Below the pieces are notes generated by a model that was given only the letters and a program-made list of their open reading frames with translations, had not been told where the DNA came from and made no database searches. Shown piece after piece: positions 1-64,000 of a stretch of DNA of 64,000 bases. Origin of the DNA: Asticcacaulis sp. MM231 (lineage in GTDB: Bacteria; Pseudomonadota; Alphaproteobacteria; Caulobacterales; Caulobacteraceae); assembly GCF_964186625.1 (NCBI RefSeq), contig NZ_OZ075110.1:124001-188000 (forward strand), in the 5' to 3' direction. Within the stretch, counting starts at the first letter, position 1. Each line of letters starts with the position of its first letter. A program made the position numbers and the translations under genes.

Positions 1-240
1 AGTACAGACACTACCCAAGGGATAGGTCTGAAGATCGCCTTGTGTCTTCTCAGCGGCCTTTATAACAAGCGCCTGCCGCTCCAGAGCCGCCATGCGAGCC
101 TTGGCATCGCTTGGTTTAGAGAGACACCACATACCGACCATCAGGATCACCATCACAGCCCCGGCGGCATAGGCGCCTATAGGGATGTCAGCGATACTAA
201 ATCCGGCAGGCTTGCGCCTTTGAAACCTTGGTTCGATCAT
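1..240 (-). CDS. GspM/PilO-like secretion-system membrane protein (3' end outside window)
   Basis: Starts at ATG 240-238, overlapping the stop of the upstream GspL-like gene as ATGA, and runs off the left edge, so only about 80 codons are visible. The protein has a basic cytoplasmic start (MIEPRFQRRKPAGF), one hydrophobic segment at about residues 23-42, then a charged, helix-prone stretch. A short cytoplasmic tail, one membrane helix and a coiled-coil-like periplasmic part, directly after a GspL/PilN-like gene, is the layout of GspM or PilO assembly-platform proteins. Family assignment rests on architecture and gene order, since no diagnostic motif is visible in the fragment. It is the last visible gene of a four-gene coupled operon. 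Confidence 0.55.
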   Translation of the reverse strand, partial: MIEPRFQRRKPAGFSIADIPIGAYAAGAVMVILMVGMWCLSKPSDAKARMAALERQALVIKAAEKTQGDLQTYPLGSVCT

Positions 241-983
241 GGCTGGCCATCCTGACCCGGGGCAACCCAAAGCCAAACGTCCTTCCGGACGGGCTTCGTC
301 GATCTTTGCAGGGGGACGGTTGCGTCCTTCACCGGTGAATCCTTGCCTCTTGCCTCGACCGCCCAATAGCCTTTATTCCAATAGAAGGCTTCGATACGCG
401 ATGCCGGATCGCGTTTGAGGCTAAGCGTCTTAAGTTCGGACAAGGCCTGGCTCATCGATCTATGCCTCAGATCGAGCTCTTCCAAAGCGGCAGCGTCCAA
501 TCGCGCTTTCTGTATGCCAGTTGCCTCGCGCACCGCGCGCGTCATCTTGGCCTCCAGCGTGCTTAATCGATCTTCTTCCGCCGCGCGACGTTGTAAGGTG
601 AGTGTTCCCATGGCGAGCAGGCTAATCGCCATCACTAAACCAGAGCCCAGTATCCACATCTGAGACTTGTTCTGATCTGACCTTTGCTGCGGCGACGGCA
701 TGTCGATGGCAATGCGTTGTCCCTGGATGTCCAGCTCGAATTTCAGGCCGTCGCGCATCTCAACGGCTCGCAGATAGATAGCAACAAATTTGCCTGTTTC
801 ACCAAACGCCCAGGGCTTCAGTCTACGCACGACGATGGTGATATCATCGCCCGATACCGGAGAGGTGTGCTCTGCCTCGAGCCGGGCGACGCGGGTTTGG
901 TCCCACGGCCAAGCCGGCGGCGCGTTGACCACGCGCGTGAAGGGTTTGAAGCGCACGCGCTCCTGAATGTTCAGATCGTTCAT
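237..983 (-). CDS. GspL/PilN-like assembly-platform protein
   Basis: A 248-residue protein with a soluble N-terminal half (about residues 1-110), one membrane helix at about 112-132 (IL..GLVMAISLLAMGTL), a coiled-coil-like charged region (about 133-195) and a small C-terminal domain. This resembles the single-pass inner-membrane proteins GspL (type II secretion) or PilN (type IV pili), which link cytoplasmic components to the pseudopilus. It is shorter than full GspL, so the actin-like cytoplasmic domain seems reduced. The start overlaps the stop of the upstream pseudopilin gene and its own stop overlaps the next start, both as ATGA, so translation is probably coupled. Function is inferred from context and topology. 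Confidence 0.55.
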   Translation of the reverse strand: MNDLNIQERVRFKPFTRVVNAPPAWPWDQTRVARLEAEHTSPVSGDDITIVVRRLKPWAFGETGKFVAIYLRAVEMRDGLKFELDIQGQRIAIDMPSPQQRSDQNKSQMWILGSGLVMAISLLAMGTLTLQRRAAEEDRLSTLEAKMTRAVREATGIQKARLDAAALEELDLRHRSMSQALSELKTLSLKRDPASRIEAFYWNKGYWAVEARGKDSPVKDATVPLQRSTKPVRKDVWLWVAPGQDGQP

Positions 984-1522
984 GGCATCGCCACCTTGGA
1001 AGTGTCCGGTTCAGTCTGAGGGCTGACCTCACGGCAGTTACGCGAAATCATATCAAACTGGCAATCGCCTGCATGTTCAACCGGTAATTTAATAACGGCT
1101 AGGGTTTTCCCCTGCTGATCCCGTAGCGCCACGGCTTCAAGACGCGCTGACGGCGTTGAAGAGGATGGCTGGCCGTAAGGCCAGACGGCATGGGCGCTAC
1201 CGCCACTCAGGTAAACAAATGTGCCTGTTGGTGCGCTGAGGGTACAAAGCGGGGTTGGCGCCGTTGGATCGCAGGGAAAAGCCATCTGCCTTGCATCCCC
1301 CTTAAGCTTGTCGTCGGTTATGGGTTGAAGGGGCAAAAGCCGCTTGGCGGCCTGCGCCTGAAATGAAATCAAATCCTTGTCTCTCTTCGCTTGCGTGACA
1401 ACGCGCGAATTGAATTTGGCGACTATCCTGCTGGCCTGTAATGCCCCTGCCAGTGCCAGGCTGATCACAAGTAAGGCGATGAGTGCTTCGGTCAGCGTAA
1501 ATCCTGAATCCTTCCGGGTCAT
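980..1522 (-). CDS. Type II secretion / type IV pilus-like pseudopilin
   Basis: The start is placed at ATG 1522-1520, giving MTRKDSGFTLTEALIAL: a short basic leader, then a canonical prepilin cleavage and methylation site G^FTLTE followed by a hydrophobic helix (ALIALLVISLALAGAL). A longer reading from 1612 would put an implausible 30-residue extension before the leader and overlap the previous gene more. The roughly 140-residue globular part has several cysteines. Prepilin peptidase would cleave after Gly7. It probably forms a minor pseudopilin (GspI/J/K-like) at the pseudopilus tip; the exact subunit is not clear. Coupled by ATGA overlap to genes on both sides. Confidence 0.8.
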   Translation of the reverse strand: MTRKDSGFTLTEALIALLVISLALAGALQASRIVAKFNSRVVTQAKRDKDLISFQAQAAKRLLPLQPITDDKLKGDARQMAFPCDPTAPTPLCTLSAPTGTFVYLSGGSAHAVWPYGQPSSSTPSARLEAVALRDQQGKTLAVIKLPVEHAGDCQFDMISRNCREVSPQTEPDTSKVAMP

Positions 1523-1890
1523 GAAACGGGCACTTGGGAACACCAGCGCGTCCCCACCAGGTGATAGGCCCGTTGACGTTTTGGCGCTCTGACATCGACA
1601 GAAATCTCGCACATCGGCACGTCATTGACCCTTTTGGACTGGACCGTAACCTTATAGGCAAGGCCGCCCGACACGCCTTTGTAATCACCGGCGATGCGGG
1701 GTGTTGCTTCCATGAGGCCGATCATCAGGTGCTGCGCGTCCCCCATGTCTCTTGCCGTTTGAGTCTGAGAGCGAGCAATTTTGATGGTCGTGAGACACAG
1801 CGCTATCATGAGGGCAATGATGGCAGTTCCCGTCAAGGCGTCTACCAGCAAGAACCCGGCCTCGCCATCGCTAACCTTCTTACATTGCAC
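1519..1890 (-). CDS. Prepilin-like minor pseudopilin, GTG start
   Basis: I place the start at GTG 1890-1888, preceded by a purine-rich GGTGGGGGC stretch, giving a 123-residue protein beginning MQCKKVSDGEAG^FLLVDAL and continuing into a hydrophobic helix (TGTAIIALMIALCL). This is a prepilin-type leader and transmembrane segment. The residue at mature position 5 is Asp where most pilins have Glu; the acidic side chain is conserved. An upstream in-frame ATG at 2043 lies inside the divergent gene and would add a long unrelated leader, so it was rejected. First gene of the secretion operon; its stop overlaps the next start as ATGA. Confidence 0.7.
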   Translation of the reverse strand: MQCKKVSDGEAGFLLVDALTGTAIIALMIALCLTTIKIARSQTQTARDMGDAQHLMIGLMEATPRIAGDYKGVSGGLAYKVTVQSKRVNDVPMCEISVDVRAPKRQRAYHLVGTRWCSQVPVS

Positions 1891-1980
1891 GCTGCCCCCA
1901 CCATGAAAGACCTCGCGATCATCCCTAAAAAAGTAACATATTCCTTCACAGCGAGCAACCGTGCGTAGTATGCTGCTCTC

Positions 1981-2667
1981 ATGACATGGGGCAAAAAGAC
2001 CAACAAAAGACTTCTGGCGGTGACGGTATCTATTGCCCTCCACGCCCTCCTCCTCGTTGGCCTCATTCCTTCAAGCGGTTCAACTTTAGCCAATGTGTCG
2101 ACAACGGGGGAAGGTGAGTCAGAAGCCGAAGGCATCCGCCTCGATCTTGTGGGCATTGAAGACGATGGCGCGGCGCCTGCGCGCGCTTTCCAGGCGCCCG
2201 CTGCGCAGTCATCCCCTATGGATACTTTCATGCAGATGACCGACACGACCGCGCCTTCGTCGGAAACTCCCTCCAACATATCCAATCCCGCGAAATCCAT
2301 CAGCGAAGCATTGGGTGAGAATCCCTTTGAAGCTCAGCCCGGCGCTGCGGCACGAACGGCAGCGGAAAACCACGTAAACGCGAACAACACGTCGGTTAAA
2401 ACGCCCAATGATTTATGGAAAGCGATTGCGCCGTGCTGGAACAGAATTGCCGACAAGAACACATTGCCAGTCGTCCTTGAGGTCAGTTTTTCGCCGATGG
2501 GCAATTTGGCCAAGCCTCCGACCATACGCAGAAACACGTCGATGCCGATCACCGATCAGATGTTGAGATCGGAAAGCCAAGCCATTTCGGCTCTATCACA
2601 ATGCGGACCCTACCTCATGGTATTTGGCCAGGAGAACGTCAGTGTGGGTTTCCCAAAGAAAAGCTGA
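1981..2667 (+). CDS. TolA/TonB-like C-terminal-domain envelope protein
   Basis: A 228-residue protein with an N-terminal membrane anchor (about residues 10-30, LLAVTVSIALHALLLVGLI), a Ser/Ala/Pro-rich linker of about 110 residues, and a compact C-terminal domain beginning LWKAIAPCWNRIA. That domain has the paired cysteines and the 'VVLEVSFSPMGNLAKPPTI' pattern typical of TolA/TonB-type C-terminal domains in alphaproteobacteria. Such proteins span the periplasm and contact outer-membrane partners. It is divergent from the pseudopilin operon, with about 90 bp between the starts, so the two may share a regulatory region. It could be a partner of that secretion system rather than true TolA; no tolQ, tolR, exbB or exbD lies nearby. 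Confidence 0.6.
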   Translation: MTWGKKTNKRLLAVTVSIALHALLLVGLIPSSGSTLANVSTTGEGESEAEGIRLDLVGIEDDGAAPARAFQAPAAQSSPMDTFMQMTDTTAPSSETPSNISNPAKSISEALGENPFEAQPGAAARTAAENHVNANNTSVKTPNDLWKAIAPCWNRIADKNTLPVVLEVSFSPMGNLAKPPTIRRNTSMPITDQMLRSESQAISALSQCGPYLMVFGQENVSVGFPKKS

Positions 2668-2815
2668 TGGCTTAACAGATGATAAACTCGACGAGCACAA
2701 AATGGGAATTTTCTTCTGTGACGGGCGGTGTCGATGAATATTGGGCCTTTCTGTTAACAGACTTTTCAAGCGCTTGCGGAACATTCAAATTGTCTTATTT
2801 CAGGTATCTTATCGT

Positions 2816-2837
2816 CTAGCAGGGTGTTGAAGAAGTC
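2816..2837. repeat. IS5 end: CTAG target repeat plus 18-bp inverted repeat
   Basis: CTAG (2816-2819) followed by CAGGGTGTTGAAGAAGTC (2820-2837). The stop codon of the passenger gene (TAG on the minus strand, 2818-2816) lies in the target duplication, so the passenger reading frame runs through the inverted repeat and ends in host DNA. Confidence 0.95.
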
Positions 2838-3145
2838 GGCCATGGGATGGCTTTGAAAGTGGTCTCGTCGCCATTTAGGTAGCTAATTTCACCGATTAGG
2901 GAACCATCGGTCTGCAACTCGGCCCAGCCTGTTCCTTCGACGTGGTCGCCTTCGTCACCGCCGCTCCAATCGAAGTCAATTCCGCTGGGTGTGTATCCTA
3001 TGTCAAGGCTAGCGTTCATGGCTCCATATGCCATTTCAGCATTCCCCTTGTCGTCGATCTCAATAAAAGCGGGTCCTGACAGGTCGAGATAGTCCCTGTC
3101 CCACAGGGCTGTCTCGACGATCCGCCACTTTCCCAGAAGCCTCAT
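2816..3145 (-). CDS. Small beta-rich hypothetical protein carried as IS5 passenger
   Basis: A 109-residue protein starting MRLLGKWRIVETALWD at ATG 3145-3143. Its ATG overlaps the transposase stop as ATGA, so it is probably translated by coupling. It is acidic and beta-strand-like, with repeated Gly-Trp/Asp turns (DLSGPAFIEID, GTGWAELQTDGSLIGEI, GDETTF). I recognise it as the 'GKWRIVE..LWD.DYLD' family of small standalone hypothetical proteins found in many Gram-negative genomes; no function is known to me. The last residues (SSTPC) are encoded by the IS inverted repeat and the stop by the target duplication, so the true C-terminus probably ends near AIPW. It is not a transposase fragment. Its role for the IS or host is unknown. 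Confidence 0.75.
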   Translation of the reverse strand: MRLLGKWRIVETALWDRDYLDLSGPAFIEIDDKGNAEMAYGAMNASLDIGYTPSGIDFDWSGGDEGDHVEGTGWAELQTDGSLIGEISYLNGDETTFKAIPWPTSSTPC

Positions 3146-4317
3146 GTCGATGCCTGCAACAGTTTGGGTAATCGCACGAGATTGTAGGCCGCCATGGCGA
3201 AGGTAAAGCCCCACCCGACGCGATCTGTGCCTTTGAACCGCGTCTTTCGGGAGTTGCCAACGGTCTTCAGCCAACCGAAGCCTTCCTCGATGCGCTTACG
3301 TATCTTCTGGCTCATGGCGTAACCGGCATGACGGGTCGTGCGCCGATCAATGTTCGAGCGTCGGCCAGTATCATTCTGCGCGACGTGAGGGCGAACGTTC
3401 ATCGACTTCAGTTCATTGACGAAGTCCTCGGCGTCGTAGCCCTTGTCGGCCCCAAGGCTGATAGCTTTGGGCCGGTCCGCACGCGGTTCGATCATCGATA
3501 ACGCGGCAATGCGCTCGGCATGACCGTTTGCTGTGGTCATACGGGTGTCGACAATCAGGCCCGAGCGGTTCTCCATCAAGGTATGACCCATAAAGCAAAG
3601 CTTGGCCTCCATGCCCGGCCCTTTGCGGTAAAGCTTCGCCTCAGGGTCAGTCGTACTCTCATGGGTGTCGTTGGAGCGTTTTTGGCCTTTAAAATCGACA
3701 TCAGCATTGCGACCACCCGAGCTTGGTGCCGGTGGGTCTTTGTCATCCTGCGCCCTTGCCTTAAAGCTTTTCATTGAAGCCCAGGCTTCGATCAAAGTGC
3801 CATCGACGCTGAAGTGGTCCGTTGAGAGCAAACGTTTTACGCGCGGCTGTGCCAACACGGCGGCCAAAAACTTGGCCGCAATCTCGCCTTCTAAAAGACG
3901 GTCACGGTTTTTAGAGAACGTCGAATGGTCCCATGCCGCACCGTCGATACCCAAGCCAACGAACCAGCGAAACAGCAGGTCAAACTCAAGACGTTCCATA
4001 AGCTGACGCTCCGAACGGATCGAGTAAAAGGCTTGCAAAAGCATGGCCCGCAGCAGCATCTCAGGGGCGATCGAGGGACGCCCCATGCCAGAGTAGAGCT
4101 TGGAAAAATCAACTGTCAGCGTCTCAAGAGCCGCATCTGACAGTTCGCGGATCGTCCGCAGCGGATGATCGCGGCGGACACGAGCCTCTATGTCGACATA
4201 GGAAAATAGAGAACCACTCCGACTGTCTGAACCACGCATAGCACGTCCTCGAACCTAACCATGGACCAAGTGAATCATGCCGAAAGTTCCGCCGCAAGTG
4301 ACTTCTTCAACACCCTG
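2820..4317 (-). mobile_element. IS5-family insertion sequence with passenger gene
   Basis: A complete 1498-bp element bounded by perfect 18-bp inverted repeats (CAGGGTGTTGAAGAAGTC at 2820-2837; its reverse complement at 4300-4317). It is flanked by a CTAG direct repeat at 2816-2819 and 4318-4321, matching the YTAR target preference of the IS5 subgroup. It contains a DDE transposase and, downstream in the same direction, a second small gene. Most IS5 elements carry only the transposase. Perfect ends, a target duplication and an uninterrupted transposase suggest a recent, possibly active insertion. Confidence 0.93.
3142..4239 (-). CDS. IS5-family DDE transposase
   Basis: A 365-residue transposase catalysing cut-and-paste movement of the enclosing element. 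The N-terminal DUF772-like region (about residues 25-115, with GRPSIAPEMLLRAMLLQ and SERQLMERLEFDLLFRWFVG) is followed by the catalytic DDE core: first Asp in FSVDGTL (D146), second in GADKGYD (D264) and the Glu in KRIEEGFGW (E317 or E318). Length and motifs match intact IS5 transposases. The start at 4239 lies 78 bp inside the right terminal repeat. The stop overlaps the passenger gene start. A diverged, broken relative lies at 30540-30889. Confidence 0.95.
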   Translation of the reverse strand: MRGSDSRSGSLFSYVDIEARVRRDHPLRTIRELSDAALETLTVDFSKLYSGMGRPSIAPEMLLRAMLLQAFYSIRSERQLMERLEFDLLFRWFVGLGIDGAAWDHSTFSKNRDRLLEGEIAAKFLAAVLAQPRVKRLLSTDHFSVDGTLIEAWASMKSFKARAQDDKDPPAPSSGGRNADVDFKGQKRSNDTHESTTDPEAKLYRKGPGMEAKLCFMGHTLMENRSGLIVDTRMTTANGHAERIAALSMIEPRADRPKAISLGADKGYDAEDFVNELKSMNVRPHVAQNDTGRRSNIDRRTTRHAGYAMSQKIRKRIEEGFGWLKTVGNSRKTRFKGTDRVGWGFTFAMAAYNLVRLPKLLQAST

Positions 4318-4321
4318 CTAG
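4300..4321. repeat. IS5 other end: 18-bp inverted repeat plus CTAG target repeat
   Basis: GACTTCTTCAACACCCTG (4300-4317), an exact reverse complement of the opposite end, followed by CTAG (4318-4321). Confidence 0.95.
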
Positions 4322-4539
4322 GCCAAGGCCGACGAAGAGCCCGAATTATGGTCGATTATTTACAAGAAACTCAGTCTGCGCATCGCCTCTATGGCAACTG
4401 CAAGTGCAGATTAAGAATGTTCGATTGGCTCGGTGAAAATGCCGTATACTAACTTGGCTTAACACTCAGATGCTTCCTGCCCGCACAAGGCCCAAGCTCC
4501 AACATTTGTTCCACGAAAACCATTTGCAATTATCAAATT
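4322..4539. other. Gap between IS5 element and putative immunity gene
   Basis: About 220 bp of AT-richer sequence between the IS target site and the end of the small membrane-protein gene. No convincing gene, RNA or terminator was seen. Confidence 0.5.
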
Positions 4540-4824
4540 TTAGTTGAACGGCTTCTTGCCACATGTCCCACATTTATCAGCAACCGTTAATGGAATGAAT
4601 GAAATTCCGACTTTGGATTTTGACGCAAATTTTGGCTGTACGACGTTTGCCCCGCAGTGTCGACATTTCGCCAGAATTACTGGCAGATCGATTGTTGCGA
4701 TTACCAAAGCATAGAGAAATGGCAGTATCGGTAAACCGAGTTTGTCTCCTAGTAGCCCTACAACAAATATCCCCGGAACGGATATATAAGTTAAAATTAA
4801 AGCAAATTTGATATAAATTCTCAT
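4540..4824 (-). CDS. Small membrane protein with two CxxC motifs, putative Rhs immunity protein
   Basis: A 94-residue protein starting MRIYIKFALILTY at 4824; the longer reading from 4926 would lie inside the preceding gene. Two hydrophobic helices (about residues 5-24 and 32-52) are followed by a soluble tail with two zinc-ribbon-like pairs, CRHC (54-57) and CGTC (85-88). It lies 1 bp beyond the stop of the Rhs C-terminal frame, the position where polymorphic-toxin loci carry the immunity gene. The glycine-rich, membrane-active-looking Rhs tail and a membrane-embedded partner make an immunity role plausible, but no known immunity family was recognised. Confidence 0.6.
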   Translation of the reverse strand: MRIYIKFALILTYISVPGIFVVGLLGDKLGLPILPFLYALVIATIDLPVILAKCRHCGANVVQPKFASKSKVGISFIPLTVADKCGTCGKKPFN

Positions 4825-4825
4825 T

Positions 4826-5569
4826 TTAACATCCAGCATTATATATTGCGGGTGCATTGAAACCCACCTGTCCACCAATATTTGCATTAGCTGTGAAATC
4901 TGGTCCTCCGCGAGCAGCCGCCGCACCCCAGTCCCCTTTATTAGAGCCTAGCAATGAATATGAGCCGCTGCCACCAACCAGTAATTGACCGGAAGCTGTC
5001 GCCACAACATTTGCTGTTACGGGGGGTTGCGCCCCATTGCTTCCTTTTCCAAAGCCTACATTTGGTCCTTTACTAACACTTCCATAAACCCCGCCGCCGA
5101 TGCCCACTCCCACTCCCACGCCCAACGTTATACCGATCTGCCCATTTCTTGGATTGAAGGTTAGTCCAACCGAACCGCTACCACCAAGGCCTGCATAGGC
5201 ATCAAAACCGGCCCCAACCCCAAGCTGTGGAGCATTGCAGAGTACGTCCTTGAACGTAATAGTGCCGATAAAGCGCCCTATTGAACTTATTATCAGATCC
5301 GGTTGATAAGCCCAGGGGTCCGAGTAACTAGATGCGCTCGTCCAATTTGATTGCCAGTATCCCCATGGGTTCCCTCTAGCATTAGAGGTTTTTCCTGCGT
5401 AAGTTTCGATATCGTTTTGGTAGCCCAAGTACCTTGAACCTTCAGCACAAAGCGAAACCGGGCAGCTGTCGCCACCGCCACCTAACACAGGATGATACAC
5501 ACCATCTGCTCCACCAAAATAATTTCCATGACCAGTAAAATCACACGAAATGGCTCCGTCAGAAATCAC
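4826..5569 (-). CDS. Glycine-rich C-terminal (effector-like) domain of the Rhs protein, in a shifted frame
   Basis: A 247-residue reading frame whose first usable codon (GTG 5569-5567) overlaps the last 11 nt of the upstream Rhs gene in the +1 frame. It has no signal peptide and no clear ribosome site. The N-terminal 100 residues are Trp/Tyr/Gly-rich; the rest is strongly Gly-rich (LGVGVGVGIGGGVYGS and similar), as seen in the variable tails of some secreted Rhs proteins. The upstream Rhs frame stops only about five codons after its conserved core end (DPSGLC), so this segment most likely is the Rhs C-terminus separated by a frameshift. Alternatives are programmed +1 frameshifting, a sequencing error or translational coupling. 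A pore-forming role is only suggested by composition. Confidence 0.6.
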   Translation of the reverse strand: MISDGAISCDFTGHGNYFGGADGVYHPVLGGGGDSCPVSLCAEGSRYLGYQNDIETYAGKTSNARGNPWGYWQSNWTSASSYSDPWAYQPDLIISSIGRFIGTITFKDVLCNAPQLGVGAGFDAYAGLGGSGSVGLTFNPRNGQIGITLGVGVGVGIGGGVYGSVSKGPNVGFGKGSNGAQPPVTANVVATASGQLLVGGSGSYSLLGSNKGDWGAAAARGGPDFTANANIGGQVGFNAPAIYNAGC

Positions 5570-8500
5570 GCGAAATGCACAGGCCCGAAGGATCAGTGCT
5601 ATTCAATGGATCGTTTCCGACATACGCATACCAGTTCATTCCGTCGGAGTAGCCTAATGGATCCGTCTGCATGAAGCGACCAAGGCTTGGTGCGTACATG
5701 CGGGCCTTATAGTAGTAGAGGCTTACATCCGCGAGCCACACTTGCCCCGTGTAAAGAAAGCGGCTGTCAATTGTACCGTTGACTTTTGTTGGAAGGCCGT
5801 ACGCATCGTAGATGTACTGCGCGAGTGTCGCGCCGGTGTCACCATTAATGGAAACGATTGACCCCCGCTCGTCACTGGCAAAGAAGCGCTTATCGAAACT
5901 GGCGCCGTTTTTCTCATACCATATCAACGGTTCGTCGTTGCCTGTGCCATGGACATAGCGGCGGACGATAACTCCCGAACTGTCGTACTCCGCAATTAAA
6001 TTCACGCCATCATATAGGTACTGTCGCATCGCGCTTGAACCGGAACTTGCCATCCGCAATCTGCTCTCAGCGTCATATTTAAGCGTCGCGCCTGAGGTCG
6101 TCGAAATCAGCAGGTTAGAAGCGCTGTAGCTATAGGTCACCGCGCCGTCTGAACTCAAATTGCCGCGAGCATCATAACCGAGCGTGCTGGTACCCGCCGC
6201 AGTCATATGGTTGAGTCCATTAACGCCGTAGGTCGTAGTTCCGGCTACCGGCGCCGGGGGGTCAAAAATTGCCATGGAGTTGGAACGACTATTGATTTGG
6301 TCGGAGATAGTGTAGCCGAGCGTGATCGTGTTGCCTGGCAATGCTATCGTTTGCATACGTCGACTGGTGTCATAGCCATAAGACGCCAGTGTCAGTGCAG
6401 AGCCGTCGGCTTTTCGCGCCGTTGTTGAAGTCCGGCGGCCATAGTCATCGTAAGCGAAGTTGAGCGCCGACGTATTACCATCAACGCAGTTCGATCCGTT
6501 CTCGCAAATTCGAACCAATTCATTGGCATCACTATACCTATAAGTAACGTAGAATCCGTCGGGATAGGTCATTTGGCTGCGGCGGCCGATGGCGTCATAC
6601 TGATAAGTTAAGGTCTGGTTCGTTGTTGTACTGGCATCTGCCGCCGTTAAGATATTCGTGGTCGCGGTCAACAACCAGCCCAAGGCATTATAGGTGTAGG
6701 CTTGCCGGGCCTGCGCTGCGTTGCTGAGTTGGCTCCACGTACTATTGCTCTTATGTTCGATGACCTGATCGAAGTTGTCATAGACGTAACTCTCGGCGAC
6801 AGGCCCACTTTTCGATGTCAGGCGAAGCGCACTGTCGTAGCTGAACATAATCGTCTGATTGTCTCGCAAGGTGACCGTATTAGCAACGCTTCCCACCGAG
6901 CCTGTGCCAGTAACAGGCGCTGTGCGATAAGTCGTTTGCTCGCAATCGGTCGTCGAACTCTGGTGCAGAGTACTGGCTAGGGGATAACAGGTTTTAATCA
7001 AGCGATTGAACGTATCGTAAGTATAACTTGTTCTATTACCTTTGGCGTCTTCTACCCAGAGGAGATTTCCCGTTGAGGTGGCCCCACTGGTATCAAAAGA
7101 CTTCAGCGAATCTGTACGCGCAAGTGTCGTGCCATATCCTGACGCCGTGCTCAGTAAAAGTCCTGTGACGTTATCATAATTATACTTTGTAATTTGATCT
7201 TTTGTCTCGCTGCCAGAGGCCGTTCCAAGAGAGCAGGCGCTCATATTGGATAGGTTGGCAAAATCCGCAATTTTAAAACGCTTTGCATCGCAATCCACCC
7301 TGAACATGGTGTCGTATGAGCGCTGACTTACAACTTTCGGCGTCCCGGTCGAAGCGCCGATAAAGTGACGAGAGATCGCTGGAAGCCCTGCCGCGTTGAA
7401 TTCGATCGTGTCACTAGCCTGAATAGTCATCGAACCGAGGTCGGCGTAGGCCTGAGAATTTCGCGCCGCCGCTGTACCTCCGGAATAGGTCGAAGTTGGA
7501 ACTGTACCTACATCCGTCCTCCAGGCCCGCCCCGCCCCATCGTACCAAGTGTGGCTTGCATGACGCTGGCGCGATCCAGATGAACCGTCCGGATCAGGAC
7601 CAACAGTGCCCTCCACACGCCCCAAGGCGTCATAAAAGGTGTAGATTTCATCAACGGCACCGGGCATCGGCCCGTCGCTAACCACCACAGCACCATTGTC
7701 GTTGTAGGCTACAGTGGTTGTCTGAGCTAGGCTGCTATCGCCTCTGCTGACCGTCGTAGAAACCGGCAGGATGTTGCCGCCCGCAGCGTAGGCAGTCGTC
7801 GTCTTACGCTCGTCAATACCCCCTACGCAACCGGCCAAGCTCTGAGCCATACAACTTGACGTACCTATCTGGCGCCAAATTTGAGGCTGGTTCGACACCG
7901 TGGCATTGGGATATTTGGCCGTCGGCGTCTTCAGTTCGTAAGTAAAACGGGTCTCGGCTTGCACGCCATTGACGCTCGGTCTCCGGACCTTTGCGACTTC
8001 ACCACTGCCGGAATGGTATTCGTAGTCCGTGCGGATGCCATTGGTGTCAGTGACGCTCAATGGTTTGTTGCAATATCTATAGTTTCCGTTTGTGACCGTC
8101 GGCGCGTCGCAGCTCGTCGCATAGATCGCCGTTGTAACAATGAGATTTGTGGCGGTTTCGTACACGCCCCCTGTAATTCCGTTCTTTGGAACAACAAAGG
8201 TCTTTTCGATGTTGCCGCGAACACCATACTTGTACGCTGTGAAGCCACCTGTTGATTCGCTGCCGTCAGGATTTATAACCTTAAAAACCCTGTCATAGCC
8301 ATCGTATCTATATTCGGACTTCCGATTGGCTTCGTCTATTTGATAAATTATCTTCTTTTTACTATATTCAAAACCACTTTTTCTAACCGATCCGTTCGGA
8401 GCCTGCACCGTTGCCACGAATACTGTAGGCGTGACGGTATCATATCCATAGGAATAGGCCCAAGTAGAGGTACCAATCTGAATTGACTTAACACGTCCGG

Positions 8501-9464
8501 TGTAGGCGGTGTCGGTCGTAGGGTATAGCGTAACTGTTTTTGTTGGCCCGCCAGGAACGCTGATAGTGACCGTATCTCCGTTGATTGTGTAGCTGCCGAT
8601 CGTCGTCCCATTCTGCGCCAGTGTCCGAGTTCCGCTGACAATATTAAGACTGGCGGCGGGAGCCCCAGAATTGGGCGTGCATGACGACGCGACGCACTGG
8701 CTGAGTGTTGTGTTCACGGCTGTTACACCTGTTACTACGTAACTGCTATTTACCGTGTATTTGAGGGCCCAGCCGAGTGAGTCATTTACAGTATTGATGG
8801 CACGAGGCGAACCATTTGAATCGTTGTAGTAGGCGATATCTGTCACCTCGCCGGCGGGCGAGGTGATTTTAGTCATAACCCCCTTCTGTCCCATTGCGGA
8901 TCCGACGTAGACAACCTCCGTCGTATCGGCGAGCTTAAGGGTACAAGTGGCCTGGTAGTCATTTACCTGCTGCCCTGTGAAGCTTCCGCAATCGAATTTG
9001 GCGGGTGTCGGCACGCCAATCTCTTCGTAAGGTCCCGCACTAAACGACGCGGGATAGGATGGGTTCATATAATACCCGCTGCCCAGAAGGAAACGCATGA
9101 CCTTGCCTCGAAAACTTACAAAGAGCCAGTAAGTCCCTGCCGGATACGCAGACCCCATAACAGCAGTGCCTTCGAAACCAACCACATAGCTCCCAGTGAA
9201 GTTATCAGTTGATACGACGGAACGATTGGACGCCTTTAGGAAAGCTTGCCCCGTGCGACTGATGCCGGCGGTCGCGACACTAAGGTCCGGAAGTGACAGA
9301 TTGCCGGTCGCCAAATTGACACCGTTCTGATCGATTGCGCTGAGAAGCGGTGGCTGTTCGATCGATTGGGCTGTTGCAGCAGGACCGAATGCTAGTCCTG
9401 CCAAAACACCTGCCGCCAAGATGGCGCCCGTTACCGTTTGACGCATAGCTGCAAGCGTTATCAT
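5559..9464 (-). CDS. Secreted Rhs/YD-repeat protein
   Basis: A protein of about 1301 residues. The start is taken at ATG 9464-9462, with GGGGGA upstream, giving [20 protein letters not shown] and a Sec signal peptide ending near AATAQS. The mature protein is built from YD repeats (for example Y.[30 protein letters not shown]) that form the Rhs cocoon. It ends with the conserved Rhs core terminus ([32 protein letters not shown]). Unlike type VI secretion Rhs effectors it has its own signal peptide and no PAAR or VgrG neighbour, implying Sec export and surface display or release. It stops shortly after the core (LCISRDF), while a large C-terminal domain continues in another frame. It is divergent from the Ig-repeat gene at 9679. 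Confidence 0.88.
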   Translation of the reverse strand: [1301 protein letters not shown]

Positions 9465-9570
9465 CCCCATTCCCCCATGGACCGCGTTATTTGGGCCAAA
9501 TCGAACACAATTGCGGCTATCTGGCAAGGTCGCCAATATGGAGCATTTGTGATATTTGCTCGCATACAGG

Positions 9571-9615
9571 GCAAATAATTGATATTTTACAACTTATTTT
9601 TGTAAAATAATTTGC
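9571..9615. promoter_or_regulatory. Long AT-rich dyad between divergent Rhs and Ig-repeat genes
   Basis: A near-palindrome: ATTTTACAA (9584-9592), a 7-nt spacer, and TTGTAAAAT (9600-9608), flanked by outer half-sites GCAAAT (9571-9576) and ATTTGC (9610-9615). It lies about midway between the starts at 9464 and 9679. It could be an operator for both genes; no regulator is known. As a hairpin it is very AT-rich, so a protein-binding site is more likely than a terminator. Confidence 0.5.
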
Positions 9616-9678
9616 TTGCACGCTTTCGAATTGCCCCCGAATATCTGCAAGTTGGGGTGGAAAATTCGAGGGGCAATC

Positions 9679-11736
9679 ATGCAACACAAGGCAACGGCGT
9701 TGACGCTACGACTCACAGGTCTGGGGTCCAGCCTTAGGGCGCTTTCTGCGGGCGTTTGCATGCTCGCCCTGCTTGCCACACCTGGTTTGGCTGGCACCCT
9801 GTCCTATTCTTACGACGACTTAGGCCGAGTGAAACGCGTCACGTATCCGAATGGCACCGTTGTCGATTATTCCTATGACTCCGCTGACAATCGCACGCAG
9901 GTGGTGCGTACGCCGCCGGCACCGAGCGCTGGCAACGTCTCGCTGACCACGGCTTACAATACAGCAGGCACAGTCGCCTTGGCGCCCGCCGGGTCGTGGA
10001 CCTCACTTTCGGTCGTGACGACGCCCGCCAACGGCACGGCCTCGATATCCGGGTCTAATGCCACCTTCACGCCGAACGCGGGCTATATCGGTTCGACCAG
10101 CTTTACCTACAAGGCGAGTGGTGCCGGCGGAGATAGCGCTCCTGCGACCGTTAGTGTGACAGTTACTGCACCGGCAATTCCCACTGCGGGCAATGTGTCA
10201 ATGACGACCGCGTACAATGCGGCAGGTTCGGTCACATTAGCGCCTGGTGGTGTCTGGACATCCTTATCGGTTGTTTCGCAGTCACCAAACGGCACGGCGG
10301 CGATTTCTGGAACGACGGCCACTTTCACACCAAACGCAGGGTTCATTGGCACCACAAGCTTTACCTATAAGGCGACGGGGCCTGGCGGCCAAAGCTCTTC
10401 GGCAACCGTCAACGTCACGGTCAACGCGCCTGCCGCGCCGACGGCGGCCAATGTCTCGTCGTCAACCAACTACAACACAGCGGCGTCGATCGCGCTTGCG
10501 CCAGGCGGTATGTACAACTCGCTTGCGATCGCCTCACAACCTGCCAATGGGACGGTTTCCGTTTCCGGAACGACGGCCACTTTTACGCCGAATACGGGCT
10601 TCATCGGGAACACCAGTTTCACTTACACGGCGTCCGGGCCCGGTGGCACCAGCGCACCTGGCACAGTTACCGTCAGCGTCGCGGCGCCGGCAGCCCCAAC
10701 AGTAGGCAATGTCAGCCTCAGTACAGGATATAACACGTCCGGTACCGTGGCTCTGTCGCCTTCGGGCACTTACAGTTCACTGGCTATCGCATCACAGCCA
10801 GCCAACGGCTCAGCCTCCGTATCGGGCACTACGGCGACCTTCACGCCCAATGCAGGCTTTTATGGCAACACCAGCTTCACCTACACGGCCACAGGCGCGG
10901 GGGGAACAAGTTCGCCCGCAACCGTCAGTGTTAATGTTGCCACGCCACCAGCCCCTGCCGTAAGCAACGTAACTTTGAACACGGCTTACAATACCGCGGG
11001 CAGTGTCGCACTTGCACCCTCTGGGGTTTATAACTCCCTGTCCGTTGCGTCTCAGCCTGCTAATGGATCCGCTTCGATCTCCGGAACTGCGGCTACCTTC
11101 ACGCCGAATACAGGCTTCTATGGAAACACCAGCTTCACCTATACGGCGACTGGCCCTGGCGGGACAAGCTCTCCAGCCACGGTGAGCGTGAACGTTGCGA
11201 TACCCGCAGCGCCCACCGCAGGAAACGTGTCGTTGACGACGTCGTATAATACGGCAGGGTCTGTTGCTCTGGCACCTTCGGGCGTCTACACATCACTCGC
11301 CGTAGCCTCTCAGCCTGCCAACGGTACCGCTTCGATTTCGGGAACGACGGCAACCTTTACACCCAATTCAGGCTTCAGCGGAAACACGAGCTTCACCTAT
11401 ACCGTTAGCGGACCAGGCGGCACAAGCGCTCCCGCGACAGTTAGCGTCAATGTGCCGGCCTATGTTAACCAGCCACCAATATGCAACAACTGGCAACAAA
11501 GCTCTAGTTACCCGGCTCCGCCATATGGCCCGAACTCGATTACCCTTAATATTCCTGCTGCTGCATATCTTTACCAATGTCATGATCCTGACGGCGGAAC
11601 TCTCTCGTTAGTTACTCCGACTATGCCCTACCCAATCACCGTGGTTCGTGGTCAGACGCGCTATGTTTCGTTTACCGTTTCTGACGGTCAAGGGGGCAGC
11701 AGCACAGCCACCCTTACAGTCATATTCCAGCCGTAG
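9679..11736 (+). CDS. Secreted YD-repeat / Ig-like multi-repeat stalk protein
   Basis: A 685-residue protein. The start at ATG 9679 is preceded by CGAGGGGC; an upstream in-frame start at 9616 lies in the dyad region. The signal peptide (MQHKATALTL to about ATPGLAG) is followed by one pair of YD motifs (SYSYDDLGRVKRVTYPNG, DYSYDSADNR), then six tandem Ig/cadherin-like repeats of about 86 residues. Each has the pattern AGNVSLTTAYNTAG..., NGTASISGTTATFTPN.GF.GNTSFTYTA.GPGG. The C-terminal about 90 residues are a different Cys-containing domain resembling a last Ig-like fold. It is probably a cell-surface adhesin or stalk that partners with the divergent Rhs protein. A paralogue with the same YD-plus-Ig plan lies at 24808-27288. 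Confidence 0.8.
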   Translation: MQHKATALTLRLTGLGSSLRALSAGVCMLALLATPGLAGTLSYSYDDLGRVKRVTYPNGTVVDYSYDSADNRTQVVRTPPAPSAGNVSLTTAYNTAGTVALAPAGSWTSLSVVTTPANGTASISGSNATFTPNAGYIGSTSFTYKASGAGGDSAPATVSVTVTAPAIPTAGNVSMTTAYNAAGSVTLAPGGVWTSLSVVSQSPNGTAAISGTTATFTPNAGFIGTTSFTYKATGPGGQSSSATVNVTVNAPAAPTAANVSSSTNYNTAASIALAPGGMYNSLAIASQPANGTVSVSGTTATFTPNTGFIGNTSFTYTASGPGGTSAPGTVTVSVAAPAAPTVGNVSLSTGYNTSGTVALSPSGTYSSLAIASQPANGSASVSGTTATFTPNAGFYGNTSFTYTATGAGGTSSPATVSVNVATPPAPAVSNVTLNTAYNTAGSVALAPSGVYNSLSVASQPANGSASISGTAATFTPNTGFYGNTSFTYTATGPGGTSSPATVSVNVAIPAAPTAGNVSLTTSYNTAGSVALAPSGVYTSLAVASQPANGTASISGTTATFTPNSGFSGNTSFTYTVSGPGGTSAPATVSVNVPAYVNQPPICNNWQQSSSYPAPPYGPNSITLNIPAAAYLYQCHDPDGGTLSLVTPTMPYPITVVRGQTRYVSFTVSDGQGGSSTATLTVIFQP

Positions 11737-11995
11737 CTTGCTCATGAATACATTGAACTCTAAGGCGATCTAAACGCAAGCGGTGTCGTCCGCGGCATAT
11801 TCGAGCGGTGAGGTGGACCAACAATCGTTGGGCAAGGAAATTGCCGTCGCGAATGGCGCTGCGTTTTTGATTGTTCAATCAACCTTACGCTGGCGAATCT
11901 AGCCGCGCCATTACCTGCCTCCTGGCGCCCGCACGCGCCCAAATTCCTAAATTTTCTAACCTGACAACTTCAAGGGCCCATTTCAGGAAAACACA

Positions 11996-12401
11996 ATGCA
12001 ATTCACCTCACCTATCTGTCGCCTTGCCTCAGCAAAGACGGCGGTTGCCGCTGCGCTGGTTGCGACGACTCTCTTCGCGGGGCAGCCCGCGCATGCCCAG
12101 CAGTATGCGAAGTTGAACATGCTGTGGGAGGTTCGTGTCAACGGAACCGATTATATGACCTCGACGAGCGCCACCGAACGCGATCTCTATACGTCTCGTG
12201 GCGCCGTAGTTATACCTGCCAGCGACAAACCTGGCCGGCACCGCAGCGTTCAACCGGTTGTATAATGGCACATTTGACCATATGGACTCGGTCCACACCG
12301 CAGAAGGTCCCTACTTCTTTGACACCACACTGGGTTACTCTTGGACCAGTCCGACGGCTGCCGCCGGCCTGACGGAAATCTCGCGTGCCTATAAGGCCAG
12401 A
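11996..12401 (+). pseudogene. Small secreted protein, frameshifted and truncated by the transposon
   Basis: Starts at ATG 11996 with ribosome site AGGAAA. It encodes a signal peptide (to about QPAHAQ) and a mature start QYAKLNMLWEVRVNGTDYM, but this frame ends at 12265. A second frame continues convincingly from about 12225 (NLAGTAAFNRLYNGTFDHMD, GYSWTSPTAAAGLTEISRAY) and then runs straight into the left inverted repeat of the Tn3-family element. So there is an indel near 12220-12235 and the 3' end is cut off at 12401. No continuation was recognised on the other side of the transposon. Function unknown; it follows the Ig-repeat gene and may have been a secreted accessory of the Rhs locus. Confidence 0.65.
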
Positions 12402-12448
12402 GGTAACCAAACGTGCATTTTTGTAGCATAAGCGGACAAATCAAGAAC
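12402..12448. repeat. Tn3-family left terminal inverted repeat
   Basis: Begins GGTAACCAAACGTGCATTTT and ends ATCAAGAAC. Matches the reverse complement of 17166-17212 at 43 of 47 positions; mismatches fall at offsets 13, 30, 31 and 33. Confidence 0.92.
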
Positions 12449-12461
12449 GGGTTCCGGTGCG

Positions 12462-13091
12462 CTATGCCAATAAGTGTGGAGTTGTTCTGCGGTTGTTGAG
12501 CAGCCTCAAGACGTAGGCAGCCCCCGCCAGCAGCGCAAGTGGTACGAACGGCCACGCCCAAGCAAATATCGACCAGGTCTTCTCTCCACTAGCCAATCCG
12601 AATACGGTAAGTGTGGTGGCAATTACCGCTACACCTGAGCATGCTACGGCAAACAGCTTTGGCCGCCAATTGATGAGGAACACTGCGGCGGAGATATTGA
12701 ATAGGCCCATACCAAGGTTAAATAGCATAATGAATGGCGCGGCCCTGAAGTGATCAGCCGCAGCTTCCACCTGGCCATTCGCAAGTAGTAGGTTATGGTA
12801 GTAATCTGGCCGACCCAATAAAAAGGCTATTGCGTTTATGCCACCTATAAGGAAGAAAACTCCATATAGGGCCGTAACAGATCCGACACTCCATCGCCCG
12901 AGCGAAGTGATGAGTTTCATTGAATTGATCCTTTGATGAACGGCTGTCCATAAGCAGCCAATGGCGAAATCTATAGATTCGGAGTTTGATTTGATGAGGA
13001 GGAACTCCTGCCTCATTGCCTCCCCCCAATTGGATCGGTTGCCAGGCAGTATATGTGCCGCCAGAGCTATTAAAATGGAGGCCAATTTCAT
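12462..13091 (-). CDS. PadR-associated multi-pass membrane protein (transposon cargo)
   Basis: A 209-residue protein starting MKLASILIALAAHILPG at 13091, overlapping the PadR stop as ATGA. The N-terminal about 55 residues carry the pattern LPGNRSNWGEAMRQEF...FAIGCLWTA, which I recognise from membrane proteins commonly encoded directly after PadR-family regulators. After it come about four transmembrane helices (approx. 68-90, 113-135, 140-160, 170-192). Biochemical function is unknown. Operon structure and ATGA coupling indicate a PadR-controlled membrane response protein. It ends 14 bp from the transposon's left inverted repeat, so it is genuine cargo and not flanking host DNA. Confidence 0.75.
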   Translation of the reverse strand: MKLASILIALAAHILPGNRSNWGEAMRQEFLLIKSNSESIDFAIGCLWTAVHQRINSMKLITSLGRWSVGSVTALYGVFFLIGGINAIAFLLGRPDYYHNLLLANGQVEAAADHFRAAPFIMLFNLGMGLFNISAAVFLINWRPKLFAVACSGVAVIATTLTVFGLASGEKTWSIFAWAWPFVPLALLAGAAYVLRLLNNRRTTPHLLA

Positions 13092-13396
13092 GCGCTGGCC
13101 GCCCTTGAAGGATTGCGAATGACGACCAATTCTGATCGTTGTAATAACGCGAGGGCCAATCCAGCGCTGGTTAGGCGGTAGGCATGGCGCGGCGGGCGCC
13201 CAGGCTGTGCAGCGGGGCGCCATTCCGCCTCAAGCAGCCCTTGATCGTGAAGCCTAATTAGTAGCGGATAAAGGGTGCCCGACTTAAGCTCCGTCTCTTT
13301 CAACAAGTCATATCCATAGCGCCAAGCCTGGGGCTGGCTTATAAGTACTGAAAGGACCGCACGGGTCTGATGTGAAATATTAGGCGCTCGTGTCAT
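13088..13396 (-). CDS. PadR-family transcriptional regulator (transposon cargo)
   Basis: A 102-residue winged-helix regulator: SHQTRAVLSVLISQPQAWRYGYDLLKETELKSGTLYPLLIRLHDQGLLEAEW, followed by the beta-wing GRPPRHAYRLTSAGL. These are the hallmark PadR recognition-helix (SGTLYPLL.RL) and wing motifs. The C-terminus is short, as in the small PadR subfamily. A perfect palindrome nine bases upstream of its ATG (13405-13418) is the probable autoregulatory operator. It is followed by a coupled membrane-protein gene. PadR proteins usually repress such neighbours until a ligand is bound; the ligand here is unknown. Confidence 0.9.
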   Translation of the reverse strand: MTRAPNISHQTRAVLSVLISQPQAWRYGYDLLKETELKSGTLYPLLIRLHDQGLLEAEWRPAAQPGRPPRHAYRLTSAGLALALLQRSELVVIRNPSRAASA

Positions 13397-13404
13397 TCCG
13401 TCAC

Positions 13405-13418
13405 TCTACATATGTAGA
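13405..13418. promoter_or_regulatory. Candidate PadR operator palindrome
   Basis: TCTACATATGTAGA, a perfect 14-bp palindrome 8 bp upstream of the padR start codon. ACAT/ATGT dyads are typical of PadR-family operators. The location fits autorepression of the padR-membrane protein pair. Confidence 0.6.
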
Positions 13419-13579
13419 TAATGAAGTCAAGCTCCCTGCTGCATTAGCGCAAAACATGTGTTTTCCGTCACCTTACCAGCCTCAGCGAAACTCGAGCCGT
13501 TTGTGCACTGATTTTGAGCGACAAACCCTGTCGGAATGGATAACTATACGGAAACTCAATTCTAGGTGATTTCCGTATA
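13419..13579. promoter_or_regulatory. Probable res/resolution region and tnpR operator
   Basis: The region between the cargo operon and tnpR, where Tn3-family elements carry the res site. The clearest structure is TATACGGAAA (13545-13554) and its perfect inverse TTTCCGTATA (13570-13579), separated by 15 bp and reaching the first base of the tnpR start codon. This spacing fits one resolvase dimer subsite that also autoregulates tnpR. Other subsites were not resolved by eye. Confidence 0.5.
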
Positions 13580-14172
13580 TGCTTATTGGATACATGCGCG
13601 TTTCTTCGGAAGGGGAGCGCCAAGTGGTCGACTTACAGCGCGACGCCCTCGTGTCTGCCGGCGTCGATCCGCGCCATTTGTTCGAAGACCACACCAGCGG
13701 CGCCAAACAAGATCGGCCCGGCCTCAAAAAGGCGCTGACCTATTTGAAGCCAGGTGACTGTCTGGTTGTTTGGAAATTGGATCGGCTGGGTCGATCACTG
13801 CCGCACCTCTTGACCATTGTGAATGACTTGAAGGCCAAGGGCATCGCTTTCCGGTCGTTGACAGAGCAAATGGATACGACCACGCCGCAGGGTGAGTTCC
13901 TGTTCAGTGTCTTTGGTGCCCTGGCTCAGTATGAGCGATCGCTGACCCAGGAGCGGATCATGGCCGGTCTCGCAGCTGCCAAGCGCCGTGGCCGACGCGG
14001 CGGTCGTCCCGTCGCCATCGATGCTGAAAAAATGACGGCCATAAAATCTGCCCTTGACGGTGGCGCCACCAAAGCCGCCGTATGTCGGACCTTCGGTGTA
14101 AAGCGCAGCACACTTATTGACTCATTGACGCGCGGAGGATGGTTGCCAGGCAGCAAAACGCACGGAGGATAA
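13579..14172 (+). CDS. tnpR: Tn3-family serine resolvase
   Basis: A 197-residue serine recombinase that resolves cointegrates at res. The start MLIGYMRVSSEGERQ carries the catalytic serine in RVS (S9). Conserved arginines lie in KLDRLGRS (the DRLGR motif), with the E-helix (FLFSVFGALAQYERSLTQERIMAGL) next and a C-terminal helix-turn-helix after RRGRRGGRP (ATKAAVCRTFGVKRSTLIDSL). Length is typical of Tn3 resolvases. It is followed 1 bp later by tnpA in the same direction. Its start codon overlaps the right half of a 10-bp inverted repeat, consistent with autoregulation. Confidence 0.96.
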   Translation: MLIGYMRVSSEGERQVVDLQRDALVSAGVDPRHLFEDHTSGAKQDRPGLKKALTYLKPGDCLVVWKLDRLGRSLPHLLTIVNDLKAKGIAFRSLTEQMDTTTPQGEFLFSVFGALAQYERSLTQERIMAGLAAAKRRGRRGGRPVAIDAEKMTAIKSALDGGATKAAVCRTFGVKRSTLIDSLTRGGWLPGSKTHGG

Positions 14173-14173
14173 A

Positions 14174-17164
14174 ATGTCCAAGGGTCCTATATTTACAGCA
14201 GACCAGCTTTGCAGTTTCTACGACCCAGCCATTTCTCAACGTGATCTGATACGGCACTACACATTACAACCTTCTGACCTGATGCACATTCGTCGTTGCA
14301 GGGGGGACCATAACCGATTGGGATATGCGCTGATGCTTTGTTATCTACGCTATCTCGGAAGGCCATTGCTCGAAGGAGAAAAGCCGCCCCAAGAGACCAT
14401 CGACTTTATCGCCGGTCAGATTGACGTCCTATCAAACGAGATTGATCAATATCTCGAACAAAGTCGACGGCGGCATAGCGCTCTTTTGCAAAGCGCGTTG
14501 AATCTTCGCCCCTTCGGAACCGTGCCAGCCACAGAGTTGCAGCGGTGGCTTATGCCTCACGCTATTGAAAAGGACCAGCTCGGTCACTTGGGCGCCCTGA
14601 TCATGGCGGAATGTCGGAATCGCCGGATCGTTCTGCCACATATAGGGAGCCTTCAGCGTTTATGTATTCGCACGCGCATCGAGGCACGCCGCGAGGTTTA
14701 CAGACGTCTCACCGCAGACCTCACAGGTGATCACAAATACCGGCTTGACCAACTGACCTCTCTCCGAGGCGAGACAACGCAGACTTGGCTGGGTTGGCTT
14801 CGCCAGTTTCCCGAGAGTTCCAAGCCGACGGCTATGCCAGCGCTTCTGCAGCGCCTGGATCACCTGAAACGCTTGAACATCGATGTTTCCGTTGGGGGCC
14901 GTGTGCACCAAATGCGCCTGGTACAGATAGAAAAGGAGGGACGGCGGACGACAATACAGCATATCGCCCGCTTGGACCCTGATCGTCGGCACGGCACTCT
15001 AGTTGTCATTTGTGTGGACCTTCGCGCCCAGCTTACGGATCAAGCCATTGAGCTGTTCGAACGCCTCATCGGAACGATGTTCCGCAAAGCCCAGGGACGT
15101 CATGACCGCGAATTCCGCGCCGACGGCCGCGCTATCAATGAAAAGCTGCGCCTTTTCGTTAAGGTTGGCAAGGCGCTTGCGGCAGCCAAGGATGATGGCC
15201 AGGACGCCTTCGACGCGATGGACGCCGTCGTCCCTTGGGATGACTTCTGTAAGAGTCTTGTCGAAGCGGAGGCATTGTTGCGTCCCGCAGACTTTGATGC
15301 TGTCCAAATCCTCGACCAGCAATATGCAGGTATCAGGCGCTGGGCACCGGCGTTCCTGGAAGCCTTCAGCTTCGAAGGTGTCCCCGCTGTCGCGCAGTTA
15401 CTCAAATCTATCGCGCTCTTGAAATCACTGAACCGTTCAGGTCGTGGCGGCCTCCCGCAGGATGCTCCGACCGGCTTCATAAAGCGTCGCTGGGCGCGCT
15501 ATGTCTGGACTGACGGCATCCTGAACCGCCGGCACTATGAACTGTGCGTGCTGTCTGAATTGCGCGAGCGTTTGCGTGCGGGCGATGTATGGGTGGTCGG
15601 CAGCCAGACCTATAAGAGCTTTGAAGAGCGGTTGATCTCGCACGAAGACCTTAAGACGCTGACCATGACAAACGCATTGCAGATCAACGTCACATCGGAT
15701 TTCGATGCGTTCCTCAAAGACCGTCAGGCACTTTTGAACACGCGATTGGATCAAGTCGAAGCCAAGGCAAAGGGCGGCGAGCTTGTCGACGTGTCTCTGG
15801 ACAAGGGAAACCTGAAAATCTCACCGATCGAGCGCTCAACGAACCCGCAAACGGACGCTATGGTCAGCCGCTTATACAGCCTGCTGCCGCGTATTAGGAT
15901 CACCGACCTATTGGCTGAGGTCAATGAGTGGACGAACTTCACAGATGCATTCACGCATCTGCGTAGCGGCGAAAAGCCTGAAAGTCCACAAATCGTTATG
16001 GCAGCGTTGATTGCGGATGGTCTAAATCTCGGTCTCACGCGCATGGCTGAAGCCTGTCGAATTGTCAGTTTGGGGCAACTCGCATGGGCGGCAGACTGGC
16101 ATGTTCGAGATGAGACCTATGCGCTTGCGCTTCAAGTCCTGGTCAATGCCCAGCATAGTCAGCCGCTTGGAACGTCGTTTGGTGCCGGCACGTCGTCTTC
16201 ATCCGATGGGCAATTCTTCCAGGCTACAGGATTTGGCAGGGATTCCGGCCGGTTGAATGCGCATTACGGGCAAAAGCCCGGCGTTAAATTCTACACCCAC
16301 ATCTCCGATCGGTACGCGCCGTTCTATACCAAGGTGATTGCAGCTACCGCCAGCGAGGCATTGCATGTCCTCGACGCCCTGCTTTATCATCAAACCGAAT
16401 TTACGCCGGCCCGCCACCATACTGATGGAGGGGGCGTTTCGGACCATGTCTTTGCTCTGTGTTCCTTGTTGGGCTTCCAGTTTGCGCCAAGAATCCCTGA
16501 TCTGAAGGATCGGCGTCTATATGCCTTTGAGAAGCCGTCGACCTATCCAACCTTGGAGGGCCTGATCACCGCGAAGATCGACGTCGAGCTCATCCAGGCC
16601 CATTGGACAGAAATCCTGCGTGTGGCGGCATCAATCCGAAGTGGTCAAGTGACGGCTTCGGTTATTATGCGGCAGCTCGCGGCCTACCCGCGACAAAACG
16701 GCGTCGCCACGGCCTTGCGGGAATATGGGCGGCTGGAACGCACCCTGTTTACGCTCGATTGGCTGGAAGACCCAAGTTTACGCCGTCAGACCACGCAGGA
16801 ATTGAATAAAGGGGAGGCTCGCAATAGCCTGGCGCGCGCAGTTTTTCTGCACCGTCTCGGCGAGATACGCGATCGCACTTATGAAAATCAACAATACCGC
16901 GCCTCCGGTCTGAACCTACTGGTTACAGCCATAATCCTTTGGAACACGAGATATCTGGAAAAGGCAGTGAAAGAGGTGCGAGCCCAAGGTGAGATCATCG
17001 ACGACGCCTTATTGGCCCACCTATCGCCGCTGGGCTGGGAGCATATCAACCTCACTGGCGACTACATCTGGCACGACGCCGCGGAAATCGCGCAGCGGCC
17101 AGATGGTACGCGCGAACTAAGAGTTGTTCGGTCGCGACCGAGGATCATAAGGTCTGCGGCATGA
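14174..17164 (+). CDS. tnpA: Tn3-family transposase
   Basis: A 996-residue replicative transposase of full length for the family. It starts at ATG 14174 with ribosome site GGAGGA inside the end of tnpR. The N-terminal DUF4158-like DNA-binding region (YDPAISQRDLIRHYTL...HIRRCRGDHNRLGYALMLCYLRYLGR) is followed by the DDE catalytic region around GTSFGAGTSSSSDGQFFQ and GVKFYTHISDRYAPFYTKVI, with the downstream HTDGGGVSDHVFAL and the C-terminal SPLGWEHINLTGDYIW block that closes Tn3 transposases. Intact with no frameshift seen. The stop is 1 bp from the right terminal repeat. Confidence 0.97.
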   Translation: MSKGPIFTADQLCSFYDPAISQRDLIRHYTLQPSDLMHIRRCRGDHNRLGYALMLCYLRYLGRPLLEGEKPPQETIDFIAGQIDVLSNEIDQYLEQSRRRHSALLQSALNLRPFGTVPATELQRWLMPHAIEKDQLGHLGALIMAECRNRRIVLPHIGSLQRLCIRTRIEARREVYRRLTADLTGDHKYRLDQLTSLRGETTQTWLGWLRQFPESSKPTAMPALLQRLDHLKRLNIDVSVGGRVHQMRLVQIEKEGRRTTIQHIARLDPDRRHGTLVVICVDLRAQLTDQAIELFERLIGTMFRKAQGRHDREFRADGRAINEKLRLFVKVGKALAAAKDDGQDAFDAMDAVVPWDDFCKSLVEAEALLRPADFDAVQILDQQYAGIRRWAPAFLEAFSFEGVPAVAQLLKSIALLKSLNRSGRGGLPQDAPTGFIKRRWARYVWTDGILNRRHYELCVLSELRERLRAGDVWVVGSQTYKSFEERLISHEDLKTLTMTNALQINVTSDFDAFLKDRQALLNTRLDQVEAKAKGGELVDVSLDKGNLKISPIERSTNPQTDAMVSRLYSLLPRIRITDLLAEVNEWTNFTDAFTHLRSGEKPESPQIVMAALIADGLNLGLTRMAEACRIVSLGQLAWAADWHVRDETYALALQVLVNAQHSQPLGTSFGAGTSSSSDGQFFQATGFGRDSGRLNAHYGQKPGVKFYTHISDRYAPFYTKVIAATASEALHVLDALLYHQTEFTPARHHTDGGGVSDHVFALCSLLGFQFAPRIPDLKDRRLYAFEKPSTYPTLEGLITAKIDVELIQAHWTEILRVAASIRSGQVTASVIMRQLAAYPRQNGVATALREYGRLERTLFTLDWLEDPSLRRQTTQELNKGEARNSLARAVFLHRLGEIRDRTYENQQYRASGLNLLVTAIILWNTRYLEKAVKEVRAQGEIIDDALLAHLSPLGWEHINLTGDYIWHDAAEIAQRPDGTRELRVVRSRPRIIRSAA

Positions 17165-17165
17165 T

Positions 17166-17212
17166 GTTCTTGATTTGTCTGTCTATGCTACAAAAATGCG
17201 CGTTTGGTTACC
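17166..17212. repeat. Tn3-family right terminal inverted repeat
   Basis: Reverse complement of the left end: begins GTTCTTGATTTGTCTG and ends CGCGTTTGGTTACC. It starts immediately after the tnpA stop codon. Confidence 0.92.
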
Positions 17213-17488
17213 GCCGGCCCTTTCCGCATAAGTGAGAGACATAAAAAACGATGTGCAGACAAACACTTAAGGCTGGTCGGGAGACAAGCCTTTTATCTTG
17301 CGCATTCCCGCTTTGCCCTCACCAGAGGTAAGGTGGCATCACACCGCATGCGCGGGGTTATAGCTTTTTCACTTTTAGGGGTTCGATAAATTTAAAAGGA
17401 CCGCCCTCTAAACCATTAAGTGTTTAAGCATAACGAACGTGCTGATGATCACTGGCCCTAACGAAGAATATCCGCAGGGAGGCGATGC
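17213..17488. other. Flank right of the transposon, no gene recognised
   Basis: About 276 bp between the transposon and the end of the putative immunity gene. Open frames exist on the plus strand but have no ribosome site or recognisable motif, and none continues the gene truncated on the left side of the transposon. Confidence 0.5.
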
Positions 17489-17998
17489 CTAGTTAACCTT
17501 TTTCAACCGACTTGCTAGCCATTCTTGCGCCAGTTGGGGGATTTTTTCGACTAAATCACCGTCTTTAGTACTCCAGACTATGTAAACTGGATCAATACCA
17601 ACCTTGTATTGAGCGAGGACGCAGACTGCTTCTCGGATGTTGGCGTTATCCGAGGTATAGGCAACATAAACGGCGTTTGACAAAGCAAAATCATCACTGT
17701 TGTAAAAGCGCAAAGCAAAAACTGATGCCAGTTTCAGACTGCCATAGGGATCCCATTCAACACCGTCAATAAACCTGAAAATACTCGCCCAATAATCTTT
17801 GCTGCCTACACTCCTTTCGGCCGACAAGCTGATAGCTAGTGATGAAAGATCAGGATCGGCACTTGGCCTAATTCGTCGCGTTATAAGGCTCAAATCTGGA
17901 GCTCTGTAAATTTCATCATACTCACTCAGCAGTTCGTACAGACGGAAATCATCGTCTGGCAGTTCTAACAAAAGCGCTTCTATTTCTATCAATGTCAT
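17489..17998 (-). CDS. Putative immunity protein for the second Rhs locus
   Basis: A 169-residue soluble, acidic, mostly helical protein (MTLIEIEALLLELPDDDFRLYELLSEYDEIYR...) with no signal peptide. It begins 14 bp after the stop of the Rhs toxin gene on the same strand, the standard position of a cognate immunity gene. The C-terminal half (SNAVYVAYTSDNANIREAVCVLAQY) is HEAT-like in appearance, but I did not recognise a named family. Function is inferred from position only. Confidence 0.6.
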   Translation of the reverse strand: MTLIEIEALLLELPDDDFRLYELLSEYDEIYRAPDLSLITRRIRPSADPDLSSLAISLSAERSVGSKDYWASIFRFIDGVEWDPYGSLKLASVFALRFYNSDDFALSNAVYVAYTSDNANIREAVCVLAQYKVGIDPVYIVWSTKDGDLVEKIPQLAQEWLASRLKKVN

Positions 17999-18012
17999 TT
18001 GCGAATCCGTAA

Positions 18013-20238
18013 TTAGCGCATATATGACTCAACTCTAGTGATTGTATCATTTACGCGATGCATTTCTTGTCCCAGCCTACTAGCTTCTTCGTAGTTTCCC
18101 GAACGAACTGCGTCGCCTTGTTGCCTTATAAGCTGGCTTTCGTAATTGCGTAGTTGGCCTAAAGCCTGATGGACCTTGCTTACATGATCGTAGCGGCTTC
18201 CATCTTGTTTGAACGAGGTCTCGTCGCCGTTGAGCTCCCGGCGCGCCCCTTCCAGCGTGCGCGGATTAAGCCTACTTGCAATAACTTTGTCTAGAGTGGT
18301 AGGCGCGCCCCGGGGGCCTGGTAAGGAAGGCGAAGGTGCCACAGGCGTATCGACTGGTTGGCGCGGCGCAGGTGGAGCACGTCCTGGTGCAACCGCCTCA
18401 CGAGGAACCTGTGGAACCACACGTGTCGGCCGCGGCCTTATTGGCGCCATACGGGGGGGAGGACGGATCTGTCCCTGCGTTCCTGTGGGATCCGTTGCGT
18501 TAACCGGATCATTCGCCACATAGGCATAGAGATCGAGGTCATCCTCTGACCCGATGGGGTCAGTTTGTAAGAAACGTCCTGCCGCTGGGTCGTAAACGCG
18601 AGCCTTGTAGTAATATAAGCTGGCCTCCGGGAGAGAAATTTGGCCGGTATAACGGAACCTCGCACCAGACCAGCTTTCGGCGTTGTTTGCATTTTTAGGC
18701 TCGCCGTACGGGCCGTATATATATGCTTCGGCTAAGGCGCCTGACGCATTGCTGTAGCCTATAATACTGCCTTGCTGGTTCGTGTAAAAGTAACGGAGGT
18801 CGCCAGTGCCAGCCCCTTCGTACCATGCGACAGGATCATCAACACCGCCCCCATGGATGTATCTCCTTATTAGAGCACCTGCACTGTCATATTCGCCTAT
18901 AAGATCGACGCCATCATAAAGGAAGGTTGTGATAGTAGAGCCTGAAATATATTTGTAGAGACGGCCCTCCGGATCATACGCCAAGGTCAGAGAAGCGCTT
19001 CCTCCCGTGGCCGTAAGCAGGCGATTCTCGAGATCGTAAGTTAAAGTGCGGGTACCATCATAGGTCATATTCCCACGTGCATCGTAACCGCCCGTGAGCG
19101 CTGCAATCGTCGCATCACGATTGAGGCCGTCAAAGGTTTTGCTGGTCGCCGCAGCCCCAATTTGTTTATAATCATAGATCGTCGTTGACGCGTTCCAGGC
19201 CATCAATTGTCTGGCGGGATTATAGTTTGAGAACGACCACGAGATATCGTTCGCTGTTCCCGCAAAGTCGTTTGTCATTGCGATCAGGTGGTCGGCGTCA
19301 TCATAACTATAACTTGTTGTTCCTCCCCCTTTAACTATCGCAGCCACGCGCCCCAGACTGTCGTAGGTCTGAGACACCAACCCAGAATTCGCGTTCATGC
19401 CGATACTGACAAGGCGGTTGGTATTGTCCAGTCCAAACCCTGCGTAGTTGTTATCGGGCCAGGTTATTCGGGTAGCGGCGGAAGCGGCATTATACTGATA
19501 GGATAGCGTTCGGCCATTCATGTCCGTGGTTGACGTAATTCTACCCAAGGCATCATGTGTGTAAGAAACACCTGTGCCAGAAGCGGATACAAAGCGCTTG
19601 TATATGACATCTCCCAGAAGGTTGTAACCTGTGTAGACGTCACTGCTGGTCCCAGAGGGCAAGTCTCTTACAATTTCTCTTGCCAGGGCATCGAAGGTAT
19701 AAGCGATTGTATTGCCGTCACGCCTACGCCACGAGGTTTTATTTCCTTTTGCATCATATCCAAACAATTCGTAGTCCGAAACGCTAGATGTGCCTGCGCC
19801 GGAGGTGGTAGACGGATATTGCAACTTCAAAATGCGGTCGAAACCGTCATAGGATAAGGACGTAAAGTTTCCATTGGCATCTTGTTCTGATGCCTTTTCC
19901 CCGTTAAGCGTGTAGGTATAACGTGCATATTTTTGATTCAGATCGCCGACACTGCGATCAACTTCAATAAGTTGCCCCGCTAAGTCATAGATGTTTTTGC
20001 TGATGCGGTCGTCGCCGTAAATGCCTGTGATGCCTAATAGACAGGCATCTGCGGGAACCGAAGCATAAGCAGACGCATTCATTCTTGTTGCGGTGCAAAC
20101 AAGCCGATTTTGCCCATCATAACTGTATTGAGTGACTTCTGTTACAGTTTCCGCGAACACGCTTTGCGCGGCGGAGCCCAGGAAGCTTACCAGGCCGATT
20201 GCAGCAATCACACTGTTCCAAATCTGACGCTCGCTCAT
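18013..20238 (-). CDS. Secreted Rhs protein with C-terminal toxin-like domain (downstream half of a two-gene Rhs)
   Basis: 741 residues. It starts at ATG 20238, overlapping the upstream Rhs stop as ATGA, and has its own signal peptide (MSERQIWNSVIAAIGLVSFLGSAAQSVFA). YD repeats (about residues 35-540) lead to the Rhs core end (FLQTDPIGSEDDLDLYAYVANDPVNATDPTGTQ), a Pro/Arg-rich linker (about 575-640), and a C-terminal domain of about 95 residues (LDKVIASRLNPRTLEGARRE, DGSRYDHVSKVHQALGQLRN). That terminal domain resembles 'polymorphic toxin type 28' domains, with moderate certainty; its activity is not known to me. A small immunity candidate follows. It forms the C-terminal part of a bipartite Rhs with 20235-24692. 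Confidence 0.85.
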   Translation of the reverse strand: MSERQIWNSVIAAIGLVSFLGSAAQSVFAETVTEVTQYSYDGQNRLVCTATRMNASAYASVPADACLLGITGIYGDDRISKNIYDLAGQLIEVDRSVGDLNQKYARYTYTLNGEKASEQDANGNFTSLSYDGFDRILKLQYPSTTSGAGTSSVSDYELFGYDAKGNKTSWRRRDGNTIAYTFDALAREIVRDLPSGTSSDVYTGYNLLGDVIYKRFVSASGTGVSYTHDALGRITSTTDMNGRTLSYQYNAASAATRITWPDNNYAGFGLDNTNRLVSIGMNANSGLVSQTYDSLGRVAAIVKGGGTTSYSYDDADHLIAMTNDFAGTANDISWSFSNYNPARQLMAWNASTTIYDYKQIGAAATSKTFDGLNRDATIAALTGGYDARGNMTYDGTRTLTYDLENRLLTATGGSASLTLAYDPEGRLYKYISGSTITTFLYDGVDLIGEYDSAGALIRRYIHGGGVDDPVAWYEGAGTGDLRYFYTNQQGSIIGYSNASGALAEAYIYGPYGEPKNANNAESWSGARFRYTGQISLPEASLYYYKARVYDPAAGRFLQTDPIGSEDDLDLYAYVANDPVNATDPTGTQGQIRPPPRMAPIRPRPTRVVPQVPREAVAPGRAPPAPRQPVDTPVAPSPSLPGPRGAPTTLDKVIASRLNPRTLEGARRELNGDETSFKQDGSRYDHVSKVHQALGQLRNYESQLIRQQGDAVRSGNYEEASRLGQEMHRVNDTITRVESYMR

Positions 20239-23200
20239 GGCAGCACCGTCTCAGTCTTAATCAGATTTCCGGCGTAGTCATATGTCATCCGTTTGAATGA
20301 TTTTACGATAAAATCTGATCCATCCGTAGCTGTACCTGTACCGCTCTCTGTCTTGGTTTCGCGACCATCCAGATCATATGTGTGCTTGATCACACTCCTG
20401 GGCAGTCCTCCTGTACCATCAGGATCCGGACCAACCTCAAAGATTACATGCCTGGCCTGATCATATGTTTTATAAGTTTTGTCATCGATATCGCTGCGCG
20501 GACCGTCCAAAACTGTGATATCCCCCAAACTGTTAAACGTCTGGCTTCTCGTTTCAGCGAGCCCACTCAGGTCTGCAATAATTGTTACGGGATTTCCGTA
20601 ACTATCGTAGGCTGTCTTGCTAACGAAAGTCTCGGCTGCCGTCACTTTTGAGGTTATAGTCTCCGGGAGACCGGCTGCAGTATAGGTATAAGTAATTTGG
20701 GGCCGAACCGAAGTTCCGCTGACCGCATCAAGAACAGATGGTCGCTGTACCTGTAAAATTTCACCTTTTCCGTTACCGGACTGAACGTATGAGATATCTG
20801 TCACATTGTTGAGGGCGTCCGAAATGCTTGTCGGCTTATTGAAAGTCGGGTCGTAGGTTGCGGAAACCACCCTGTCTGCCAATCCACTTCCAGGTTTGGC
20901 TATTGAACGGCTCTCCAAGATATTACTTTTCAGGTCGTATGTGAACTTCGCAACATTGCCTTCCGGGGCTGTCCGCGTGAGAACACGATGCCAACTGTCG
21001 TACTTTGCAGTGGTTCTCCGCGACAGCTCATCGATATATGTTTCGGCATTTCCGAGTTTATCATAGTACACCTCATAGGTTCCACCGACTGGATCCTGCC
21101 GTTCTCCCCAGCGACCCGGCGCTATGTAAAATGCCGTGGCGTTCCGCTCGCCAGGTGCGGCAATTGCCTTTCCGTCGTAAATCTTCGCTACCTGCCAGAT
21201 ATTGTCGTATTCAATTCGTAGTGTCGCTGACCGTGAACTCGCCTCCTTTGCCATCTCAACAGAATCATAGACTTGGCGTATGCGCGGCGTAGCCGATGTT
21301 TGCATAACAGTCGGCGCACCTGTCCAAATCACGCCATTACCTACGAACTCATATTTTAAGGTACGTGCACCGGGTAAATTCACGGTATCGAGGGTGACGC
21401 CTTTGTTCCCATAAATGCGAGTTCCTAGCTGTCCTCGCGTAAAGGTGACTGTCTGTCCGGCGTTGTCCGACACACTTGTCAAATCTTTGATGCTCCCACT
21501 TATTCCATCGTCCGCATAGGTAAAGGTCAGCTGTCGGCCGAAAGTGTTGGCAACGTTTGTGAGGAGGTTCGCCCCGGTGAGCCCATAAGTAAACGACACC
21601 GTTTGGCCATTTGCCGCGACCCAGCTAGTCGGCAGAAAATATGCATCCCGATGCTCTGCGTTGCCGACAAATGCATTTGTCGTGTCTTGGGCTTCACCTG
21701 GATATTTTGGGCGATCCTTGTTGATAAAGTTAATTGTATCTCCGCCGGAGCCACTCCACGTCACAGAGATTCCTCCATAGGTCCAGTAACGAGTGAAAGC
21801 ATTGTTTTCCCACCCAACGCTGCGATCACCTATGACGTTAATGGACGACGCCGAACCCGCCGGAGATAACCAGATATTACCTGTGCCGGTTGGAACCCTC
21901 ACAAACTGTTCCAGTGTTTGCCCACGACGAACCGACAACACGTTAAAATCTAGCTGTCGACGCCACCAATCATTTATCAGCAATGCCTCGACTTGATTCC
22001 GCGTCGCAAGTGGTCCCGATTTATAAACATCCTGCATAGCATAGAAGGCGATCAGACTAGCGACGGCTGCACGGCCCTGGCCTTGCCCCATGGCTTCGTT
22101 CCCGGAGCCTGAGAACTGAGCAGAGACATCCCAGTTATGTGTCCAACCGTCCGGCAAGCCATAAGTTGCCCCCTCCCCACCTGTAAATTCCCGCTGAAAC
22201 CACAGAGCCCCCGCGCGCGAAATGTCTCCCACGACGAGGTCTGGCTCTTGCGACAGATTAAATTGACCATTCGCTAAACTAACGCCGAGTTCCGAGGATT
22301 TATCGATAAACGTGTCCTTCAGGATGTCAGCAGCCGTCTTAGCATCATACTCTCGGCTGCTCTTGACATTGCCGCCGCCTCCGCCACCCTTAACAAGCGC
22401 TGATGCATCCCTGACCATGTGCCGGAACTCGGTTAGATCATCACTTGTTGTAACCCATGCGTTGCCCCGCCCAAATAGATTGGGCTGGAAGAACCCGCCC
22501 ACGGCAGCACTCGCTACGCCTGGTCCAAGCCCAGTCGCGGAAACAGTGGAGCCGGAACAGCACACCTCAATCCCCAGAGTACGGCCGGCAGTCTGAGCAT
22601 ATGCCCATTGGAGATTGGTTGCCGCGACACTATCGACCATTGCCATCTGTAGCGGGACCGGGGAAGCGCAGGTCAGGAGCGCTGTTCGCTGGCAACTGTC
22701 TTGATTGCCGAAATTGTTAGCCCAGGCAAACCTCGAAGCGGTAGAGGTCGAGTCAACCAATCCTGCCTGTTGTTCGTATATCGAGCCTTCCAGCGTAGCT
22801 GATGCCGCCGCGATGGCTTGGCGCAAACTGGTTTGAGTTGACGTATCTGCTATGGTTGATCGTACCGAAGCGGCCGTGTCAACGGACAGGTGCGTATATT
22901 CGTTGATTATCGCAACATTCTCGTAAACAGGATTGAAAACCTCGGTCGTATTGCCGGGCCGGTCGGCCTGAAGCCTTGGCGTGCCAAACGAGACACCGAG
23001 AATGGCGTGCTGAACAACTGCCCCACTTGCAATTCTCGCCTGAAGTTGAACCATACGACTGGTCTGATCAAGCCATGCGTCTGCAACGCGCGTCTTAATA
23101 TAGTCAGATCGAAAGAAAGGACCGGAGTCCGAAAGAGACAATCCACTCGGACCCGAAATAACAATGTTATCGGAGTCGCGAGCAACGGTGGCAGCATCGG

Positions 23201-24692
23201 GATGCCAGGTATCAATTGGAAAATAGGTCCGTTGCCCATACATTTCTGGTCCGTGGCGCGAAGCCAGGCCCCCCGTAACATTGCCTATACCGAGAACCAC
23301 GGTAAACGGCTGTTGATAGGGAATATCGAACTCCATAGACTTATCAAGGTAGGCGCCATTGCCTGCCGCATAAGGATGGTTAATCGAGAGGATAATATAG
23401 CCAGCGCCTCGGTTTAGGGGATGTAGGGGCCGGGTCGCGCCCGGCTGGGTAAGTGTGGCGGTCTGAACAATAGTGTCGTCTATTTTCAAATTCAGGACAA
23501 ACGTACGTATCGAAACCCCATTTTCGCCGGTATCTACCCAGAAACGATGACCGTATATGTCATCCGTATAGTAATCAGTCGCACCGTCAAAATACTCCGT
23601 CACAGTTCCATTTGATGCCGTCGCATCATAAACGAGGGCATCAAATTTAAAATTCAGTTTTTTGCGATACTGATTGGGTATTCGAGCATTGCCGGACCAG
23701 ACCGCTCTAGTGGTCCCGGCATAGGCGAGTGTGGGATGCCTCCACCCGCCGGCCGGCTTGGCTTCTTCGATGAGCGTGAAACCCCCGGTAATGTCGTCAA
23801 CACTAGAAACCGGCTTGTTGTTGTTGATCCAGTTCAACAAATTGCCACTGTAAGAGGCGAGGAGTGAATCCGCACCTGATGCGTTGAACCCTTTGACTGT
23901 TGGCACCCCGCTGAGAGTACCAGCGGTCGCGCTGGTTTCGAACGTAGCTGTCAATGCGCCGGCAGTATAACCCATGCCAGTTGCCAAAGCCGTCCCCGCA
24001 ACATGGCTGTAAGATTTGTACGAAGGGTCAAACAGATAGGTTGCACCCGAGATTGTCGCGGCAACGACCGGCTGCAACAACGTGACAGATGTGGACGTCG
24101 AGGAGAATGGCGTGCCGGTGTCGGCGAGGTATTGGAGTAAGGAAGAGCTGTTGTATGTTCCGTCAGCCGCACGGAATCTAAACCAATCTGCCATCTCGTC
24201 CATTGAATGAGTAACGTCGACCAGACGATACTCAGCTGCGACGCCCCCACTTCTCAGAAGCTCCACCATGAGTTCAGTCTGATCGAAGGGCGTTCCGCTC
24301 TTATCAAGAAGAGTACCCAATATACCCTTTCCCGAACCGAACATTGTTTCTGTGTCTACCGAGTTGCGTACAAAGTCATAAACCCTATCGACGTAATCCC
24401 CAGGATTTGACGTAGCCGTTGCAACTCCCAATGCGTTTGCGAGCGAGAGAAATTCTGGCGGATAGACACTGCTTGCCGGCGATGCAGTGTGTGTTGTCGC
24501 GGATCCGTAATACGCCATGGCGTCTGACGGGGTGATCTGGACGCCCTGCCCTATCTTGAAACTTGGTGTCTCAATTGTTTGAGCCAGTACTGGGAGTCCG
24601 GACAGCGTGGCGCCCACTAGCCCGAGACCAGCCATGAGTGCCAGGTGATTGCAGGATTTCAAACCCTTTAATTTTGAATAGGTCCGCGACAT
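20235..24692 (-). CDS. Secreted transglutaminase-like / Rhs repeat protein (upstream half of a two-gene Rhs)
   Basis: About 1485 residues from ATG 24692 (MSRTYSKLKGLKSCNHLALM), with a signal peptide ending near LPVLAQ. The longer reading from 25112 is antisense to the preceding Gly-rich gene end and was rejected. The region around residues 60-180 resembles a transglutaminase fold (DYVDRVYDFVRNSV...FDQTELMVELLRSGGVAAEYRLVDV), but the position where active enzymes have the nucleophilic Cys reads TPFDQTEL, so it is probably inactive or structural. A long middle region with a Gly-rich break precedes classic YD/Rhs repeats in the last 500 residues. It lacks the Rhs core terminus, which is supplied by the next gene. 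The stop overlaps the next start (ATGA). Confidence 0.85.
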   Translation of the reverse strand: MSRTYSKLKGLKSCNHLALMAGLGLVGATLSGLPVLAQTIETPSFKIGQGVQITPSDAMAYYGSATTHTASPASSVYPPEFLSLANALGVATATSNPGDYVDRVYDFVRNSVDTETMFGSGKGILGTLLDKSGTPFDQTELMVELLRSGGVAAEYRLVDVTHSMDEMADWFRFRAADGTYNSSSLLQYLADTGTPFSSTSTSVTLLQPVVAATISGATYLFDPSYKSYSHVAGTALATGMGYTAGALTATFETSATAGTLSGVPTVKGFNASGADSLLASYSGNLLNWINNNKPVSSVDDITGGFTLIEEAKPAGGWRHPTLAYAGTTRAVWSGNARIPNQYRKKLNFKFDALVYDATASNGTVTEYFDGATDYYTDDIYGHRFWVDTGENGVSIRTFVLNLKIDDTIVQTATLTQPGATRPLHPLNRGAGYIILSINHPYAAGNGAYLDKSMEFDIPYQQPFTVVLGIGNVTGGLASRHGPEMYGQRTYFPIDTWHPDAATVARDSDNIVISGPSGLSLSDSGPFFRSDYIKTRVADAWLDQTSRMVQLQARIASGAVVQHAILGVSFGTPRLQADRPGNTTEVFNPVYENVAIINEYTHLSVDTAASVRSTIADTSTQTSLRQAIAAASATLEGSIYEQQAGLVDSTSTASRFAWANNFGNQDSCQRTALLTCASPVPLQMAMVDSVAATNLQWAYAQTAGRTLGIEVCCSGSTVSATGLGPGVASAAVGGFFQPNLFGRGNAWVTTSDDLTEFRHMVRDASALVKGGGGGGNVKSSREYDAKTAADILKDTFIDKSSELGVSLANGQFNLSQEPDLVVGDISRAGALWFQREFTGGEGATYGLPDGWTHNWDVSAQFSGSGNEAMGQGQGRAAVASLIAFYAMQDVYKSGPLATRNQVEALLINDWWRRQLDFNVLSVRRGQTLEQFVRVPTGTGNIWLSPAGSASSINVIGDRSVGWENNAFTRYWTYGGISVTWSGSGGDTINFINKDRPKYPGEAQDTTNAFVGNAEHRDAYFLPTSWVAANGQTVSFTYGLTGANLLTNVANTFGRQLTFTYADDGISGSIKDLTSVSDNAGQTVTFTRGQLGTRIYGNKGVTLDTVNLPGARTLKYEFVGNGVIWTGAPTVMQTSATPRIRQVYDSVEMAKEASSRSATLRIEYDNIWQVAKIYDGKAIAAPGERNATAFYIAPGRWGERQDPVGGTYEVYYDKLGNAETYIDELSRRTTAKYDSWHRVLTRTAPEGNVAKFTYDLKSNILESRSIAKPGSGLADRVVSATYDPTFNKPTSISDALNNVTDISYVQSGNGKGEILQVQRPSVLDAVSGTSVRPQITYTYTAAGLPETITSKVTAAETFVSKTAYDSYGNPVTIIADLSGLAETRSQTFNSLGDITVLDGPRSDIDDKTYKTYDQARHVIFEVGPDPDGTGGLPRSVIKHTYDLDGRETKTESGTGTATDGSDFIVKSFKRMTYDYAGNLIKTETVLP

Positions 24693-24807
24693 TATACACC
24701 CCAAAATCCATGCCCGGCAGTAAGGGCATTCGCTAAAAATATCTGTTCTTGACTTCCGGCCTTGCCGCGTGTGGCCGCAGAAACTCATACAAACTGGCCT
24801 GTGCAGG

Positions 24808-27288
24808 TTAGTAAGTACCCGTAATAGTTCCGGAATTGCTGATCGTGACGGCATATCCATTTTTCCGTACGGCGTACCCCGCCACACCGCCGGCACTGCT
24901 GAAGTCCTCGCCATAGCCGGTGGACCCCGCCGTCGCCGCACCGCCGCCTTTACCGGCGTTCCCCGCAGGAGAACTGGTTCCGCCGGCGCCTCCGCCACTT
25001 GTGGTACCCACGCTGCCAGAATTTCCAGTTCCACCGGAGCCGGTGGCGCCCGTGCCTGCTCCCCCGTTGGGGAAGCCGCCCCCGCCCCCGCCCCCACCCT
25101 TTTTGCCGGCACTTACGAGTGAATAGCTGCCGCCGCCGCCGCCGCCACCGCCGCCCTTCACTGAGCCCCCTGAAACGACAGTAATTGCTATCGGCGCCTG
25201 CACATATATCGCATCGCCACCCGCTCCCCCGGCTACACCCGCTACCGAAGCGCTTCCGTTGCCGCCCTTGCCACCGCCGCCGTATACATTTCCGGCGATT
25301 GTCAAAGTCAGCGTCACCCCTGATGGCCAGGTTCCCGTATCCAGGGCATTTCCACTTCCGCTGGTGCCGAGTATCGTCGTGCCGCTTGGCACTGTGAATT
25401 GATAAAGGACGTTCGCTGCGCCGACATATCCGCTGTTATTTGCGATGGTTCTCAAATTGCCGGCCGCAGTCAGCGTAATGGAATAAGTGGGCTGTGCTTG
25501 CACCGTGACCGTCACAGTTGCGGTAGAGCTGGTGCCGCCGGGCCCTGTAGCCGAATATGTGAAGGCATCAGAGCCTGTATAGCTTGCGGTCGGCGTATAA
25601 GTAGCTGTCGTGCCGCTAATTGATACAGAACCATGGGCAGGAGACGTAACCACAGCGACAGAGGTGTAGACACCGCTAGGCGTCAAGCTGACTGTTCCGG
25701 CCGTGTTGTAACTCACAGCGAGAGTTTTAGCTGATACGGTCGGTGCCGGAGGGTTGCCCACGGTGACCGTCACGGTCGCGGCAGAACTCGTGCCGCCGGG
25801 CCCTGTACCTGTATAGGTGAAGCTGTCCGAGCCATAGTAATCTGAGGTCGGGGTAAAGGTCGCGGTCGTGCCGCTAATTGATACAGAACCGTGGACAGGA
25901 GATGTAACCATTGCGACAGAGGTGTAGACCCCGCTAGGCGTCAAGCTGACCGTTCCGGCCGTGTTGTAACTCACAGCGAGAGTTTTAGCTGATACGGTCG
26001 GTGCCGGAGGGTTGCCCACGGTGACCGTCACGGTCGCGGCAGAACTCGTGCCGCCGGGCCCTGTACCTGTATAGGTGAAGCTGTCCGAGCCATAGTAATC
26101 TGAGGTCGGGGTAAAGGTCGCGGTCGTGCCGCTAATTGATACAGAACCGTGGACAGGAGATGTAACCATTGCGACAGAGGTGTAGACCCCGCTAGGCGTC
26201 AAGCTGACCGTTCCGGCCGTGTTGTAACTCACAGCGAGAGTTTTAGCTGATACGGTCGGTGCCGGAGGGTTGCCCACGGTGACCGTCACGGTCGCGGCAG
26301 AACTCGTGCCGCCGGGCCCTGTACCTGTATAGGTGAAGCTGTCCGAGCCATAGTAATCTGAGGTCGGGGTAAAGGTCGCGGTCGTGCCGCTAATTGATAC
26401 AGAACCGTGGACAGGAGATGTAACCATTGCGACAGAGGTGTAGACCCCGCTAGGCGTCAAGCTGACCGTTCCGGCCGTGTTGTAACTCACAGCGAGAGTT
26501 TTCGCTGATACTGTCGGTGCCGGAGGGTTGCCAATAGTTACGGTCACGGTCGCGGCAGAACTCGTGCCGCCGGGCCCTGTAGCTGTATAGGTGAATGAAT
26601 CCGAACCGTAAGCCGAAGCCGTTGGCGTGTAGGTCGCAGTGGTGCCACTAATATTGACGATACCCTTCGTCGGACTTGCAGCCAAAGACACTGAGGAATA
26701 AACGCCGCCAGGCGTTAGACTCACCGTTCCCGCGGTATTGAACGCTACCGACAAGGTCTTCGGGGTAACCGTTGGCGCGGGCGGCGCAGCGATGGTCACA
26801 GAGACCGCGCCCGTCGCCGTTGCACCAACTGCGTCTTTAATCGTGTAAGTGAATGCGTCGCTGCCGGCATTTCCGGAGGTTGGCGTATAGGTAATAGACG
26901 TTGCGCTAAAGGCGGTCGTACCTCTAGAAGCCGCCCCTACGGCTGTTACCGTCATACTGTCCCCATCAGCATCCGTATCATTTGATCTAGGGTCAAATGT
27001 AATCGCGGTCATGTAAGGTGTGGAGATCGTATCTATATTAGCTATGGGTGCGGAATTCCCGCGAGCGCTAACAACGCTCACACGATTTCCCGCCATGTCA
27101 TAGGTAAAACTTACCAGGCTTCCGTCCGGATACACTGCGGAGGTGACACGCCCCAAACTGTCATATGTGTAAGCACCGTTGCCGGCGTAGACTTCGCTCG
27201 GACAAGTCAGCAGGGCACAAATAACAAGAGCCAACAAAACTAAGGCACGAATCAAAAATTCACATACGGTTAAACAACTCTGCCCCAT
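24808..27288 (-). CDS. Secreted YD-repeat / Ig-like stalk protein with glycine-rich tip
   Basis: 826 residues: a signal peptide (MGQSCLTVCEFLIRALVLLA to about VYAG), a YD pair (AYTYDSLGRVTSAVYPDG, FTYDMAGNR), a cadherin-like domain (NIDTISTPY..., DTDADGDSMTV), then six Ig-like repeats of about 86 residues. Three of these are almost identical at DNA level. The C-terminal about 200 residues are extremely Gly-rich (GGGGKGGNG, KGGGGGGGGGS) and end GYAVRKNGYAVTISNSGTITG. That composition and ending resemble glycine-rich tips of phage tail fibres and adhesins. It is the first gene of the second Rhs locus, 115 bp upstream of the transglutaminase-like Rhs gene. It probably acts as a surface stalk or receptor-binding partner. 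Confidence 0.8.
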   Translation of the reverse strand: MGQSCLTVCEFLIRALVLLALVICALLTCPSEVYAGNGAYTYDSLGRVTSAVYPDGSLVSFTYDMAGNRVSVVSARGNSAPIANIDTISTPYMTAITFDPRSNDTDADGDSMTVTAVGAASRGTTAFSATSITYTPTSGNAGSDAFTYTIKDAVGATATGAVSVTIAAPPAPTVTPKTLSVAFNTAGTVSLTPGGVYSSVSLAASPTKGIVNISGTTATYTPTASAYGSDSFTYTATGPGGTSSAATVTVTIGNPPAPTVSAKTLAVSYNTAGTVSLTPSGVYTSVAMVTSPVHGSVSISGTTATFTPTSDYYGSDSFTYTGTGPGGTSSAATVTVTVGNPPAPTVSAKTLAVSYNTAGTVSLTPSGVYTSVAMVTSPVHGSVSISGTTATFTPTSDYYGSDSFTYTGTGPGGTSSAATVTVTVGNPPAPTVSAKTLAVSYNTAGTVSLTPSGVYTSVAMVTSPVHGSVSISGTTATFTPTSDYYGSDSFTYTGTGPGGTSSAATVTVTVGNPPAPTVSAKTLAVSYNTAGTVSLTPSGVYTSVAVVTSPAHGSVSISGTTATYTPTASYTGSDAFTYSATGPGGTSSTATVTVTVQAQPTYSITLTAAGNLRTIANNSGYVGAANVLYQFTVPSGTTILGTSGSGNALDTGTWPSGVTLTLTIAGNVYGGGGKGGNGSASVAGVAGGAGGDAIYVQAPIAITVVSGGSVKGGGGGGGGGSYSLVSAGKKGGGGGGGGFPNGGAGTGATGSGGTGNSGSVGTTSGGGAGGTSSPAGNAGKGGGAATAGSTGYGEDFSSAGGVAGYAVRKNGYAVTISNSGTITGTY
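25743..26516. repeat. Three tandem 258-bp repeats encoding Ig-like domains
   Basis: Units at 25743-26000, 26001-26258 and 26259-26516. The first two read identically and the third differs by only a couple of bases near its end. Each encodes one 86-residue Ig-like repeat. Diverged copies continue on both sides. Near identity, including silent positions, implies recent duplication or ongoing gene conversion. Confidence 0.93.
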
Positions 27289-27625
27289 GTAACCCCCAAC
27301 CCAGCATTACCCCGGGCTAAATTACATTCACCCACAATGCCTAAGCGTAATTACACATTAAGGCTTCCGCACTGTCAAGAATTAAGGTAATATTTCACCT
27401 TTGAAATGTTTGACTTTCCGACAACTGTTGAATTTCCTAAGTAAGCGATGGGGTGGACGCTTCCTCTCTTGCTTGGTCCCCAATGACTGAACATTAAGGG
27501 GGCACAGGATTACGGCAGCCGGAACGTTTGGCCAACGTCGCAGAGCCCACCCTGGGTGGACACCTCCATCGCACAATAAATATTATGGTAAATTAATGTT
27601 ATATATCAATTGCTTACGCATATTT
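27289..27625. other. Intergenic region with a MITE-like inverted repeat
   Basis: No convincing gene. Contains an imperfect inverted pair CGATGGGGTGGACGC (27446-27460) and GGGTGGACACCTCCATCG (27555-27572) about 126 bp apart, which could be the ends of a small non-autonomous element or IS remnant. The rest includes the promoter region of the secreted Ig-repeat gene. Confidence 0.4.
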
Positions 27626-27997
27626 CTACGTTTCGTCGGCTATAAAGATTGGCGCAATCCTCTCTAAAACCTCGTCGACGATAAAACTTGGAAGCTTTTC
27701 GACATATGACACTTTGCGCTCTGCCGACTTAAAATCTACGGCTCTAATTTGCATTAGGTCGATCACACCGGTCGTCTTCGTGCCGGCACCGGAGAGCGAC
27801 ACCTGGAAGCCGACGTTGCGTGCCAGATTGGCCGTGGTACTGATCGGCGCCACATAGATCAGGTTTGTCATCCGATTATAGGCATCCGGGGAAATTACGA
27901 TCGCGAAATGCTCATATTTCATTTCCTGGCCCGCGGCCGGCGAAAAATTCAAATGCCAGATGTCCCCTCGCTTCGGGTGCTTAACACCAGGAGGCAT
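27626..27997 (-). CDS. mazF: MazF/PemK-type endoribonuclease toxin
   Basis: A 123-residue protein with MazF/PemK features: the N-terminal HPKRGDIWHLNFSPAAGQE (the RGDIW..F.P..G.E motif), the central strand block HFAIVISPDAYN...YVAPIST and the C-terminal TGVIDLMQIRAVDF (a TG.VD..Q....D..R motif). MazF toxins cleave mRNA at short sequences when the antitoxin is lost. Its ATG overlaps the antitoxin stop by one base (TGATG), the usual coupling. The length is normal and the gene intact, so the pair is probably functional. Confidence 0.9.
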   Translation of the reverse strand: MPPGVKHPKRGDIWHLNFSPAAGQEMKYEHFAIVISPDAYNRMTNLIYVAPISTTANLARNVGFQVSLSGAGTKTTGVIDLMQIRAVDFKSAERKVSYVEKLPSFIVDEVLERIAPIFIADET

Positions 27998-28296
27998 CAG
28001 ATTTCATTCCCAGTCGGACGCATTTGCTCCCAGGCGGCATGGTCGTTACTGAGGTCCAGCTGGTCCGGCATTTCGGCAAGGAGCTCCGTCAAAGAATATT
28101 TGCGTCTCGCCTGCGTCATGGGAATAATCACCTGCTCGCCGGTTTTCGTATAGGCGATCTTTGCAACGGAGCCGTCCGTGACATGCAATGCGGCGGCATT
28201 GGCACTCGGCCAAATTACCGATAGCGAGCCCCCTGTCTTCCGAAACTTGACCTCGGTGATGGGCCGGCTCTCATCTATTTCCAATGCACGGCTCAT
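27997..28296 (-). CDS. mazE: MazE/PemI-type antitoxin
   Basis: 99 residues starting MSRALEIDESRPITEV at 28296, with GGAAAGG upstream. A longer reading from 28332 adds MLNIVKLERQQT and lacks a ribosome site. The N-terminal AbrB/SpoVT-like beta region (EVKFRKTGGSLSVIWPSANA) binds operator DNA. The C-terminal acidic helix (LTELLAEMPDQLDLSNDHAAWEQM) is the usual toxin-wrapping tail. It lies directly upstream of mazF with a 1-nt stop/start overlap and presumably autoregulates the operon. Confidence 0.85.
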   Translation of the reverse strand: MSRALEIDESRPITEVKFRKTGGSLSVIWPSANAAALHVTDGSVAKIAYTKTGEQVIIPMTQARRKYSLTELLAEMPDQLDLSNDHAAWEQMRPTGNEI

Positions 28297-28416
28297 CGTC
28301 TGCTGCCTTTCCAGTTTAACAATGTTCAACATAATTCAAGTTGAACAAAAATTCAACCCTTCCCTCTGGAACCGCCAGACCGTAACAAATTTTCCAAAGT
28401 GTTTAATATGGATTTT

Positions 28417-28445
28417 TTGACAACTCTCTGACTTTCCTGCATAAT
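28417..28445 (+). promoter_or_regulatory. Sigma70-type promoter
   Basis: TTGACA (28417-28422), a 17-bp spacer, and CATAAT (28440-28445), about 30 bp upstream of the WGR-fragment start. Close to consensus, so the vestigial gene may still be transcribed. Confidence 0.6.
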
Positions 28446-28475
28446 TTATCTGACACGATGCTTGGAACTGCGATC

Positions 28476-28595
28476 ATGGCCATTAGATTTTTTCGTATCG
28501 ATCCCGGCAAGAGCATGGCGCGGCTCTACGAACTGGATATTCAGACCGGACTGTTCGGGGATGGCCACCACTCTGCCCTGCTGAAACCGAGATAG
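28476..28595 (+). pseudogene. WGR-domain protein fragment
   Basis: A 39-codon frame, MAIRFFRIDPGKSMARLYEL...QTGLFGDG, matches the first half of WGR domains (..RIDP..NMARFY.L..Q..LFG...), which occur in nucleic-acid-binding and DNA-repair-associated proteins. The expected WGRIG core is missing; the frame diverges at HHSALLKPR and stops. It is therefore a truncated remnant, too short to fold as a full domain. It lies between mazEF and hipBA, behind a good promoter. Confidence 0.6.
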
Positions 28596-28898
28596 GCGTC
28601 GCTCACAGGCGAGTAAAACCTGATTTCTGAATTATTTCAATGATTTAGTTCTGTAAAATTCCTATTTTCTGAAGCTTTTCAATAACTTGCTTATCGTCAC
28701 ATTCTGCGCGTGTTCGCCGAGAACCCCATTCCTACCACAATCGCTATAGCCGGTTCCTCTTGCCGAAATGTAGAGATTGTTCTTCGTGCCAAATTTCTCA
28801 TTTTGAGTCGTACCATTTTTCTCATTTCACGCCGCATGAAATTTCTCTATTTCAGCGCACGAGGCTTTCCCGCTTATTGTAAGCGACAGCCATAACGT
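28596..28898. other. Intergenic, three short TTTCTC-type repeats
   Basis: No gene recognised. Between about 28790 and 28860 there are three related AT-rich motifs (AAATTTCTCATTTT, ATTTTTCTCATTTC, AAATTTCTCTATTTC) spaced about 23-35 bp. They could be the end of a decayed IS or protein-binding iterons. Confidence 0.35.
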
Positions 28899-30146
28899 CT
28901 AAGCGGCCAAAGCCTTCGCCTTATCAGAATGCTCGAATGCCGTTTCCATGCGCTCTATTTGCTTCGCCGTCGCGCCCTTCGATTTCGCAGTGGCAGCCCA
29001 ATGATCGACAGCGGTTGCAACCTCGCGGCTGATTTGCCTGGCCTGCTTTACATCCATATTGAAATACGGCCCGACCTCCCAAGCGAGGTCTAAGTCGCAC
29101 GTACCGTCGTCGCCATCGATGGCCGTGGTGAGAATGCGTGGCTTGAGGTCGACTGGGACCGGATTGAGATCATACGCCGGCGACAACGTCCACCCAATAT
29201 TCCCGCTCCACAGGAACCCATGGTTTCTGAGATGGTCGTCAACATTCGAAATCAGGATATTGAAAATCATACGCCGGTAAAGCTGGCGCACATCGGCTTT
29301 TGTATTGGCACCATTGTGGGTGAGCGCCTCCACGAGATCAGGATAGCTCGCCCGCTCGCCATCCTTTAGCGCGAGCATGGACATCGCCGATAGAAACGGC
29401 ACACGTCGCTCGCCCATCCGGTCAAAGCGCTTTGAGATCAGCACCTGCTTATTCGCGACTTCCTCAAGGCGGTGTTCTGCAACCGTGATACCGGCCTCGC
29501 CGGCTAACGTCAGGGCCACGCTCTCCCACAACTCGATGCTATAGGCGTCGGACTCCTTCGGAAACTTGGCAATGGACAAGGCCCCTGCCGTGTCGACAAC
29601 AGACGCCTTCGGCCGCGCCCCGCCCAATGACGAGCCTGGCGCGAAGATCATCAACAGATCCTCGTCGGTCTCTTCGTCACGTAAAATGCGCTCCGTTACG
29701 CCCAACAATTCGGCGAGATGCACCAGGCCCGGCACACCTTTGGCCAGAGGCGTTTGAAAGGCGTCGTCCCCCCCGCACTTGAACCGCATCGCACCAAGAC
29801 GAGCAAAGTCGGAGACACCCAACAGAAAATCCGTTTCCCGTAGCGTCCGGGGCACCCTACCCTCAGCGTTTGCCCGCCGACGTTCCGAACGTTGCATAAG
29901 TTGCCGCCCCCAAGTGTCGGGCGCGGAATCACCCAGTGATCCGAACATGGCTCTGTCGGCCTGGGGGTAAAACCGACCACGCGTCAATTGAAGAGCAGGT
30001 TCCAAAGAGAATGCCTTGTCGTTCCCGATCCAGGCACCTGCGTACTCAAAACTGACAGACTGTCCACGCGGCCCGTCAATCAGGTGCATGGTCCCAATGC
30101 GCTCGGTCACGCCGTTAATTTCGCCATGAACCTCAATGTCAGACAT
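28899..30146 (-). CDS. hipA: HipA-family serine/threonine kinase toxin
   Basis: 415 residues from ATG 30146 (MSDIEVHGEINGVTERIG); an upstream in-frame start at 30215 reads back through the antitoxin gene. It has a HipA N-terminal subdomain (residues 1-130), a P-loop-like SSLGGARPKASV (172-183), the catalytic loop NVDDHLRNHG (301-310; catalytic Asp303 by analogy with NTDRH in E. coli HipA) and the metal-binding SPAYDLNPV (D326). HipA toxins phosphorylate targets such as aminoacyl-tRNA synthetases and slow growth. All key residues are present, so the kinase looks functional, although its antitoxin gene is frameshifted. Overlaps hipB by 8 nt. Confidence 0.92.
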   Translation of the reverse strand: MSDIEVHGEINGVTERIGTMHLIDGPRGQSVSFEYAGAWIGNDKAFSLEPALQLTRGRFYPQADRAMFGSLGDSAPDTWGRQLMQRSERRRANAEGRVPRTLRETDFLLGVSDFARLGAMRFKCGGDDAFQTPLAKGVPGLVHLAELLGVTERILRDEETDEDLLMIFAPGSSLGGARPKASVVDTAGALSIAKFPKESDAYSIELWESVALTLAGEAGITVAEHRLEEVANKQVLISKRFDRMGERRVPFLSAMSMLALKDGERASYPDLVEALTHNGANTKADVRQLYRRMIFNILISNVDDHLRNHGFLWSGNIGWTLSPAYDLNPVPVDLKPRILTTAIDGDDGTCDLDLAWEVGPYFNMDVKQARQISREVATAVDHWAATAKSKGATAKQIERMETAFEHSDKAKALAA

Positions 30147-30464
30147 TGCGTGGCCGCGTTTTGGTGGTGGCGCGGGCGGGTAAGGATTGGCGGAGCAGGT
30201 CTTGACCGATTTCATCGTCGGCCAATGAGCCTATATTGCCGAGTGCATCAAGCATCCCTAAGGCATTCAACACCGAGGCATAAATGCCTATACCAACGCC
30301 GGCGTCGCCCTCCTCATTCGCCTGAGCGTGGGACGGCTGGTAAAAGCACGCTCCGCGACGACTTCAGCAGGCAGATTCCGCCGCAGCCTGGCCTCCTTTA
30401 TGTTAAGGCCAAGAGTAACAAGCGCTTTTCGTACGCCAAGCGAGGGCCTATGAGGCGACGGCAT
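30139..30464 (-). pseudogene. hipB: HipB-family antitoxin, single-base frameshift
   Basis: Starts MPSPHRPSLGVRKALVTLG at 30464. The helix-turn-helix region is in frame (IKEARLRRNLPAEVVAERAFTSRPTL) until about 30310, where one base is missing in the run CGAATGAGGAGGGC. Past that point the correct sequence is in the next frame (EEGDAGVGIGIYASVLNAL, then ...LPARATTKTRPRNV) and ends at 30139, overlapping hipA by 8 nt. The total of 326 nt is one short of a multiple of three, as expected for a 1-nt loss. As read, the protein loses its C-terminal half. Either a real mutation or a sequencing error. Confidence 0.8.
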
Positions 30465-30539
30465 TGTAAACATCCTGTTCCATAAGAGCGGATTTATGTA
30501 ACACGATATTTCCAACAAAACAATAAGACCGAAGGCCAG

Positions 30540-30889
30540 CCAAGAGTCTATCACGGTTCTTGGTGAATACCGTGACGTCCCAGATCGGTGCGTCCATAGA
30601 CAAGCCGACGAACCATCGGAACAGCAAATTGTAGTCCATCTGCTCCATCAGCTGGCGCTCCGAGCGGATCGTGTAGAAGGGCTGCAACAACAGGGAGCGC
30701 AGCAGCTTCTCCGGCGGGATCGATGGGCGGCCGATGGCTGAATACATCGCCTCGAAATCAGGGGGACAGAACTTCCAACGCCTCGTCGACAATCGCGCAG
30801 ATGGACCGCAGCGGAGGGTTTGTCGGGACGCGTGCTTCGCAGCTCACATAAGAAAACAGACCCGCCGTCTGGATATCACTGCCGCGCAT
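30540..30889 (-). pseudogene. Broken IS5-family transposase remnant
   Basis: The N-terminal part starts MRGSDIQTAGLFSYV at 30889 and aligns with the intact IS5 transposase of this window (MRGSDSRSGSLFSYV), then shifts frame near 30760 (after EVLSP). It continues as FEAMYSAIGRPSIPPEKLL and LMEQMDYNLLFRWFVGLSMD to TKNRDRLL, ending at about 30540. No catalytic core remains. The remnant abuts the hipBA promoter region. A possible degenerate terminal repeat (ATTCAACAGAGTG) lies near 30980-30993. Confidence 0.85.
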
Positions 30890-31342
30890 GTCTTACTCCT
30901 GCAGACCAACCAATAAGGGATGGAATCACAGCAATACGCTCGCAGCAAGCGCCTTTTTCCGCATCCTGATAAAGCCTCGACATTCAACAGAGTGTCAGTG
31001 CCTTTTTCATCTCCTCATCCTTGATGACTGTCGTCAGGCCAATGCCCCGTAGTGAGAGGTGACGAACAATAGGTACATAGGCGCCTGACGCTGATGGGGT
31101 TCCATGCTGCGGGTTGTACAGCCACTGACCTCGACGCACCCGGCGAGCTCCGTGATGTGAACCGGGCAATTTTACATGCATGAGGCCATTGCGCGTATCT
31201 ACTGTTTAGCCGTGCAAATAATTTGAGCTAATTTTCCAATCGTTCGACTGGAAAATTAGCTCAGGGTCAAACAGTATGGCTAAAGTGCCGACCAATGGAG
31301 TTTATTTTCTCGGTAGCTCTTCTGCCAATATGCTGCAATATG
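30890..31342. other. Intergenic between IS remnant and TonB receptor
   Basis: No confident gene. A 65-codon minus-strand frame (31181-30984, MHVKLPGSHHGARRV...) ends exactly at the presumed IS5 remnant border and may be a gene fragment, but no family was recognised. The segment also contains the strong hairpin at 31225-31262. Confidence 0.4.
31225..31262. terminator. Strong 14-bp-arm hairpin downstream of TonB receptor gene
   Basis: GAGCTAATTTTCCA (31225-31238), a 10-nt loop, and TGGAAAATTAGCTC (31249-31262), perfectly complementary. It lies about 80 bp beyond the receptor stop. Outer half-sites TACTGTTT (about 31199-31206) and AAACAGTA (about 31269-31276) extend the symmetry. There is no T-run on the minus strand, so a processing/stability hairpin or a protein-binding dyad is as likely as a terminator. 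Confidence 0.45.
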
Positions 31343-34300
31343 TTACCAAATTTTGGCCCGTACACCGACCCGGATGGTACGGCCAAATGCATCGTAAAGT
31401 TGCGGGTATGTGTTGAACCAGGCGCCACTGCCGGCATCGGCATAGCCGACCTTAGGCGGATTTTTGTCCATCAGGTTCTGGATGTTGAAACGCAGCTCAA
31501 CATCCTTGGTGATCGGATAATTCAGCGCCAGATCAAAATAGCTGGAGGCCGGCAACTTAGCGATCAGAGGATAGCTATCCGTATTGTTCCACGATGGGGC
31601 GCTGGCCAGCGGTGCCTTGGGCGCCAATTTGGAATTGGTCGTGGACGAGGCATAACGCCAGGCGAGCGTCACCCTGCCCTTCCACGGCATACCCCAACTG
31701 GCGGAGGCGTAATGGCGATATTCGGGCCATGGTGCGTCACAATAGAAGCCGAAGTAGCCCAGGCACGAATAGACTGGCGCGCCCGGCGCGAAGGCCTGAT
31801 CGTATCCCGTGAGGAAGGAGCCATTATAGGCTAACCCCAACGTACCCAACGCGCGATCACCGATCTTGAGGTTGCGGATATAGTAGTTCATGCTCAGATC
31901 GTATCCCTTATTCCGTACAAAGCCGGAATTTTGATACATGGCGTTGATTTCGGTGACCGTCCCCGTCGTCGGGTCACGCTTGATCAGGCTGCAATAGAAG
32001 TCGACATGCTGGTTAAAGCATTGGTCGGCGACGATGCCGGTGCGTACCCAGTTAAACGCGCCTTCGACATTGATGTCATAATAGTCCAGTGTCAGGTTGA
32101 AATCGGGCAGGAATTTCGGCTGAAAAGCCAGCCCAATCGTCGTACTATCAGAGGTTTCCGGTTGCAGATTGGGGTTGCCGCCGGGGCGATAGAGCACCGG
32201 GCAATAGCCATTGGTATCGCAGGCCTTGGAGTTCGAAAGCGCGTCATATTGCGCCTGTGTCATGCCCGAACTGGCGCATTGCTCGTACGTGTATCGTTCG
32301 AGATTGGACCCTGCGCCGGGAGGGGCGCAATAGTCCCGGAACGTCCCGGAATAGGGGCTTGCCTGTTGCAGGCGCTCCAGCACGCCCTGACGGATCGCGC
32401 GGTTGACACTGGCATGGAAGCCAAGGCCCGGCACGATGATGTAGTTAACCTCCATCTTCCAGGTCTTCAACGGGTCTTTGATGGACTTGTAGTCCGAAAG
32501 ACGGAATCCGCCGCTGACCGAAAGTTGCTTGATATAAGGGACGTCCTGAATCACCGGGACATCGAGTTCGCCGCCCAGTTCATTGACGCTGTCGCTGTTG
32601 TCGTAACGCGACCACCATGCATAGGCGCCGCTGCCTTCTTCCGCAGCCCGGTTCCATCTGTGCTCGACAACCACAGCATAACCGACACCGTCCTTGGCCC
32701 ATGGCGACCTTATGCCTTGGTCCTCCAGTGTGCCGTTGATGGCGCCAGTAGCGACAAACTGCTCGGTGACAACGCGGCTTCCGCCCGTCAGCGTGACGTA
32801 CTTCCAGACATCCGGATTTGGCCCATTGGAACTGAAGGCATCGAGGGGCACGCAATTGGGATCCGTACCGTCAACCACGGAACGGCAGGTCGCGACGCCG
32901 TTAACATTCACGACGTCCAGCGCCTTTTTGTAGAGGTCCTTGGTCGCCCACCAATCAAAAATGTCCGTACCGAGGTATTTTTCTGTCCGGCGCGAGCGTT
33001 GAACGCTCAGATCGAAATTGAGCGCGGAGCTCATACGACCCGACAGATGCGCTGAGGCACGCACGTCATAGGCTTTGATATTATACTGATTTGTGTAGTC
33101 GGGCCGCCAGATGGCGGCGTAGAGCGTTCCGGTTTTACCCGCCACGCCCGCATCTGCGCCACACAGAAGATTGGCTTGCTGTGCGCCCAGCAGAGGGTTG
33201 TCGCAGGGCACCTCTGCGCCATCGACGTAGAAGCTGACGGCTTGCGCATTCTGACCACGCTGCTCGTAGCCTGTCGTCAACAGGCTGGAGTCAAAGGTAA
33301 TCCTGTCCGTCAGGTTATAGGTGAAAAACCCGCCGGCATTTACCGTCTTTGTTTCCCGTTGCAAATAGTCGTTTTGCGCTGTCCGGACCGTGTCTTTTTC
33401 GTCAAATTCACGCCAGGTCCGCGAACCGTCCTTGGCGTTTGTGTAGTTTCCACCCGCTACACCAAACCAGGAATAGGGGTTGTATTCGGTGAAACCGCAG
33501 GACCATTTATCGTTTTGCAGAACGCCGGAGGGTACGGGCTGCTCATTCATATACAAGGGGCAGGCCGTGTGGTCGAACATGCTGAACTTCATGGGTTCTG
33601 AATGCCTGAAGCCGGCAAACAGGCTGATATTGCCCTTGCCACCCGCTAGATTGCGGCCGCCGGCAATGGTCGTGTAGGTTTGCTCACCACCCCACACTAC
33701 TTTCTTCGGTTGTGGGTAGCCGTCTTCGGCGAGCAGGTTTTCATAGAAGGGGTCATCATTGGTGCTCTCCTGCGTACTCACTTCGGAGTCGATCACCAAT
33801 CCGTTGAACCGCTTCTTGACGATGAAATTAATGACGCCGGCAATGGCGTCCGAACCGTACACGGCAGAGGCCCCGCCCGTTAGAATGTCGACCCGCTCGA
33901 CCAATGTGCCGGGGATGACATACACATCATTGCTCATCCGCTCCCCATTCAGAAGCGTGAGGGTCCGTCCGGTGCCGAGGCGGCGGAGGTTGATGCGTGC
34001 TGGCCCCAGGCGTGGGTCATTACTCCCCTTTTCTCCCAACATAGGCGCAACCTGCGGAAGTGCGCTCAAGGTGTCGTCCAGCCGCCCCGCTCCGCGGGTG
34101 GTCAGGAGGTCGCTGTTGACAACCGTGACGCCTGGGCGGCTGCGGCGGATACGCGAACCTGTCACCACCACCTCGGCGACGTCCGGGTCAGTGACCGCGG
34201 AGGCTTCGGTTTGTTTGTCGGCCTTCTTCTTTGCCTTGCCCGACTTAGCCTTTGTCGTCGGCTCAGCCTGAACTGGAGTGGAGTCCTGAGAGGCCCCAGC

Positions 34301-34390
34301 CCACACGGCCTCATCGGCAAAAGCCGTGCTCGCGACGCACGCCCCCAGACACACGGCTATGGCCGTACTGCTCTTTAATAGTCTTAACAT
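31343..34390 (-). CDS. TonB-dependent outer-membrane receptor
   Basis: 1015 residues with a signal peptide (to about STAFA), a Lys/Ala-rich linker, a plug domain beginning VAEVVVTGSRIRRSRPGV (a TonB-box-like region and plug start) with LNGERM and GGASAVYGSDAIAGVINFIVKK, and a long 22-strand-type barrel that ends with VRAKIW, the aromatic C-terminal signature for outer-membrane insertion. It matches the large 'oligosaccharide/peptide-type' receptors abundant in Caulobacterales rather than the compact siderophore type. The substrate is not evident, since there are no transport or enzyme neighbours on its strand. A hairpin follows the gene; the upstream leader contains CTCCAG/CTGGAG dyad halves (34411-34432). 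Confidence 0.92.
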   Translation of the reverse strand: MLRLLKSSTAIAVCLGACVASTAFADEAVWAGASQDSTPVQAEPTTKAKSGKAKKKADKQTEASAVTDPDVAEVVVTGSRIRRSRPGVTVVNSDLLTTRGAGRLDDTLSALPQVAPMLGEKGSNDPRLGPARINLRRLGTGRTLTLLNGERMSNDVYVIPGTLVERVDILTGGASAVYGSDAIAGVINFIVKKRFNGLVIDSEVSTQESTNDDPFYENLLAEDGYPQPKKVVWGGEQTYTTIAGGRNLAGGKGNISLFAGFRHSEPMKFSMFDHTACPLYMNEQPVPSGVLQNDKWSCGFTEYNPYSWFGVAGGNYTNAKDGSRTWREFDEKDTVRTAQNDYLQRETKTVNAGGFFTYNLTDRITFDSSLLTTGYEQRGQNAQAVSFYVDGAEVPCDNPLLGAQQANLLCGADAGVAGKTGTLYAAIWRPDYTNQYNIKAYDVRASAHLSGRMSSALNFDLSVQRSRRTEKYLGTDIFDWWATKDLYKKALDVVNVNGVATCRSVVDGTDPNCVPLDAFSSNGPNPDVWKYVTLTGGSRVVTEQFVATGAINGTLEDQGIRSPWAKDGVGYAVVVEHRWNRAAEEGSGAYAWWSRYDNSDSVNELGGELDVPVIQDVPYIKQLSVSGGFRLSDYKSIKDPLKTWKMEVNYIIVPGLGFHASVNRAIRQGVLERLQQASPYSGTFRDYCAPPGAGSNLERYTYEQCASSGMTQAQYDALSNSKACDTNGYCPVLYRPGGNPNLQPETSDSTTIGLAFQPKFLPDFNLTLDYYDINVEGAFNWVRTGIVADQCFNQHVDFYCSLIKRDPTTGTVTEINAMYQNSGFVRNKGYDLSMNYYIRNLKIGDRALGTLGLAYNGSFLTGYDQAFAPGAPVYSCLGYFGFYCDAPWPEYRHYASASWGMPWKGRVTLAWRYASSTTNSKLAPKAPLASAPSWNNTDSYPLIAKLPASSYFDLALNYPITKDVELRFNIQNLMDKNPPKVGYADAGSGAWFNTYPQLYDAFGRTIRVGVRAKIW

Positions 34391-34684
34391 CGATATGTTC
34401 CCCTTTGTCTCTCCAGGTCAATTCAACTGGAGGCAATCGAGAGGAAATAACATATATCGTATACAGTAAATGGATACCCGTTGATTTGCCGTCATTGTGT
34501 CAATTTCGTCACAAAATAGACGGTATGCCTGTGAGCAAATTTCGATTTGGTACGTCGTATTCCGACGTCTCCGAATTCGGATTTAAGCGCCAATTTATGC
34601 GAATGATTTGCATTTGTGTTGACTTTGAGCCGTTTGAGATTTAGTCGCAACATAGCTTCCGTCATTGGCTATGAAAGGTCTCGT
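34391..34684. other. Divergent promoter region of TonB receptor and iron cluster
   Basis: 294 bp, AT-rich, holding the promoters for the receptor (minus) and the DUF2271 gene (plus). Contains CTCCAG...CTGGAG (34411-34432), a GTATAC-centred dyad near 34458-34466 and a Fur-box-like site at 34597-34615. Confidence 0.5.
34597..34615. promoter_or_regulatory. Fur-box-like site upstream of DUF2271 gene
   Basis: ATGCGAATGATTTGCATTT is an imperfect inverted repeat of the TGCGAATnATTCGCA type bound by Fur or related iron regulators in alphaproteobacteria. It is about 70 bp upstream of the first gene of the iron cluster. Confidence 0.55.
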
Positions 34685-35218
34685 ATGCCCATAAATCCTT
34701 CCTTGCGAAACGCTGTCTGGGGTGCGCCCCTGCTCCTGTCGGGTCTGGCCACGGGCGCCTCCGCCGGTGCGCTGAGCGTTCAGATCGATATACCCCAGCA
34801 AAACACGGCTGAATATCACAAGCCTTATGTGGTCGGCTGGGTCGAGGATGCGTCCGGGGCCGCGGCCGCCAATGTCTTCATCTGGTATGATGTCAAGAAG
34901 CGCGACAATGCCGGCCAGAAGTGGCTCAAGGATCTGCGCACCTGGTGGCGCAAGAGCGGCCGCGACCTGGCGTCGACCGATGGTTTCAGCGGTGCGACGC
35001 GCTCGCCCGGTCGCCAGACCCTCAGTCTCGACACCAATGCGACGGCGCTCAAGACCCTGAAGCCCGGCAGCTATGTCTTCGTGGTGGAAGCGTCGCGCGA
35101 AGGCGGTGGCCATGACCTCGTGAAGGTGCCGCTCAACTGGAATCCGGCCAAGGCCGCCGCCGGCGCCGCCAAGGGCACGGGCGAACTCGGCGATGTCCGC
35201 GTCAGCTACAAGCCCTAG
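34685..35218 (+). CDS. DUF2271 periplasmic protein (iron cluster)
   Basis: 177 residues; ATG 34685 chosen because a signal peptide follows at once (MPINPSLRNAVWGAPLLLSG to ASAGA). The mature part LSVQIDIPQQNTAEYHKPYVVGWVEDASG and the C-terminal GSYVFVVEASREGGGHDLVKVPLNWN match DUF2271, a small beta-rich periplasmic family commonly found with DUF4198 and siderophore-receptor genes. The conserved WW/KDLRTWWRKSG block is typical. Biochemical function is unknown, but context indicates a role in iron (siderophore) acquisition. Followed 10 bp later by the DUF4198 gene; a Fur-box-like site lies upstream. Confidence 0.85.
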   Translation: MPINPSLRNAVWGAPLLLSGLATGASAGALSVQIDIPQQNTAEYHKPYVVGWVEDASGAAAANVFIWYDVKKRDNAGQKWLKDLRTWWRKSGRDLASTDGFSGATRSPGRQTLSLDTNATALKTLKPGSYVFVVEASREGGGHDLVKVPLNWNPAKAAAGAAKGTGELGDVRVSYKP

Positions 35219-35228
35219 GACCCAGTCT

Positions 35229-36074
35229 ATGAAGCAGATCAAATCTCCCATGAGTGTCGCACTGGTCGGCATTCTTATCGCAGGCCTTCTGCCCTTTTCG
35301 GCGCAGGCCCACCGTCAATGGATCGCCCCCTCGGCCGCACAGGTGGAGGGCAAGGCGCCCTACATCACAGTGGATGCCGCCGTGTCGGAAAGCCTGTTCG
35401 AGATGGATTCCTTTCCACTCAAGCTTGACGGACTGGTGATCACCGCACCCGATGGTAGCCACATCACGCCGGAAAATTCTTATACCGGGAAGCTGCGCAG
35501 CGCCTTCGACCTGCAACTGACCCAGCAGGGTACGTACCGCATGGCGGTCGTGACCGAGTTGGTCATGGCGAGCTATAAGCTGAACGGCGAGGAAAAGCGC
35601 TATCGCGGCACGCCCGACGGCCTGGCCAAAGACGTGCCCGCCAACGCTGAAAACCTTCAGGTGTCGCGCACCTTCGGGCGCGTCGAATCCTTCGCTACCA
35701 ATGGCAAGCCCAATGACACCGCGCTCCAGCCGGTCGGCAAAGGCTTGGAAATGCAGCCCCTCACCCACCCGAGCGACTACGTCGCCGGTGAGCCCGCCCG
35801 CTTTCGTATGTTGTTGGATGGAAAGCCCGTCGCGTCCTTGAATGTCACCATCGTGCCGGGCAGCGTCAAGTATCGTGACGCCCTGCAGGAAACCGCCGCA
35901 ACGACCGATGCCAACGGCGAATTTAGCGTCACCTGGCCGATCGCTGAGCGCTACTGGATTGGCGCCAGCTATCCCCCGCGCGCCGAAGGCCCGCCCCCTG
36001 CGCCAGGCCAGCCGCGCCCCATGGTGCCGGTGCGATACAGCTATTCCGCTACCGTACAGGTCCTGCCGAACTAG
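35229..36074 (+). CDS. DUF4198 periplasmic protein (iron cluster)
   Basis: 281 residues with a signal peptide (MKQIKSPMSVALVGILIAGL to FSAQA) followed directly by HRQWIAPSAAQVEG, the conserved His-containing start of DUF4198. That family is predicted to bind metals through its N-terminal His and to be linked to cobalt, nickel or iron uptake. Two Ig-like beta domains follow (about residues 30-140 and 175-281); the second has GEPARFRMLLDGKPVASLNVTIVPGS and DANGEFSVTWP. The start at 35229 is 10 bp after the DUF2271 stop, so the two form an operon. A rho-independent terminator at 36094-36129 closes it. Confidence 0.85.
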   Translation: MKQIKSPMSVALVGILIAGLLPFSAQAHRQWIAPSAAQVEGKAPYITVDAAVSESLFEMDSFPLKLDGLVITAPDGSHITPENSYTGKLRSAFDLQLTQQGTYRMAVVTELVMASYKLNGEEKRYRGTPDGLAKDVPANAENLQVSRTFGRVESFATNGKPNDTALQPVGKGLEMQPLTHPSDYVAGEPARFRMLLDGKPVASLNVTIVPGSVKYRDALQETAATTDANGEFSVTWPIAERYWIGASYPPRAEGPPPAPGQPRPMVPVRYSYSATVQVLPN

Positions 36075-36093
36075 GCTCGCCATTGCTATGTCT

Positions 36094-36129
36094 AAAAGGC
36101 CGCACCCTCAACAGGGCCGCGGCCTTTTT
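36094..36129 (+). terminator. Rho-independent terminator after DUF4198 gene
   Basis: AAAGGCCGC (36095-36103), a loop, then GCGGCCTTTTT (36119-36129): a GC-rich stem followed by a T-run, 20 bp after the stop codon. Confidence 0.8.
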
Positions 36130-36163
36130 GCCTTTTGTACCTGTCAGGCGCCACGCGCAAAAT

Positions 36164-36215
36164 AAATGCGAATGAGTGTCAGATTCGCCTTGCAAGTGCG
36201 ATTAATTCTCATTAA
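36164..36215. promoter_or_regulatory. Two Fur-box-like sites upstream of siderophore receptor
   Basis: AATGCGAATGAGTGTCAGATTCGC (approx. 36165-36188) and GCGATTAATTCTCATTAA (approx. 36198-36215) are imperfect iron-box-type dyads between the terminator and the receptor start at 36260. They suggest iron-repressed expression of the receptor-hydroxylase pair. Confidence 0.55.
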
Positions 36216-36259
36216 GGCCTTTTTTAGCCCTTCTCCCTGGGAACATCTGAGAGAATAAC

Positions 36260-38536
36260 ATGTCTTCCTCCACTATCCGCAGCCGTAAGCATTCAGTCAA
36301 TCGTTACGCCCTCGTCATGGCCGCCTCGGCCCTCGCCCTTCCTGTCGCCGCGCTGGCTGACGTTGAGGCAGACGCCGATCAAAAGGGCACCGAAGTGACC
36401 ATCAAGGGTGAGCGTCACCTCCCCTATAAGACCGATAAGGCCTCTTCGCCCAAGAAGACCGAGGCCCTGGTCGATACGCCGCAAACCATGAGCGTTATCA
36501 GCAAGGAACTGCTGGAAGACCAGAACGCCACCACCCTGGTCGATGCGCTACGCAACACGCCAGGCATCACCATGCAACTCGGCGAAAATGGTAACACGTC
36601 CGCCGGTGACACCTTCCAGCTTCGCGGCTTCTCGGCAACGTCATCTATCTATCTCGATGGCATTCGTGATCTCGGCGCCGTGTCCCGCGACGTTTTCACG
36701 ATCGAGCAGATCGAAGTCGCCAAGGGGCCAGCCGGCAGCGACGTCGGCCGTGGCGCATCCGGTGGCTATATCAATCTTGTCTCCAAGCTGCCCTCCTTGC
36801 GTGCGGGTAGCTCCGCGACCGCCAGCCTCTACAGCGAAGGCGGCGAACGCGCCACGGCCGACGTCAACCTGCCCGTCGGCGACACCAGCGCCTTCCGCCT
36901 CAATGTGATGGCGCAGGACGTCGACGTGCCGGGCCGTGACGAAGTCAAGAACAGCGGCTGGGGCATCGCGCCGTCCTATGCGTTGGGTCTGGGCACCAAC
37001 ACACGTTTCTACGTTTTCGCCCAGGTGGTTCATCAGGACAATGTCCCCGATGGCGGCGTGCCGGTGATCGGTCTCAAGGGCTATAACAGCACCAATACCA
37101 ATGCGGCGATCAAGGCCGCACTTGATGCCGCGGCGCCGGTTGATCGCAACAACTTTTACGGTTCGGTGCACGATTATGAAAAGGTCGACGCCAGCATGCT
37201 GACGTCCAAGATCGAGCACGGTTTCCGCAACGGCTGGAATCTGACCAACACCACGCGCTACGGCCAGACCCAGATGGACCGTATCCTGACCGGCGTAAAT
37301 GCGATCACGGTGCCAACGGCCAGCATAAATGATCCGACGACCTGGACCGTGGCACGGACGCGCCAGCGCGTCGACCAGGATAACAAGATCTTCGCCAACG
37401 CCACCAATCTGAGCGGCAGCTTTGAGACCGGCGCCTGGCAACACGATCTCTCCGCAGGCGTAGAAATCGCCTATGAAAGCCAGGTCTCGGTCACCTACTC
37501 CACAACTCCACCGGGCGGCACCGCGCCCACCATCCCGGCGGCCAGCCTGTATAATCCGGTCTCAGATATCGTTCTGCCGGATCTCTATAAAACCGGCGCC
37601 ACCAGCGACGGCGATAGCACGACGGTCTCCGGTTATGCCTTTGACACCGCCAAGCTCGGGAAATGGCTGCTCAGCGCCGGCCTGCGCGTCGACAGCTATA
37701 CGATCAAAACCCGCAACACGCCGGCCAGCGGCGCGGTCGCCCTAGAAGCAATCGAGGACAGCGGCACGCTGGCGAGCTGGAACATCGGTGCCGTCTATAA
37801 ACCGCGTGACAACGGCAGCGTCTATATCTCGCTGGTCAATGCCCTGACGCCTCCGGGCAGCAGCAACTTCCAGCTCTCCAGTACAGCCAGCAGCCTTTCC
37901 AACGCGGCGTTTGATCCGGTCGAGACGGAAAACTTTGAACTCGGCACCAAGTGGGAGTTCTTCAATAACCACCTGTCCCTGACCGCCGCCTATTATGCAA
38001 CCACGGCTAAGAACGAACTGGCGCTGCTAAACTCGACCGATCTCACCTCTTACATCCAGATGGGCGAGCGCAAGGTCAGCGGCATCGAACTGGGTCTAGT
38101 CGGGCAGGTCAATCCCAAATGGCTGATCTCAGCTGGCCTGCAAACCCTGGACACCGAGATCACTCAAGGTACGACCAACAACAACAGCACGGGCGCGGCC
38201 ACGCGCTGGTCGCCTGACCTGACAGGGACCGTCTGGACCACCTATAAGGTCACGCCTAAGTTCACGCTTGGCGGCGGCATCTCCTATGTCTCTGAGCAGT
38301 TGCTCGTCGTCAATCCGGCGACCGTGATCGGCACGCAAAACGGCCTGCCGGAAATTCCGGCCAGCACGGTCTTCAACGCTATGGCCGCCTATGACATCAA
38401 TCCACGCCTCGCCCTGCAACTGAACGTCTATAATGTGACGGACGAGGACTATATCTCTTCGCTCAATAGCGGTGGATCACGGGTCGTCTTCGGCCAGCCG
38501 CAATCGGCGACGCTGAGCCTGAAGGTTCGTTTCTAA
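36260..38536 (+). CDS. TonB-dependent siderophore receptor (Fiu-like)
   Basis: 758 residues. A signal peptide (about residues 1-34, ending ALADVEADA) is followed by a plug domain: VDTPQTMSVISKELLEDQNATTLVDALRNTPGI, FQLRGFSATSSIYLDGIRDLG, and IEQIEVAKGPAGSDVGRGASGGYINLVSK. These are hallmark siderophore-receptor plug motifs. The barrel ends LSLKVRF with terminal Phe. Length matches catecholate receptors such as Fiu. It is followed by a PiuC/YbiX-type hydroxylase, the same pairing seen for fiu-ybiX, which supports a catecholate or monomeric-catechol substrate. Fur-box-like sites precede the gene. Confidence 0.93.
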   Translation: MSSSTIRSRKHSVNRYALVMAASALALPVAALADVEADADQKGTEVTIKGERHLPYKTDKASSPKKTEALVDTPQTMSVISKELLEDQNATTLVDALRNTPGITMQLGENGNTSAGDTFQLRGFSATSSIYLDGIRDLGAVSRDVFTIEQIEVAKGPAGSDVGRGASGGYINLVSKLPSLRAGSSATASLYSEGGERATADVNLPVGDTSAFRLNVMAQDVDVPGRDEVKNSGWGIAPSYALGLGTNTRFYVFAQVVHQDNVPDGGVPVIGLKGYNSTNTNAAIKAALDAAAPVDRNNFYGSVHDYEKVDASMLTSKIEHGFRNGWNLTNTTRYGQTQMDRILTGVNAITVPTASINDPTTWTVARTRQRVDQDNKIFANATNLSGSFETGAWQHDLSAGVEIAYESQVSVTYSTTPPGGTAPTIPAASLYNPVSDIVLPDLYKTGATSDGDSTTVSGYAFDTAKLGKWLLSAGLRVDSYTIKTRNTPASGAVALEAIEDSGTLASWNIGAVYKPRDNGSVYISLVNALTPPGSSNFQLSSTASSLSNAAFDPVETENFELGTKWEFFNNHLSLTAAYYATTAKNELALLNSTDLTSYIQMGERKVSGIELGLVGQVNPKWLISAGLQTLDTEITQGTTNNNSTGAATRWSPDLTGTVWTTYKVTPKFTLGGGISYVSEQLLVVNPATVIGTQNGLPEIPASTVFNAMAAYDINPRLALQLNVYNVTDEDYISSLNSGGSRVVFGQPQSATLSLKVRF

Positions 38537-38609
38537 CGGACGGCAAAGCTTGACCTCCAGGAGCGCTCCGGTTTACGCCGGGGCGCTCTGTCTGTAAGGA
38601 GTAGCGATC

Positions 38610-39290
38610 ATGATGCTACATATCCCCGACGTTCTGAACCAAGACGAACTGGCGCATATTCGCGGCGTGCTGGCCACGGCTGGCTGGACCGAAGGCCGCC
38701 ATACCACCGGCGCGCAGGCGGCCCAGCAAAAATGGAACTATCAGTTGCCGGTTCTGGCGCCGGAAGCGCAACCCCTCGCCGATCTGGTACGCGCCGCTCT
38801 GTTGCGTCACCCTCTGTTTCAATCCGCCGCCCTGCCGAAAACCGTCCTGACGCCGCGCTTCAACGCCTATGAGGACGGCGGCCATTTTGGCAATCATGTT
38901 GATGGCGCTATCCAGCCTGACCCGGTCACCGGCCAGGCGGCACGGACGGACGTATCGACAACTGTCTTTCTCAACGAACCGGACGACTACGAGGGGGGCG
39001 AACTGATCGTCGAGGACACCTACGGGTCTCACGAGGTAAAGTTGAAGGCCGGTGACGCTGTCCTCTATCCGGGCACCAGCATTCACCGCGTTGAGCCGGT
39101 GACGCGCGGCATGCGCCTGGCGTCCTTCACCTGGACGCAATCCATGGTGCCCGATGCCTTCCGTCGCCAGATGCTGTTCGAGCTCGACATGACGATTTTG
39201 CGCCTGCGCGCGCAACTGGGTGATACGCCGGATGTGGTCAATCTGACGGCGCACTATCACAACCTGATCCGCCAGTGGGCTGAGGTTTAA
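38610..39290 (+). CDS. piuC: PKHD-type Fe(II)/2-oxoglutarate hydroxylase (PiuC/YbiX)
   Basis: 226 residues with ribosome site AAGGAG before ATG 38610. The double-stranded beta-helix iron site is visible: HVD (H96, D98) and distal His in TSIHRVEPVTRGMR (H159), with the 2-oxoglutarate-binding Arg169. The family forms a conserved pair with Fiu-type receptors and is thought to modify imported siderophore or a related substrate, though the exact reaction is not established. The stop codon shares bases with the stop of the convergent hydrolase gene (39287-39290). Confidence 0.92.
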   Translation: MMLHIPDVLNQDELAHIRGVLATAGWTEGRHTTGAQAAQQKWNYQLPVLAPEAQPLADLVRAALLRHPLFQSAALPKTVLTPRFNAYEDGGHFGNHVDGAIQPDPVTGQAARTDVSTTVFLNEPDDYEGGELIVEDTYGSHEVKLKAGDAVLYPGTSIHRVEPVTRGMRLASFTWTQSMVPDAFRRQMLFELDMTILRLRAQLGDTPDVVNLTAHYHNLIRQWAEV

Positions 39291-40456
39291 GGCGCAGGTT
39301 TAGCAGCCGTTTTGTTCTTTTGAGTGTACACAAGCAACCAGTCACCGATAGCTTTGATCGCTGAAGTGGCAAGGGTTTCATCAATCAAGGCGTACTCCGA
39401 CGGTGCGCCTGTTCTGGCCGATTGTAACTGATGATTAAGTCCGGGTAGCTCTAAAATTGTGACGTCCTGATTGGCCCTTAAGGCCGACCGCATGGCGGGC
39501 AAATTTTCTTTTGGCGGCGCTTGGGTATCTAAAGATCCACTCAGCACCAAGACGGGAATGTTGATTTGTGACAGATAGGGCTGGGGATCGTAACGCATCA
39601 TTTCGAAGCCCAGCGGGCTCGTTAAGCCAGCTATGCCGACATCCGCTTCGGCTTGCGAAAAGCGACCACTGACAATCAGGGGCTTTGACATGGCTGTGAG
39701 GGTGGCGCGCGCCTCTTCGGGGCTATGGGCGGCAAGAACGACCGAAAATATCTGTCGATAGAGCGCTTCGTCGCTGGCGATATCGGCCTCACCTTTGCCT
39801 TCCGCGCGAGAGATGGCCGCCTTCTGAATTAAATTGACCTGATCAAAGGGTAATGCCGCCGTTGAAAGGAGCGCCATAAACCTAAGACTGGGCTCTCGTG
39901 TTACGATCATAGGCGCAATATATCCGCCTTCAGAATCGCCAATAAGGCCAATTCGATGTTGGTCAACATCCTTACGTGTGGCGAGATAGCGTATGGCAGC
40001 CTGTGCATCGCTGGCAAGATCACTCAGGCTGGCGCTGGCAAAATCGCCCGTAGACCGCCCTACACCCCTTTTATCATAGCGCAAGACGGCGATGCCGCAG
40101 CGATTAATGGCATCGGCCAGGACCAGGAATTTCTTGTGCCCGGTATCTATCTCCTGCGGGCCCTGAGCGACTTCGTCGCGATCATTGGGGCCTGAGCCAG
40201 CCAAAAGGATGACCGTTGGGAAGGGCCCCTTACCTTCGGGCGTGCTAAACGAACCCGCAAGGGTTACGCCGGCCGCTGCATTGCTAAAGCGCACCTCTTC
40301 GGCAGGATAAGGCTTGGAGGCTTTGGCGATAGCCGCCTCTTGTGGTCGGGGTGAGGCCTCTCCCGCGCTCCCCTGCGCCGGCAAAAAACACGCCATGGTC
40401 ACCGCCATAAAGAGAGACAATCCATAAACATGGACCTTGATCCGTTGCTTTTTCAT
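39287..40456 (-). CDS. Secreted alpha/beta-hydrolase
   Basis: 389 residues from ATG 40456 with ribosome site AAGGGGGGAG; the longer frame to 40591 lacks one. A signal peptide (about 1-32) is followed by an alpha/beta hydrolase fold: oxyanion-side LLAGSGPNDRD, nucleophile elbow GDSEGG (S175), acid in SGSLDTQAPP and His in LPGLNHQLQ. It resembles dienelactone-hydrolase/acyl-peptidase-like esterases of periplasmic location; the substrate is unknown. Convergent with piuC, so it is unlikely to be part of the iron operon. Confidence 0.85.
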   Translation of the reverse strand: MKKQRIKVHVYGLSLFMAVTMACFLPAQGSAGEASPRPQEAAIAKASKPYPAEEVRFSNAAAGVTLAGSFSTPEGKGPFPTVILLAGSGPNDRDEVAQGPQEIDTGHKKFLVLADAINRCGIAVLRYDKRGVGRSTGDFASASLSDLASDAQAAIRYLATRKDVDQHRIGLIGDSEGGYIAPMIVTREPSLRFMALLSTAALPFDQVNLIQKAAISRAEGKGEADIASDEALYRQIFSVVLAAHSPEEARATLTAMSKPLIVSGRFSQAEADVGIAGLTSPLGFEMMRYDPQPYLSQINIPVLVLSGSLDTQAPPKENLPAMRSALRANQDVTILELPGLNHQLQSARTGAPSEYALIDETLATSAIKAIGDWLLVYTQKNKTAAKPAP

Positions 40457-40775
40457 CAAGCTCCCCCCTTGGGAATTGACGCATGGAAATGCGCTCGGCC
40501 CATACTGCCAACAACTTTGCGTCTGAATTTTGACATCTACAACCGAAGGCCGGGCGCCTTTACGCTTCGCCAATGGGTAAACCGATGACACACATGATGC
40601 GTCATCGGTCGGAGAGGTGGTACGCTTTACTATAGGCTACGCTTTTACTGGTTCGACGCGGTACCCGATCCGGTCGCCTCCCCTCGTCTGACCCTTGCCC
40701 TTCAGGGGGGGGGCAAGCATCAGAAAAGCCTCAATAACAATCTTCAGGTCCTAAGTGTTCACGGACGATGGTCCG

Positions 40776-42962
40776 TCACGCCGCCCTGACCGTGGCCAGG
40801 AACTTGTCCATCTCGTGATGCAGCCGTTCCGCCTGCTGGGCCAGCTCGGCCGACGCATTGAGAACCTCGACGGCCGAGGTGCCGGTCTGCTCCGCCGCTG
40901 ACGCCACGCCGGTAATGTTGGACGTCACCTCCTGCGTGCCAATCGACGCCTGATTGACGGCCTGGACGATCTCTTGCGTGGCGGCAGTCTGCTGTTCCAC
41001 GGCGGAGGCAATGATGGTGTTGGTCTGGTTGATGTTCTGGATCGTGCCGGAGATATTGGCGATGGCGGAGGCCGCCTTGGCGGTGGCTTCCTGGATATGG
41101 GCGATCTTGGCCGATATCTCGGTGGTCGCCCGCGCGGTCTGTCCGGCGAGCGCCTTGACCTCGGACGCCACGACCGCAAAGCCCTTGCCGGCCTCACCGG
41201 CCCGCGCCAATTCGATGGTGGCGTTCAGCGCCAGAAGGTTTGTCTGACTGGCAAGGCCCGCAATCAGATCGACAACACCGCCGATGCTGGCCGTCACTTC
41301 GTTCAGTTCGTCAACGATCTGCACTGCGCCCGAAGCCTCACGTACGGCCTCGGCGGAAATGGTCGCCGAGGTCTCGACCTGACGGCCAATTTCATTGACG
41401 GAGGCCCCCAGTTCTTCTGCCGACGAGGCGACCGAGGTAACATTGGCGCCGGCTTCTTCGGCCGCCGCCGATACAGCGATGGACTGGGAGGTGGCGCGCT
41501 GCGCCGTCGTGGACAACTGCTGAGCAGACGCCTGCATTTCTGTGGCGGCACTCGATACCAGCGTCACAATACCGCCGACGGATTTTTCAAACTCATTGGC
41601 CAGTTTCAGCATGATATCGCGGCGATCCTGATCCTGCTTGATGCGCTCAGCCTCGGCGCCCGCCGCCTTTTGAAGCGCCTCTTCTTCGGTGACCTCACGG
41701 ATGCGATCCACAGCGCGGGAGATGTCGCCGATTTCATCGCGGCGTTCCGCCCCGGCGATCTCAAGCAGCTTTTCGCCCTTGGCCAGTCGACCAAGCGCTT
41801 CGGTGAGGCGGGCGATCGGATTGGCGACATTGTTCGCCATAACGGCGATAACGCCGATTCCGAGCACCGCGACGATGCCGGCGCAGACCATTTCCCACAT
41901 CACGTCGCTGCCGCCACGCTTTTTGAGCGCATTTGACAGCCGGTCGGCATCCGCCATGACCACGGTGCGCGGTACAGAGATGATGACCGACCAGTATTGC
42001 CCGCTGCGGCCAAGCTCGATGGGCGCATAGACCCGCATATCGTCATGCTTCTTATCAAGGTTGACGAACGATTTGCCGGCCTTGATGTCGGCAAGGGCGT
42101 TCCATGCCAGGGGATCCAGGCTCTCGACCGTGCTGCCAATAGCGTCGGGATGGGCGCTGGAGGCCACGACCAGTCCATCGGAGGTGACGATCGTAACATT
42201 GCCCTTGCCATCGTAGATCGATTTCTTGACGTCCAGGGCCAGGGTCTGGACAAACGTCAGGTCAAAGTCCGCGCCGGCAACCCCCTTGAACTGACCCTCG
42301 ACGATGATGGGCACGGACATGGTGGCGAGGAAGACGTTTTTGCCCTGCACAATATAGGGCAAGGGCGCCAGAATGCTCTCACGACCGTTGGTTTCCGGTC
42401 CGATAAACCAGCCGCCCTTCATCAGGCCGTTGGTATGAAGCTCGCGGCTGTCATATTCCACCAGAGGCTGGAGAGCGATCTGGCCCTGGGCATTTCTGGT
42501 CCAGTAAGGCAAGGCGCGACCTGTGGTGTCGGCGCCCATCTCCTTGCGATTGACGTAGGCGCCGTCAGCGCCGTCCAGCGCATTGGGCATCCAGGCGCTA
42601 TAGGTGCCATTGAAGCGCGGATTGTCCTTAAGAACGCCCACAAGAATGTCATTGAGCTGGCGGCGGCGCGACGCCTTTGGCGCACCATCTGGACCTGCGA
42701 CCACTTCAAGGCTGCGCGCCATGTTTCGCGCTGAGGAAAAGGCTGTGTCGACTTCCGCGCGGACCGTCCCGGCCTGGGCGGAGGCCAGCCGCGTCAGGGA
42801 CTCGCTGCTACTTTTGTCCAGCAAGCCCTGTACGTTTTCGTTGACAAAATGCGTCGTTTTTCCAGAGGAAAAAATACCATAGCCGACCAGAGCACCCGTT
42901 GCAGCCAAAAGGCACAGGGCTGACAGGGCTACGATCTTGGTCTTAACAGAGTGGATATTCAT
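40776..42962 (-). CDS. Methyl-accepting chemotaxis protein (dCache sensor)
   Basis: 728 residues. An N-terminal membrane anchor (about 9-30) leads to a large periplasmic dCache-type double PAS sensor (about 40-350, with [17 protein letters not shown] and [10 protein letters not shown] blocks). A second membrane helix (about 355-378), a HAMP domain ([21 protein letters not shown]) and a cytoplasmic signalling domain follow, the last with the conserved hairpin [40 protein letters not shown]. The tip reads IELARAG where most receptors have IEAARAG. There is no C-terminal CheR/CheB pentapeptide. The ligand is unknown; proximity to the polysaccharide locus suggests sensing of plant-derived solutes, but this is only inference. 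Confidence 0.93.
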
Positions 42963-43318
42963 ATGTTCCTCCAGCCGCCTCTTGGTGCGTGTAGGAAGGA
43001 CATACCCATATGCTTAATGGGGTCTTAAGGCGTGGAAGGCTTACAAGTTTAAATAATTCAAAACACAGGGCCTTCATGAATAAGGTGTTGCATATAGCGA
43101 CACAATTTCAAATAAATGTCGCATATGCACATGTATGCGACATTCATCTAGAGAAAATATTCCACATAAATATTACCTCGAATACGCTGAAACACGAGAT
43201 TTAATAGTGAATATACGTGAAAAATCATAAATAGTACAAATCATTATTATACCGCTTCTGTTAAAGCATCAAGACGCATCTACCTGAATAGACAAAGATC
43301 AATCAGGCCTGCGCGTGC
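42963..43318. other. AT-rich intergenic between chemoreceptor and GH5 gene
   Basis: 356 bp of clearly AT-rich sequence without a convincing gene. It holds the chemoreceptor promoter region and the dyad at 43115-43144. Short frames here have low-complexity, non-coding composition. Confidence 0.5.
43115..43144. promoter_or_regulatory. 11-bp-arm dyad upstream of chemoreceptor
   Basis: AATGTCGCATA (43115-43125), an 8-nt spacer and TATGCGACATT (43134-43144), perfectly inverted. A related half (GCATATAGCGACA) lies about 20 bp to the left. Probable operator, about 155 bp upstream of the chemoreceptor start; the regulator is unknown. Confidence 0.5.
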
Positions 43319-44563
43319 CTATATCTTGCCGGCACCTGAAAGGACGGCGTCCAGTCCCCGCGGGTCGAGAATGGCCTGCGTGTTGCGATCGATAAGCCCG
43401 CCGGTGTCCCACAGGAAGGGTAAGAGCCCGTTCGCGAGCGCTTTCTGCGTGACGTACTTCAGCCAATGGACGCGCGAAGCCAGGTGCCGTTCCAGGTCCT
43501 TAGGCGTGCTTCGGATAATAGCGCCATACTCCCCCAGAATGACGGGGACGCCGGCATCGGTGAACAACCGCTTCACGATGGCCATTTGTTGATCGACATT
43601 ATCTTCCTCACCCCATATCGTATTGCGGTCGGGCTCAACCGTGGAATGATAGTCCTTGCCCCAGTAATAGAACATCTTTCCCCAGCTCTGGTCTTCCGTC
43701 ATGAGCGCGAACTGGAAAGGTGTATAGAAGTGCACTTCGGTCATGAGGCGGTTGGTAGCGCTGTCGACCGGCATCTTGTACCAGAGGGCGGCGGCATTAT
43801 CGATACTGGTGTTGGGCGCCTGCAGCACCAGGGTGCGATAGGCGTTCCTGCCACCGGTGGAACGGACCGTGTCGATGAAGGCCTGGTGATAAGCATACAG
43901 CACCTCCATCTGCTGCTTTGTTTCGCAGTTGGGCTCATTGGCGCTGGCCAGGACAAGCCGCTCGTCATAGTCGCGCAAGTGCGTAGCGATCTGCTCCCAA
44001 AACGCCCTCTGCTTGGCGATGACACCGTCCTTCGCGGCCGGTGTTACGTTGTTTTCAAGCCAGCCGCCGTCCCAATGGATGTTGAGCACCACGTACATGT
44101 CGGCATTGATGCAATACTGAACGACGTCCTTGACGCGATTAAGCCAGGTGCGGCTGATCTCGGCCGTGGCGGCATTGGCATATTGATTCCATGAACATGG
44201 CAGTCGAATGGCGTCAAAGCCCTTGGCCTTGGCCGTGTCAATCAGTGCCTGCGAGATAAGCGGATTGCCCCAGGCGGTTTCGCCACCTATGGCCTCAAGG
44301 GTATTGCCGATATTAAGCCCGAGCTTGATGCGCGCGGCGATCTCCGTGGCCGAACGCGTCATCCCGGACGCGTCCGCCGCCTTAGGGCGGGTATTGTAGC
44401 TTGGGTACAGTCCGCCTGAAGACGATGAGGCGCCCGCCCCCCCGTCATCACGTGTGACAACACCGCCTGACGCTGCCCCGCAAACGGCGCCCCCCAGTGG
44501 CAGAAGACTGATGCCCGCTGCGATAACCAGCTTACGGCGGTTGCTGTCGAAAGAAGGTTTCAT
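43319..44563 (-). CDS. GH5-family endo-beta-glucanase (GH5_4-like, xyloglucanase candidate)
   Basis: 414 residues. The N-terminus DSNRRKLVIAAGISLLPLGG is a Tat-like or Sec export signal, followed by a Ser/Gly linker. The GH5 barrel shows IKLGLNIGNTLEAIGGETAWGNP (the GH5_4 start), RLPCSWNQY, NIHWDGGW, the acid/base in ASANEPN (E210) and the nucleophile in ILGEYGA (E345). The family hydrolyses beta-1,4-glucan backbones; subfamily 4 is rich in xyloglucanases. It is the last gene of the polysaccharide locus and would cut the main chain, with side-chain enzymes encoded upstream. A hairpin separates it from gh39. Confidence 0.9.
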   Translation of the reverse strand: MKPSFDSNRRKLVIAAGISLLPLGGAVCGAASGGVVTRDDGGAGASSSSGGLYPSYNTRPKAADASGMTRSATEIAARIKLGLNIGNTLEAIGGETAWGNPLISQALIDTAKAKGFDAIRLPCSWNQYANAATAEISRTWLNRVKDVVQYCINADMYVVLNIHWDGGWLENNVTPAAKDGVIAKQRAFWEQIATHLRDYDERLVLASANEPNCETKQQMEVLYAYHQAFIDTVRSTGGRNAYRTLVLQAPNTSIDNAAALWYKMPVDSATNRLMTEVHFYTPFQFALMTEDQSWGKMFYYWGKDYHSTVEPDRNTIWGEEDNVDQQMAIVKRLFTDAGVPVILGEYGAIIRSTPKDLERHLASRVHWLKYVTQKALANGLLPFLWDTGGLIDRNTQAILDPRGLDAVLSGAGKI

Positions 44564-44579
44564 GGTGCTCCCGTGTGTA

Positions 44580-44616
44580 AGACGGGGTCGAAGCCAGACC
44601 CCGCCGTCTTTTTTTG
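44580..44616 (+). terminator. Hairpin plus T-run between gh39 and gh5, oriented against the operon
   Basis: AGACGGGGTC (44580-44589), a 7-nt loop, GACCCCGCCGTCT, then a run of seven T. As a rho-independent terminator it works for plus-strand transcription, antisense to the operon. On the operon mRNA it forms a stable intergenic stem without a T-run, which could protect or separate the gh5 message. Confidence 0.7.
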
Positions 44617-44653
44617 TTAAATATTATATGGGTCAGGGCCGTCGTCTGCGGCT

Positions 44654-46237
44654 TTATGCCTGGGGCGTCAAGGTAATCAGAACGATGTCATTGCTGTTCA
44701 TCGGCAGAGTTACCTCGGCCGTTCCGGTCGCACCGATCGTCACGGTGCGCACGCTGTCGGGCTGATCGCGGGTGACATCCTGCAGGGTCGCCAGTTGCGC
44801 CGGGGTCAGATCCTTGGGGGAGCCCATGGCGATGTAATGGCTGTAGGCGTCATTGCGCTTATAGCCCGTGCGGCGAAGCGTCAGCGCGTATGTACCCGGC
44901 TTGAGACCGCTCAGCCTGACCTTGACCGGCGCGGAGGCTGCGTTTGGCACCAGCTTGCTGTAGAAGGTCCCGTTGCTGGTGCCCTTCTGGTCGGGGAGCT
45001 GGTAGTCCCAGACGACGGCGGATACCGAGGCGCCATCATAGGAGGCCCAGACCTGCTTGTCGGCGGCAGGGATTTCATGGCCGCGCAGGGCGTGGAGGTA
45101 TTTGTAGGCAAACCAGGAGGCCTTGCGGATCCCGTCCTTGGTCATCAGGCCGAAGCCGCCGTGGAAGGCGTTGCCCGGAGGGCCCGGCTCCTCGAACAGA
45201 TCGGAATAAACCCAGTAGCTCATCCCCTGGACAAGGCCTTGCGTGCCCTTCAGCTTGCTGAGGATATAGGGGGCCGCGACGTAGGAATCATGGGTCAGGT
45301 CGCGTGGATTATAGCTGGTGCTCCATTCGGTGAAGAACAAAGGCATACCCGGCAGATGCGAGGCTTCGATCTCACCCCGGACCTTGCGGACATCAGCGAT
45401 AATGGCGTCAGGATTCTTCGATAGCTGAAGATCCATCTTGCCCTCTTCATCGAGATAGCCGTAATCGACGCCGTAGGTGTGGGTGGAGGCGAAATCGACC
45501 GGCGTGTTGGTCGCTTTGGCGTAGGCCAGAAGCTCCGGCACCCAGGCGGCGCCCGCCGTTGACGGGCCGCCCACGCGCAGTTTTGCATCCACCGCCTTGA
45601 GCGTGCGGGCCGTGACGCCATAAAGCGCGAAATAGGCTTCCTGGTCGCCATACTGCCAGAAACCATCGAGATTGGGCTCGTTCCACACCTCGAAATACCA
45701 GCTCCGCACCTCGTCGATGCCATAACGTGCGATCAGGTGACGCGCGAAAGTATCGATCAGTTGTTCCCACAGATCGAGGCGCGGATGCGAGGTATTGCCC
45801 TTCCAGTAGAAGATCGTCTGGTCGGATGACTTCATCGCCGACGGTGTGAAACCCAGCTCGACGAAGGGCCGGATGCCCATTTTCAGGAAGGCGTCGTAGA
45901 GATAGTCGATCTTCGTCCAGTCATAGACCAGCTTGTTATCGACCATCTTCACCGTGCCGAGATCATCATGGAAGATGTCGTGCAGGCGGATGTAGCGGAA
46001 GCCCAGCTCATCACATGTGATCTTGAGCTGCGCCAGATTGGCGTCACGAATCGTCGTACCCGAATAGTCGGCGCCGACCGAAAGGTCAAAGAAGCGGTCA
46101 ATCGGTCGGGTGGCCTGGCGGACATCCAGGTCGACAAGGCGCGTGCCCGCCGGTTTGGCGAGGGCGCCGGTCGCCGGCAGGGCCGCACCAAGCGCGATCA
46201 GGGAAACCAGCGAGCGCCGGGAAAGGTGAGGTGTCAT
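44654..46237 (-). CDS. GH39-family glycosidase (beta-xylosidase-like)
   Basis: 527 residues with a twin-arginine-like leader (MTPHLSRRSLVSLIALGAAL to ALA). The GH39 barrel is recognisable by GFRYIRLHDIFHDD, the acid/base in YFEVWNEPNLDGFW (E187) and the nucleophile in PLFFTEWSTSYN (E304). A C-terminal beta-sandwich (about 410-527) follows. GH39 includes beta-xylosidases and alpha-iduronidases; exported xylosidase-like activity fits the locus, but the actual substrate (xylose or arabinose side chains) is unproven. No strong ribosome site is seen before 46237. Confidence 0.88.
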   Translation of the reverse strand: MTPHLSRRSLVSLIALGAALPATGALAKPAGTRLVDLDVRQATRPIDRFFDLSVGADYSGTTIRDANLAQLKITCDELGFRYIRLHDIFHDDLGTVKMVDNKLVYDWTKIDYLYDAFLKMGIRPFVELGFTPSAMKSSDQTIFYWKGNTSHPRLDLWEQLIDTFARHLIARYGIDEVRSWYFEVWNEPNLDGFWQYGDQEAYFALYGVTARTLKAVDAKLRVGGPSTAGAAWVPELLAYAKATNTPVDFASTHTYGVDYGYLDEEGKMDLQLSKNPDAIIADVRKVRGEIEASHLPGMPLFFTEWSTSYNPRDLTHDSYVAAPYILSKLKGTQGLVQGMSYWVYSDLFEEPGPPGNAFHGGFGLMTKDGIRKASWFAYKYLHALRGHEIPAADKQVWASYDGASVSAVVWDYQLPDQKGTSNGTFYSKLVPNAASAPVKVRLSGLKPGTYALTLRRTGYKRNDAYSHYIAMGSPKDLTPAQLATLQDVTRDQPDSVRTVTIGATGTAEVTLPMNSNDIVLITLTPQA

Positions 46238-46287
46238 TGCGGAGGATCCAATGGTTGACGGAGGCAGATGATGGCGAGTGTAGTGTC

Positions 46288-48339
46288 TTATTGGAGAAGT
46301 TCAACGCCGTCGGCATCGAGGTGGAGGGTTCCGCTCCATGTCTTGCCGGTCAGGACGCTGGTGCCCTGGCCGTCCAGAACGACATCCTTCGGGCCGTAAG
46401 ACGCATTGACGTAAAGTGTGCGGCCATCGACGACCCGGGCATAAACACCCTCCGGTGTTTTCGGTCCCGGCACGATCTTCAGTTGCTTGTACAGGCTGCG
46501 GTACAAAGGCTGCATGATTGACGGCTGAGCCGGTGTGGCGACATAGATCGCCTGCCCCTTGCCGAACGCGTTGACCGTGATGACCGGCGGCGATCCCTCG
46601 ACATTGGAGAAACGCGCCATGACCTTTGCCGTCGAGGGTTCGAGCACTTCATAGAAGTTGATTGTGGTCGTGAAGTCGCTGTCGCCAATCTTGCCCGTCA
46701 GCGGCGCATAGTTGCGATAGAAGGCGTTGGTTTTCAGACCGAAAACATCGCTTAAACGGCCCGGCAGGGGCGTGTTGAACCACTGGTTGTGCTCATTGAC
46801 CTTGGCCGAGAAGGCCGTCATGATGACCGTACCGCCCGCCTTGACATAGTTACGGATCGCATCGGCTGAGGCCTGTGTCATCAGGTATTCACCCGGCACG
46901 ACCACGAGCTTGTACTGGCTGAGATCCTCATGGGCGATGTTGATCACGGCCACGTCGATATTGTCGTTATAGAGCGGGGCGAAGGCGTTGTGCTTTTGCT
47001 CCATGTAAGGCGTGGTGATGTATTGCTTGACCGTGTTGGACGGACCATTGGGACTGGACGCCACTTTTGATTCGAACGAGTAGGCGATCGCCGCCTGCGG
47101 CTCGAGCTTGCGCGGGAAACCCATTTTTTGCAGCTTCTTGAAGTCCGTGGCCATCGCGCCCCATTCATCGAGTTTCCACGACGGGGTGTCATCGTGATCG
47201 ATCAGGCCAAACAGAGCCTGCTCCTCACCGCCCAGATGGCTGTTGAAGGTCCAGGCCAACATACCCTGACCGCCGTTGAGCAGTCCGAAATAGGCCCACA
47301 TGCGCGACCGGCCCTTGGTGCCGTAATAGCCCCCGCCGCCCGCCTGAAACTCATTGAACCAACTCGGGGTCGTCAGCGCCCCCTTCATCATCATCGTCTC
47401 GAAGCCACCACTGATCGCGTCGCCATTGTAAAAGCCATACGACCCGTAGCTGACATAGGTCTTGTAGGTCGACAGATAGTCAAAGCCCTTGCGATCGCTT
47501 GAATCCCAGAGGTTCGAGATCGTCGGCTTGTCCGGCGCGTTGCGGCGGCGCGCCTGCTCCAGATCCATCAGGTTGTCTATAGTGACGTCAGACCAGAAGC
47601 GGCGCAGATCGAGGTAACGCTCAAAGGGGCCAGGGCCCTCGCCGTAGGGTAATTCGACCTGATCCCAATCGGTCAGGGTACGAGCCCAGCGCTGGGTTGC
47701 CCACGCCTTGTTCAAAGCCTCCAGCGTGACATATTTCTTCTGCAACCAGGCAATGAAGCGCGTGCGGTCGGCCGGCGAGTAGGACATGAAGCCGTTGCCG
47801 ATTTCGTTATTGTACCCGATGGCGATGACCGCCGGGTTTTTGCCGTAGCGCTTGGTCATGGCCTCGGCGAGATCCCGGGCCAGCCGGCGATAATCCGGAT
47901 CGCTGGTATCGTCCATGTAGCGCTCGGCGGCATAGAGCCGGGTGCCGTTCTGAGCCACCAGATCGACGCCGGGATATTTCTTGTGCAGCCACATCGGCGC
48001 CGGCTGTCCCGGAATGTCGACAATGACCTTGATGCCATTGGCGTGCATTTCGGCGATGACCGCATCGAACTTTTCAAAGGTGAAGACACCCTCAGCCGGC
48101 TGGAAATAATCCCACGACAGGTCACCCATTCTGACGACGGTAAAGCCTGCTTTTTTCATCAGGGCTATGTCCTGATGAATCTGTTGCGGCGTGCGATCGA
48201 CCGGCTGATAGTTTGCGCCGATGTAGAGTTGTCCGGCGCCCGGCCAGTCCGGATGCCCCGCGGCGCTTTGGGCTGAGGCCACCCCGGTGATCGCTGCGAA
48301 CAAGGCGGCGGTGCTGATAAGAAGAGCTTTAAGCTTCAT
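46288..48339 (-). CDS. GH42-family beta-galactosidase
   Basis: 683 residues with a signal peptide (MKLKALLISTAALFAAITGV ASA). The GH42 fold is recognised by the N-terminal IGANYQPVDRTPQQIHQDIALMKKAG, GFTVVRMGDLSWDYFQPAEG, the acid/base in IGYNNEIG (E179) and the nucleophile in SWFNEFQAG (E330). These are followed by the class-I-glutamine-amidotransferase-like trimerisation domain (KLVVVPGEYLMTQASADAIR) and a small C-terminal beta domain. It is an exported version of a normally cytoplasmic family. It would remove terminal beta-galactose from side chains after fucose is removed by GH29. Confidence 0.92.
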   Translation of the reverse strand: MKLKALLISTAALFAAITGVASAQSAAGHPDWPGAGQLYIGANYQPVDRTPQQIHQDIALMKKAGFTVVRMGDLSWDYFQPAEGVFTFEKFDAVIAEMHANGIKVIVDIPGQPAPMWLHKKYPGVDLVAQNGTRLYAAERYMDDTSDPDYRRLARDLAEAMTKRYGKNPAVIAIGYNNEIGNGFMSYSPADRTRFIAWLQKKYVTLEALNKAWATQRWARTLTDWDQVELPYGEGPGPFERYLDLRRFWSDVTIDNLMDLEQARRRNAPDKPTISNLWDSSDRKGFDYLSTYKTYVSYGSYGFYNGDAISGGFETMMMKGALTTPSWFNEFQAGGGGYYGTKGRSRMWAYFGLLNGGQGMLAWTFNSHLGGEEQALFGLIDHDDTPSWKLDEWGAMATDFKKLQKMGFPRKLEPQAAIAYSFESKVASSPNGPSNTVKQYITTPYMEQKHNAFAPLYNDNIDVAVINIAHEDLSQYKLVVVPGEYLMTQASADAIRNYVKAGGTVIMTAFSAKVNEHNQWFNTPLPGRLSDVFGLKTNAFYRNYAPLTGKIGDSDFTTTINFYEVLEPSTAKVMARFSNVEGSPPVITVNAFGKGQAIYVATPAQPSIMQPLYRSLYKQLKIVPGPKTPEGVYARVVDGRTLYVNASYGPKDVVLDGQGTSVLTGKTWSGTLHLDADGVELLQ

Positions 48340-48415
48340 GAGGCGTTTTCCTGAAAACTATACAACATGGCCGGTGCCACGCTGGGCACACGAAGCCGAT
48401 AAAAAAGATTGAGGC

Positions 48416-49993
48416 TTAGGTGCGAAAGGTGATCTCAAACGCGCTGGAATGGCGCGTCGGCAGGGAGGCCGGCAGGTCGATGATCAGCGCCTCGGCCGTC
48501 TGGCGGAAGTTAAGCGCCTTCTTGACCCCCAGAAGCTTGACGCCACGCACGGTCTTAGCGCCTTGCTTTGATTTGCCCAACGCCTTCACGGCCACGCTTT
48601 GCACGGGCTCGCCCAGGGTGATCGCGTACAGCTTATCGCCGCGTGTCGTGAAGCGGATATCCTGCGCCGTATAGTCATTGGTTTCGCGGAAGGCGCCATC
48701 GACCGTTTCCGTCGGCCCCTCGCCAAAGCTATGCCACGGGCGCGTGCCGTGAATAGCGTCGCCATTGACCTTCATCCACGCCGCCAGCTCATCGAGCAGG
48801 GTCTGCGATTCCGGCGGCAGGCTGCCATCGGGATAGAGCACGACATTAAGCAGCAGATTGCCGTTCTTGCTGACGATGTCGGTCAGCATGGTAATCACCT
48901 GCGGCGCGGTCTTGTAGCTATAGTTGTCGCTGTAGAACCAGTCGCCGTTGGAGGTGTCGGTTTGCCACGGCCGCGGGTTGATGCCCTTGAGCACGCCGCG
49001 CTCGACATCCTGCACGCAGGTCTTGGCATGGAACTCACCCGAGCCCAGGTCCTTGCAGTTATAGACGGCCTGCACCGCGCCCTTTTGATCGGTGCTGCCG
49101 TTATAGAGGTGCGCCACCAGCGAACGGCCGACCACGCCGAACGGCAGGCCGCCGTCAGAATAGAGCAGATCCGGCTTGTAGGAGTCGATCAGATCGCTGA
49201 TCCGATTATACCAAAGCTGATGATAGGCGGGATCTTTTGTATACCAGCTTACCGCATCACCGCGATACTCTTCGCCCCTATTGTCATGATAAAGATCGAC
49301 GAATTTCGGATCAGCGCCGTCATAATTGACCCCCATCTTGGGCCAGAAGCGGTCAAACTGATGGCTGGTATAGAACCAGTTGTGGCTGGCGCCCAGATGC
49401 TCCGATACACCAAACCGCAGGCCACGTTTACGCGCGGCCTTGCTCCATTCGCCCACCACGTCACGCTTCGGTCCCATCTTCACGGCGTTCCAGCGATGCA
49501 GTTTTGAATCCCACAGATCGAAATTATCGTGGTGGACGCCCATGCTGACGAAATACTTGGCGCCGGCGGCTACATACTTATCCATAAGGGCTTCGGGATC
49601 GAATTTTTCCGCCGTCCACAACGGGATAATGTCCTTGTAGCCAAATTCGGAGGGATGGCCGTAGGCCTTCAGATGCTGGTCATAATGCGGATGTCCGGGC
49701 ACGTACATGAAGCGGGCATACCAGTCACCGGCACGCGGCACAGCCTGCGGTCCCCAGTGCGCCCAGATGCCGAACTTGGCATCACGGAACCACTCCGGCG
49801 CCTCATAGGTTTCGAGCGATTCCACAGTTGGCTGGAACGGCCCCTTGGCGATGGGCAGCTTGTAATCGGGCACTTTGGATGCCGGCGCGCACGCGCCCTC
49901 CGTCGTATCGGCCTCAGCCCGCACAGCGGCGGCCAGACCCAAGGTCGCCAAAATCGGAGCGCCTGCCAACAGGCTACGTTTACTGATCCGCAT
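48416..49993 (-). CDS. GH29-family alpha-L-fucosidase
   Basis: 525 residues from ATG 49993 (MRISKRSLLAGAPILATLGL), with AGGGAG upstream and an export signal. The family is clear from APEWFRDAKFGIWAHWGPQAVPRAGDWYAR, the HHDNFDLWDS motif and the nucleophile in PDLLYSDGGLPFG (D280). The C-terminal beta-sandwich (about 430-525) is normal. The enzyme releases alpha-linked L-fucose, consistent with fucosylated xyloglucan. It has a 185-bp upstream gap with an operator-like palindrome, so an internal promoter may exist. Confidence 0.93.
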   Translation of the reverse strand: MRISKRSLLAGAPILATLGLAAAVRAEADTTEGACAPASKVPDYKLPIAKGPFQPTVESLETYEAPEWFRDAKFGIWAHWGPQAVPRAGDWYARFMYVPGHPHYDQHLKAYGHPSEFGYKDIIPLWTAEKFDPEALMDKYVAAGAKYFVSMGVHHDNFDLWDSKLHRWNAVKMGPKRDVVGEWSKAARKRGLRFGVSEHLGASHNWFYTSHQFDRFWPKMGVNYDGADPKFVDLYHDNRGEEYRGDAVSWYTKDPAYHQLWYNRISDLIDSYKPDLLYSDGGLPFGVVGRSLVAHLYNGSTDQKGAVQAVYNCKDLGSGEFHAKTCVQDVERGVLKGINPRPWQTDTSNGDWFYSDNYSYKTAPQVITMLTDIVSKNGNLLLNVVLYPDGSLPPESQTLLDELAAWMKVNGDAIHGTRPWHSFGEGPTETVDGAFRETNDYTAQDIRFTTRGDKLYAITLGEPVQSVAVKALGKSKQGAKTVRGVKLLGVKKALNFRQTAEALIIDLPASLPTRHSSAFEITFRT

Positions 49994-50100
49994 GTTTAAC
50001 TCCCTTGGCCGCACGCTTGCGGCATCCTGTTGTCTGCAAACGATTGGCGGCTATTGTCGGTGCCGGTACGCTGCTATTTTTCAAAAATCATTCGCATATA

Positions 50101-50115
50101 TGAAATGACATTTCA
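50101..50115. promoter_or_regulatory. Perfect 15-bp palindrome upstream of gh29
   Basis: TGAAATGACATTTCA, 7-bp arms around one base, about 110 bp upstream of gh29 in a 185-bp gap. It resembles motifs TGATGTTTCATA (60601-60612) before the TonB receptor and TGATGTTCATA (61049-61059) before the IclR-type gene, so it may be an operator of the same regulator. Confidence 0.5.
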
Positions 50116-50178
50116 ATAGCAAAAAACCATAGGTTTTTCATCCCTCAGCAAGCCTAAAAACTTCGTTTTGATAAGTGC

Positions 50179-52635
50179 CTACCTCGATAGGGCATGTAGC
50201 CATATCTTGCGGGATGGCAGGCCCTCGACGCTGACCTCCACCTCGATAAGACCGGCCGTCGTGCCCGCCTGAACGGCGGCTACAACCTGGCCATGAAAGG
50301 TTTTGCGATCGCCCGACTGGAAACTGGCCGCGTCCTGAGGATTTCCATTGCCTATACCGGCCAGGCGACCGGCACCCGTGACCCGCACCTGCACCTGGCG
50401 ATCATCAGCCCGGGCATAGATGGGCGCGCCCTTTGCATCGACCAGCGCTATGGTAACATAGGACAGGGCCTGACCATCCGCCTTGATCTGCGTCTTGTCG
50501 AGGCTCATCCGCGCATCGGTCGCTGCCCCTGCCGTGCGCAATTCCCAGCGCCCGGCGGCTTTGCCGTTTTGATACCCCACAGCCACAAGCGCACCGGGCG
50601 CATAGGGTACGGCATAGACGGCCTTGGACTCCGCGCCGACCGTTTTGCGCCCCAGGCTCTTGCCATTGAGGAACAGCTCAACGTCCGGATATTCCGAATA
50701 GACGACGACCTCAACCGGCTTGCCTTCCTGGCCGGGCCAGGTCCAGCTTGGATGCACGTCATCCAGGGACCAGTCGAGGTGGGGCGGCGTAATCGGGAAC
50801 AGGTGACGGTCCGGCAGGTCTTCTGTGCCCTCAGGCTGTTTTACGAAGGCGGAAATCGGATCAATGCCGGTTTTCCACAGCACTTCGCGATAATAGGCCG
50901 CCGGACGCTTGCGGCCGGTCACGTCTATTTCACCGCTATAGGCCAGATGCCAGGGGTAAGGCCCCAGTATTTGCCAGTCCTGACTGTAGCCCATCCAACC
51001 AATCCCGGTCTCGCCGATATAGTCAAACGCCGTCCAGACGAAATCGCCGATGACCGAGGGCATCTTTTCAACGGGTTGCCAGTACCGATAGGCCTCTTTC
51101 GAGGTCGATTCCGAGGTATACATCACGCGGTTGGGAAACCGCGCATGATCGAGCGCAAACTGATCGGGCTGGTAATTATAGCCGGCGACATCGAGTTCTG
51201 CGAACTGGCCGGTGCTGTCGGGCGGCCCGATATTAACGCCTTGCGTCACCAACCGCGATGGATCCAGCGCCTTGACGCGGGCATTTAACTGACGCGCCGT
51301 TTCGATACCTTGCGGCTTGCCCTGTTCCGGGATTTCATTGCCTATGCTCCAAAACAGGACGCTGGGGTGATTACGTCCACTGATCACCATGCTATCGATA
51401 TCACGGGCCCAGTTGGTGACGAAAAAGCGCGTATAGTCCTGCGGGCGTTTGCTGGTGTGCCAACTGTCAAAGGCTTCGTCGATGACCAGCATACCGAGTT
51501 CATCGGCGGCATCGAGTGTGGCCTGACTGGCCGGATTATGGGCGTTGCGTATGGCATTATAACCGGCGCCTTTCAGCAGGGCGACCTTGCGCGCATCGGC
51601 ATCCACAACGCCCGCCGCGCCGATCATGTAGTTGTCATGATGGATATTACCGCCACGCAGTTCCACAGGTTTGCCGTTGACGCGCAAGCCATGGGCGGCG
51701 TCCACCTCAAGGGTGCGCATGCCAAACCGTGTACGGCGCTCATCGACCGTGGCGCCCGCTACCCGCACCTCCTGCTCGAGATGGTAAAGGTTCGGCGTCT
51801 TGATCGACCACAGTTTTGGATGGTCAACCGTCAGCTTTTGACGCCACTGAACCTGTCCCTTAGCCGCGACCGTTTGCTTTTCGCTGGTCTGCGCTACGAT
51901 CAGGCCATCTGATGAGACAAGGCGGGACACCAGTTCAACCGCCTGGGCTTTAGCGCCGCAATTGGCCGTGGTCGCCTCTATGCTGGCGACACCTTGAGCC
52001 TCCGTGGCGACCGGCGTGGTGATAAAAACACTGTCCGGCTCGATATGGACGCAGTTGAGGACGTCCATCGTCACCGGCCGGAGGATGCCTGATCCGGCAT
52101 ACCAGCGTGACGACGGATCCGCGTGGTTGATGCGCACGGCGATGACATTATCCCCGGCCTTAACCAGCCCCGTCAGATCGACGGTAAAGGCGCTGTAGCC
52201 ATAGGCATGGCTGGCGATTTTTTTGCCATTAAGCCATATATCGGCGTCCATATAGACCGCCTCGAAATTCAGGCGGATGATTTTGGCGGCGTCGGCGGCG
52301 TCCAGTGTCATATGACGGCGATACCAGCCGATCCCGCCCGGCAGGTAACCCGAATCCTGCCCGGCCTCAGCCTTCGGGTCAAACGGTGGGCTGCCATCCG
52401 GCTTATCCATAATAGACCAGTCATGCGGCACCGAAACGCGCACCCAGGCCTGATCCTTGAGCGCCGACGTCTGCGCTTCGGCAACATCGCCTTTTTGAAA
52501 CAACCAGTCCTGCGATAAGGAACGCTGCTCGGCCTGCGCCAAGGGCGCCAGACATGTCATGACACCTGCCAAAATCAGTGCACAAAGAGGCAAACCAGAG
52601 TGTGTAGCGTGGCGCGTCATCATGTTTCGTTCCAT
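50179..52635 (-). CDS. GH2-family beta-galactosidase
   Basis: 818 residues; the start at 52635 is used, but an in-frame ATG at 52623 has the better ribosome site (GGAACG). A signal peptide (to about LAQA) is followed by the GH2 sugar-binding domain (VSVPHDWSI, GIGWYRRHM, WLNGKKIASHAYGYSAF), an Ig-like domain, and the catalytic barrel with RGGNIHHDNYMIG, acid/base in WSIGNEIPE (E434) and nucleophile in MYTSESTS (E509). DUF4982/DUF4981-like C-terminal Ig domains (about 620-818) follow. It is likely exported. Together with GH42 it gives two beta-galactosidase-type enzymes in one locus, which may split different linkages. It lies 22 bp downstream of the third halogenase gene. Confidence 0.92.
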   Translation of the reverse strand: MERNMMTRHATHSGLPLCALILAGVMTCLAPLAQAEQRSLSQDWLFQKGDVAEAQTSALKDQAWVRVSVPHDWSIMDKPDGSPPFDPKAEAGQDSGYLPGGIGWYRRHMTLDAADAAKIIRLNFEAVYMDADIWLNGKKIASHAYGYSAFTVDLTGLVKAGDNVIAVRINHADPSSRWYAGSGILRPVTMDVLNCVHIEPDSVFITTPVATEAQGVASIEATTANCGAKAQAVELVSRLVSSDGLIVAQTSEKQTVAAKGQVQWRQKLTVDHPKLWSIKTPNLYHLEQEVRVAGATVDERRTRFGMRTLEVDAAHGLRVNGKPVELRGGNIHHDNYMIGAAGVVDADARKVALLKGAGYNAIRNAHNPASQATLDAADELGMLVIDEAFDSWHTSKRPQDYTRFFVTNWARDIDSMVISGRNHPSVLFWSIGNEIPEQGKPQGIETARQLNARVKALDPSRLVTQGVNIGPPDSTGQFAELDVAGYNYQPDQFALDHARFPNRVMYTSESTSKEAYRYWQPVEKMPSVIGDFVWTAFDYIGETGIGWMGYSQDWQILGPYPWHLAYSGEIDVTGRKRPAAYYREVLWKTGIDPISAFVKQPEGTEDLPDRHLFPITPPHLDWSLDDVHPSWTWPGQEGKPVEVVVYSEYPDVELFLNGKSLGRKTVGAESKAVYAVPYAPGALVAVGYQNGKAAGRWELRTAGAATDARMSLDKTQIKADGQALSYVTIALVDAKGAPIYARADDRQVQVRVTGAGRLAGIGNGNPQDAASFQSGDRKTFHGQVVAAVQAGTTAGLIEVEVSVEGLPSRKIWLHALSR

Positions 52636-52657
52636 TGCAAGTACCTGTTAAAATGCC

Positions 52658-54163
52658 TCAGAGGTCTGCCGGGCAGTAGGACTGAATAAAGTCAGCGTGA
52701 CCCGGCAGGGCCTGAGCTGCCTTCATAACGGCCGATCTGAGCACCAGAATAGCGGTCTTCATGTCGTTCGCCGGTATACTGTCCGCAACGGGGTCGTGCC
52801 TGACGGGCGTGATGCCCTGACCGAGCATCACCGCCATCCAGCTATCTTCGGTAAACAGATCGTCCTTAAAGCGGAAGATGCGGCCACTGTCGCGGAACAG
52901 TTCCATCTTGTGCTTCAGGCTGTCCGGCACATCCATGTCGCGGCATTGCCGCCAGAGGGGCGTGTCGTCACGCTTGGTCGCTTTATAATGCAGAATGATG
53001 AAGTCGCGGATCTGCTCGTATTCGAGACGGCTTGCCTGGTTGAATTCATCACGCAAGGCCGGATTGACATCGCGGTCGGGGAAGAGGCGCATCAGCCGTG
53101 TGACGGCGGCCTGAACCAGATGAATACTGGTCGATTCGAGCGGCTCGATAAATCCCCCGGCCAAACCGATAGCGACCACATTCTTGTCCCAGAATGTCCG
53201 CCTGTGGCCGGCCTTGAACCGCAGGAAGCGAGGTTCCGCCAGGGCGCGGCCATCCAGGGTCTCCCGCAATCTGGCGGCGGCGGCCTCATCATCAAGGTGC
53301 GCACTGGAATAGACATAACCATTCCCCACCCTGTGTTGCAGGGGAATGCGCCAGCGCCAGCCGGCGGCGTCCGCCATCGAGCGCGTATAAGGCAGCAGAG
53401 GGCCTGCCTGTTCGCACGGCTGGGCGACCGCACGATCACAGGGCAGCCATTGGGTCCAGTCGACATAGCCCGCCTTCAGCGTTTGCTCGATCAGGAGTCC
53501 ACGAAAACCGCTGCAGTCAAGAAAGAGATCGCCGTCAAGTGTGCGCCCGTCCTTGAGGACCAGCGAGGTGACGAAACCCTTCTCGTCCTGCCTGATTTCA
53601 GTGACCAGACCTTCGATCCGGAGGGCGCCGCGCGCTTCTGAATAGGCGCGCAAGTACCGGGCGTAAAGCGCCGCATCGAAGTGATAGGCATAGCGCAAGC
53701 TTGCGGCGAGCCCCCCCTTGGCTTTTGCCTTGCCAAAACGGTTCATCCGCGCCGCAATAAGCGTTAGATTGTAATCACTGATCTCGCCAACATCCGCAGC
53801 GTGTTCGCGCAATTTCAGCCACATCTGGTGAAACTTCACCTCAGGACGGTCAAGCCCGTAGGTCCCGAAGGGATGGATATAGGACTCACCCAAGCCTCCC
53901 CAATCGGTGAACTCTATGCCGAGCTTGAAGGTCGCACCGGTCTTGCGCATGAAATCGGCTTCATCAAGGCCCAGGATGGTATTGAAGTTTTGAATCGCCG
54001 GGATCGTTGCCTCGCCCACCCCGATTGTGCCGATGTCGTCGGATTCAACCAAGGTCACCGACACCTGGGACGCCGCCAAAAGGCGCGTCAAGGCCGCCGC
54101 CGCCATCCATCCGGAGGTTCCGCCGCCGACAATAACAACGCGACGTATAGGTTCAGTCGGCAT
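52658..54163 (-). CDS. Flavin-dependent (tryptophan-type) halogenase 1
   Basis: 501 residues; start MPTEPIRRVVIVGGGTSGWM at 54163 (ribosome site GGGAGA), overlapping the upstream gene by 11 nt. It has the FAD-binding GxGxxG-type site (GGGTSGWM, residues 13-20), the tryptophan-halogenase lysine (TFK80LGIEF; equivalent of PrnA Lys79), the halogenase fingerprint WxWxIP (W269-R-W271-R-I-P274) and FIEPLESTS (E343-S344; equivalent to PrnA Glu346-Ser347). All residues needed for HOCl-type halogenation are present. The substrate is unknown. Such enzymes use FADH2 from a separate flavin reductase; none is encoded here. Confidence 0.9.
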   Translation of the reverse strand: MPTEPIRRVVIVGGGTSGWMAAAALTRLLAASQVSVTLVESDDIGTIGVGEATIPAIQNFNTILGLDEADFMRKTGATFKLGIEFTDWGGLGESYIHPFGTYGLDRPEVKFHQMWLKLREHAADVGEISDYNLTLIAARMNRFGKAKAKGGLAASLRYAYHFDAALYARYLRAYSEARGALRIEGLVTEIRQDEKGFVTSLVLKDGRTLDGDLFLDCSGFRGLLIEQTLKAGYVDWTQWLPCDRAVAQPCEQAGPLLPYTRSMADAAGWRWRIPLQHRVGNGYVYSSAHLDDEAAAARLRETLDGRALAEPRFLRFKAGHRRTFWDKNVVAIGLAGGFIEPLESTSIHLVQAAVTRLMRLFPDRDVNPALRDEFNQASRLEYEQIRDFIILHYKATKRDDTPLWRQCRDMDVPDSLKHKMELFRDSGRIFRFKDDLFTEDSWMAVMLGQGITPVRHDPVADSIPANDMKTAILVLRSAVMKAAQALPGHADFIQSYCPADL

Positions 54164-55682
54164 GTTGCGTCTCCCGGCAGAAGCGGGCGACATAGTCATG
54201 ATGGAACGGCATGGCTTGCGTGGTCTGTGCAATATAGTCGCGCACGGAGCGCATATGGGCTTCAAGTTCGGCGTTCGGGATCGTATCCACAAGCGAGTTG
54301 TAACCGCGTGGTGTCAGGCCCTGCCCTGTCATGACCGACATCCAGCTCGCACCGGTGAAAAGATGGTCCGCGGTAACGAGCATACGGCCGCGCGCGGCGA
54401 AAAGCTCAATCGCTTCGTTGACCGAGTCCGGCACCTCCATAGCCTGGCAATAGCGCCAGAACAGCGTGTCGTCCCGCTGTGTCACCTTGTAGTGCAGGAT
54501 CAGGAAATCGCGCAGACGCTCGTACTCGGCCTCAGTATGGCGGTTGTAGGCGGCGATGTCAGCGGCTTCGAACCCCTTGTCCGGAAACAGAGCCAACAGC
54601 TTCAGAACACCGGTTTGAATGAGGTGGATGCTGGTCGATTCCAAGGGCTCCAGAAAGCCGGAAGCAAGACCAATGGCCACGCAATTCTTGATCCAGAACG
54701 CCTTACGCCGGCCGGTCACGAAGGGAATACGGCGCGGGGCGGCCAGGGGCTCGCCGTCCAGCGACTCCAGCAGCCGGCGCTCCGCAGCCTCGTCATCGAT
54801 GAAGGCGCTGGAGAAAACGTAACCGTTGCCGACGCGGTGCTGCAAGGGTATGCGCCAGCGCCAGCCGGCGGTATCAGCCGTCGAACGTGTGTAGGGCGCA
54901 GCCGGGGCGGCATTGGCGCACGGCACCGCCACGGCCCGGTCGCACGGCAGCCAGTGCCGCCACGCGACAAAGCCGCTTTTCAGGGACTGTTCGATCAGAA
55001 GGGCGCGTTGGCCCGTGCAATCGATGAACAGGTCCCCCTCGATCGTCTGGCCGTCTTCCAGAACCAGGGCCTGCAAAAAACCCGTCTCGGCCTCGCTGCG
55101 CACATCCCTGATCTTACCTTCGAGGCGGGTGACGTCGCGCTTTTCACTATAGGTGCGCAAAAACCTGGCATAGAGACTGGCGTCGAAGTGAAAGGCGTAT
55201 TTAATCGCCCCGACCGGCACACGTTCGCCGCCCACCGGATGGGTAAAGCGGTTGTTGCGCGCCGCCACGCAACAGAGGTTATAGTCGTCCAGCGTCGATA
55301 CCTCGCCTGCCGCCGCTTTCATCCCGGCGTATTTCAGCCAAAGCTCATGAAAGAAGACATTGTTGAGATCGCGCCCGTAGGTGGTGAACGGGTGGATATA
55401 GCGGCGGCCGATATCACCCCAATCGACAAATTCGATGCCAAGCTTAAACGTCGCCTGACAGGTGCGCATAAATTCGGCCTGGTCTATGCCCAGCATCGTG
55501 TTGAAAAAATGAATGGCCGGGATGGTCGCTTCGCCGACGCCGATCGTGCCAATCTCGTCGGATTCGACCAGCGTGATCTTCATCGGACTGCCGGCAAAGG
55601 CCTTGCTGAGCGCGGCCGCCGTCATCCAGCCCGCCGTGCCGCCACCAGCGATAATCACATGTTGGATAGGTTCAGGCTTCAT
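54153..55682 (-). CDS. Flavin-dependent (tryptophan-type) halogenase 2
   Basis: 509 residues, closely related to halogenase 1 and probably a tandem duplicate. FAD motif GGGTAGWM (13-20), Lys80 in TFKLGIEFVDW, WxWxIP (W274-R-W276-R-I-P279) and FLEPLESTS (E348-S349) are intact. The start overlaps the stop of halogenase 3 as ATGA; its own stop overlaps halogenase 1 by 11 nt, so the three are translationally linked. It lacks a signal peptide, so it acts in the cytoplasm on an imported or endogenous aromatic. Cytoplasmic location beside exported glycosidases and a TonB receptor is notable. Confidence 0.9.
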   Translation of the reverse strand: MKPEPIQHVIIAGGGTAGWMTAAALSKAFAGSPMKITLVESDEIGTIGVGEATIPAIHFFNTMLGIDQAEFMRTCQATFKLGIEFVDWGDIGRRYIHPFTTYGRDLNNVFFHELWLKYAGMKAAAGEVSTLDDYNLCCVAARNNRFTHPVGGERVPVGAIKYAFHFDASLYARFLRTYSEKRDVTRLEGKIRDVRSEAETGFLQALVLEDGQTIEGDLFIDCTGQRALLIEQSLKSGFVAWRHWLPCDRAVAVPCANAAPAAPYTRSTADTAGWRWRIPLQHRVGNGYVFSSAFIDDEAAERRLLESLDGEPLAAPRRIPFVTGRRKAFWIKNCVAIGLASGFLEPLESTSIHLIQTGVLKLLALFPDKGFEAADIAAYNRHTEAEYERLRDFLILHYKVTQRDDTLFWRYCQAMEVPDSVNEAIELFAARGRMLVTADHLFTGASWMSVMTGQGLTPRGYNSLVDTIPNAELEAHMRSVRDYIAQTTQAMPFHHDYVARFCRETQHAD

Positions 55683-57235
55683 GTAACCACCCTGCCAACG
55701 GTATTTGACCGAACAGGAGGTTGGCCACTCCGACAGATGGCTTCGACGAGGTCGCGGTGGCTGGGCAGGAAGCGCAAGGCCTTGTCGGCATGGCGTTCGA
55801 CTTCGCGGAAGGCCGCGCGCGCCGCGTCGAAATAACGATAGGCGTCTCGACGCGCGGAAAGATCGGTCGGAAATCTCATGCCGTAAAGCACCTGTCGCCA
55901 GTTGGTTTCGACGAACGTGTCATGGCCGTAATCCACATCAATAAAGTCCGGCATGCGATAGCGCCAGCGTTCAAGGCGGTCTTTCAGGGCATCGGAAAGA
56001 GACTCCGCCCGGCAATTATCGATCCAGAAATCGCTGTCGCGGCGCTGGCTCAGGCAATAGTGCAGCTTGATAAAGTCGAAGATATTTTCAAAGCGCCGGG
56101 TCATCTTGTCGTTAAACTGCCGGGCGGCGACATCGAGTGGCCCCGCCCACGGCAAAACGGCTGCCAGGAGCAAACCGGCGCTTTCGGCAAGGCCGATCCC
56201 CGTCGCTTCGAGCGGTTCGACGAACCCTGCCGACAGGCCAATAGCGACGCAGTTCTTGTGCCACTGGGTTTTGCGGTATCCGGTTTCAAAGGCGAGCCTG
56301 CGGGGTTCAATATCCTCTACGCCGGGGCCCATATAGGCTTTCAGGGTTTTTATCGCGTCGTCCTCGGAGCCATGATCCGACGAATAGACATAGCCCACGC
56401 CACGGCGGTGTCGCAGACCGATATCCCAGATCCAGCCGGCCTTTTCCGCCCTGGCTTTTGTGCAGGAGGGTATATCCCCGGCGGGATTATCGTAGGGCTG
56501 CTGTATGGCCACGGCGCGATCGACGAACAGTTCGTTACGACGCGAGACAAACGGGATATTCAGCGCGTCACCGATCAGCTGCGCCCGAAAGCCGGTGCAA
56601 TCGATATAGAGGTCGGCGCGTTGATCGCCGTTTTTCTCCGTCGCCAACCGATTGATCGCCCCGTCGGCATCGAGGTGAACCGCGACGACCTTGTCGGTGA
56701 TATGTTTGACGCCCATTTTGACCGCATGACGCGCCAGAATACCGGCGAAGGCAACCGCGTCGATATGATAGGCGTAGGCCAGCGTACCTGCGTAATCGGG
56801 CTGGCCCGGTTGCTTGGGGCCGCGCATTCCCTCGATAACCCGTGCCTGGGGGTTGGCGGCTGAGGCCCATGGCAGACCGCCGCCCTCGCCCAGAAGCCAG
56901 TAGGGCAGAAGATCCATGCCGCCCGGACGGCTGACCGGATGGAAAAGGTGATAATAGCTGTCGTCGCCACGCGCCCAGTTCTCAAAGCGGACGCCCTGTT
57001 TGAAGGTGGCACCGGCTTCTGTGAACAGCAGGCGCTCATCGAGCCCAATACGCGACAAGGTTTTCAGGATACTGGGGAAGGTCCCCTCGCCCACCCCTAT
57101 GGGGCCGATCTCCGGCGCTTCGATCACGGTGAGTTGGACGCCGCCGGGACGGTCACTGGATAACATACGCGCGAGATAATTCGCCGTTACCCAGCCCGCG
57201 GTACCGCCTCCGACAATAGTAATGGCTTTTATCAC
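55679..57235 (-). CDS. Flavin-dependent halogenase 3 (divergent subfamily)
   Basis: 518 residues with the start taken at GTG 57235 (MIKAITIVGGGTAGWVTANY). An upstream ATG at 57316 would add 27 residues of non-family sequence and abut the receptor gene; it cannot be excluded. FAD motif GGGTAGWV and Lys79 (TFKQGVRFENW) are present. The WxWxIP fingerprint reads WIWDIGLRH with Pro replaced by Gly, and the active-site segment reads FVEPLEATGIGL with Ala where halogenases 1 and 2 have Ser. It is clearly more distant from the other two. Substrate and activity are unproven; it is the first of three coupled halogenase genes behind the receptor. Confidence 0.85.
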   Translation of the reverse strand: MIKAITIVGGGTAGWVTANYLARMLSSDRPGGVQLTVIEAPEIGPIGVGEGTFPSILKTLSRIGLDERLLFTEAGATFKQGVRFENWARGDDSYYHLFHPVSRPGGMDLLPYWLLGEGGGLPWASAANPQARVIEGMRGPKQPGQPDYAGTLAYAYHIDAVAFAGILARHAVKMGVKHITDKVVAVHLDADGAINRLATEKNGDQRADLYIDCTGFRAQLIGDALNIPFVSRRNELFVDRAVAIQQPYDNPAGDIPSCTKARAEKAGWIWDIGLRHRRGVGYVYSSDHGSEDDAIKTLKAYMGPGVEDIEPRRLAFETGYRKTQWHKNCVAIGLSAGFVEPLEATGIGLAESAGLLLAAVLPWAGPLDVAARQFNDKMTRRFENIFDFIKLHYCLSQRRDSDFWIDNCRAESLSDALKDRLERWRYRMPDFIDVDYGHDTFVETNWRQVLYGMRFPTDLSARRDAYRYFDAARAAFREVERHADKALRFLPSHRDLVEAICRSGQPPVRSNTVGRVVT

Positions 57236-57329
57236 GACATACGGTCTCGAAATCTCTGGGGACCTGGGGCCAAATCTTGCGCCGGATGGCTCTGCGCAAG
57301 GGGTGCGAAAAGCCATCCGGACTTAAGAC

Positions 57330-60300
57330 TTAGTAAGCGAAGTTAAGACCGAACTCGATACGACGATCCGATTCATAGTAATTACGCGGGTAGAACTTGC
57401 CCGGTTTTATCTCCATATCGCTTCTTGCTACCTCGTTTGTCAGGTTACTGGCCTGCACGGAAATCCGAATGCGGTCGCTGACCTTGTAGTTGGCGCCGAA
57501 ATCGAGCTGACCGTAATCACGCCCATAGAGCGGCAGGTTATAGTGGATGGTCTCACAATGGCCCTCAGTATCCGAACAGTAGGTGTAGCCACTGCCGACC
57601 GTGCCTGTTCCGTTGGTATTGGTGCCCATCAGGAAACGACTGCGCCAGTTATAGGCCAATCCGACATACAAAGGCCCCTTCGAATACATCAGATTCAGAT
57701 TGTAGGTGTAACGCGACAGACCCACGACGGGCAGAGCGGAGAAGCGGTTGCCATCCAGATCATACGCTTTCGGCGCCGGGTTGCGGCTTTCAATATAGGT
57801 GAAGTTGGCATCGATTCCGAAACCGCTCCAGAAGCCGGGAAGGCTGTCAAAGAAGGTGCGACCGCCAAATTCAAAACCCTTGATCGTTGCGTTTTCATCG
57901 GCGTTTGTCGCCTGACTGGTCGTCAGGGTTGACACGCCCGAAACAGCCGTGCCGTCCGTTTTGGTGAAGTCGTAAGGGAAGGGAACGACCGAGTCACCGA
58001 AGACAATCAGATCTTTGAGATCCTTATGGAAGAAGGCGAGATGGGCCGTCGTGCTCCAGCTTTTGTACCACTCCAGCGAAAGATCAAAGTTTGTGGCGAT
58101 CGTGGGCTTCAGCGTCGTGTTGCCAATACTGGCCGTCACGCGGTCGAAGATCGGCTTGAAGACGTGGTTCACCTCTCCGCCAGGGGTCGATTCGGTATAG
58201 TTGTTACCGTTCAGCTGCGTGGTGACCGATCCATTGCCCGCGACCGTGATGTCCGAGAAGGATGGACGCGACATGGTCTGGTTGGCCGCCAGGCGAACAA
58301 AGAAGGTGTCGGACGGCTTGAAGTTGATGTTGAACGCCGGCAGAGCGCGCGCATCTTCACTTTCGTCGACGCGATTTTGTACATCTTCTGACAGATGCAC
58401 GGCGCGCGGCGTCAAGGTGCCTGTCGGATCAGCCTGGAAGTCGGCATTGGCATCGGCCTGATTCATATAGAAATCACTTTGCGCAAAGACAAAGTTGCCG
58501 CTCGCCTCGGTAGAGGTCTTAGTATAACGGATACCGACATTACCCGTATAGGGCACGCCGAAAAGTCCCGTCTCGCTGCCGAACTTGGCCATAAGATAGA
58601 CCGACTCCGTTTTCACCGCCGTGCGCGACCCACCATGCTTGTGTTGCACAACTTGTTCAGGCGTCACCGGCACGACCGTACCGTCGGCCAGGGTTATGGT
58701 GTTACTGTAGCCATAGGTATTCATGATGTACGCGAAGTCATTGGACTTCAGAAGATCAGACGACGGCACATAGAAAACGCCCGGAACGGGCACGTCATTA
58801 TGGAAGAAATTATCGAAGCCATAATATTCGCTGTCTTCCGCTGGGCCATCGGACAAATGGGTTACAGGCGATCCATTCCAGCCCGCCCCCAAGGACGCCC
58901 AGTAGGTGCCATCATAATTGTCGTGCTCGACCCGGTTGGCTTCACGAACGCCCATGCTGATCGTCTTGAAGAAGCCATCCCCCAGTTCGTAATCAGCATC
59001 GAGATTGGCAGCCACCATCGTGGCGTGATTGTTGGTCGGGCGCCAACTGATCTGACTCCATTGATAGCTGGCAGGGGAGGTCAGGGACTGAGAATTATCG
59101 ATCAGGAACTTGGGCGTATCGCCACTCAGATCGACGCTGAAGCCTGTGACGGGCACAGACAGACCTGCCGACATACCGGTGGATTTCGCCGACGAATCGA
59201 CAAACTGCAAAGCGCCGCGCGCACGCAGACGATCGCCCGTCCAGGTAAAGCCCTGGCTGAAGTCGCGGGTGATATTATCCGTCGTCGAGAAACCCCGACT
59301 GCTGCCGGCAGATGAGTTTGCGACCGCACAGCTGGGAGGCGACGCACCCCAATCCAGACTGGTGGCCTGTTGACCATAGGGCGCGTTACAATCGACCTGC
59401 TGATCTTCGCTAAGCCAGCCCTGGCCAACGGTAGAGCCAGCGCTGCCGTCGTTAAAGGAGGCATTCGACATGTGATCGGCCGTGACCAGAACGCCGTTTT
59501 CGTCAAAGGTGGCGTCGCCGGAGGTCGGCATGAGGCGATCGCTCGACAGCCAGGCGCTCGTGCCGTTGTTGTTGCTGGTGTAGTGGGTCTGGAAGAAGGT
59601 CTGGAAAATCACCAGATGATCATTCGGCCTCCACTGGAAGGCTTCATAAAGCCCCGTGCGCTCGCGCTCAAAGTGATCGTCGCCCCAGCCGAAACCCGCC
59701 GGCATGTAGCGGTCCTCGCCCTGGTAGAGCTTCTTGTAGTAGGGCTCGACGCTGAGATGGCCCGTCTGGGACAGGAATTTCGAATAGGCCACATCGACCA
59801 GGAAACCCATTTCGCCGACCGGGGTGTCGAAACGCTTGGTGACAAGGGCTGAAATCGACGGCGAGGACCGCCCGACCAGGTCCCCCTTGCTGAGCCCGAC
59901 TGACCCCTCAAACGCCGGCTTTTTGTAGTCAAACGGCATCTTGGTGCGCAGGTCGATGGAGCCGCCCGTTCCGCCTTCGATCAGGTCAACACGCGTCGCC
60001 TTGTAGACGTCAACCGCAGCCATCAGTTCCGGCGTAACCTCGCCCCACATCAATCCGGAACCGCCATTGGCGGAAAAGACTTCGCGACCATTGAGCATGC
60101 TGCTGGGATTTGACAGGCCGCGAATCTGAATACCCGAGCCTTCTACCTGGAAGGAATCGCCAGACCCATTGAAGCGGCTCATGGTGACGCCCGGAATGCG
60201 CGCCAGCACCTCAGTGATCGAATTGTCCGGCAAACGGCCGGCTTCGTCGGCCACCACAGAATCGATCATGGTGTCGGATTTTTTCTTCAACTCGGTGGCG

Positions 60301-60476
60301 CTTTGCAGCGCCTTGCGGCGGGCCGTAACGACGACAACCGTATCATCGCGCTTTGCAGTGGCGTCCGTCGTGGTCTCCGAGGGTGCCTCCTGCGCCTGAG
60401 CGGACGCTGCGAACGTCACCAGCGTCAGGGCGGAAACGCCCACGCTCAGCCAAAGCTTCAATCTCGCTTGTTTCAT
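57330..60476 (-). CDS. TonB-dependent receptor of the polysaccharide/halogenase locus
   Basis: 1048 residues with a signal peptide (MKQARLKLWLSVGVSALTLV to ASAQA), an N-terminal TonB-box-like DDTVVVVTARRKALQSATELKKKSDTMIDSVVADEAGRLPDNSITEVLARIPGV, plug motifs IQIRGLSNPSSMLNGREVFSANGGS and VDVYKATRVDLIEGGTGGSIDLRT, and a long barrel ending FGLNFAY (terminal aromatic). It belongs to the large 'CadA/oar-like' receptors that import oligosaccharides in Caulobacterales and Xanthomonads. As the first gene of a 17-kb co-directional locus it most likely imports oligosaccharides released by the exported glycosidases. The start is 95 bp upstream of the halogenase 3 GTG. Confidence 0.92.
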   Translation of the reverse strand: MKQARLKLWLSVGVSALTLVTFAASAQAQEAPSETTTDATAKRDDTVVVVTARRKALQSATELKKKSDTMIDSVVADEAGRLPDNSITEVLARIPGVTMSRFNGSGDSFQVEGSGIQIRGLSNPSSMLNGREVFSANGGSGLMWGEVTPELMAAVDVYKATRVDLIEGGTGGSIDLRTKMPFDYKKPAFEGSVGLSKGDLVGRSSPSISALVTKRFDTPVGEMGFLVDVAYSKFLSQTGHLSVEPYYKKLYQGEDRYMPAGFGWGDDHFERERTGLYEAFQWRPNDHLVIFQTFFQTHYTSNNNGTSAWLSSDRLMPTSGDATFDENGVLVTADHMSNASFNDGSAGSTVGQGWLSEDQQVDCNAPYGQQATSLDWGASPPSCAVANSSAGSSRGFSTTDNITRDFSQGFTWTGDRLRARGALQFVDSSAKSTGMSAGLSVPVTGFSVDLSGDTPKFLIDNSQSLTSPASYQWSQISWRPTNNHATMVAANLDADYELGDGFFKTISMGVREANRVEHDNYDGTYWASLGAGWNGSPVTHLSDGPAEDSEYYGFDNFFHNDVPVPGVFYVPSSDLLKSNDFAYIMNTYGYSNTITLADGTVVPVTPEQVVQHKHGGSRTAVKTESVYLMAKFGSETGLFGVPYTGNVGIRYTKTSTEASGNFVFAQSDFYMNQADANADFQADPTGTLTPRAVHLSEDVQNRVDESEDARALPAFNINFKPSDTFFVRLAANQTMSRPSFSDITVAGNGSVTTQLNGNNYTESTPGGEVNHVFKPIFDRVTASIGNTTLKPTIATNFDLSLEWYKSWSTTAHLAFFHKDLKDLIVFGDSVVPFPYDFTKTDGTAVSGVSTLTTSQATNADENATIKGFEFGGRTFFDSLPGFWSGFGIDANFTYIESRNPAPKAYDLDGNRFSALPVVGLSRYTYNLNLMYSKGPLYVGLAYNWRSRFLMGTNTNGTGTVGSGYTYCSDTEGHCETIHYNLPLYGRDYGQLDFGANYKVSDRIRISVQASNLTNEVARSDMEIKPGKFYPRNYYESDRRIEFGLNFAY

Positions 60477-60826
60477 GCCTGTTTCCTCATGTTCGGGACT
60501 GACGCCGATCGTCGACCCGTTATTCGTTATCGCGGCACAAAAGCTGTCCGCTTATTGTAGGATAATAGCCACTGATGACCGGAACAATTCAATAATAAAA
60601 TGATGTTTCATATTCAAAATGAAAGACTGTTGCGTCTTAGACACAAAATGGTAGGAATTTGGCAAGCTTTTGGACCAATATGCCACAATGCGTTCGGCTT
60701 GAGGGGCAGGCGTTCCTGATTGTAACATTTACGGGAACTGCCATAAGTAAATTATATTTTTATTTGTAAATTGCAAGGGCACTCTTAAGCCGGAAGAGTC
60801 TCGGCTTTGCTGCGCGATAGCCTATC

Positions 60827-60860
60827 AAAAAGGCCCCCTCGCGCTCGGACAAGGGGGCCA
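60827..60860 (-). terminator. Minus-strand rho-independent terminator in the leader region
   Basis: On the minus strand GGCCCCCT (60859-60852), a 12-nt loop and AGGGGGCC (60839-60832) are followed by TTTTT. It is a strong canonical terminator, but no gene precedes it on that strand within about 200 bp, and it lies about 350 bp upstream of the receptor start. Confidence 0.85.
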
Positions 60861-61046
60861 AAATGCAACTCGAGGCCAACCAGGGAGTATAAAACCTCGA
60901 CGACATACTCATATCGCCTGATATGGTTACCGTAGACATTGGAAAAAATCAAATATAAAATACTATTTTGTTTATAAAAATTAGACATACTTTCGATTAA
61001 ATTATATTGCCCCTGCCGGACCCCGAAATTGACATGGTTTTTTATA

Positions 61047-61059
61047 TATGATGTTCATA
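61047..61059. promoter_or_regulatory. Candidate operator upstream of IclR-type gene
   Basis: TATGATGTTCATA, a dyad of 5-bp arms around TGT, just downstream of TTGACA (61029-61034). It shares TGATGTT(T)CATA with 60601-60612 upstream of the TonB receptor, as expected for one regulator acting on both divergent promoters. Confidence 0.5.
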
Positions 61060-61146
61060 GGATGACCTCTTAATAACACTCTGGTCGTTTTGGTCAGGCG
61101 ATCACCCATCGCCTACCGGGATCAGGACCGCAGCCCGAGACCAAAA

Positions 61147-61992
61147 ATGACGAATGGCGCGAAAAGCTCGACCATGGCACGACGTACGGCCGAAACCGAT
61201 GACGCTGAAGAGGCCGGCGATGCCCGTTATCGTGCGCCGGCGCTTGAAAAGGGGCTCGATATCATCGAACTGCTTGCGGCGGCGGCGCGTCCCATGCCCC
61301 CGAAGCAGATCTCCGAGCAGTTGAACAAATCGGTCAGCGAGTTGTTTCGCATGGTTCAGGTGCTTGAAAACCGCGGTTACGTCGCCATGGCTGAAAACCA
61401 AAGTGGCTATGAGCTGACAAACAAGCTGTTTTCACTGGGCATGTCACGCGGCATCAGTAAAAACCTCCTCGATCACGCCATGCCAGCCATGCGCTCTCTC
61501 GCGGAGAATATCCTTCAAGCCTGCCATATCGTTGTCGCCTCGGATGAGCAGATTGTCGTGGTGGGGCAGATGGACGCGCCGTCCATTCCCAGTTTTCATA
61601 TCCGGGTAGGTTTCCGGCAGAATATTACCGGGACGGCAGCAGGCGCCGTATTGTACGCCTTCCAGCGGCCCAAGGTGCGTGACGCATGGCGGGCCGCTCT
61701 GCAGCCAACGGTCACTGAACCTGAGTGGGAAGCCTTCGAGGATCAGGCGTATTGCGCCCGCGCCAAGGGGGTTCTGGTGGCTCCGAGCCTCTACGCCGAC
61801 AGCATCACGGATATTTCGTGCCCGGTCTTCAGCGACCGCGGCGTGCTGGCGGTGATGACAGTCCCGCACATCAAAAGTAAACTCAGCGTAAGTCTTGAGG
61901 AATGCGCCGCCACCCTGATCGAGACGGTATCTGGCCTGTCAAAGGCTTTAGGCGCGCCCGAGTCGCTCATCGACGTCAGCCAATTTCGGTGA
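61147..61992 (+). CDS. IclR-family transcriptional regulator
   Basis: 281 residues from ATG 61147 (MTNGAKSSTMARRTAETDD); an alternative ATG at 61174 is possible. A winged helix-turn-helix (about residues 25-85: YRAPALEKGLDIIELLAAAARPMPPKQISEQLNKSVSELFRMVQVLENRGYV) is followed by the IclR effector domain (about 105-270: LRS.., GVLVAPSLYADSITDISCPVFSDRGVLAVMTVP). The effector domain binds small molecules, often sugar or aromatic acid derivatives. It is the natural regulator of the divergent receptor-halogenase-glycosidase locus. Its 3' end overlaps the convergent kinase gene by 45 bp. Confidence 0.9.
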   Translation: MTNGAKSSTMARRTAETDDAEEAGDARYRAPALEKGLDIIELLAAAARPMPPKQISEQLNKSVSELFRMVQVLENRGYVAMAENQSGYELTNKLFSLGMSRGISKNLLDHAMPAMRSLAENILQACHIVVASDEQIVVVGQMDAPSIPSFHIRVGFRQNITGTAAGAVLYAFQRPKVRDAWRAALQPTVTEPEWEAFEDQAYCARAKGVLVAPSLYADSITDISCPVFSDRGVLAVMTVPHIKSKLSVSLEECAATLIETVSGLSKALGAPESLIDVSQFR

Positions 61993-63175
61993 CGTCGGAA
62001 GGGTAAAGACAAAGACCGCGCTCCACGTGTCCTGTGCGCCGAGAAAGAGCAGGTCGCCGCCATGCGCCAGGGCGATTTGCCGCGCCAGATTCAGTCCCGT
62101 CCCCGTACCGTTCGGCTTGGTCGTGACAAAGGCATGAAACATCTGATCGATAAGCGTTTCCGGCACGCCGCAACCCTGATCGGCAATGACAATGCGAATA
62201 TCCTTAATGTCGCTTTCCAATGCTATGCGAATGAGACCGCCGCCGGACAGGGAGTCCGCGGCCTCGGCGGCATTGGTCAGGACATTGAGCAGCGCCTGGA
62301 TAAGAAGGGTTTCATCGACATCAAGCTGTGGATCATCCGGCGGCAGATCGAGTTCGATGGATACCCTTTTGGCGGCCTCACTCTGCTGGAAGACCAGAAC
62401 CACATTGCCAAGCAAGGCTCCCAGCGCGACCGGCCGGCGTACGGGTTCAGGCAATCTCGCCATGGAGCGATAGGCCTCGACAAAACGCGCCAAGCCGCCT
62501 GCGCGTTCCGACAATAAGGTCAAGGCGTCGCGCGCGTCGCGCGACGCCGGCGACGTTTCATCCTGCAGATAGTCGCGCGCGATTCCGGCCAGAATTCGCC
62601 ACCGGAGTCAGCGAATTCATAATTTCATGGCTGAGCACCCTGAGCAGGTCGCGCAGGGCTGTGGCCTCCGCCATGCGGATTTCGGACTGGATGTCGGTCA
62701 AGCTGATAAGTCGGATGGTATAGTGCGCGGTGATGAAGTCACTAATGCCGACCGCATAGGTCCGGCCAAACAGGGTCAGCGAACCCGGCATTCCCGGATC
62801 TGTCCGGGTGACGGACGCGATAAGGCTTTGTGGCGGATCGGCAATCAGGTCATCCGTGCGGAAGAGACTGCGCGCCGCCCGATTGACCGCCTGCAAACCT
62901 TCTGCGGCACTGAACCTGAGAAGCGGCAGGGGCACCTGATCGATCAGCACCGTCAGAGGCTCCGTGCGGTCATGCCGGACGACGTTCAGGACCGGCGGAT
63001 CCGGCAAGGTCTGGGACTGGAGGCTCATCAGGCATGCCAGACAGCCCGCGGCGATGAGAACGCCGAACGCTGCATTGCCCCAAAGCTGGTTTTGGAGCGC
63101 GTTGGTCACAAGGGCGGACGCGCCTATGAGACCCGCCACAGTGACCAGAAAGGATAGGCGTGACTTAAAGGCCAT
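61948..63175 (-). pseudogene. NtrY-like sensor histidine kinase, frameshifted
   Basis: Two frames together make one kinase. The first (63175 to about 62600) has two membrane helices (about 9-28 and 36-52), a PAS-like segment and the H-box LRVLSHEIMNSLTPVANS with the phosphoaccepting His. The second (about 62600 to 61948) has the rest of the dimerisation region (GIARDYLQDET...LTLLSERAGGL), the N-box NVLTNAAEAAD, DQGCGVP and GTGTGLNLARQ ATP-lid motifs. The join near 62597-62605 needs a one-base shift (total length is one more than a multiple of three). All catalytic motifs survive, so a sequencing error is possible. Its 5' end overlaps the upstream AAA+ regulator by 11 nt. Confidence 0.8.
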
Positions 63176-64000
63176 GCCTGGCCATCCGACGATATAAGGT
63201 CTGACGCGTCAGACCAAGTTCCATGGCCGCTTTGGAAATATTGAAATTGTGGCGGCTCAGCGCCTCTTCAATGACGAGCCTTTCCGTACGTTCGAGATTG
63301 AGCCCCAGGTCCGGTGTGGCTGTGCCGCTTGGCAGATCAAGATCCGCCGCCGTCGCCACCGGTCCATCACAGGCTACAAGCGCGCGCTCCACAACGCGTC
63401 GCAAGGCATGCAGGTTATCCGGCCAGGCGTATCCGCGCAAAGCGATGATGGCATCCGGCGCCAGGCTTCGGGCGCCCAGCCCCTGCCGCAGGGCGAAAAC
63501 CCTGGCGAAATGATGGGAAAGCAGGTCTATGTCATGGCCCCGATCACGTAGCGGCGGCAGCACCATTTCAAGTGTGCTCAGCGCATAAAGCAGGGCTTTT
63601 TGAAGGCCTATCTCCATATGGTGCCGGCTGGTCGTTGCTACAAAGCGGGTATTACGCCGGCTGGCGTCGGCAAGCGCAGCCAGCAGGGCCTGTGTAAGGT
63701 CAGGGGCAAGACCATCGATATCCTCAAGCACCAAGGTCGCGTTCGTAATATTGGCCAGATCAGACACATCAGCAAGCGTGAGGCTCGCCGCCTGCAGGAT
63801 CTTCACGTCCGAGCGAAGCGACTGGCGGTGGAGCGCCTGAGCCACCAGGCTCTTTCCCGTTCCGCTCTCGCCCATCAGAAGAACCGAGGCTGTCAGGGGC
63901 GCGTATTTCGTGATCAGTTCTCGCGTGCGCACCAAAGCATCACACGCCCCGACGATCACGCCAGCGTCAAGCGTTGCAAGCCCGTCCGCAAGTTCGGGAG
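63165..64000 (-). CDS. NtrC-like AAA+ response regulator lacking GAFTGA (5' end outside window)
   Basis: About 278 codons are visible; the frame continues past the right edge. The AAA+ domain shows Walker A GESGTGKS, Walker B-type LVLEDIDG, the sensor region LPPLRDRGHDIDLL, and a C-terminal Fis-type helix-turn-helix (ALSRHNFNISKAAMELGLTRQTLYRRMARHGL). The region between Walker A and B is short (ILQAASLTLADVSDLANITNA) and has no GAFTGA loop, which sigma54 activators need. It pairs with the downstream NtrY-like kinase (11-nt overlap). Any receiver domain would lie outside the window. It may therefore regulate sigma70 promoters, like other GAFTGA-less relatives. Confidence 0.85.
   Translation of the reverse strand, partial: PELADGLATLDAGVIVGACDALVRTRELITKYAPLTASVLLMGESGTGKSLVAQALHRQSLRSDVKILQAASLTLADVSDLANITNATLVLEDIDGLAPDLTQALLAALADASRRNTRFVATTSRHHMEIGLQKALLYALSTLEMVLPPLRDRGHDIDLLSHHFARVFALRQGLGARSLAPDAIIALRGYAWPDNLHALRRVVERALVACDGPVATAADLDLPSGTATPDLGLNLERTERLVIEEALSRHNFNISKAAMELGLTRQTLYRRMARHGL

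Follow-up and report, generated by a model that had tools for sequence, protein, structure and literature searches.

The locus considered here raises the question of what three flavin-dependent halogenases do between a TonB-dependent receptor and a set of glycosidases. It occupies positions 43319..60476, minus strand, of the window, by which we mean the whole stretch of 64,000 nucleotides of Asticcacaulis sp. MM231 DNA that was analysed.

Gene content and organization of the locus

The sequence-only reading had described nine genes in a fixed order on one strand, and all nine were recovered, each above its cut-off in a Pfam profile search: a TonB receptor, three PF04820 halogenases, GH2, GH29, GH42, GH39 and GH5. 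The receptor (57330..60476, 1048 aa) is of the TIGR01782 (TonB-Xanth-Caul) type, scores 508.7 bits against a cut-off of 310, has a Sec-type signal by eye and belongs to a group of long, array-linked receptors; its sequence has no match in PDB at 1e-3. It is followed by H1 (55679..57316), a divergent flavin-dependent halogenase of the 'D' clade, and by the canonical halogenases H2 (54153..55682) and H3 (52658..54163), the latter of the Xcc4156/9luq/BrvH type. The glycosidase part comprises a beta-galactosidase-like GH2 protein with DUF4982 and GH2_C5 domains (50179..52635), a GH29 alpha-L-fucosidase (48416..50014), GH42 (46288..48339), GH39 (44654..46237) and GH5 (Pfam Cellulase, 43319..44563); judged by eye, GH2 and GH42 begin with signal peptides, and GH29, GH39 and GH5 with Tat-like signals. 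The halogenase overlaps and the spacing to GH2 were also as described: H1 and H2 share 4 nt (ATGA, 55679-55682), H2 and H3 share 11 nt when H3 begins at ATG 54163, and GH2 starts 22 bp past the end of H3. This H3 start, which we adopted, puts the FAD motif at the N-terminus, and the open frame extends to 54292. The start of the H1 open reading frame is possibly too early, with homology from about 57235, and the gap between receptor and H1 is accordingly 13 bp or 94 nt. Since gaps within the glycosidase part reach 164 bp, a single operon of nine genes is likely but unproven. A RiPP precursor among the receptor, halogenase and GH2 genes was considered and rejected because the gaps on either side of the halogenases (13 bp or 94 nt, and 22 bp) leave no room for one. 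A defence-system reading was also rejected, H1-H3 having no PADLOC match.

The receptor is co-directional with exported glycosidases (export judged by eye from the N-termini), and no SusD-like gene, hence no SusC/SusD pair, occurs among the nine; therefore, this is a TonB-receptor carbohydrate locus, not a Sus-type one, and the earlier term polysaccharide-utilisation locus holds in the former sense only. The CUT loci of Xanthomonas and Caulobacter are TonB-receptor carbohydrate utilization loci. With these, and with the PULs of Bacteroidetes, our locus shares a receptor, exported glycosidases and an adjacent regulator gene, but it differs in having no SusD among its nine genes and three halogenases between receptor and glycosidases. 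The genes expected of a natural-product cluster (NRPS, PKS and tailoring genes in the same operon) are absent: all nine genes are identified and none is biosynthetic, as had been read from the sequence. The claim that the locus has no flavin reductase agrees with the PF01613 family, whose two members in this genome both lie on contig C1, the window being part of contig C3.

A gene for an IclR-family regulator (61090..61992, plus strand) is divergent from the receptor operon and is its candidate regulator; members of this class often respond to small aromatics or sugar acids. The two are separated by a 613-bp intergenic region (60477..61089) that contains one terminator-like hairpin on the minus strand (60859-60832), although terminator matches over the region (19 versus 17.0, sd 4.5) are not above those in shuffled sequence. 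The promoter scan of the same region was likewise no better than shuffles (12 versus 9.2, sd 2.7), no inverted repeat was found in it, and positions 40000-64000 have no Rfam match at gathering score.

Four motifs have assigned roles in halogenases of this kind: GxGxxG, a catalytic Lys, WxWxIP and a catalytic Glu. These roles are given in part in passages of PMC5945002. H2 and H3 carry all four motifs of tryptophan-type PF04820 enzymes. H1 retains GxGxxG, Lys and Glu but has WIWDIG in place of WxWxIP, and by its sequence is a divergent relative, not a canonical halogenase of this type. All three are probably chlorine- or bromine-adding enzymes. Among solved chains, H3 scores 536 bits with 6y1w (Xcc4156), 536 bits with 9luq and 484 bits with 6frl (BrvH); BrvH and Xcc4156 are indole-type flavin-dependent halogenases with the same motifs as H3. 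The BrvH gene is likewise flanked by a second halogenase gene, according to a passage of PMC5945002. The receptor link is the main feature of our module, whereas TonB goes without mention in the main text, as far as covered, of the BrvH and Xcc4156 papers (PMC5945002, PMC7336383) and of PMC8269204. The closest solved relatives of H1 are 9lu2 (L11-2 putative tryptophan halogenase, 399.5 bits) and 2pyx (named tryptophan halogenase, 393 bits), which are listed by name alone, whereas H1 is the first member of a receptor-linked array. Signal peptides were recognized by eye on the receptor and the glycosidases, but on neither H2 nor H3.

Receptor linkage and variable glycosidase cargo

The genome (three contigs, 4.65 Mb) encodes 22 PF04820 genes (23 matches, one gene being split in two), and 23 of 24 genomes of the same genus have PF04820 matches, from 3 to at least 30 per genome. 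Among the 14 halogenase clusters of the genome, 10 lie within 2.5 kb of a TIGR01782 match, weak matches included, compared with 2.2 for random placement (p 2e-4, the floor of 5000 simulations), and five lie within 500 bp, compared with 1.4 (p 0.007). One further cluster (L023) adjoins a TonB receptor of another type, which brings the clusters with an adjacent or nearly adjacent receptor to 11 of 14. The clusters with no close receptor are L025, which has none in its own stretch, and L032 and L033, each with one about 8 kb off.

This distribution bears on a rather unlikely explanation of the halogenases, namely that their substrate is a small aromatic compound, for example an indole signal or a phenolic one, that enters through the receptor or is sensed together with it. 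In vitro, indole-type compounds are substrates of BrvH and its Xanthomonas relatives (passages of PMC5945002 and PMC7336383), and the divergent IclR-family regulator would suit such a signal. However, one shared metabolite is hard to square with 22 paralogues in a genome and receptors linked to 11 of 14 clusters; besides, none of the nine genes is biosynthetic, and BrvH turnover on indole is reported as low in part of PMC5945002.

A neighbourhood comparison had been suggested together with the sequence-only reading, and in it the arrangement recurred in Alpha-, Beta- and Gammaproteobacteria and was not confined to our genome. Related loci were collected from GTDB genomes of these three classes as the best 80 of 587, a sample that is biased to near relatives of H3 because only the best were kept. 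In these best 80 of 587, the distance from the matched halogenase array to a receptor is at most 1.2 kb in 68 loci (64 by profile and four, L094, L096, L102 and L115, by Pfam), at most 2.3 kb in 73 and at most 4 kb in 74. Of the remaining six, three are cut off at a contig edge (L069, L091 and L100) and three have no nearby receptor (L065, L112 and L114). In the first gene calling of the same 80 loci, to which Pfam added four more receptors, the halogenase run has a receptor as its 5' neighbour in 57 of 77 cases (46 co-directional and 11 divergent). All ten annotated plasmid regions examined, from 91 matched records, have a receptor next to a halogenase or one gene away; in two of them a DUF6445 or 2OG oxygenase gene lies between. 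Among 150 genomes from across the phylum, all 13 halogenase carriers (E 1e-100) are among the 19 with TIGR01782 (E 1e-90, at most five receptor candidates scored per genome), a co-occurrence with a hypergeometric probability of 1.5e-14, which is too small because the lineages are not independent. With the same number of candidates scored, 26 of the 38 listed halogenases outside our genome are within 4.5 kb of a listed receptor. Thus, the halogenases track the TonB receptor family across Proteobacteria and not one particular sugar, and the receptor is their most constant partner in the loci compared.

The genes beyond the halogenases vary. Other halogenase loci of the genome contain GH3 and GH30 (L028), GH130 (L027) or a glucoamylase-like gene (L023), and the two with distant receptors, L033 and L032, contain GH76 and GH85, respectively. 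Some of the plasmid loci are of the sucrose/fructan type and have LacI, GH32, GH68 and amylosucrase. In the best 80 of 587 loci, 47 of the 49 co-directional next genes were scanned, the 31 convergent ones being left out, and six of the 47 belong to the alpha-amylase family, four are S9 peptidases, three are GH97 and three are 2OG-FeII oxygenases. The cargo types across loci are sucrose/fructan, starch-type, mannan-type and cell wall, and receptor plus halogenase is a more general unit than halogenase plus glycosidase set. The close relative G015 keeps receptor-H1-H2-H3 at 68, 72, 72 and 71% identity in a single block, recovered as both L142 and L041; conjugation (VirB/Trb) genes lie downstream, the glycosidases of the window are absent 3' of the block, and a GH2 gene is found upstream on the opposite strand.

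Within the genus, the glycosidase set of the window is nevertheless a genuine partner that recurs with H1-like halogenases. In G014 (L147), a receptor (37% identity) and H1 (55%) are followed by GH42, GH39 and GH5 (77, 77 and 69%). A second locus of G015 (L143) encodes a receptor, a halogenase, a protein with BNR/Sortilin repeats, a ROK regulator, GH42 (79%), GH29 (73%) and a GH5-like protein whose gene is truncated where the sequence of the locus stops; an H1-like match (52%) also falls in this locus. The BNR/Sortilin matches, which we take to be linked to GH74, would together with GH29, GH42 and GH5 fit xyloglucan. These two loci, and a Croceibacterium locus in which GH39 and GH43 follow a D-A halogenase pair, speak for the proposal that halogenation acts on aromatic substituents, such as ferulate or coumarate, released with cell-wall oligosaccharides. 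We consider it very unlikely: the same halogenase family occurs in sucrose/fructan and alpha-amylase loci, whose sugars have no aromatic groups, H2 and H3 lack the signal peptide that the glycosidases have by eye, and G015 has conjugation genes instead of glycosidases after receptor-H1-H2-H3, its GH2 gene being upstream. The earlier idea that halogenation is part of a carbohydrate-uptake programme stands as far as a TonB-receptor nutrient programme is concerned; an aromatic-substituent role is unlikely in general because the cargo changes between loci (sucrose/fructan, GH130, alpha-amylase).

Receptors linked to halogenase arrays are themselves distinct. Their median length is 1105 aa (n=25), compared with 974 aa for 17 unlinked receptors of our genome (p 3.6e-7), and 24 of the 25 fall into one group of 29 with support 0.89. 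Since such unlinked TIGR01782 receptors share the genome, halogenation is not needed for receptor function in general. Halogenase and receptor distances correlate across loci for array positions 1 (r 0.80, n=23), 2 (0.63, n=21), 3 (0.53, n=22) and 4 (0.71, n=11), with p at the permutation floor of 5e-4 for all four, and more weakly for single halogenases (r 0.34, p 0.0025, n=56); all these correlations include shared species history. Among paralogues of our genome, halogenase and receptor distances are uncorrelated (r -0.26, n=8). An aromatic site shared by the halogenase-linked receptors was sought, and none is common to all. Array receptors have five Trp in 41 subfamily-specific columns, compared with one in 72 shared columns (p 0.023), a post hoc comparison that lends slight support to the receptor as substrate. 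Counted over the whole sequence, Trp is no more frequent in them (p 0.11), and linked receptors contain less Tyr, whether linked to arrays (p 1e-4) or to single halogenases (p 0.004).

In some loci Cupin_8/JmjC, 2OG-Fe(II) oxygenase, DUF6445 or SapC genes are found between or beside receptor and halogenase, such companions lying between the two in L024, L027, L029, L037 and L138. Seed searches anywhere in the best 80 of 587 loci gave Cupin_8 14 times, 2OG-FeII_Oxy_5 six times, SapC five times and DUF6445 five times, as well as an unnamed companion protein of 236-251 aa twice; with the same seeds, no companion was detected in the 17 regions around unlinked receptors of our genome. Fiu-YbiX and PiuA-PiuC are pairs of a TonB receptor and a PKHD hydroxylase. 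A pair of this kind, receptor and PKHD-type hydroxylase, occurs elsewhere in the window at 36260-39290. The likeness lies in an O2-dependent enzyme beside a TonB receptor; the enzyme in those pairs is, however, of the 2OG-Fe(II) class and the receptor of another type, whereas our locus has flavin halogenases. From these neighbours, receptor-linked O2-dependent enzymes may form a wider pattern.

Halogenase arrays and their dead second copies

A six-frame scan of the window, 13 other loci of the genome, the best 80 of 587 relatives and the ten plasmid loci gave 28 arrays of at least three halogenases, 25 after removal of near-duplicates and 23 with an assessable second gene. We use 'receptor-linked A-x-A(-A) halogenase array' for a class defined in the present analysis. 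In 19 of the 23 arrays, the copy at position 2 has lost the catalytic Lys, the catalytic Glu or both and is predicted to be dead, and no dead copy occurs at any other position of the same arrays; the second gene of L049, a fragment that could not be assessed, has also lost Lys. The 20 dead copies keep Lys in three cases, Glu in one, both in none, GxGxxG in six and WxWxIP in none, while the 153 copies with both Lys and Glu keep GxGxxG in 152 and WxWxIP in 143; of these counts, only those for GxGxxG and WxWxIP are independent of the class definition, because Lys and Glu define the classes. The tree has three clades, namely the dead copies (support 0.977), the position-1 copies (0.98, including one member of the five-gene array L089) and the D copies (1.0); the copies at positions 3 and 4 do not form a clade each. 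Judged by substitution rates, the dead copies are under purifying selection: in the two pairs that are closest, their dN/dS is 0.15 and 0.14, compared with 0.04-0.12 for their active neighbours. Still, the dead copy evolves faster than its neighbours in eight of eight pairs, and its value reaches 0.61 in one distant pair. Tandem modules of this kind are thus ordered sets of paralogues, usually with a predicted dead second copy.

Four arrays do not conform, namely those of the window and L041 (both D-A-A), L089 (five active copies) and L069 (whose first member is truncated at the edge of its contig). Because its array is D-A-A, with no dead copy, the window belongs to the wider group and not to the dead-copy type, of which the same genome has two examples, L022 and L029.

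The altered WxWxIP of H1, the dead copies and those halogenases with no nearby receptor would all fit an explanation without specific halogenation, in which the proteins act as FAD-dependent oxidases, serve as redox helpers or are simply carried along by operon duplication. This is improbable in our view, given the retention of WxWxIP in 143 and GxGxxG in 152 of the 153 copies with Lys and Glu, the low dN/dS of active copies (0.04-0.12 in the two closest pairs) and the halogenation performed by relatives in vitro (passages of PMC5945002 and PMC7336383).

Proposed role of the receptor-linked module

We tentatively propose, as an explanation that may well need revision, that the locus is a TonB-receptor carbohydrate uptake operon carrying a receptor-linked halogenase module, whose enzymes form a cytoplasmic set that modifies a protein or peptide, most simply the receptor. 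The halogenases would work in the cytoplasm with FADH2 from a general flavin reductase and would, as a set, brominate or chlorinate an aromatic (indole-type) side chain of their partner. The most economical partner would be the presumably co-expressed receptor chain prior to Sec export; this particular step, in which a protein or peptide, most simply the receptor, is modified on an aromatic side chain, we regard as a doubtful possibility. The dead or divergent copy would serve as a recognition subunit, halogenation may tune ligand binding or exposure of the receptor, and the glycosidases would be the cargo-specific part, with no chemical coupling to halogenation.

A peptide substrate fits what is reported of the relative BrvH: passages of PMC5945002 describe slow conversion of indole with low turnover, none of free tryptophan, and a site into which larger substrates could fit. 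According to a passage of PMC7336383, no native substrate is known for BrvH or the Xanthomonas enzymes. The same arguments apply equally to another protein or peptide of the uptake apparatus, such as TonB, a periplasmic partner or an imported peptide, and an S9 peptidase is the next gene in 4 of 47 loci. We hold this variant to be distinctly unlikely, as no other neighbour is as constant as the receptor across the loci compared. Several observations stand against the receptor as substrate: the clusters or loci with no close receptor (L025, L032 and L033 among the 14 of our genome, and three among the best 80 of 587 relatives), the absence of a universal aromatic site, the lower Tyr content, the mirror-tree result within the genome, the fast evolution of dead copies and the window array with no dead copy.

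Extended beyond this locus, the proposal would be that many Proteobacteria have a dedicated cytoplasmic complex of flavin halogenases and a dead adaptor, encoded beside the TonB receptor it serves, which halogenates that receptor after translation and so would tune ligand uptake or hide the receptor from phages; in this general form it is speculative and on present evidence unlikely. Neither a halogenase-TonB receptor association nor a dead halogenase partner was found in the open-licence literature outside bioRxiv, as covered by titles, abstract openings and passages of PMC11337851, PMC11340318 and PMC2984593. A tryptophan halogenase gene appears once in a Sphingomonas colony-morphology gene table in a passage of PMC11340318, which is at most a hint.

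The tie to the receptor and the conserved dead member of the arrays leave fewer candidate substrates for halogenases of the BrvH/Xcc4156 type and make the substrate question directly testable on one protein. If receptors are indeed the substrate, enzymatic protein halogenation would be common in bacteria and tied to nutrient uptake.

A possible intermediate and interrupted halogenase copies

The array of five halogenases at L089 includes a third member that is sister to the single clade of catalytically dead second copies, and this protein nevertheless retains the Lys, the Glu and the WxWxIP motif; it is possibly an intermediate. In the genome of Asticcacaulis sp. MM231 itself, the third halogenase of one array with a dead second copy is broken into two frames (L022:12393-13894), and at L021 (G000:C1:274923-277549) a receptor adjoins a halogenase, one matched stretch being interrupted by stop codons. 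At two loci, a protein of 236-251 aa without a Pfam match is located between the receptor and the halogenase array (L029:13469-14179 and L042:5550-6305).

Other genes in the window

A histidine-kinase ATPase domain gene (61948-62523) and a sigma-54 response regulator gene (63165 to the window end; L034:3166-4458) probably constitute a two-component pair adjoining the operon. At 36260-39290, the gene for a 758-aa TonB receptor precedes one for a PKHD-type 2OG-Fe(II) hydroxylase; the two resemble the Fiu-YbiX pair and form a second receptor-oxygenase pair within the window. The window also contains a HipA-like gene with a HipA_C domain (28899-30215).

Genomic context of the block in a close relative

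Tryptophan halogenase genes are also carried by cyanophages (PMC2984593, PMC11337851). In the close relative G015, the block of receptor and halogenases H1, H2 and H3 (L142:11210-19030) adjoins VirB/Trb conjugation genes, and therefore may be mobile between replicons.
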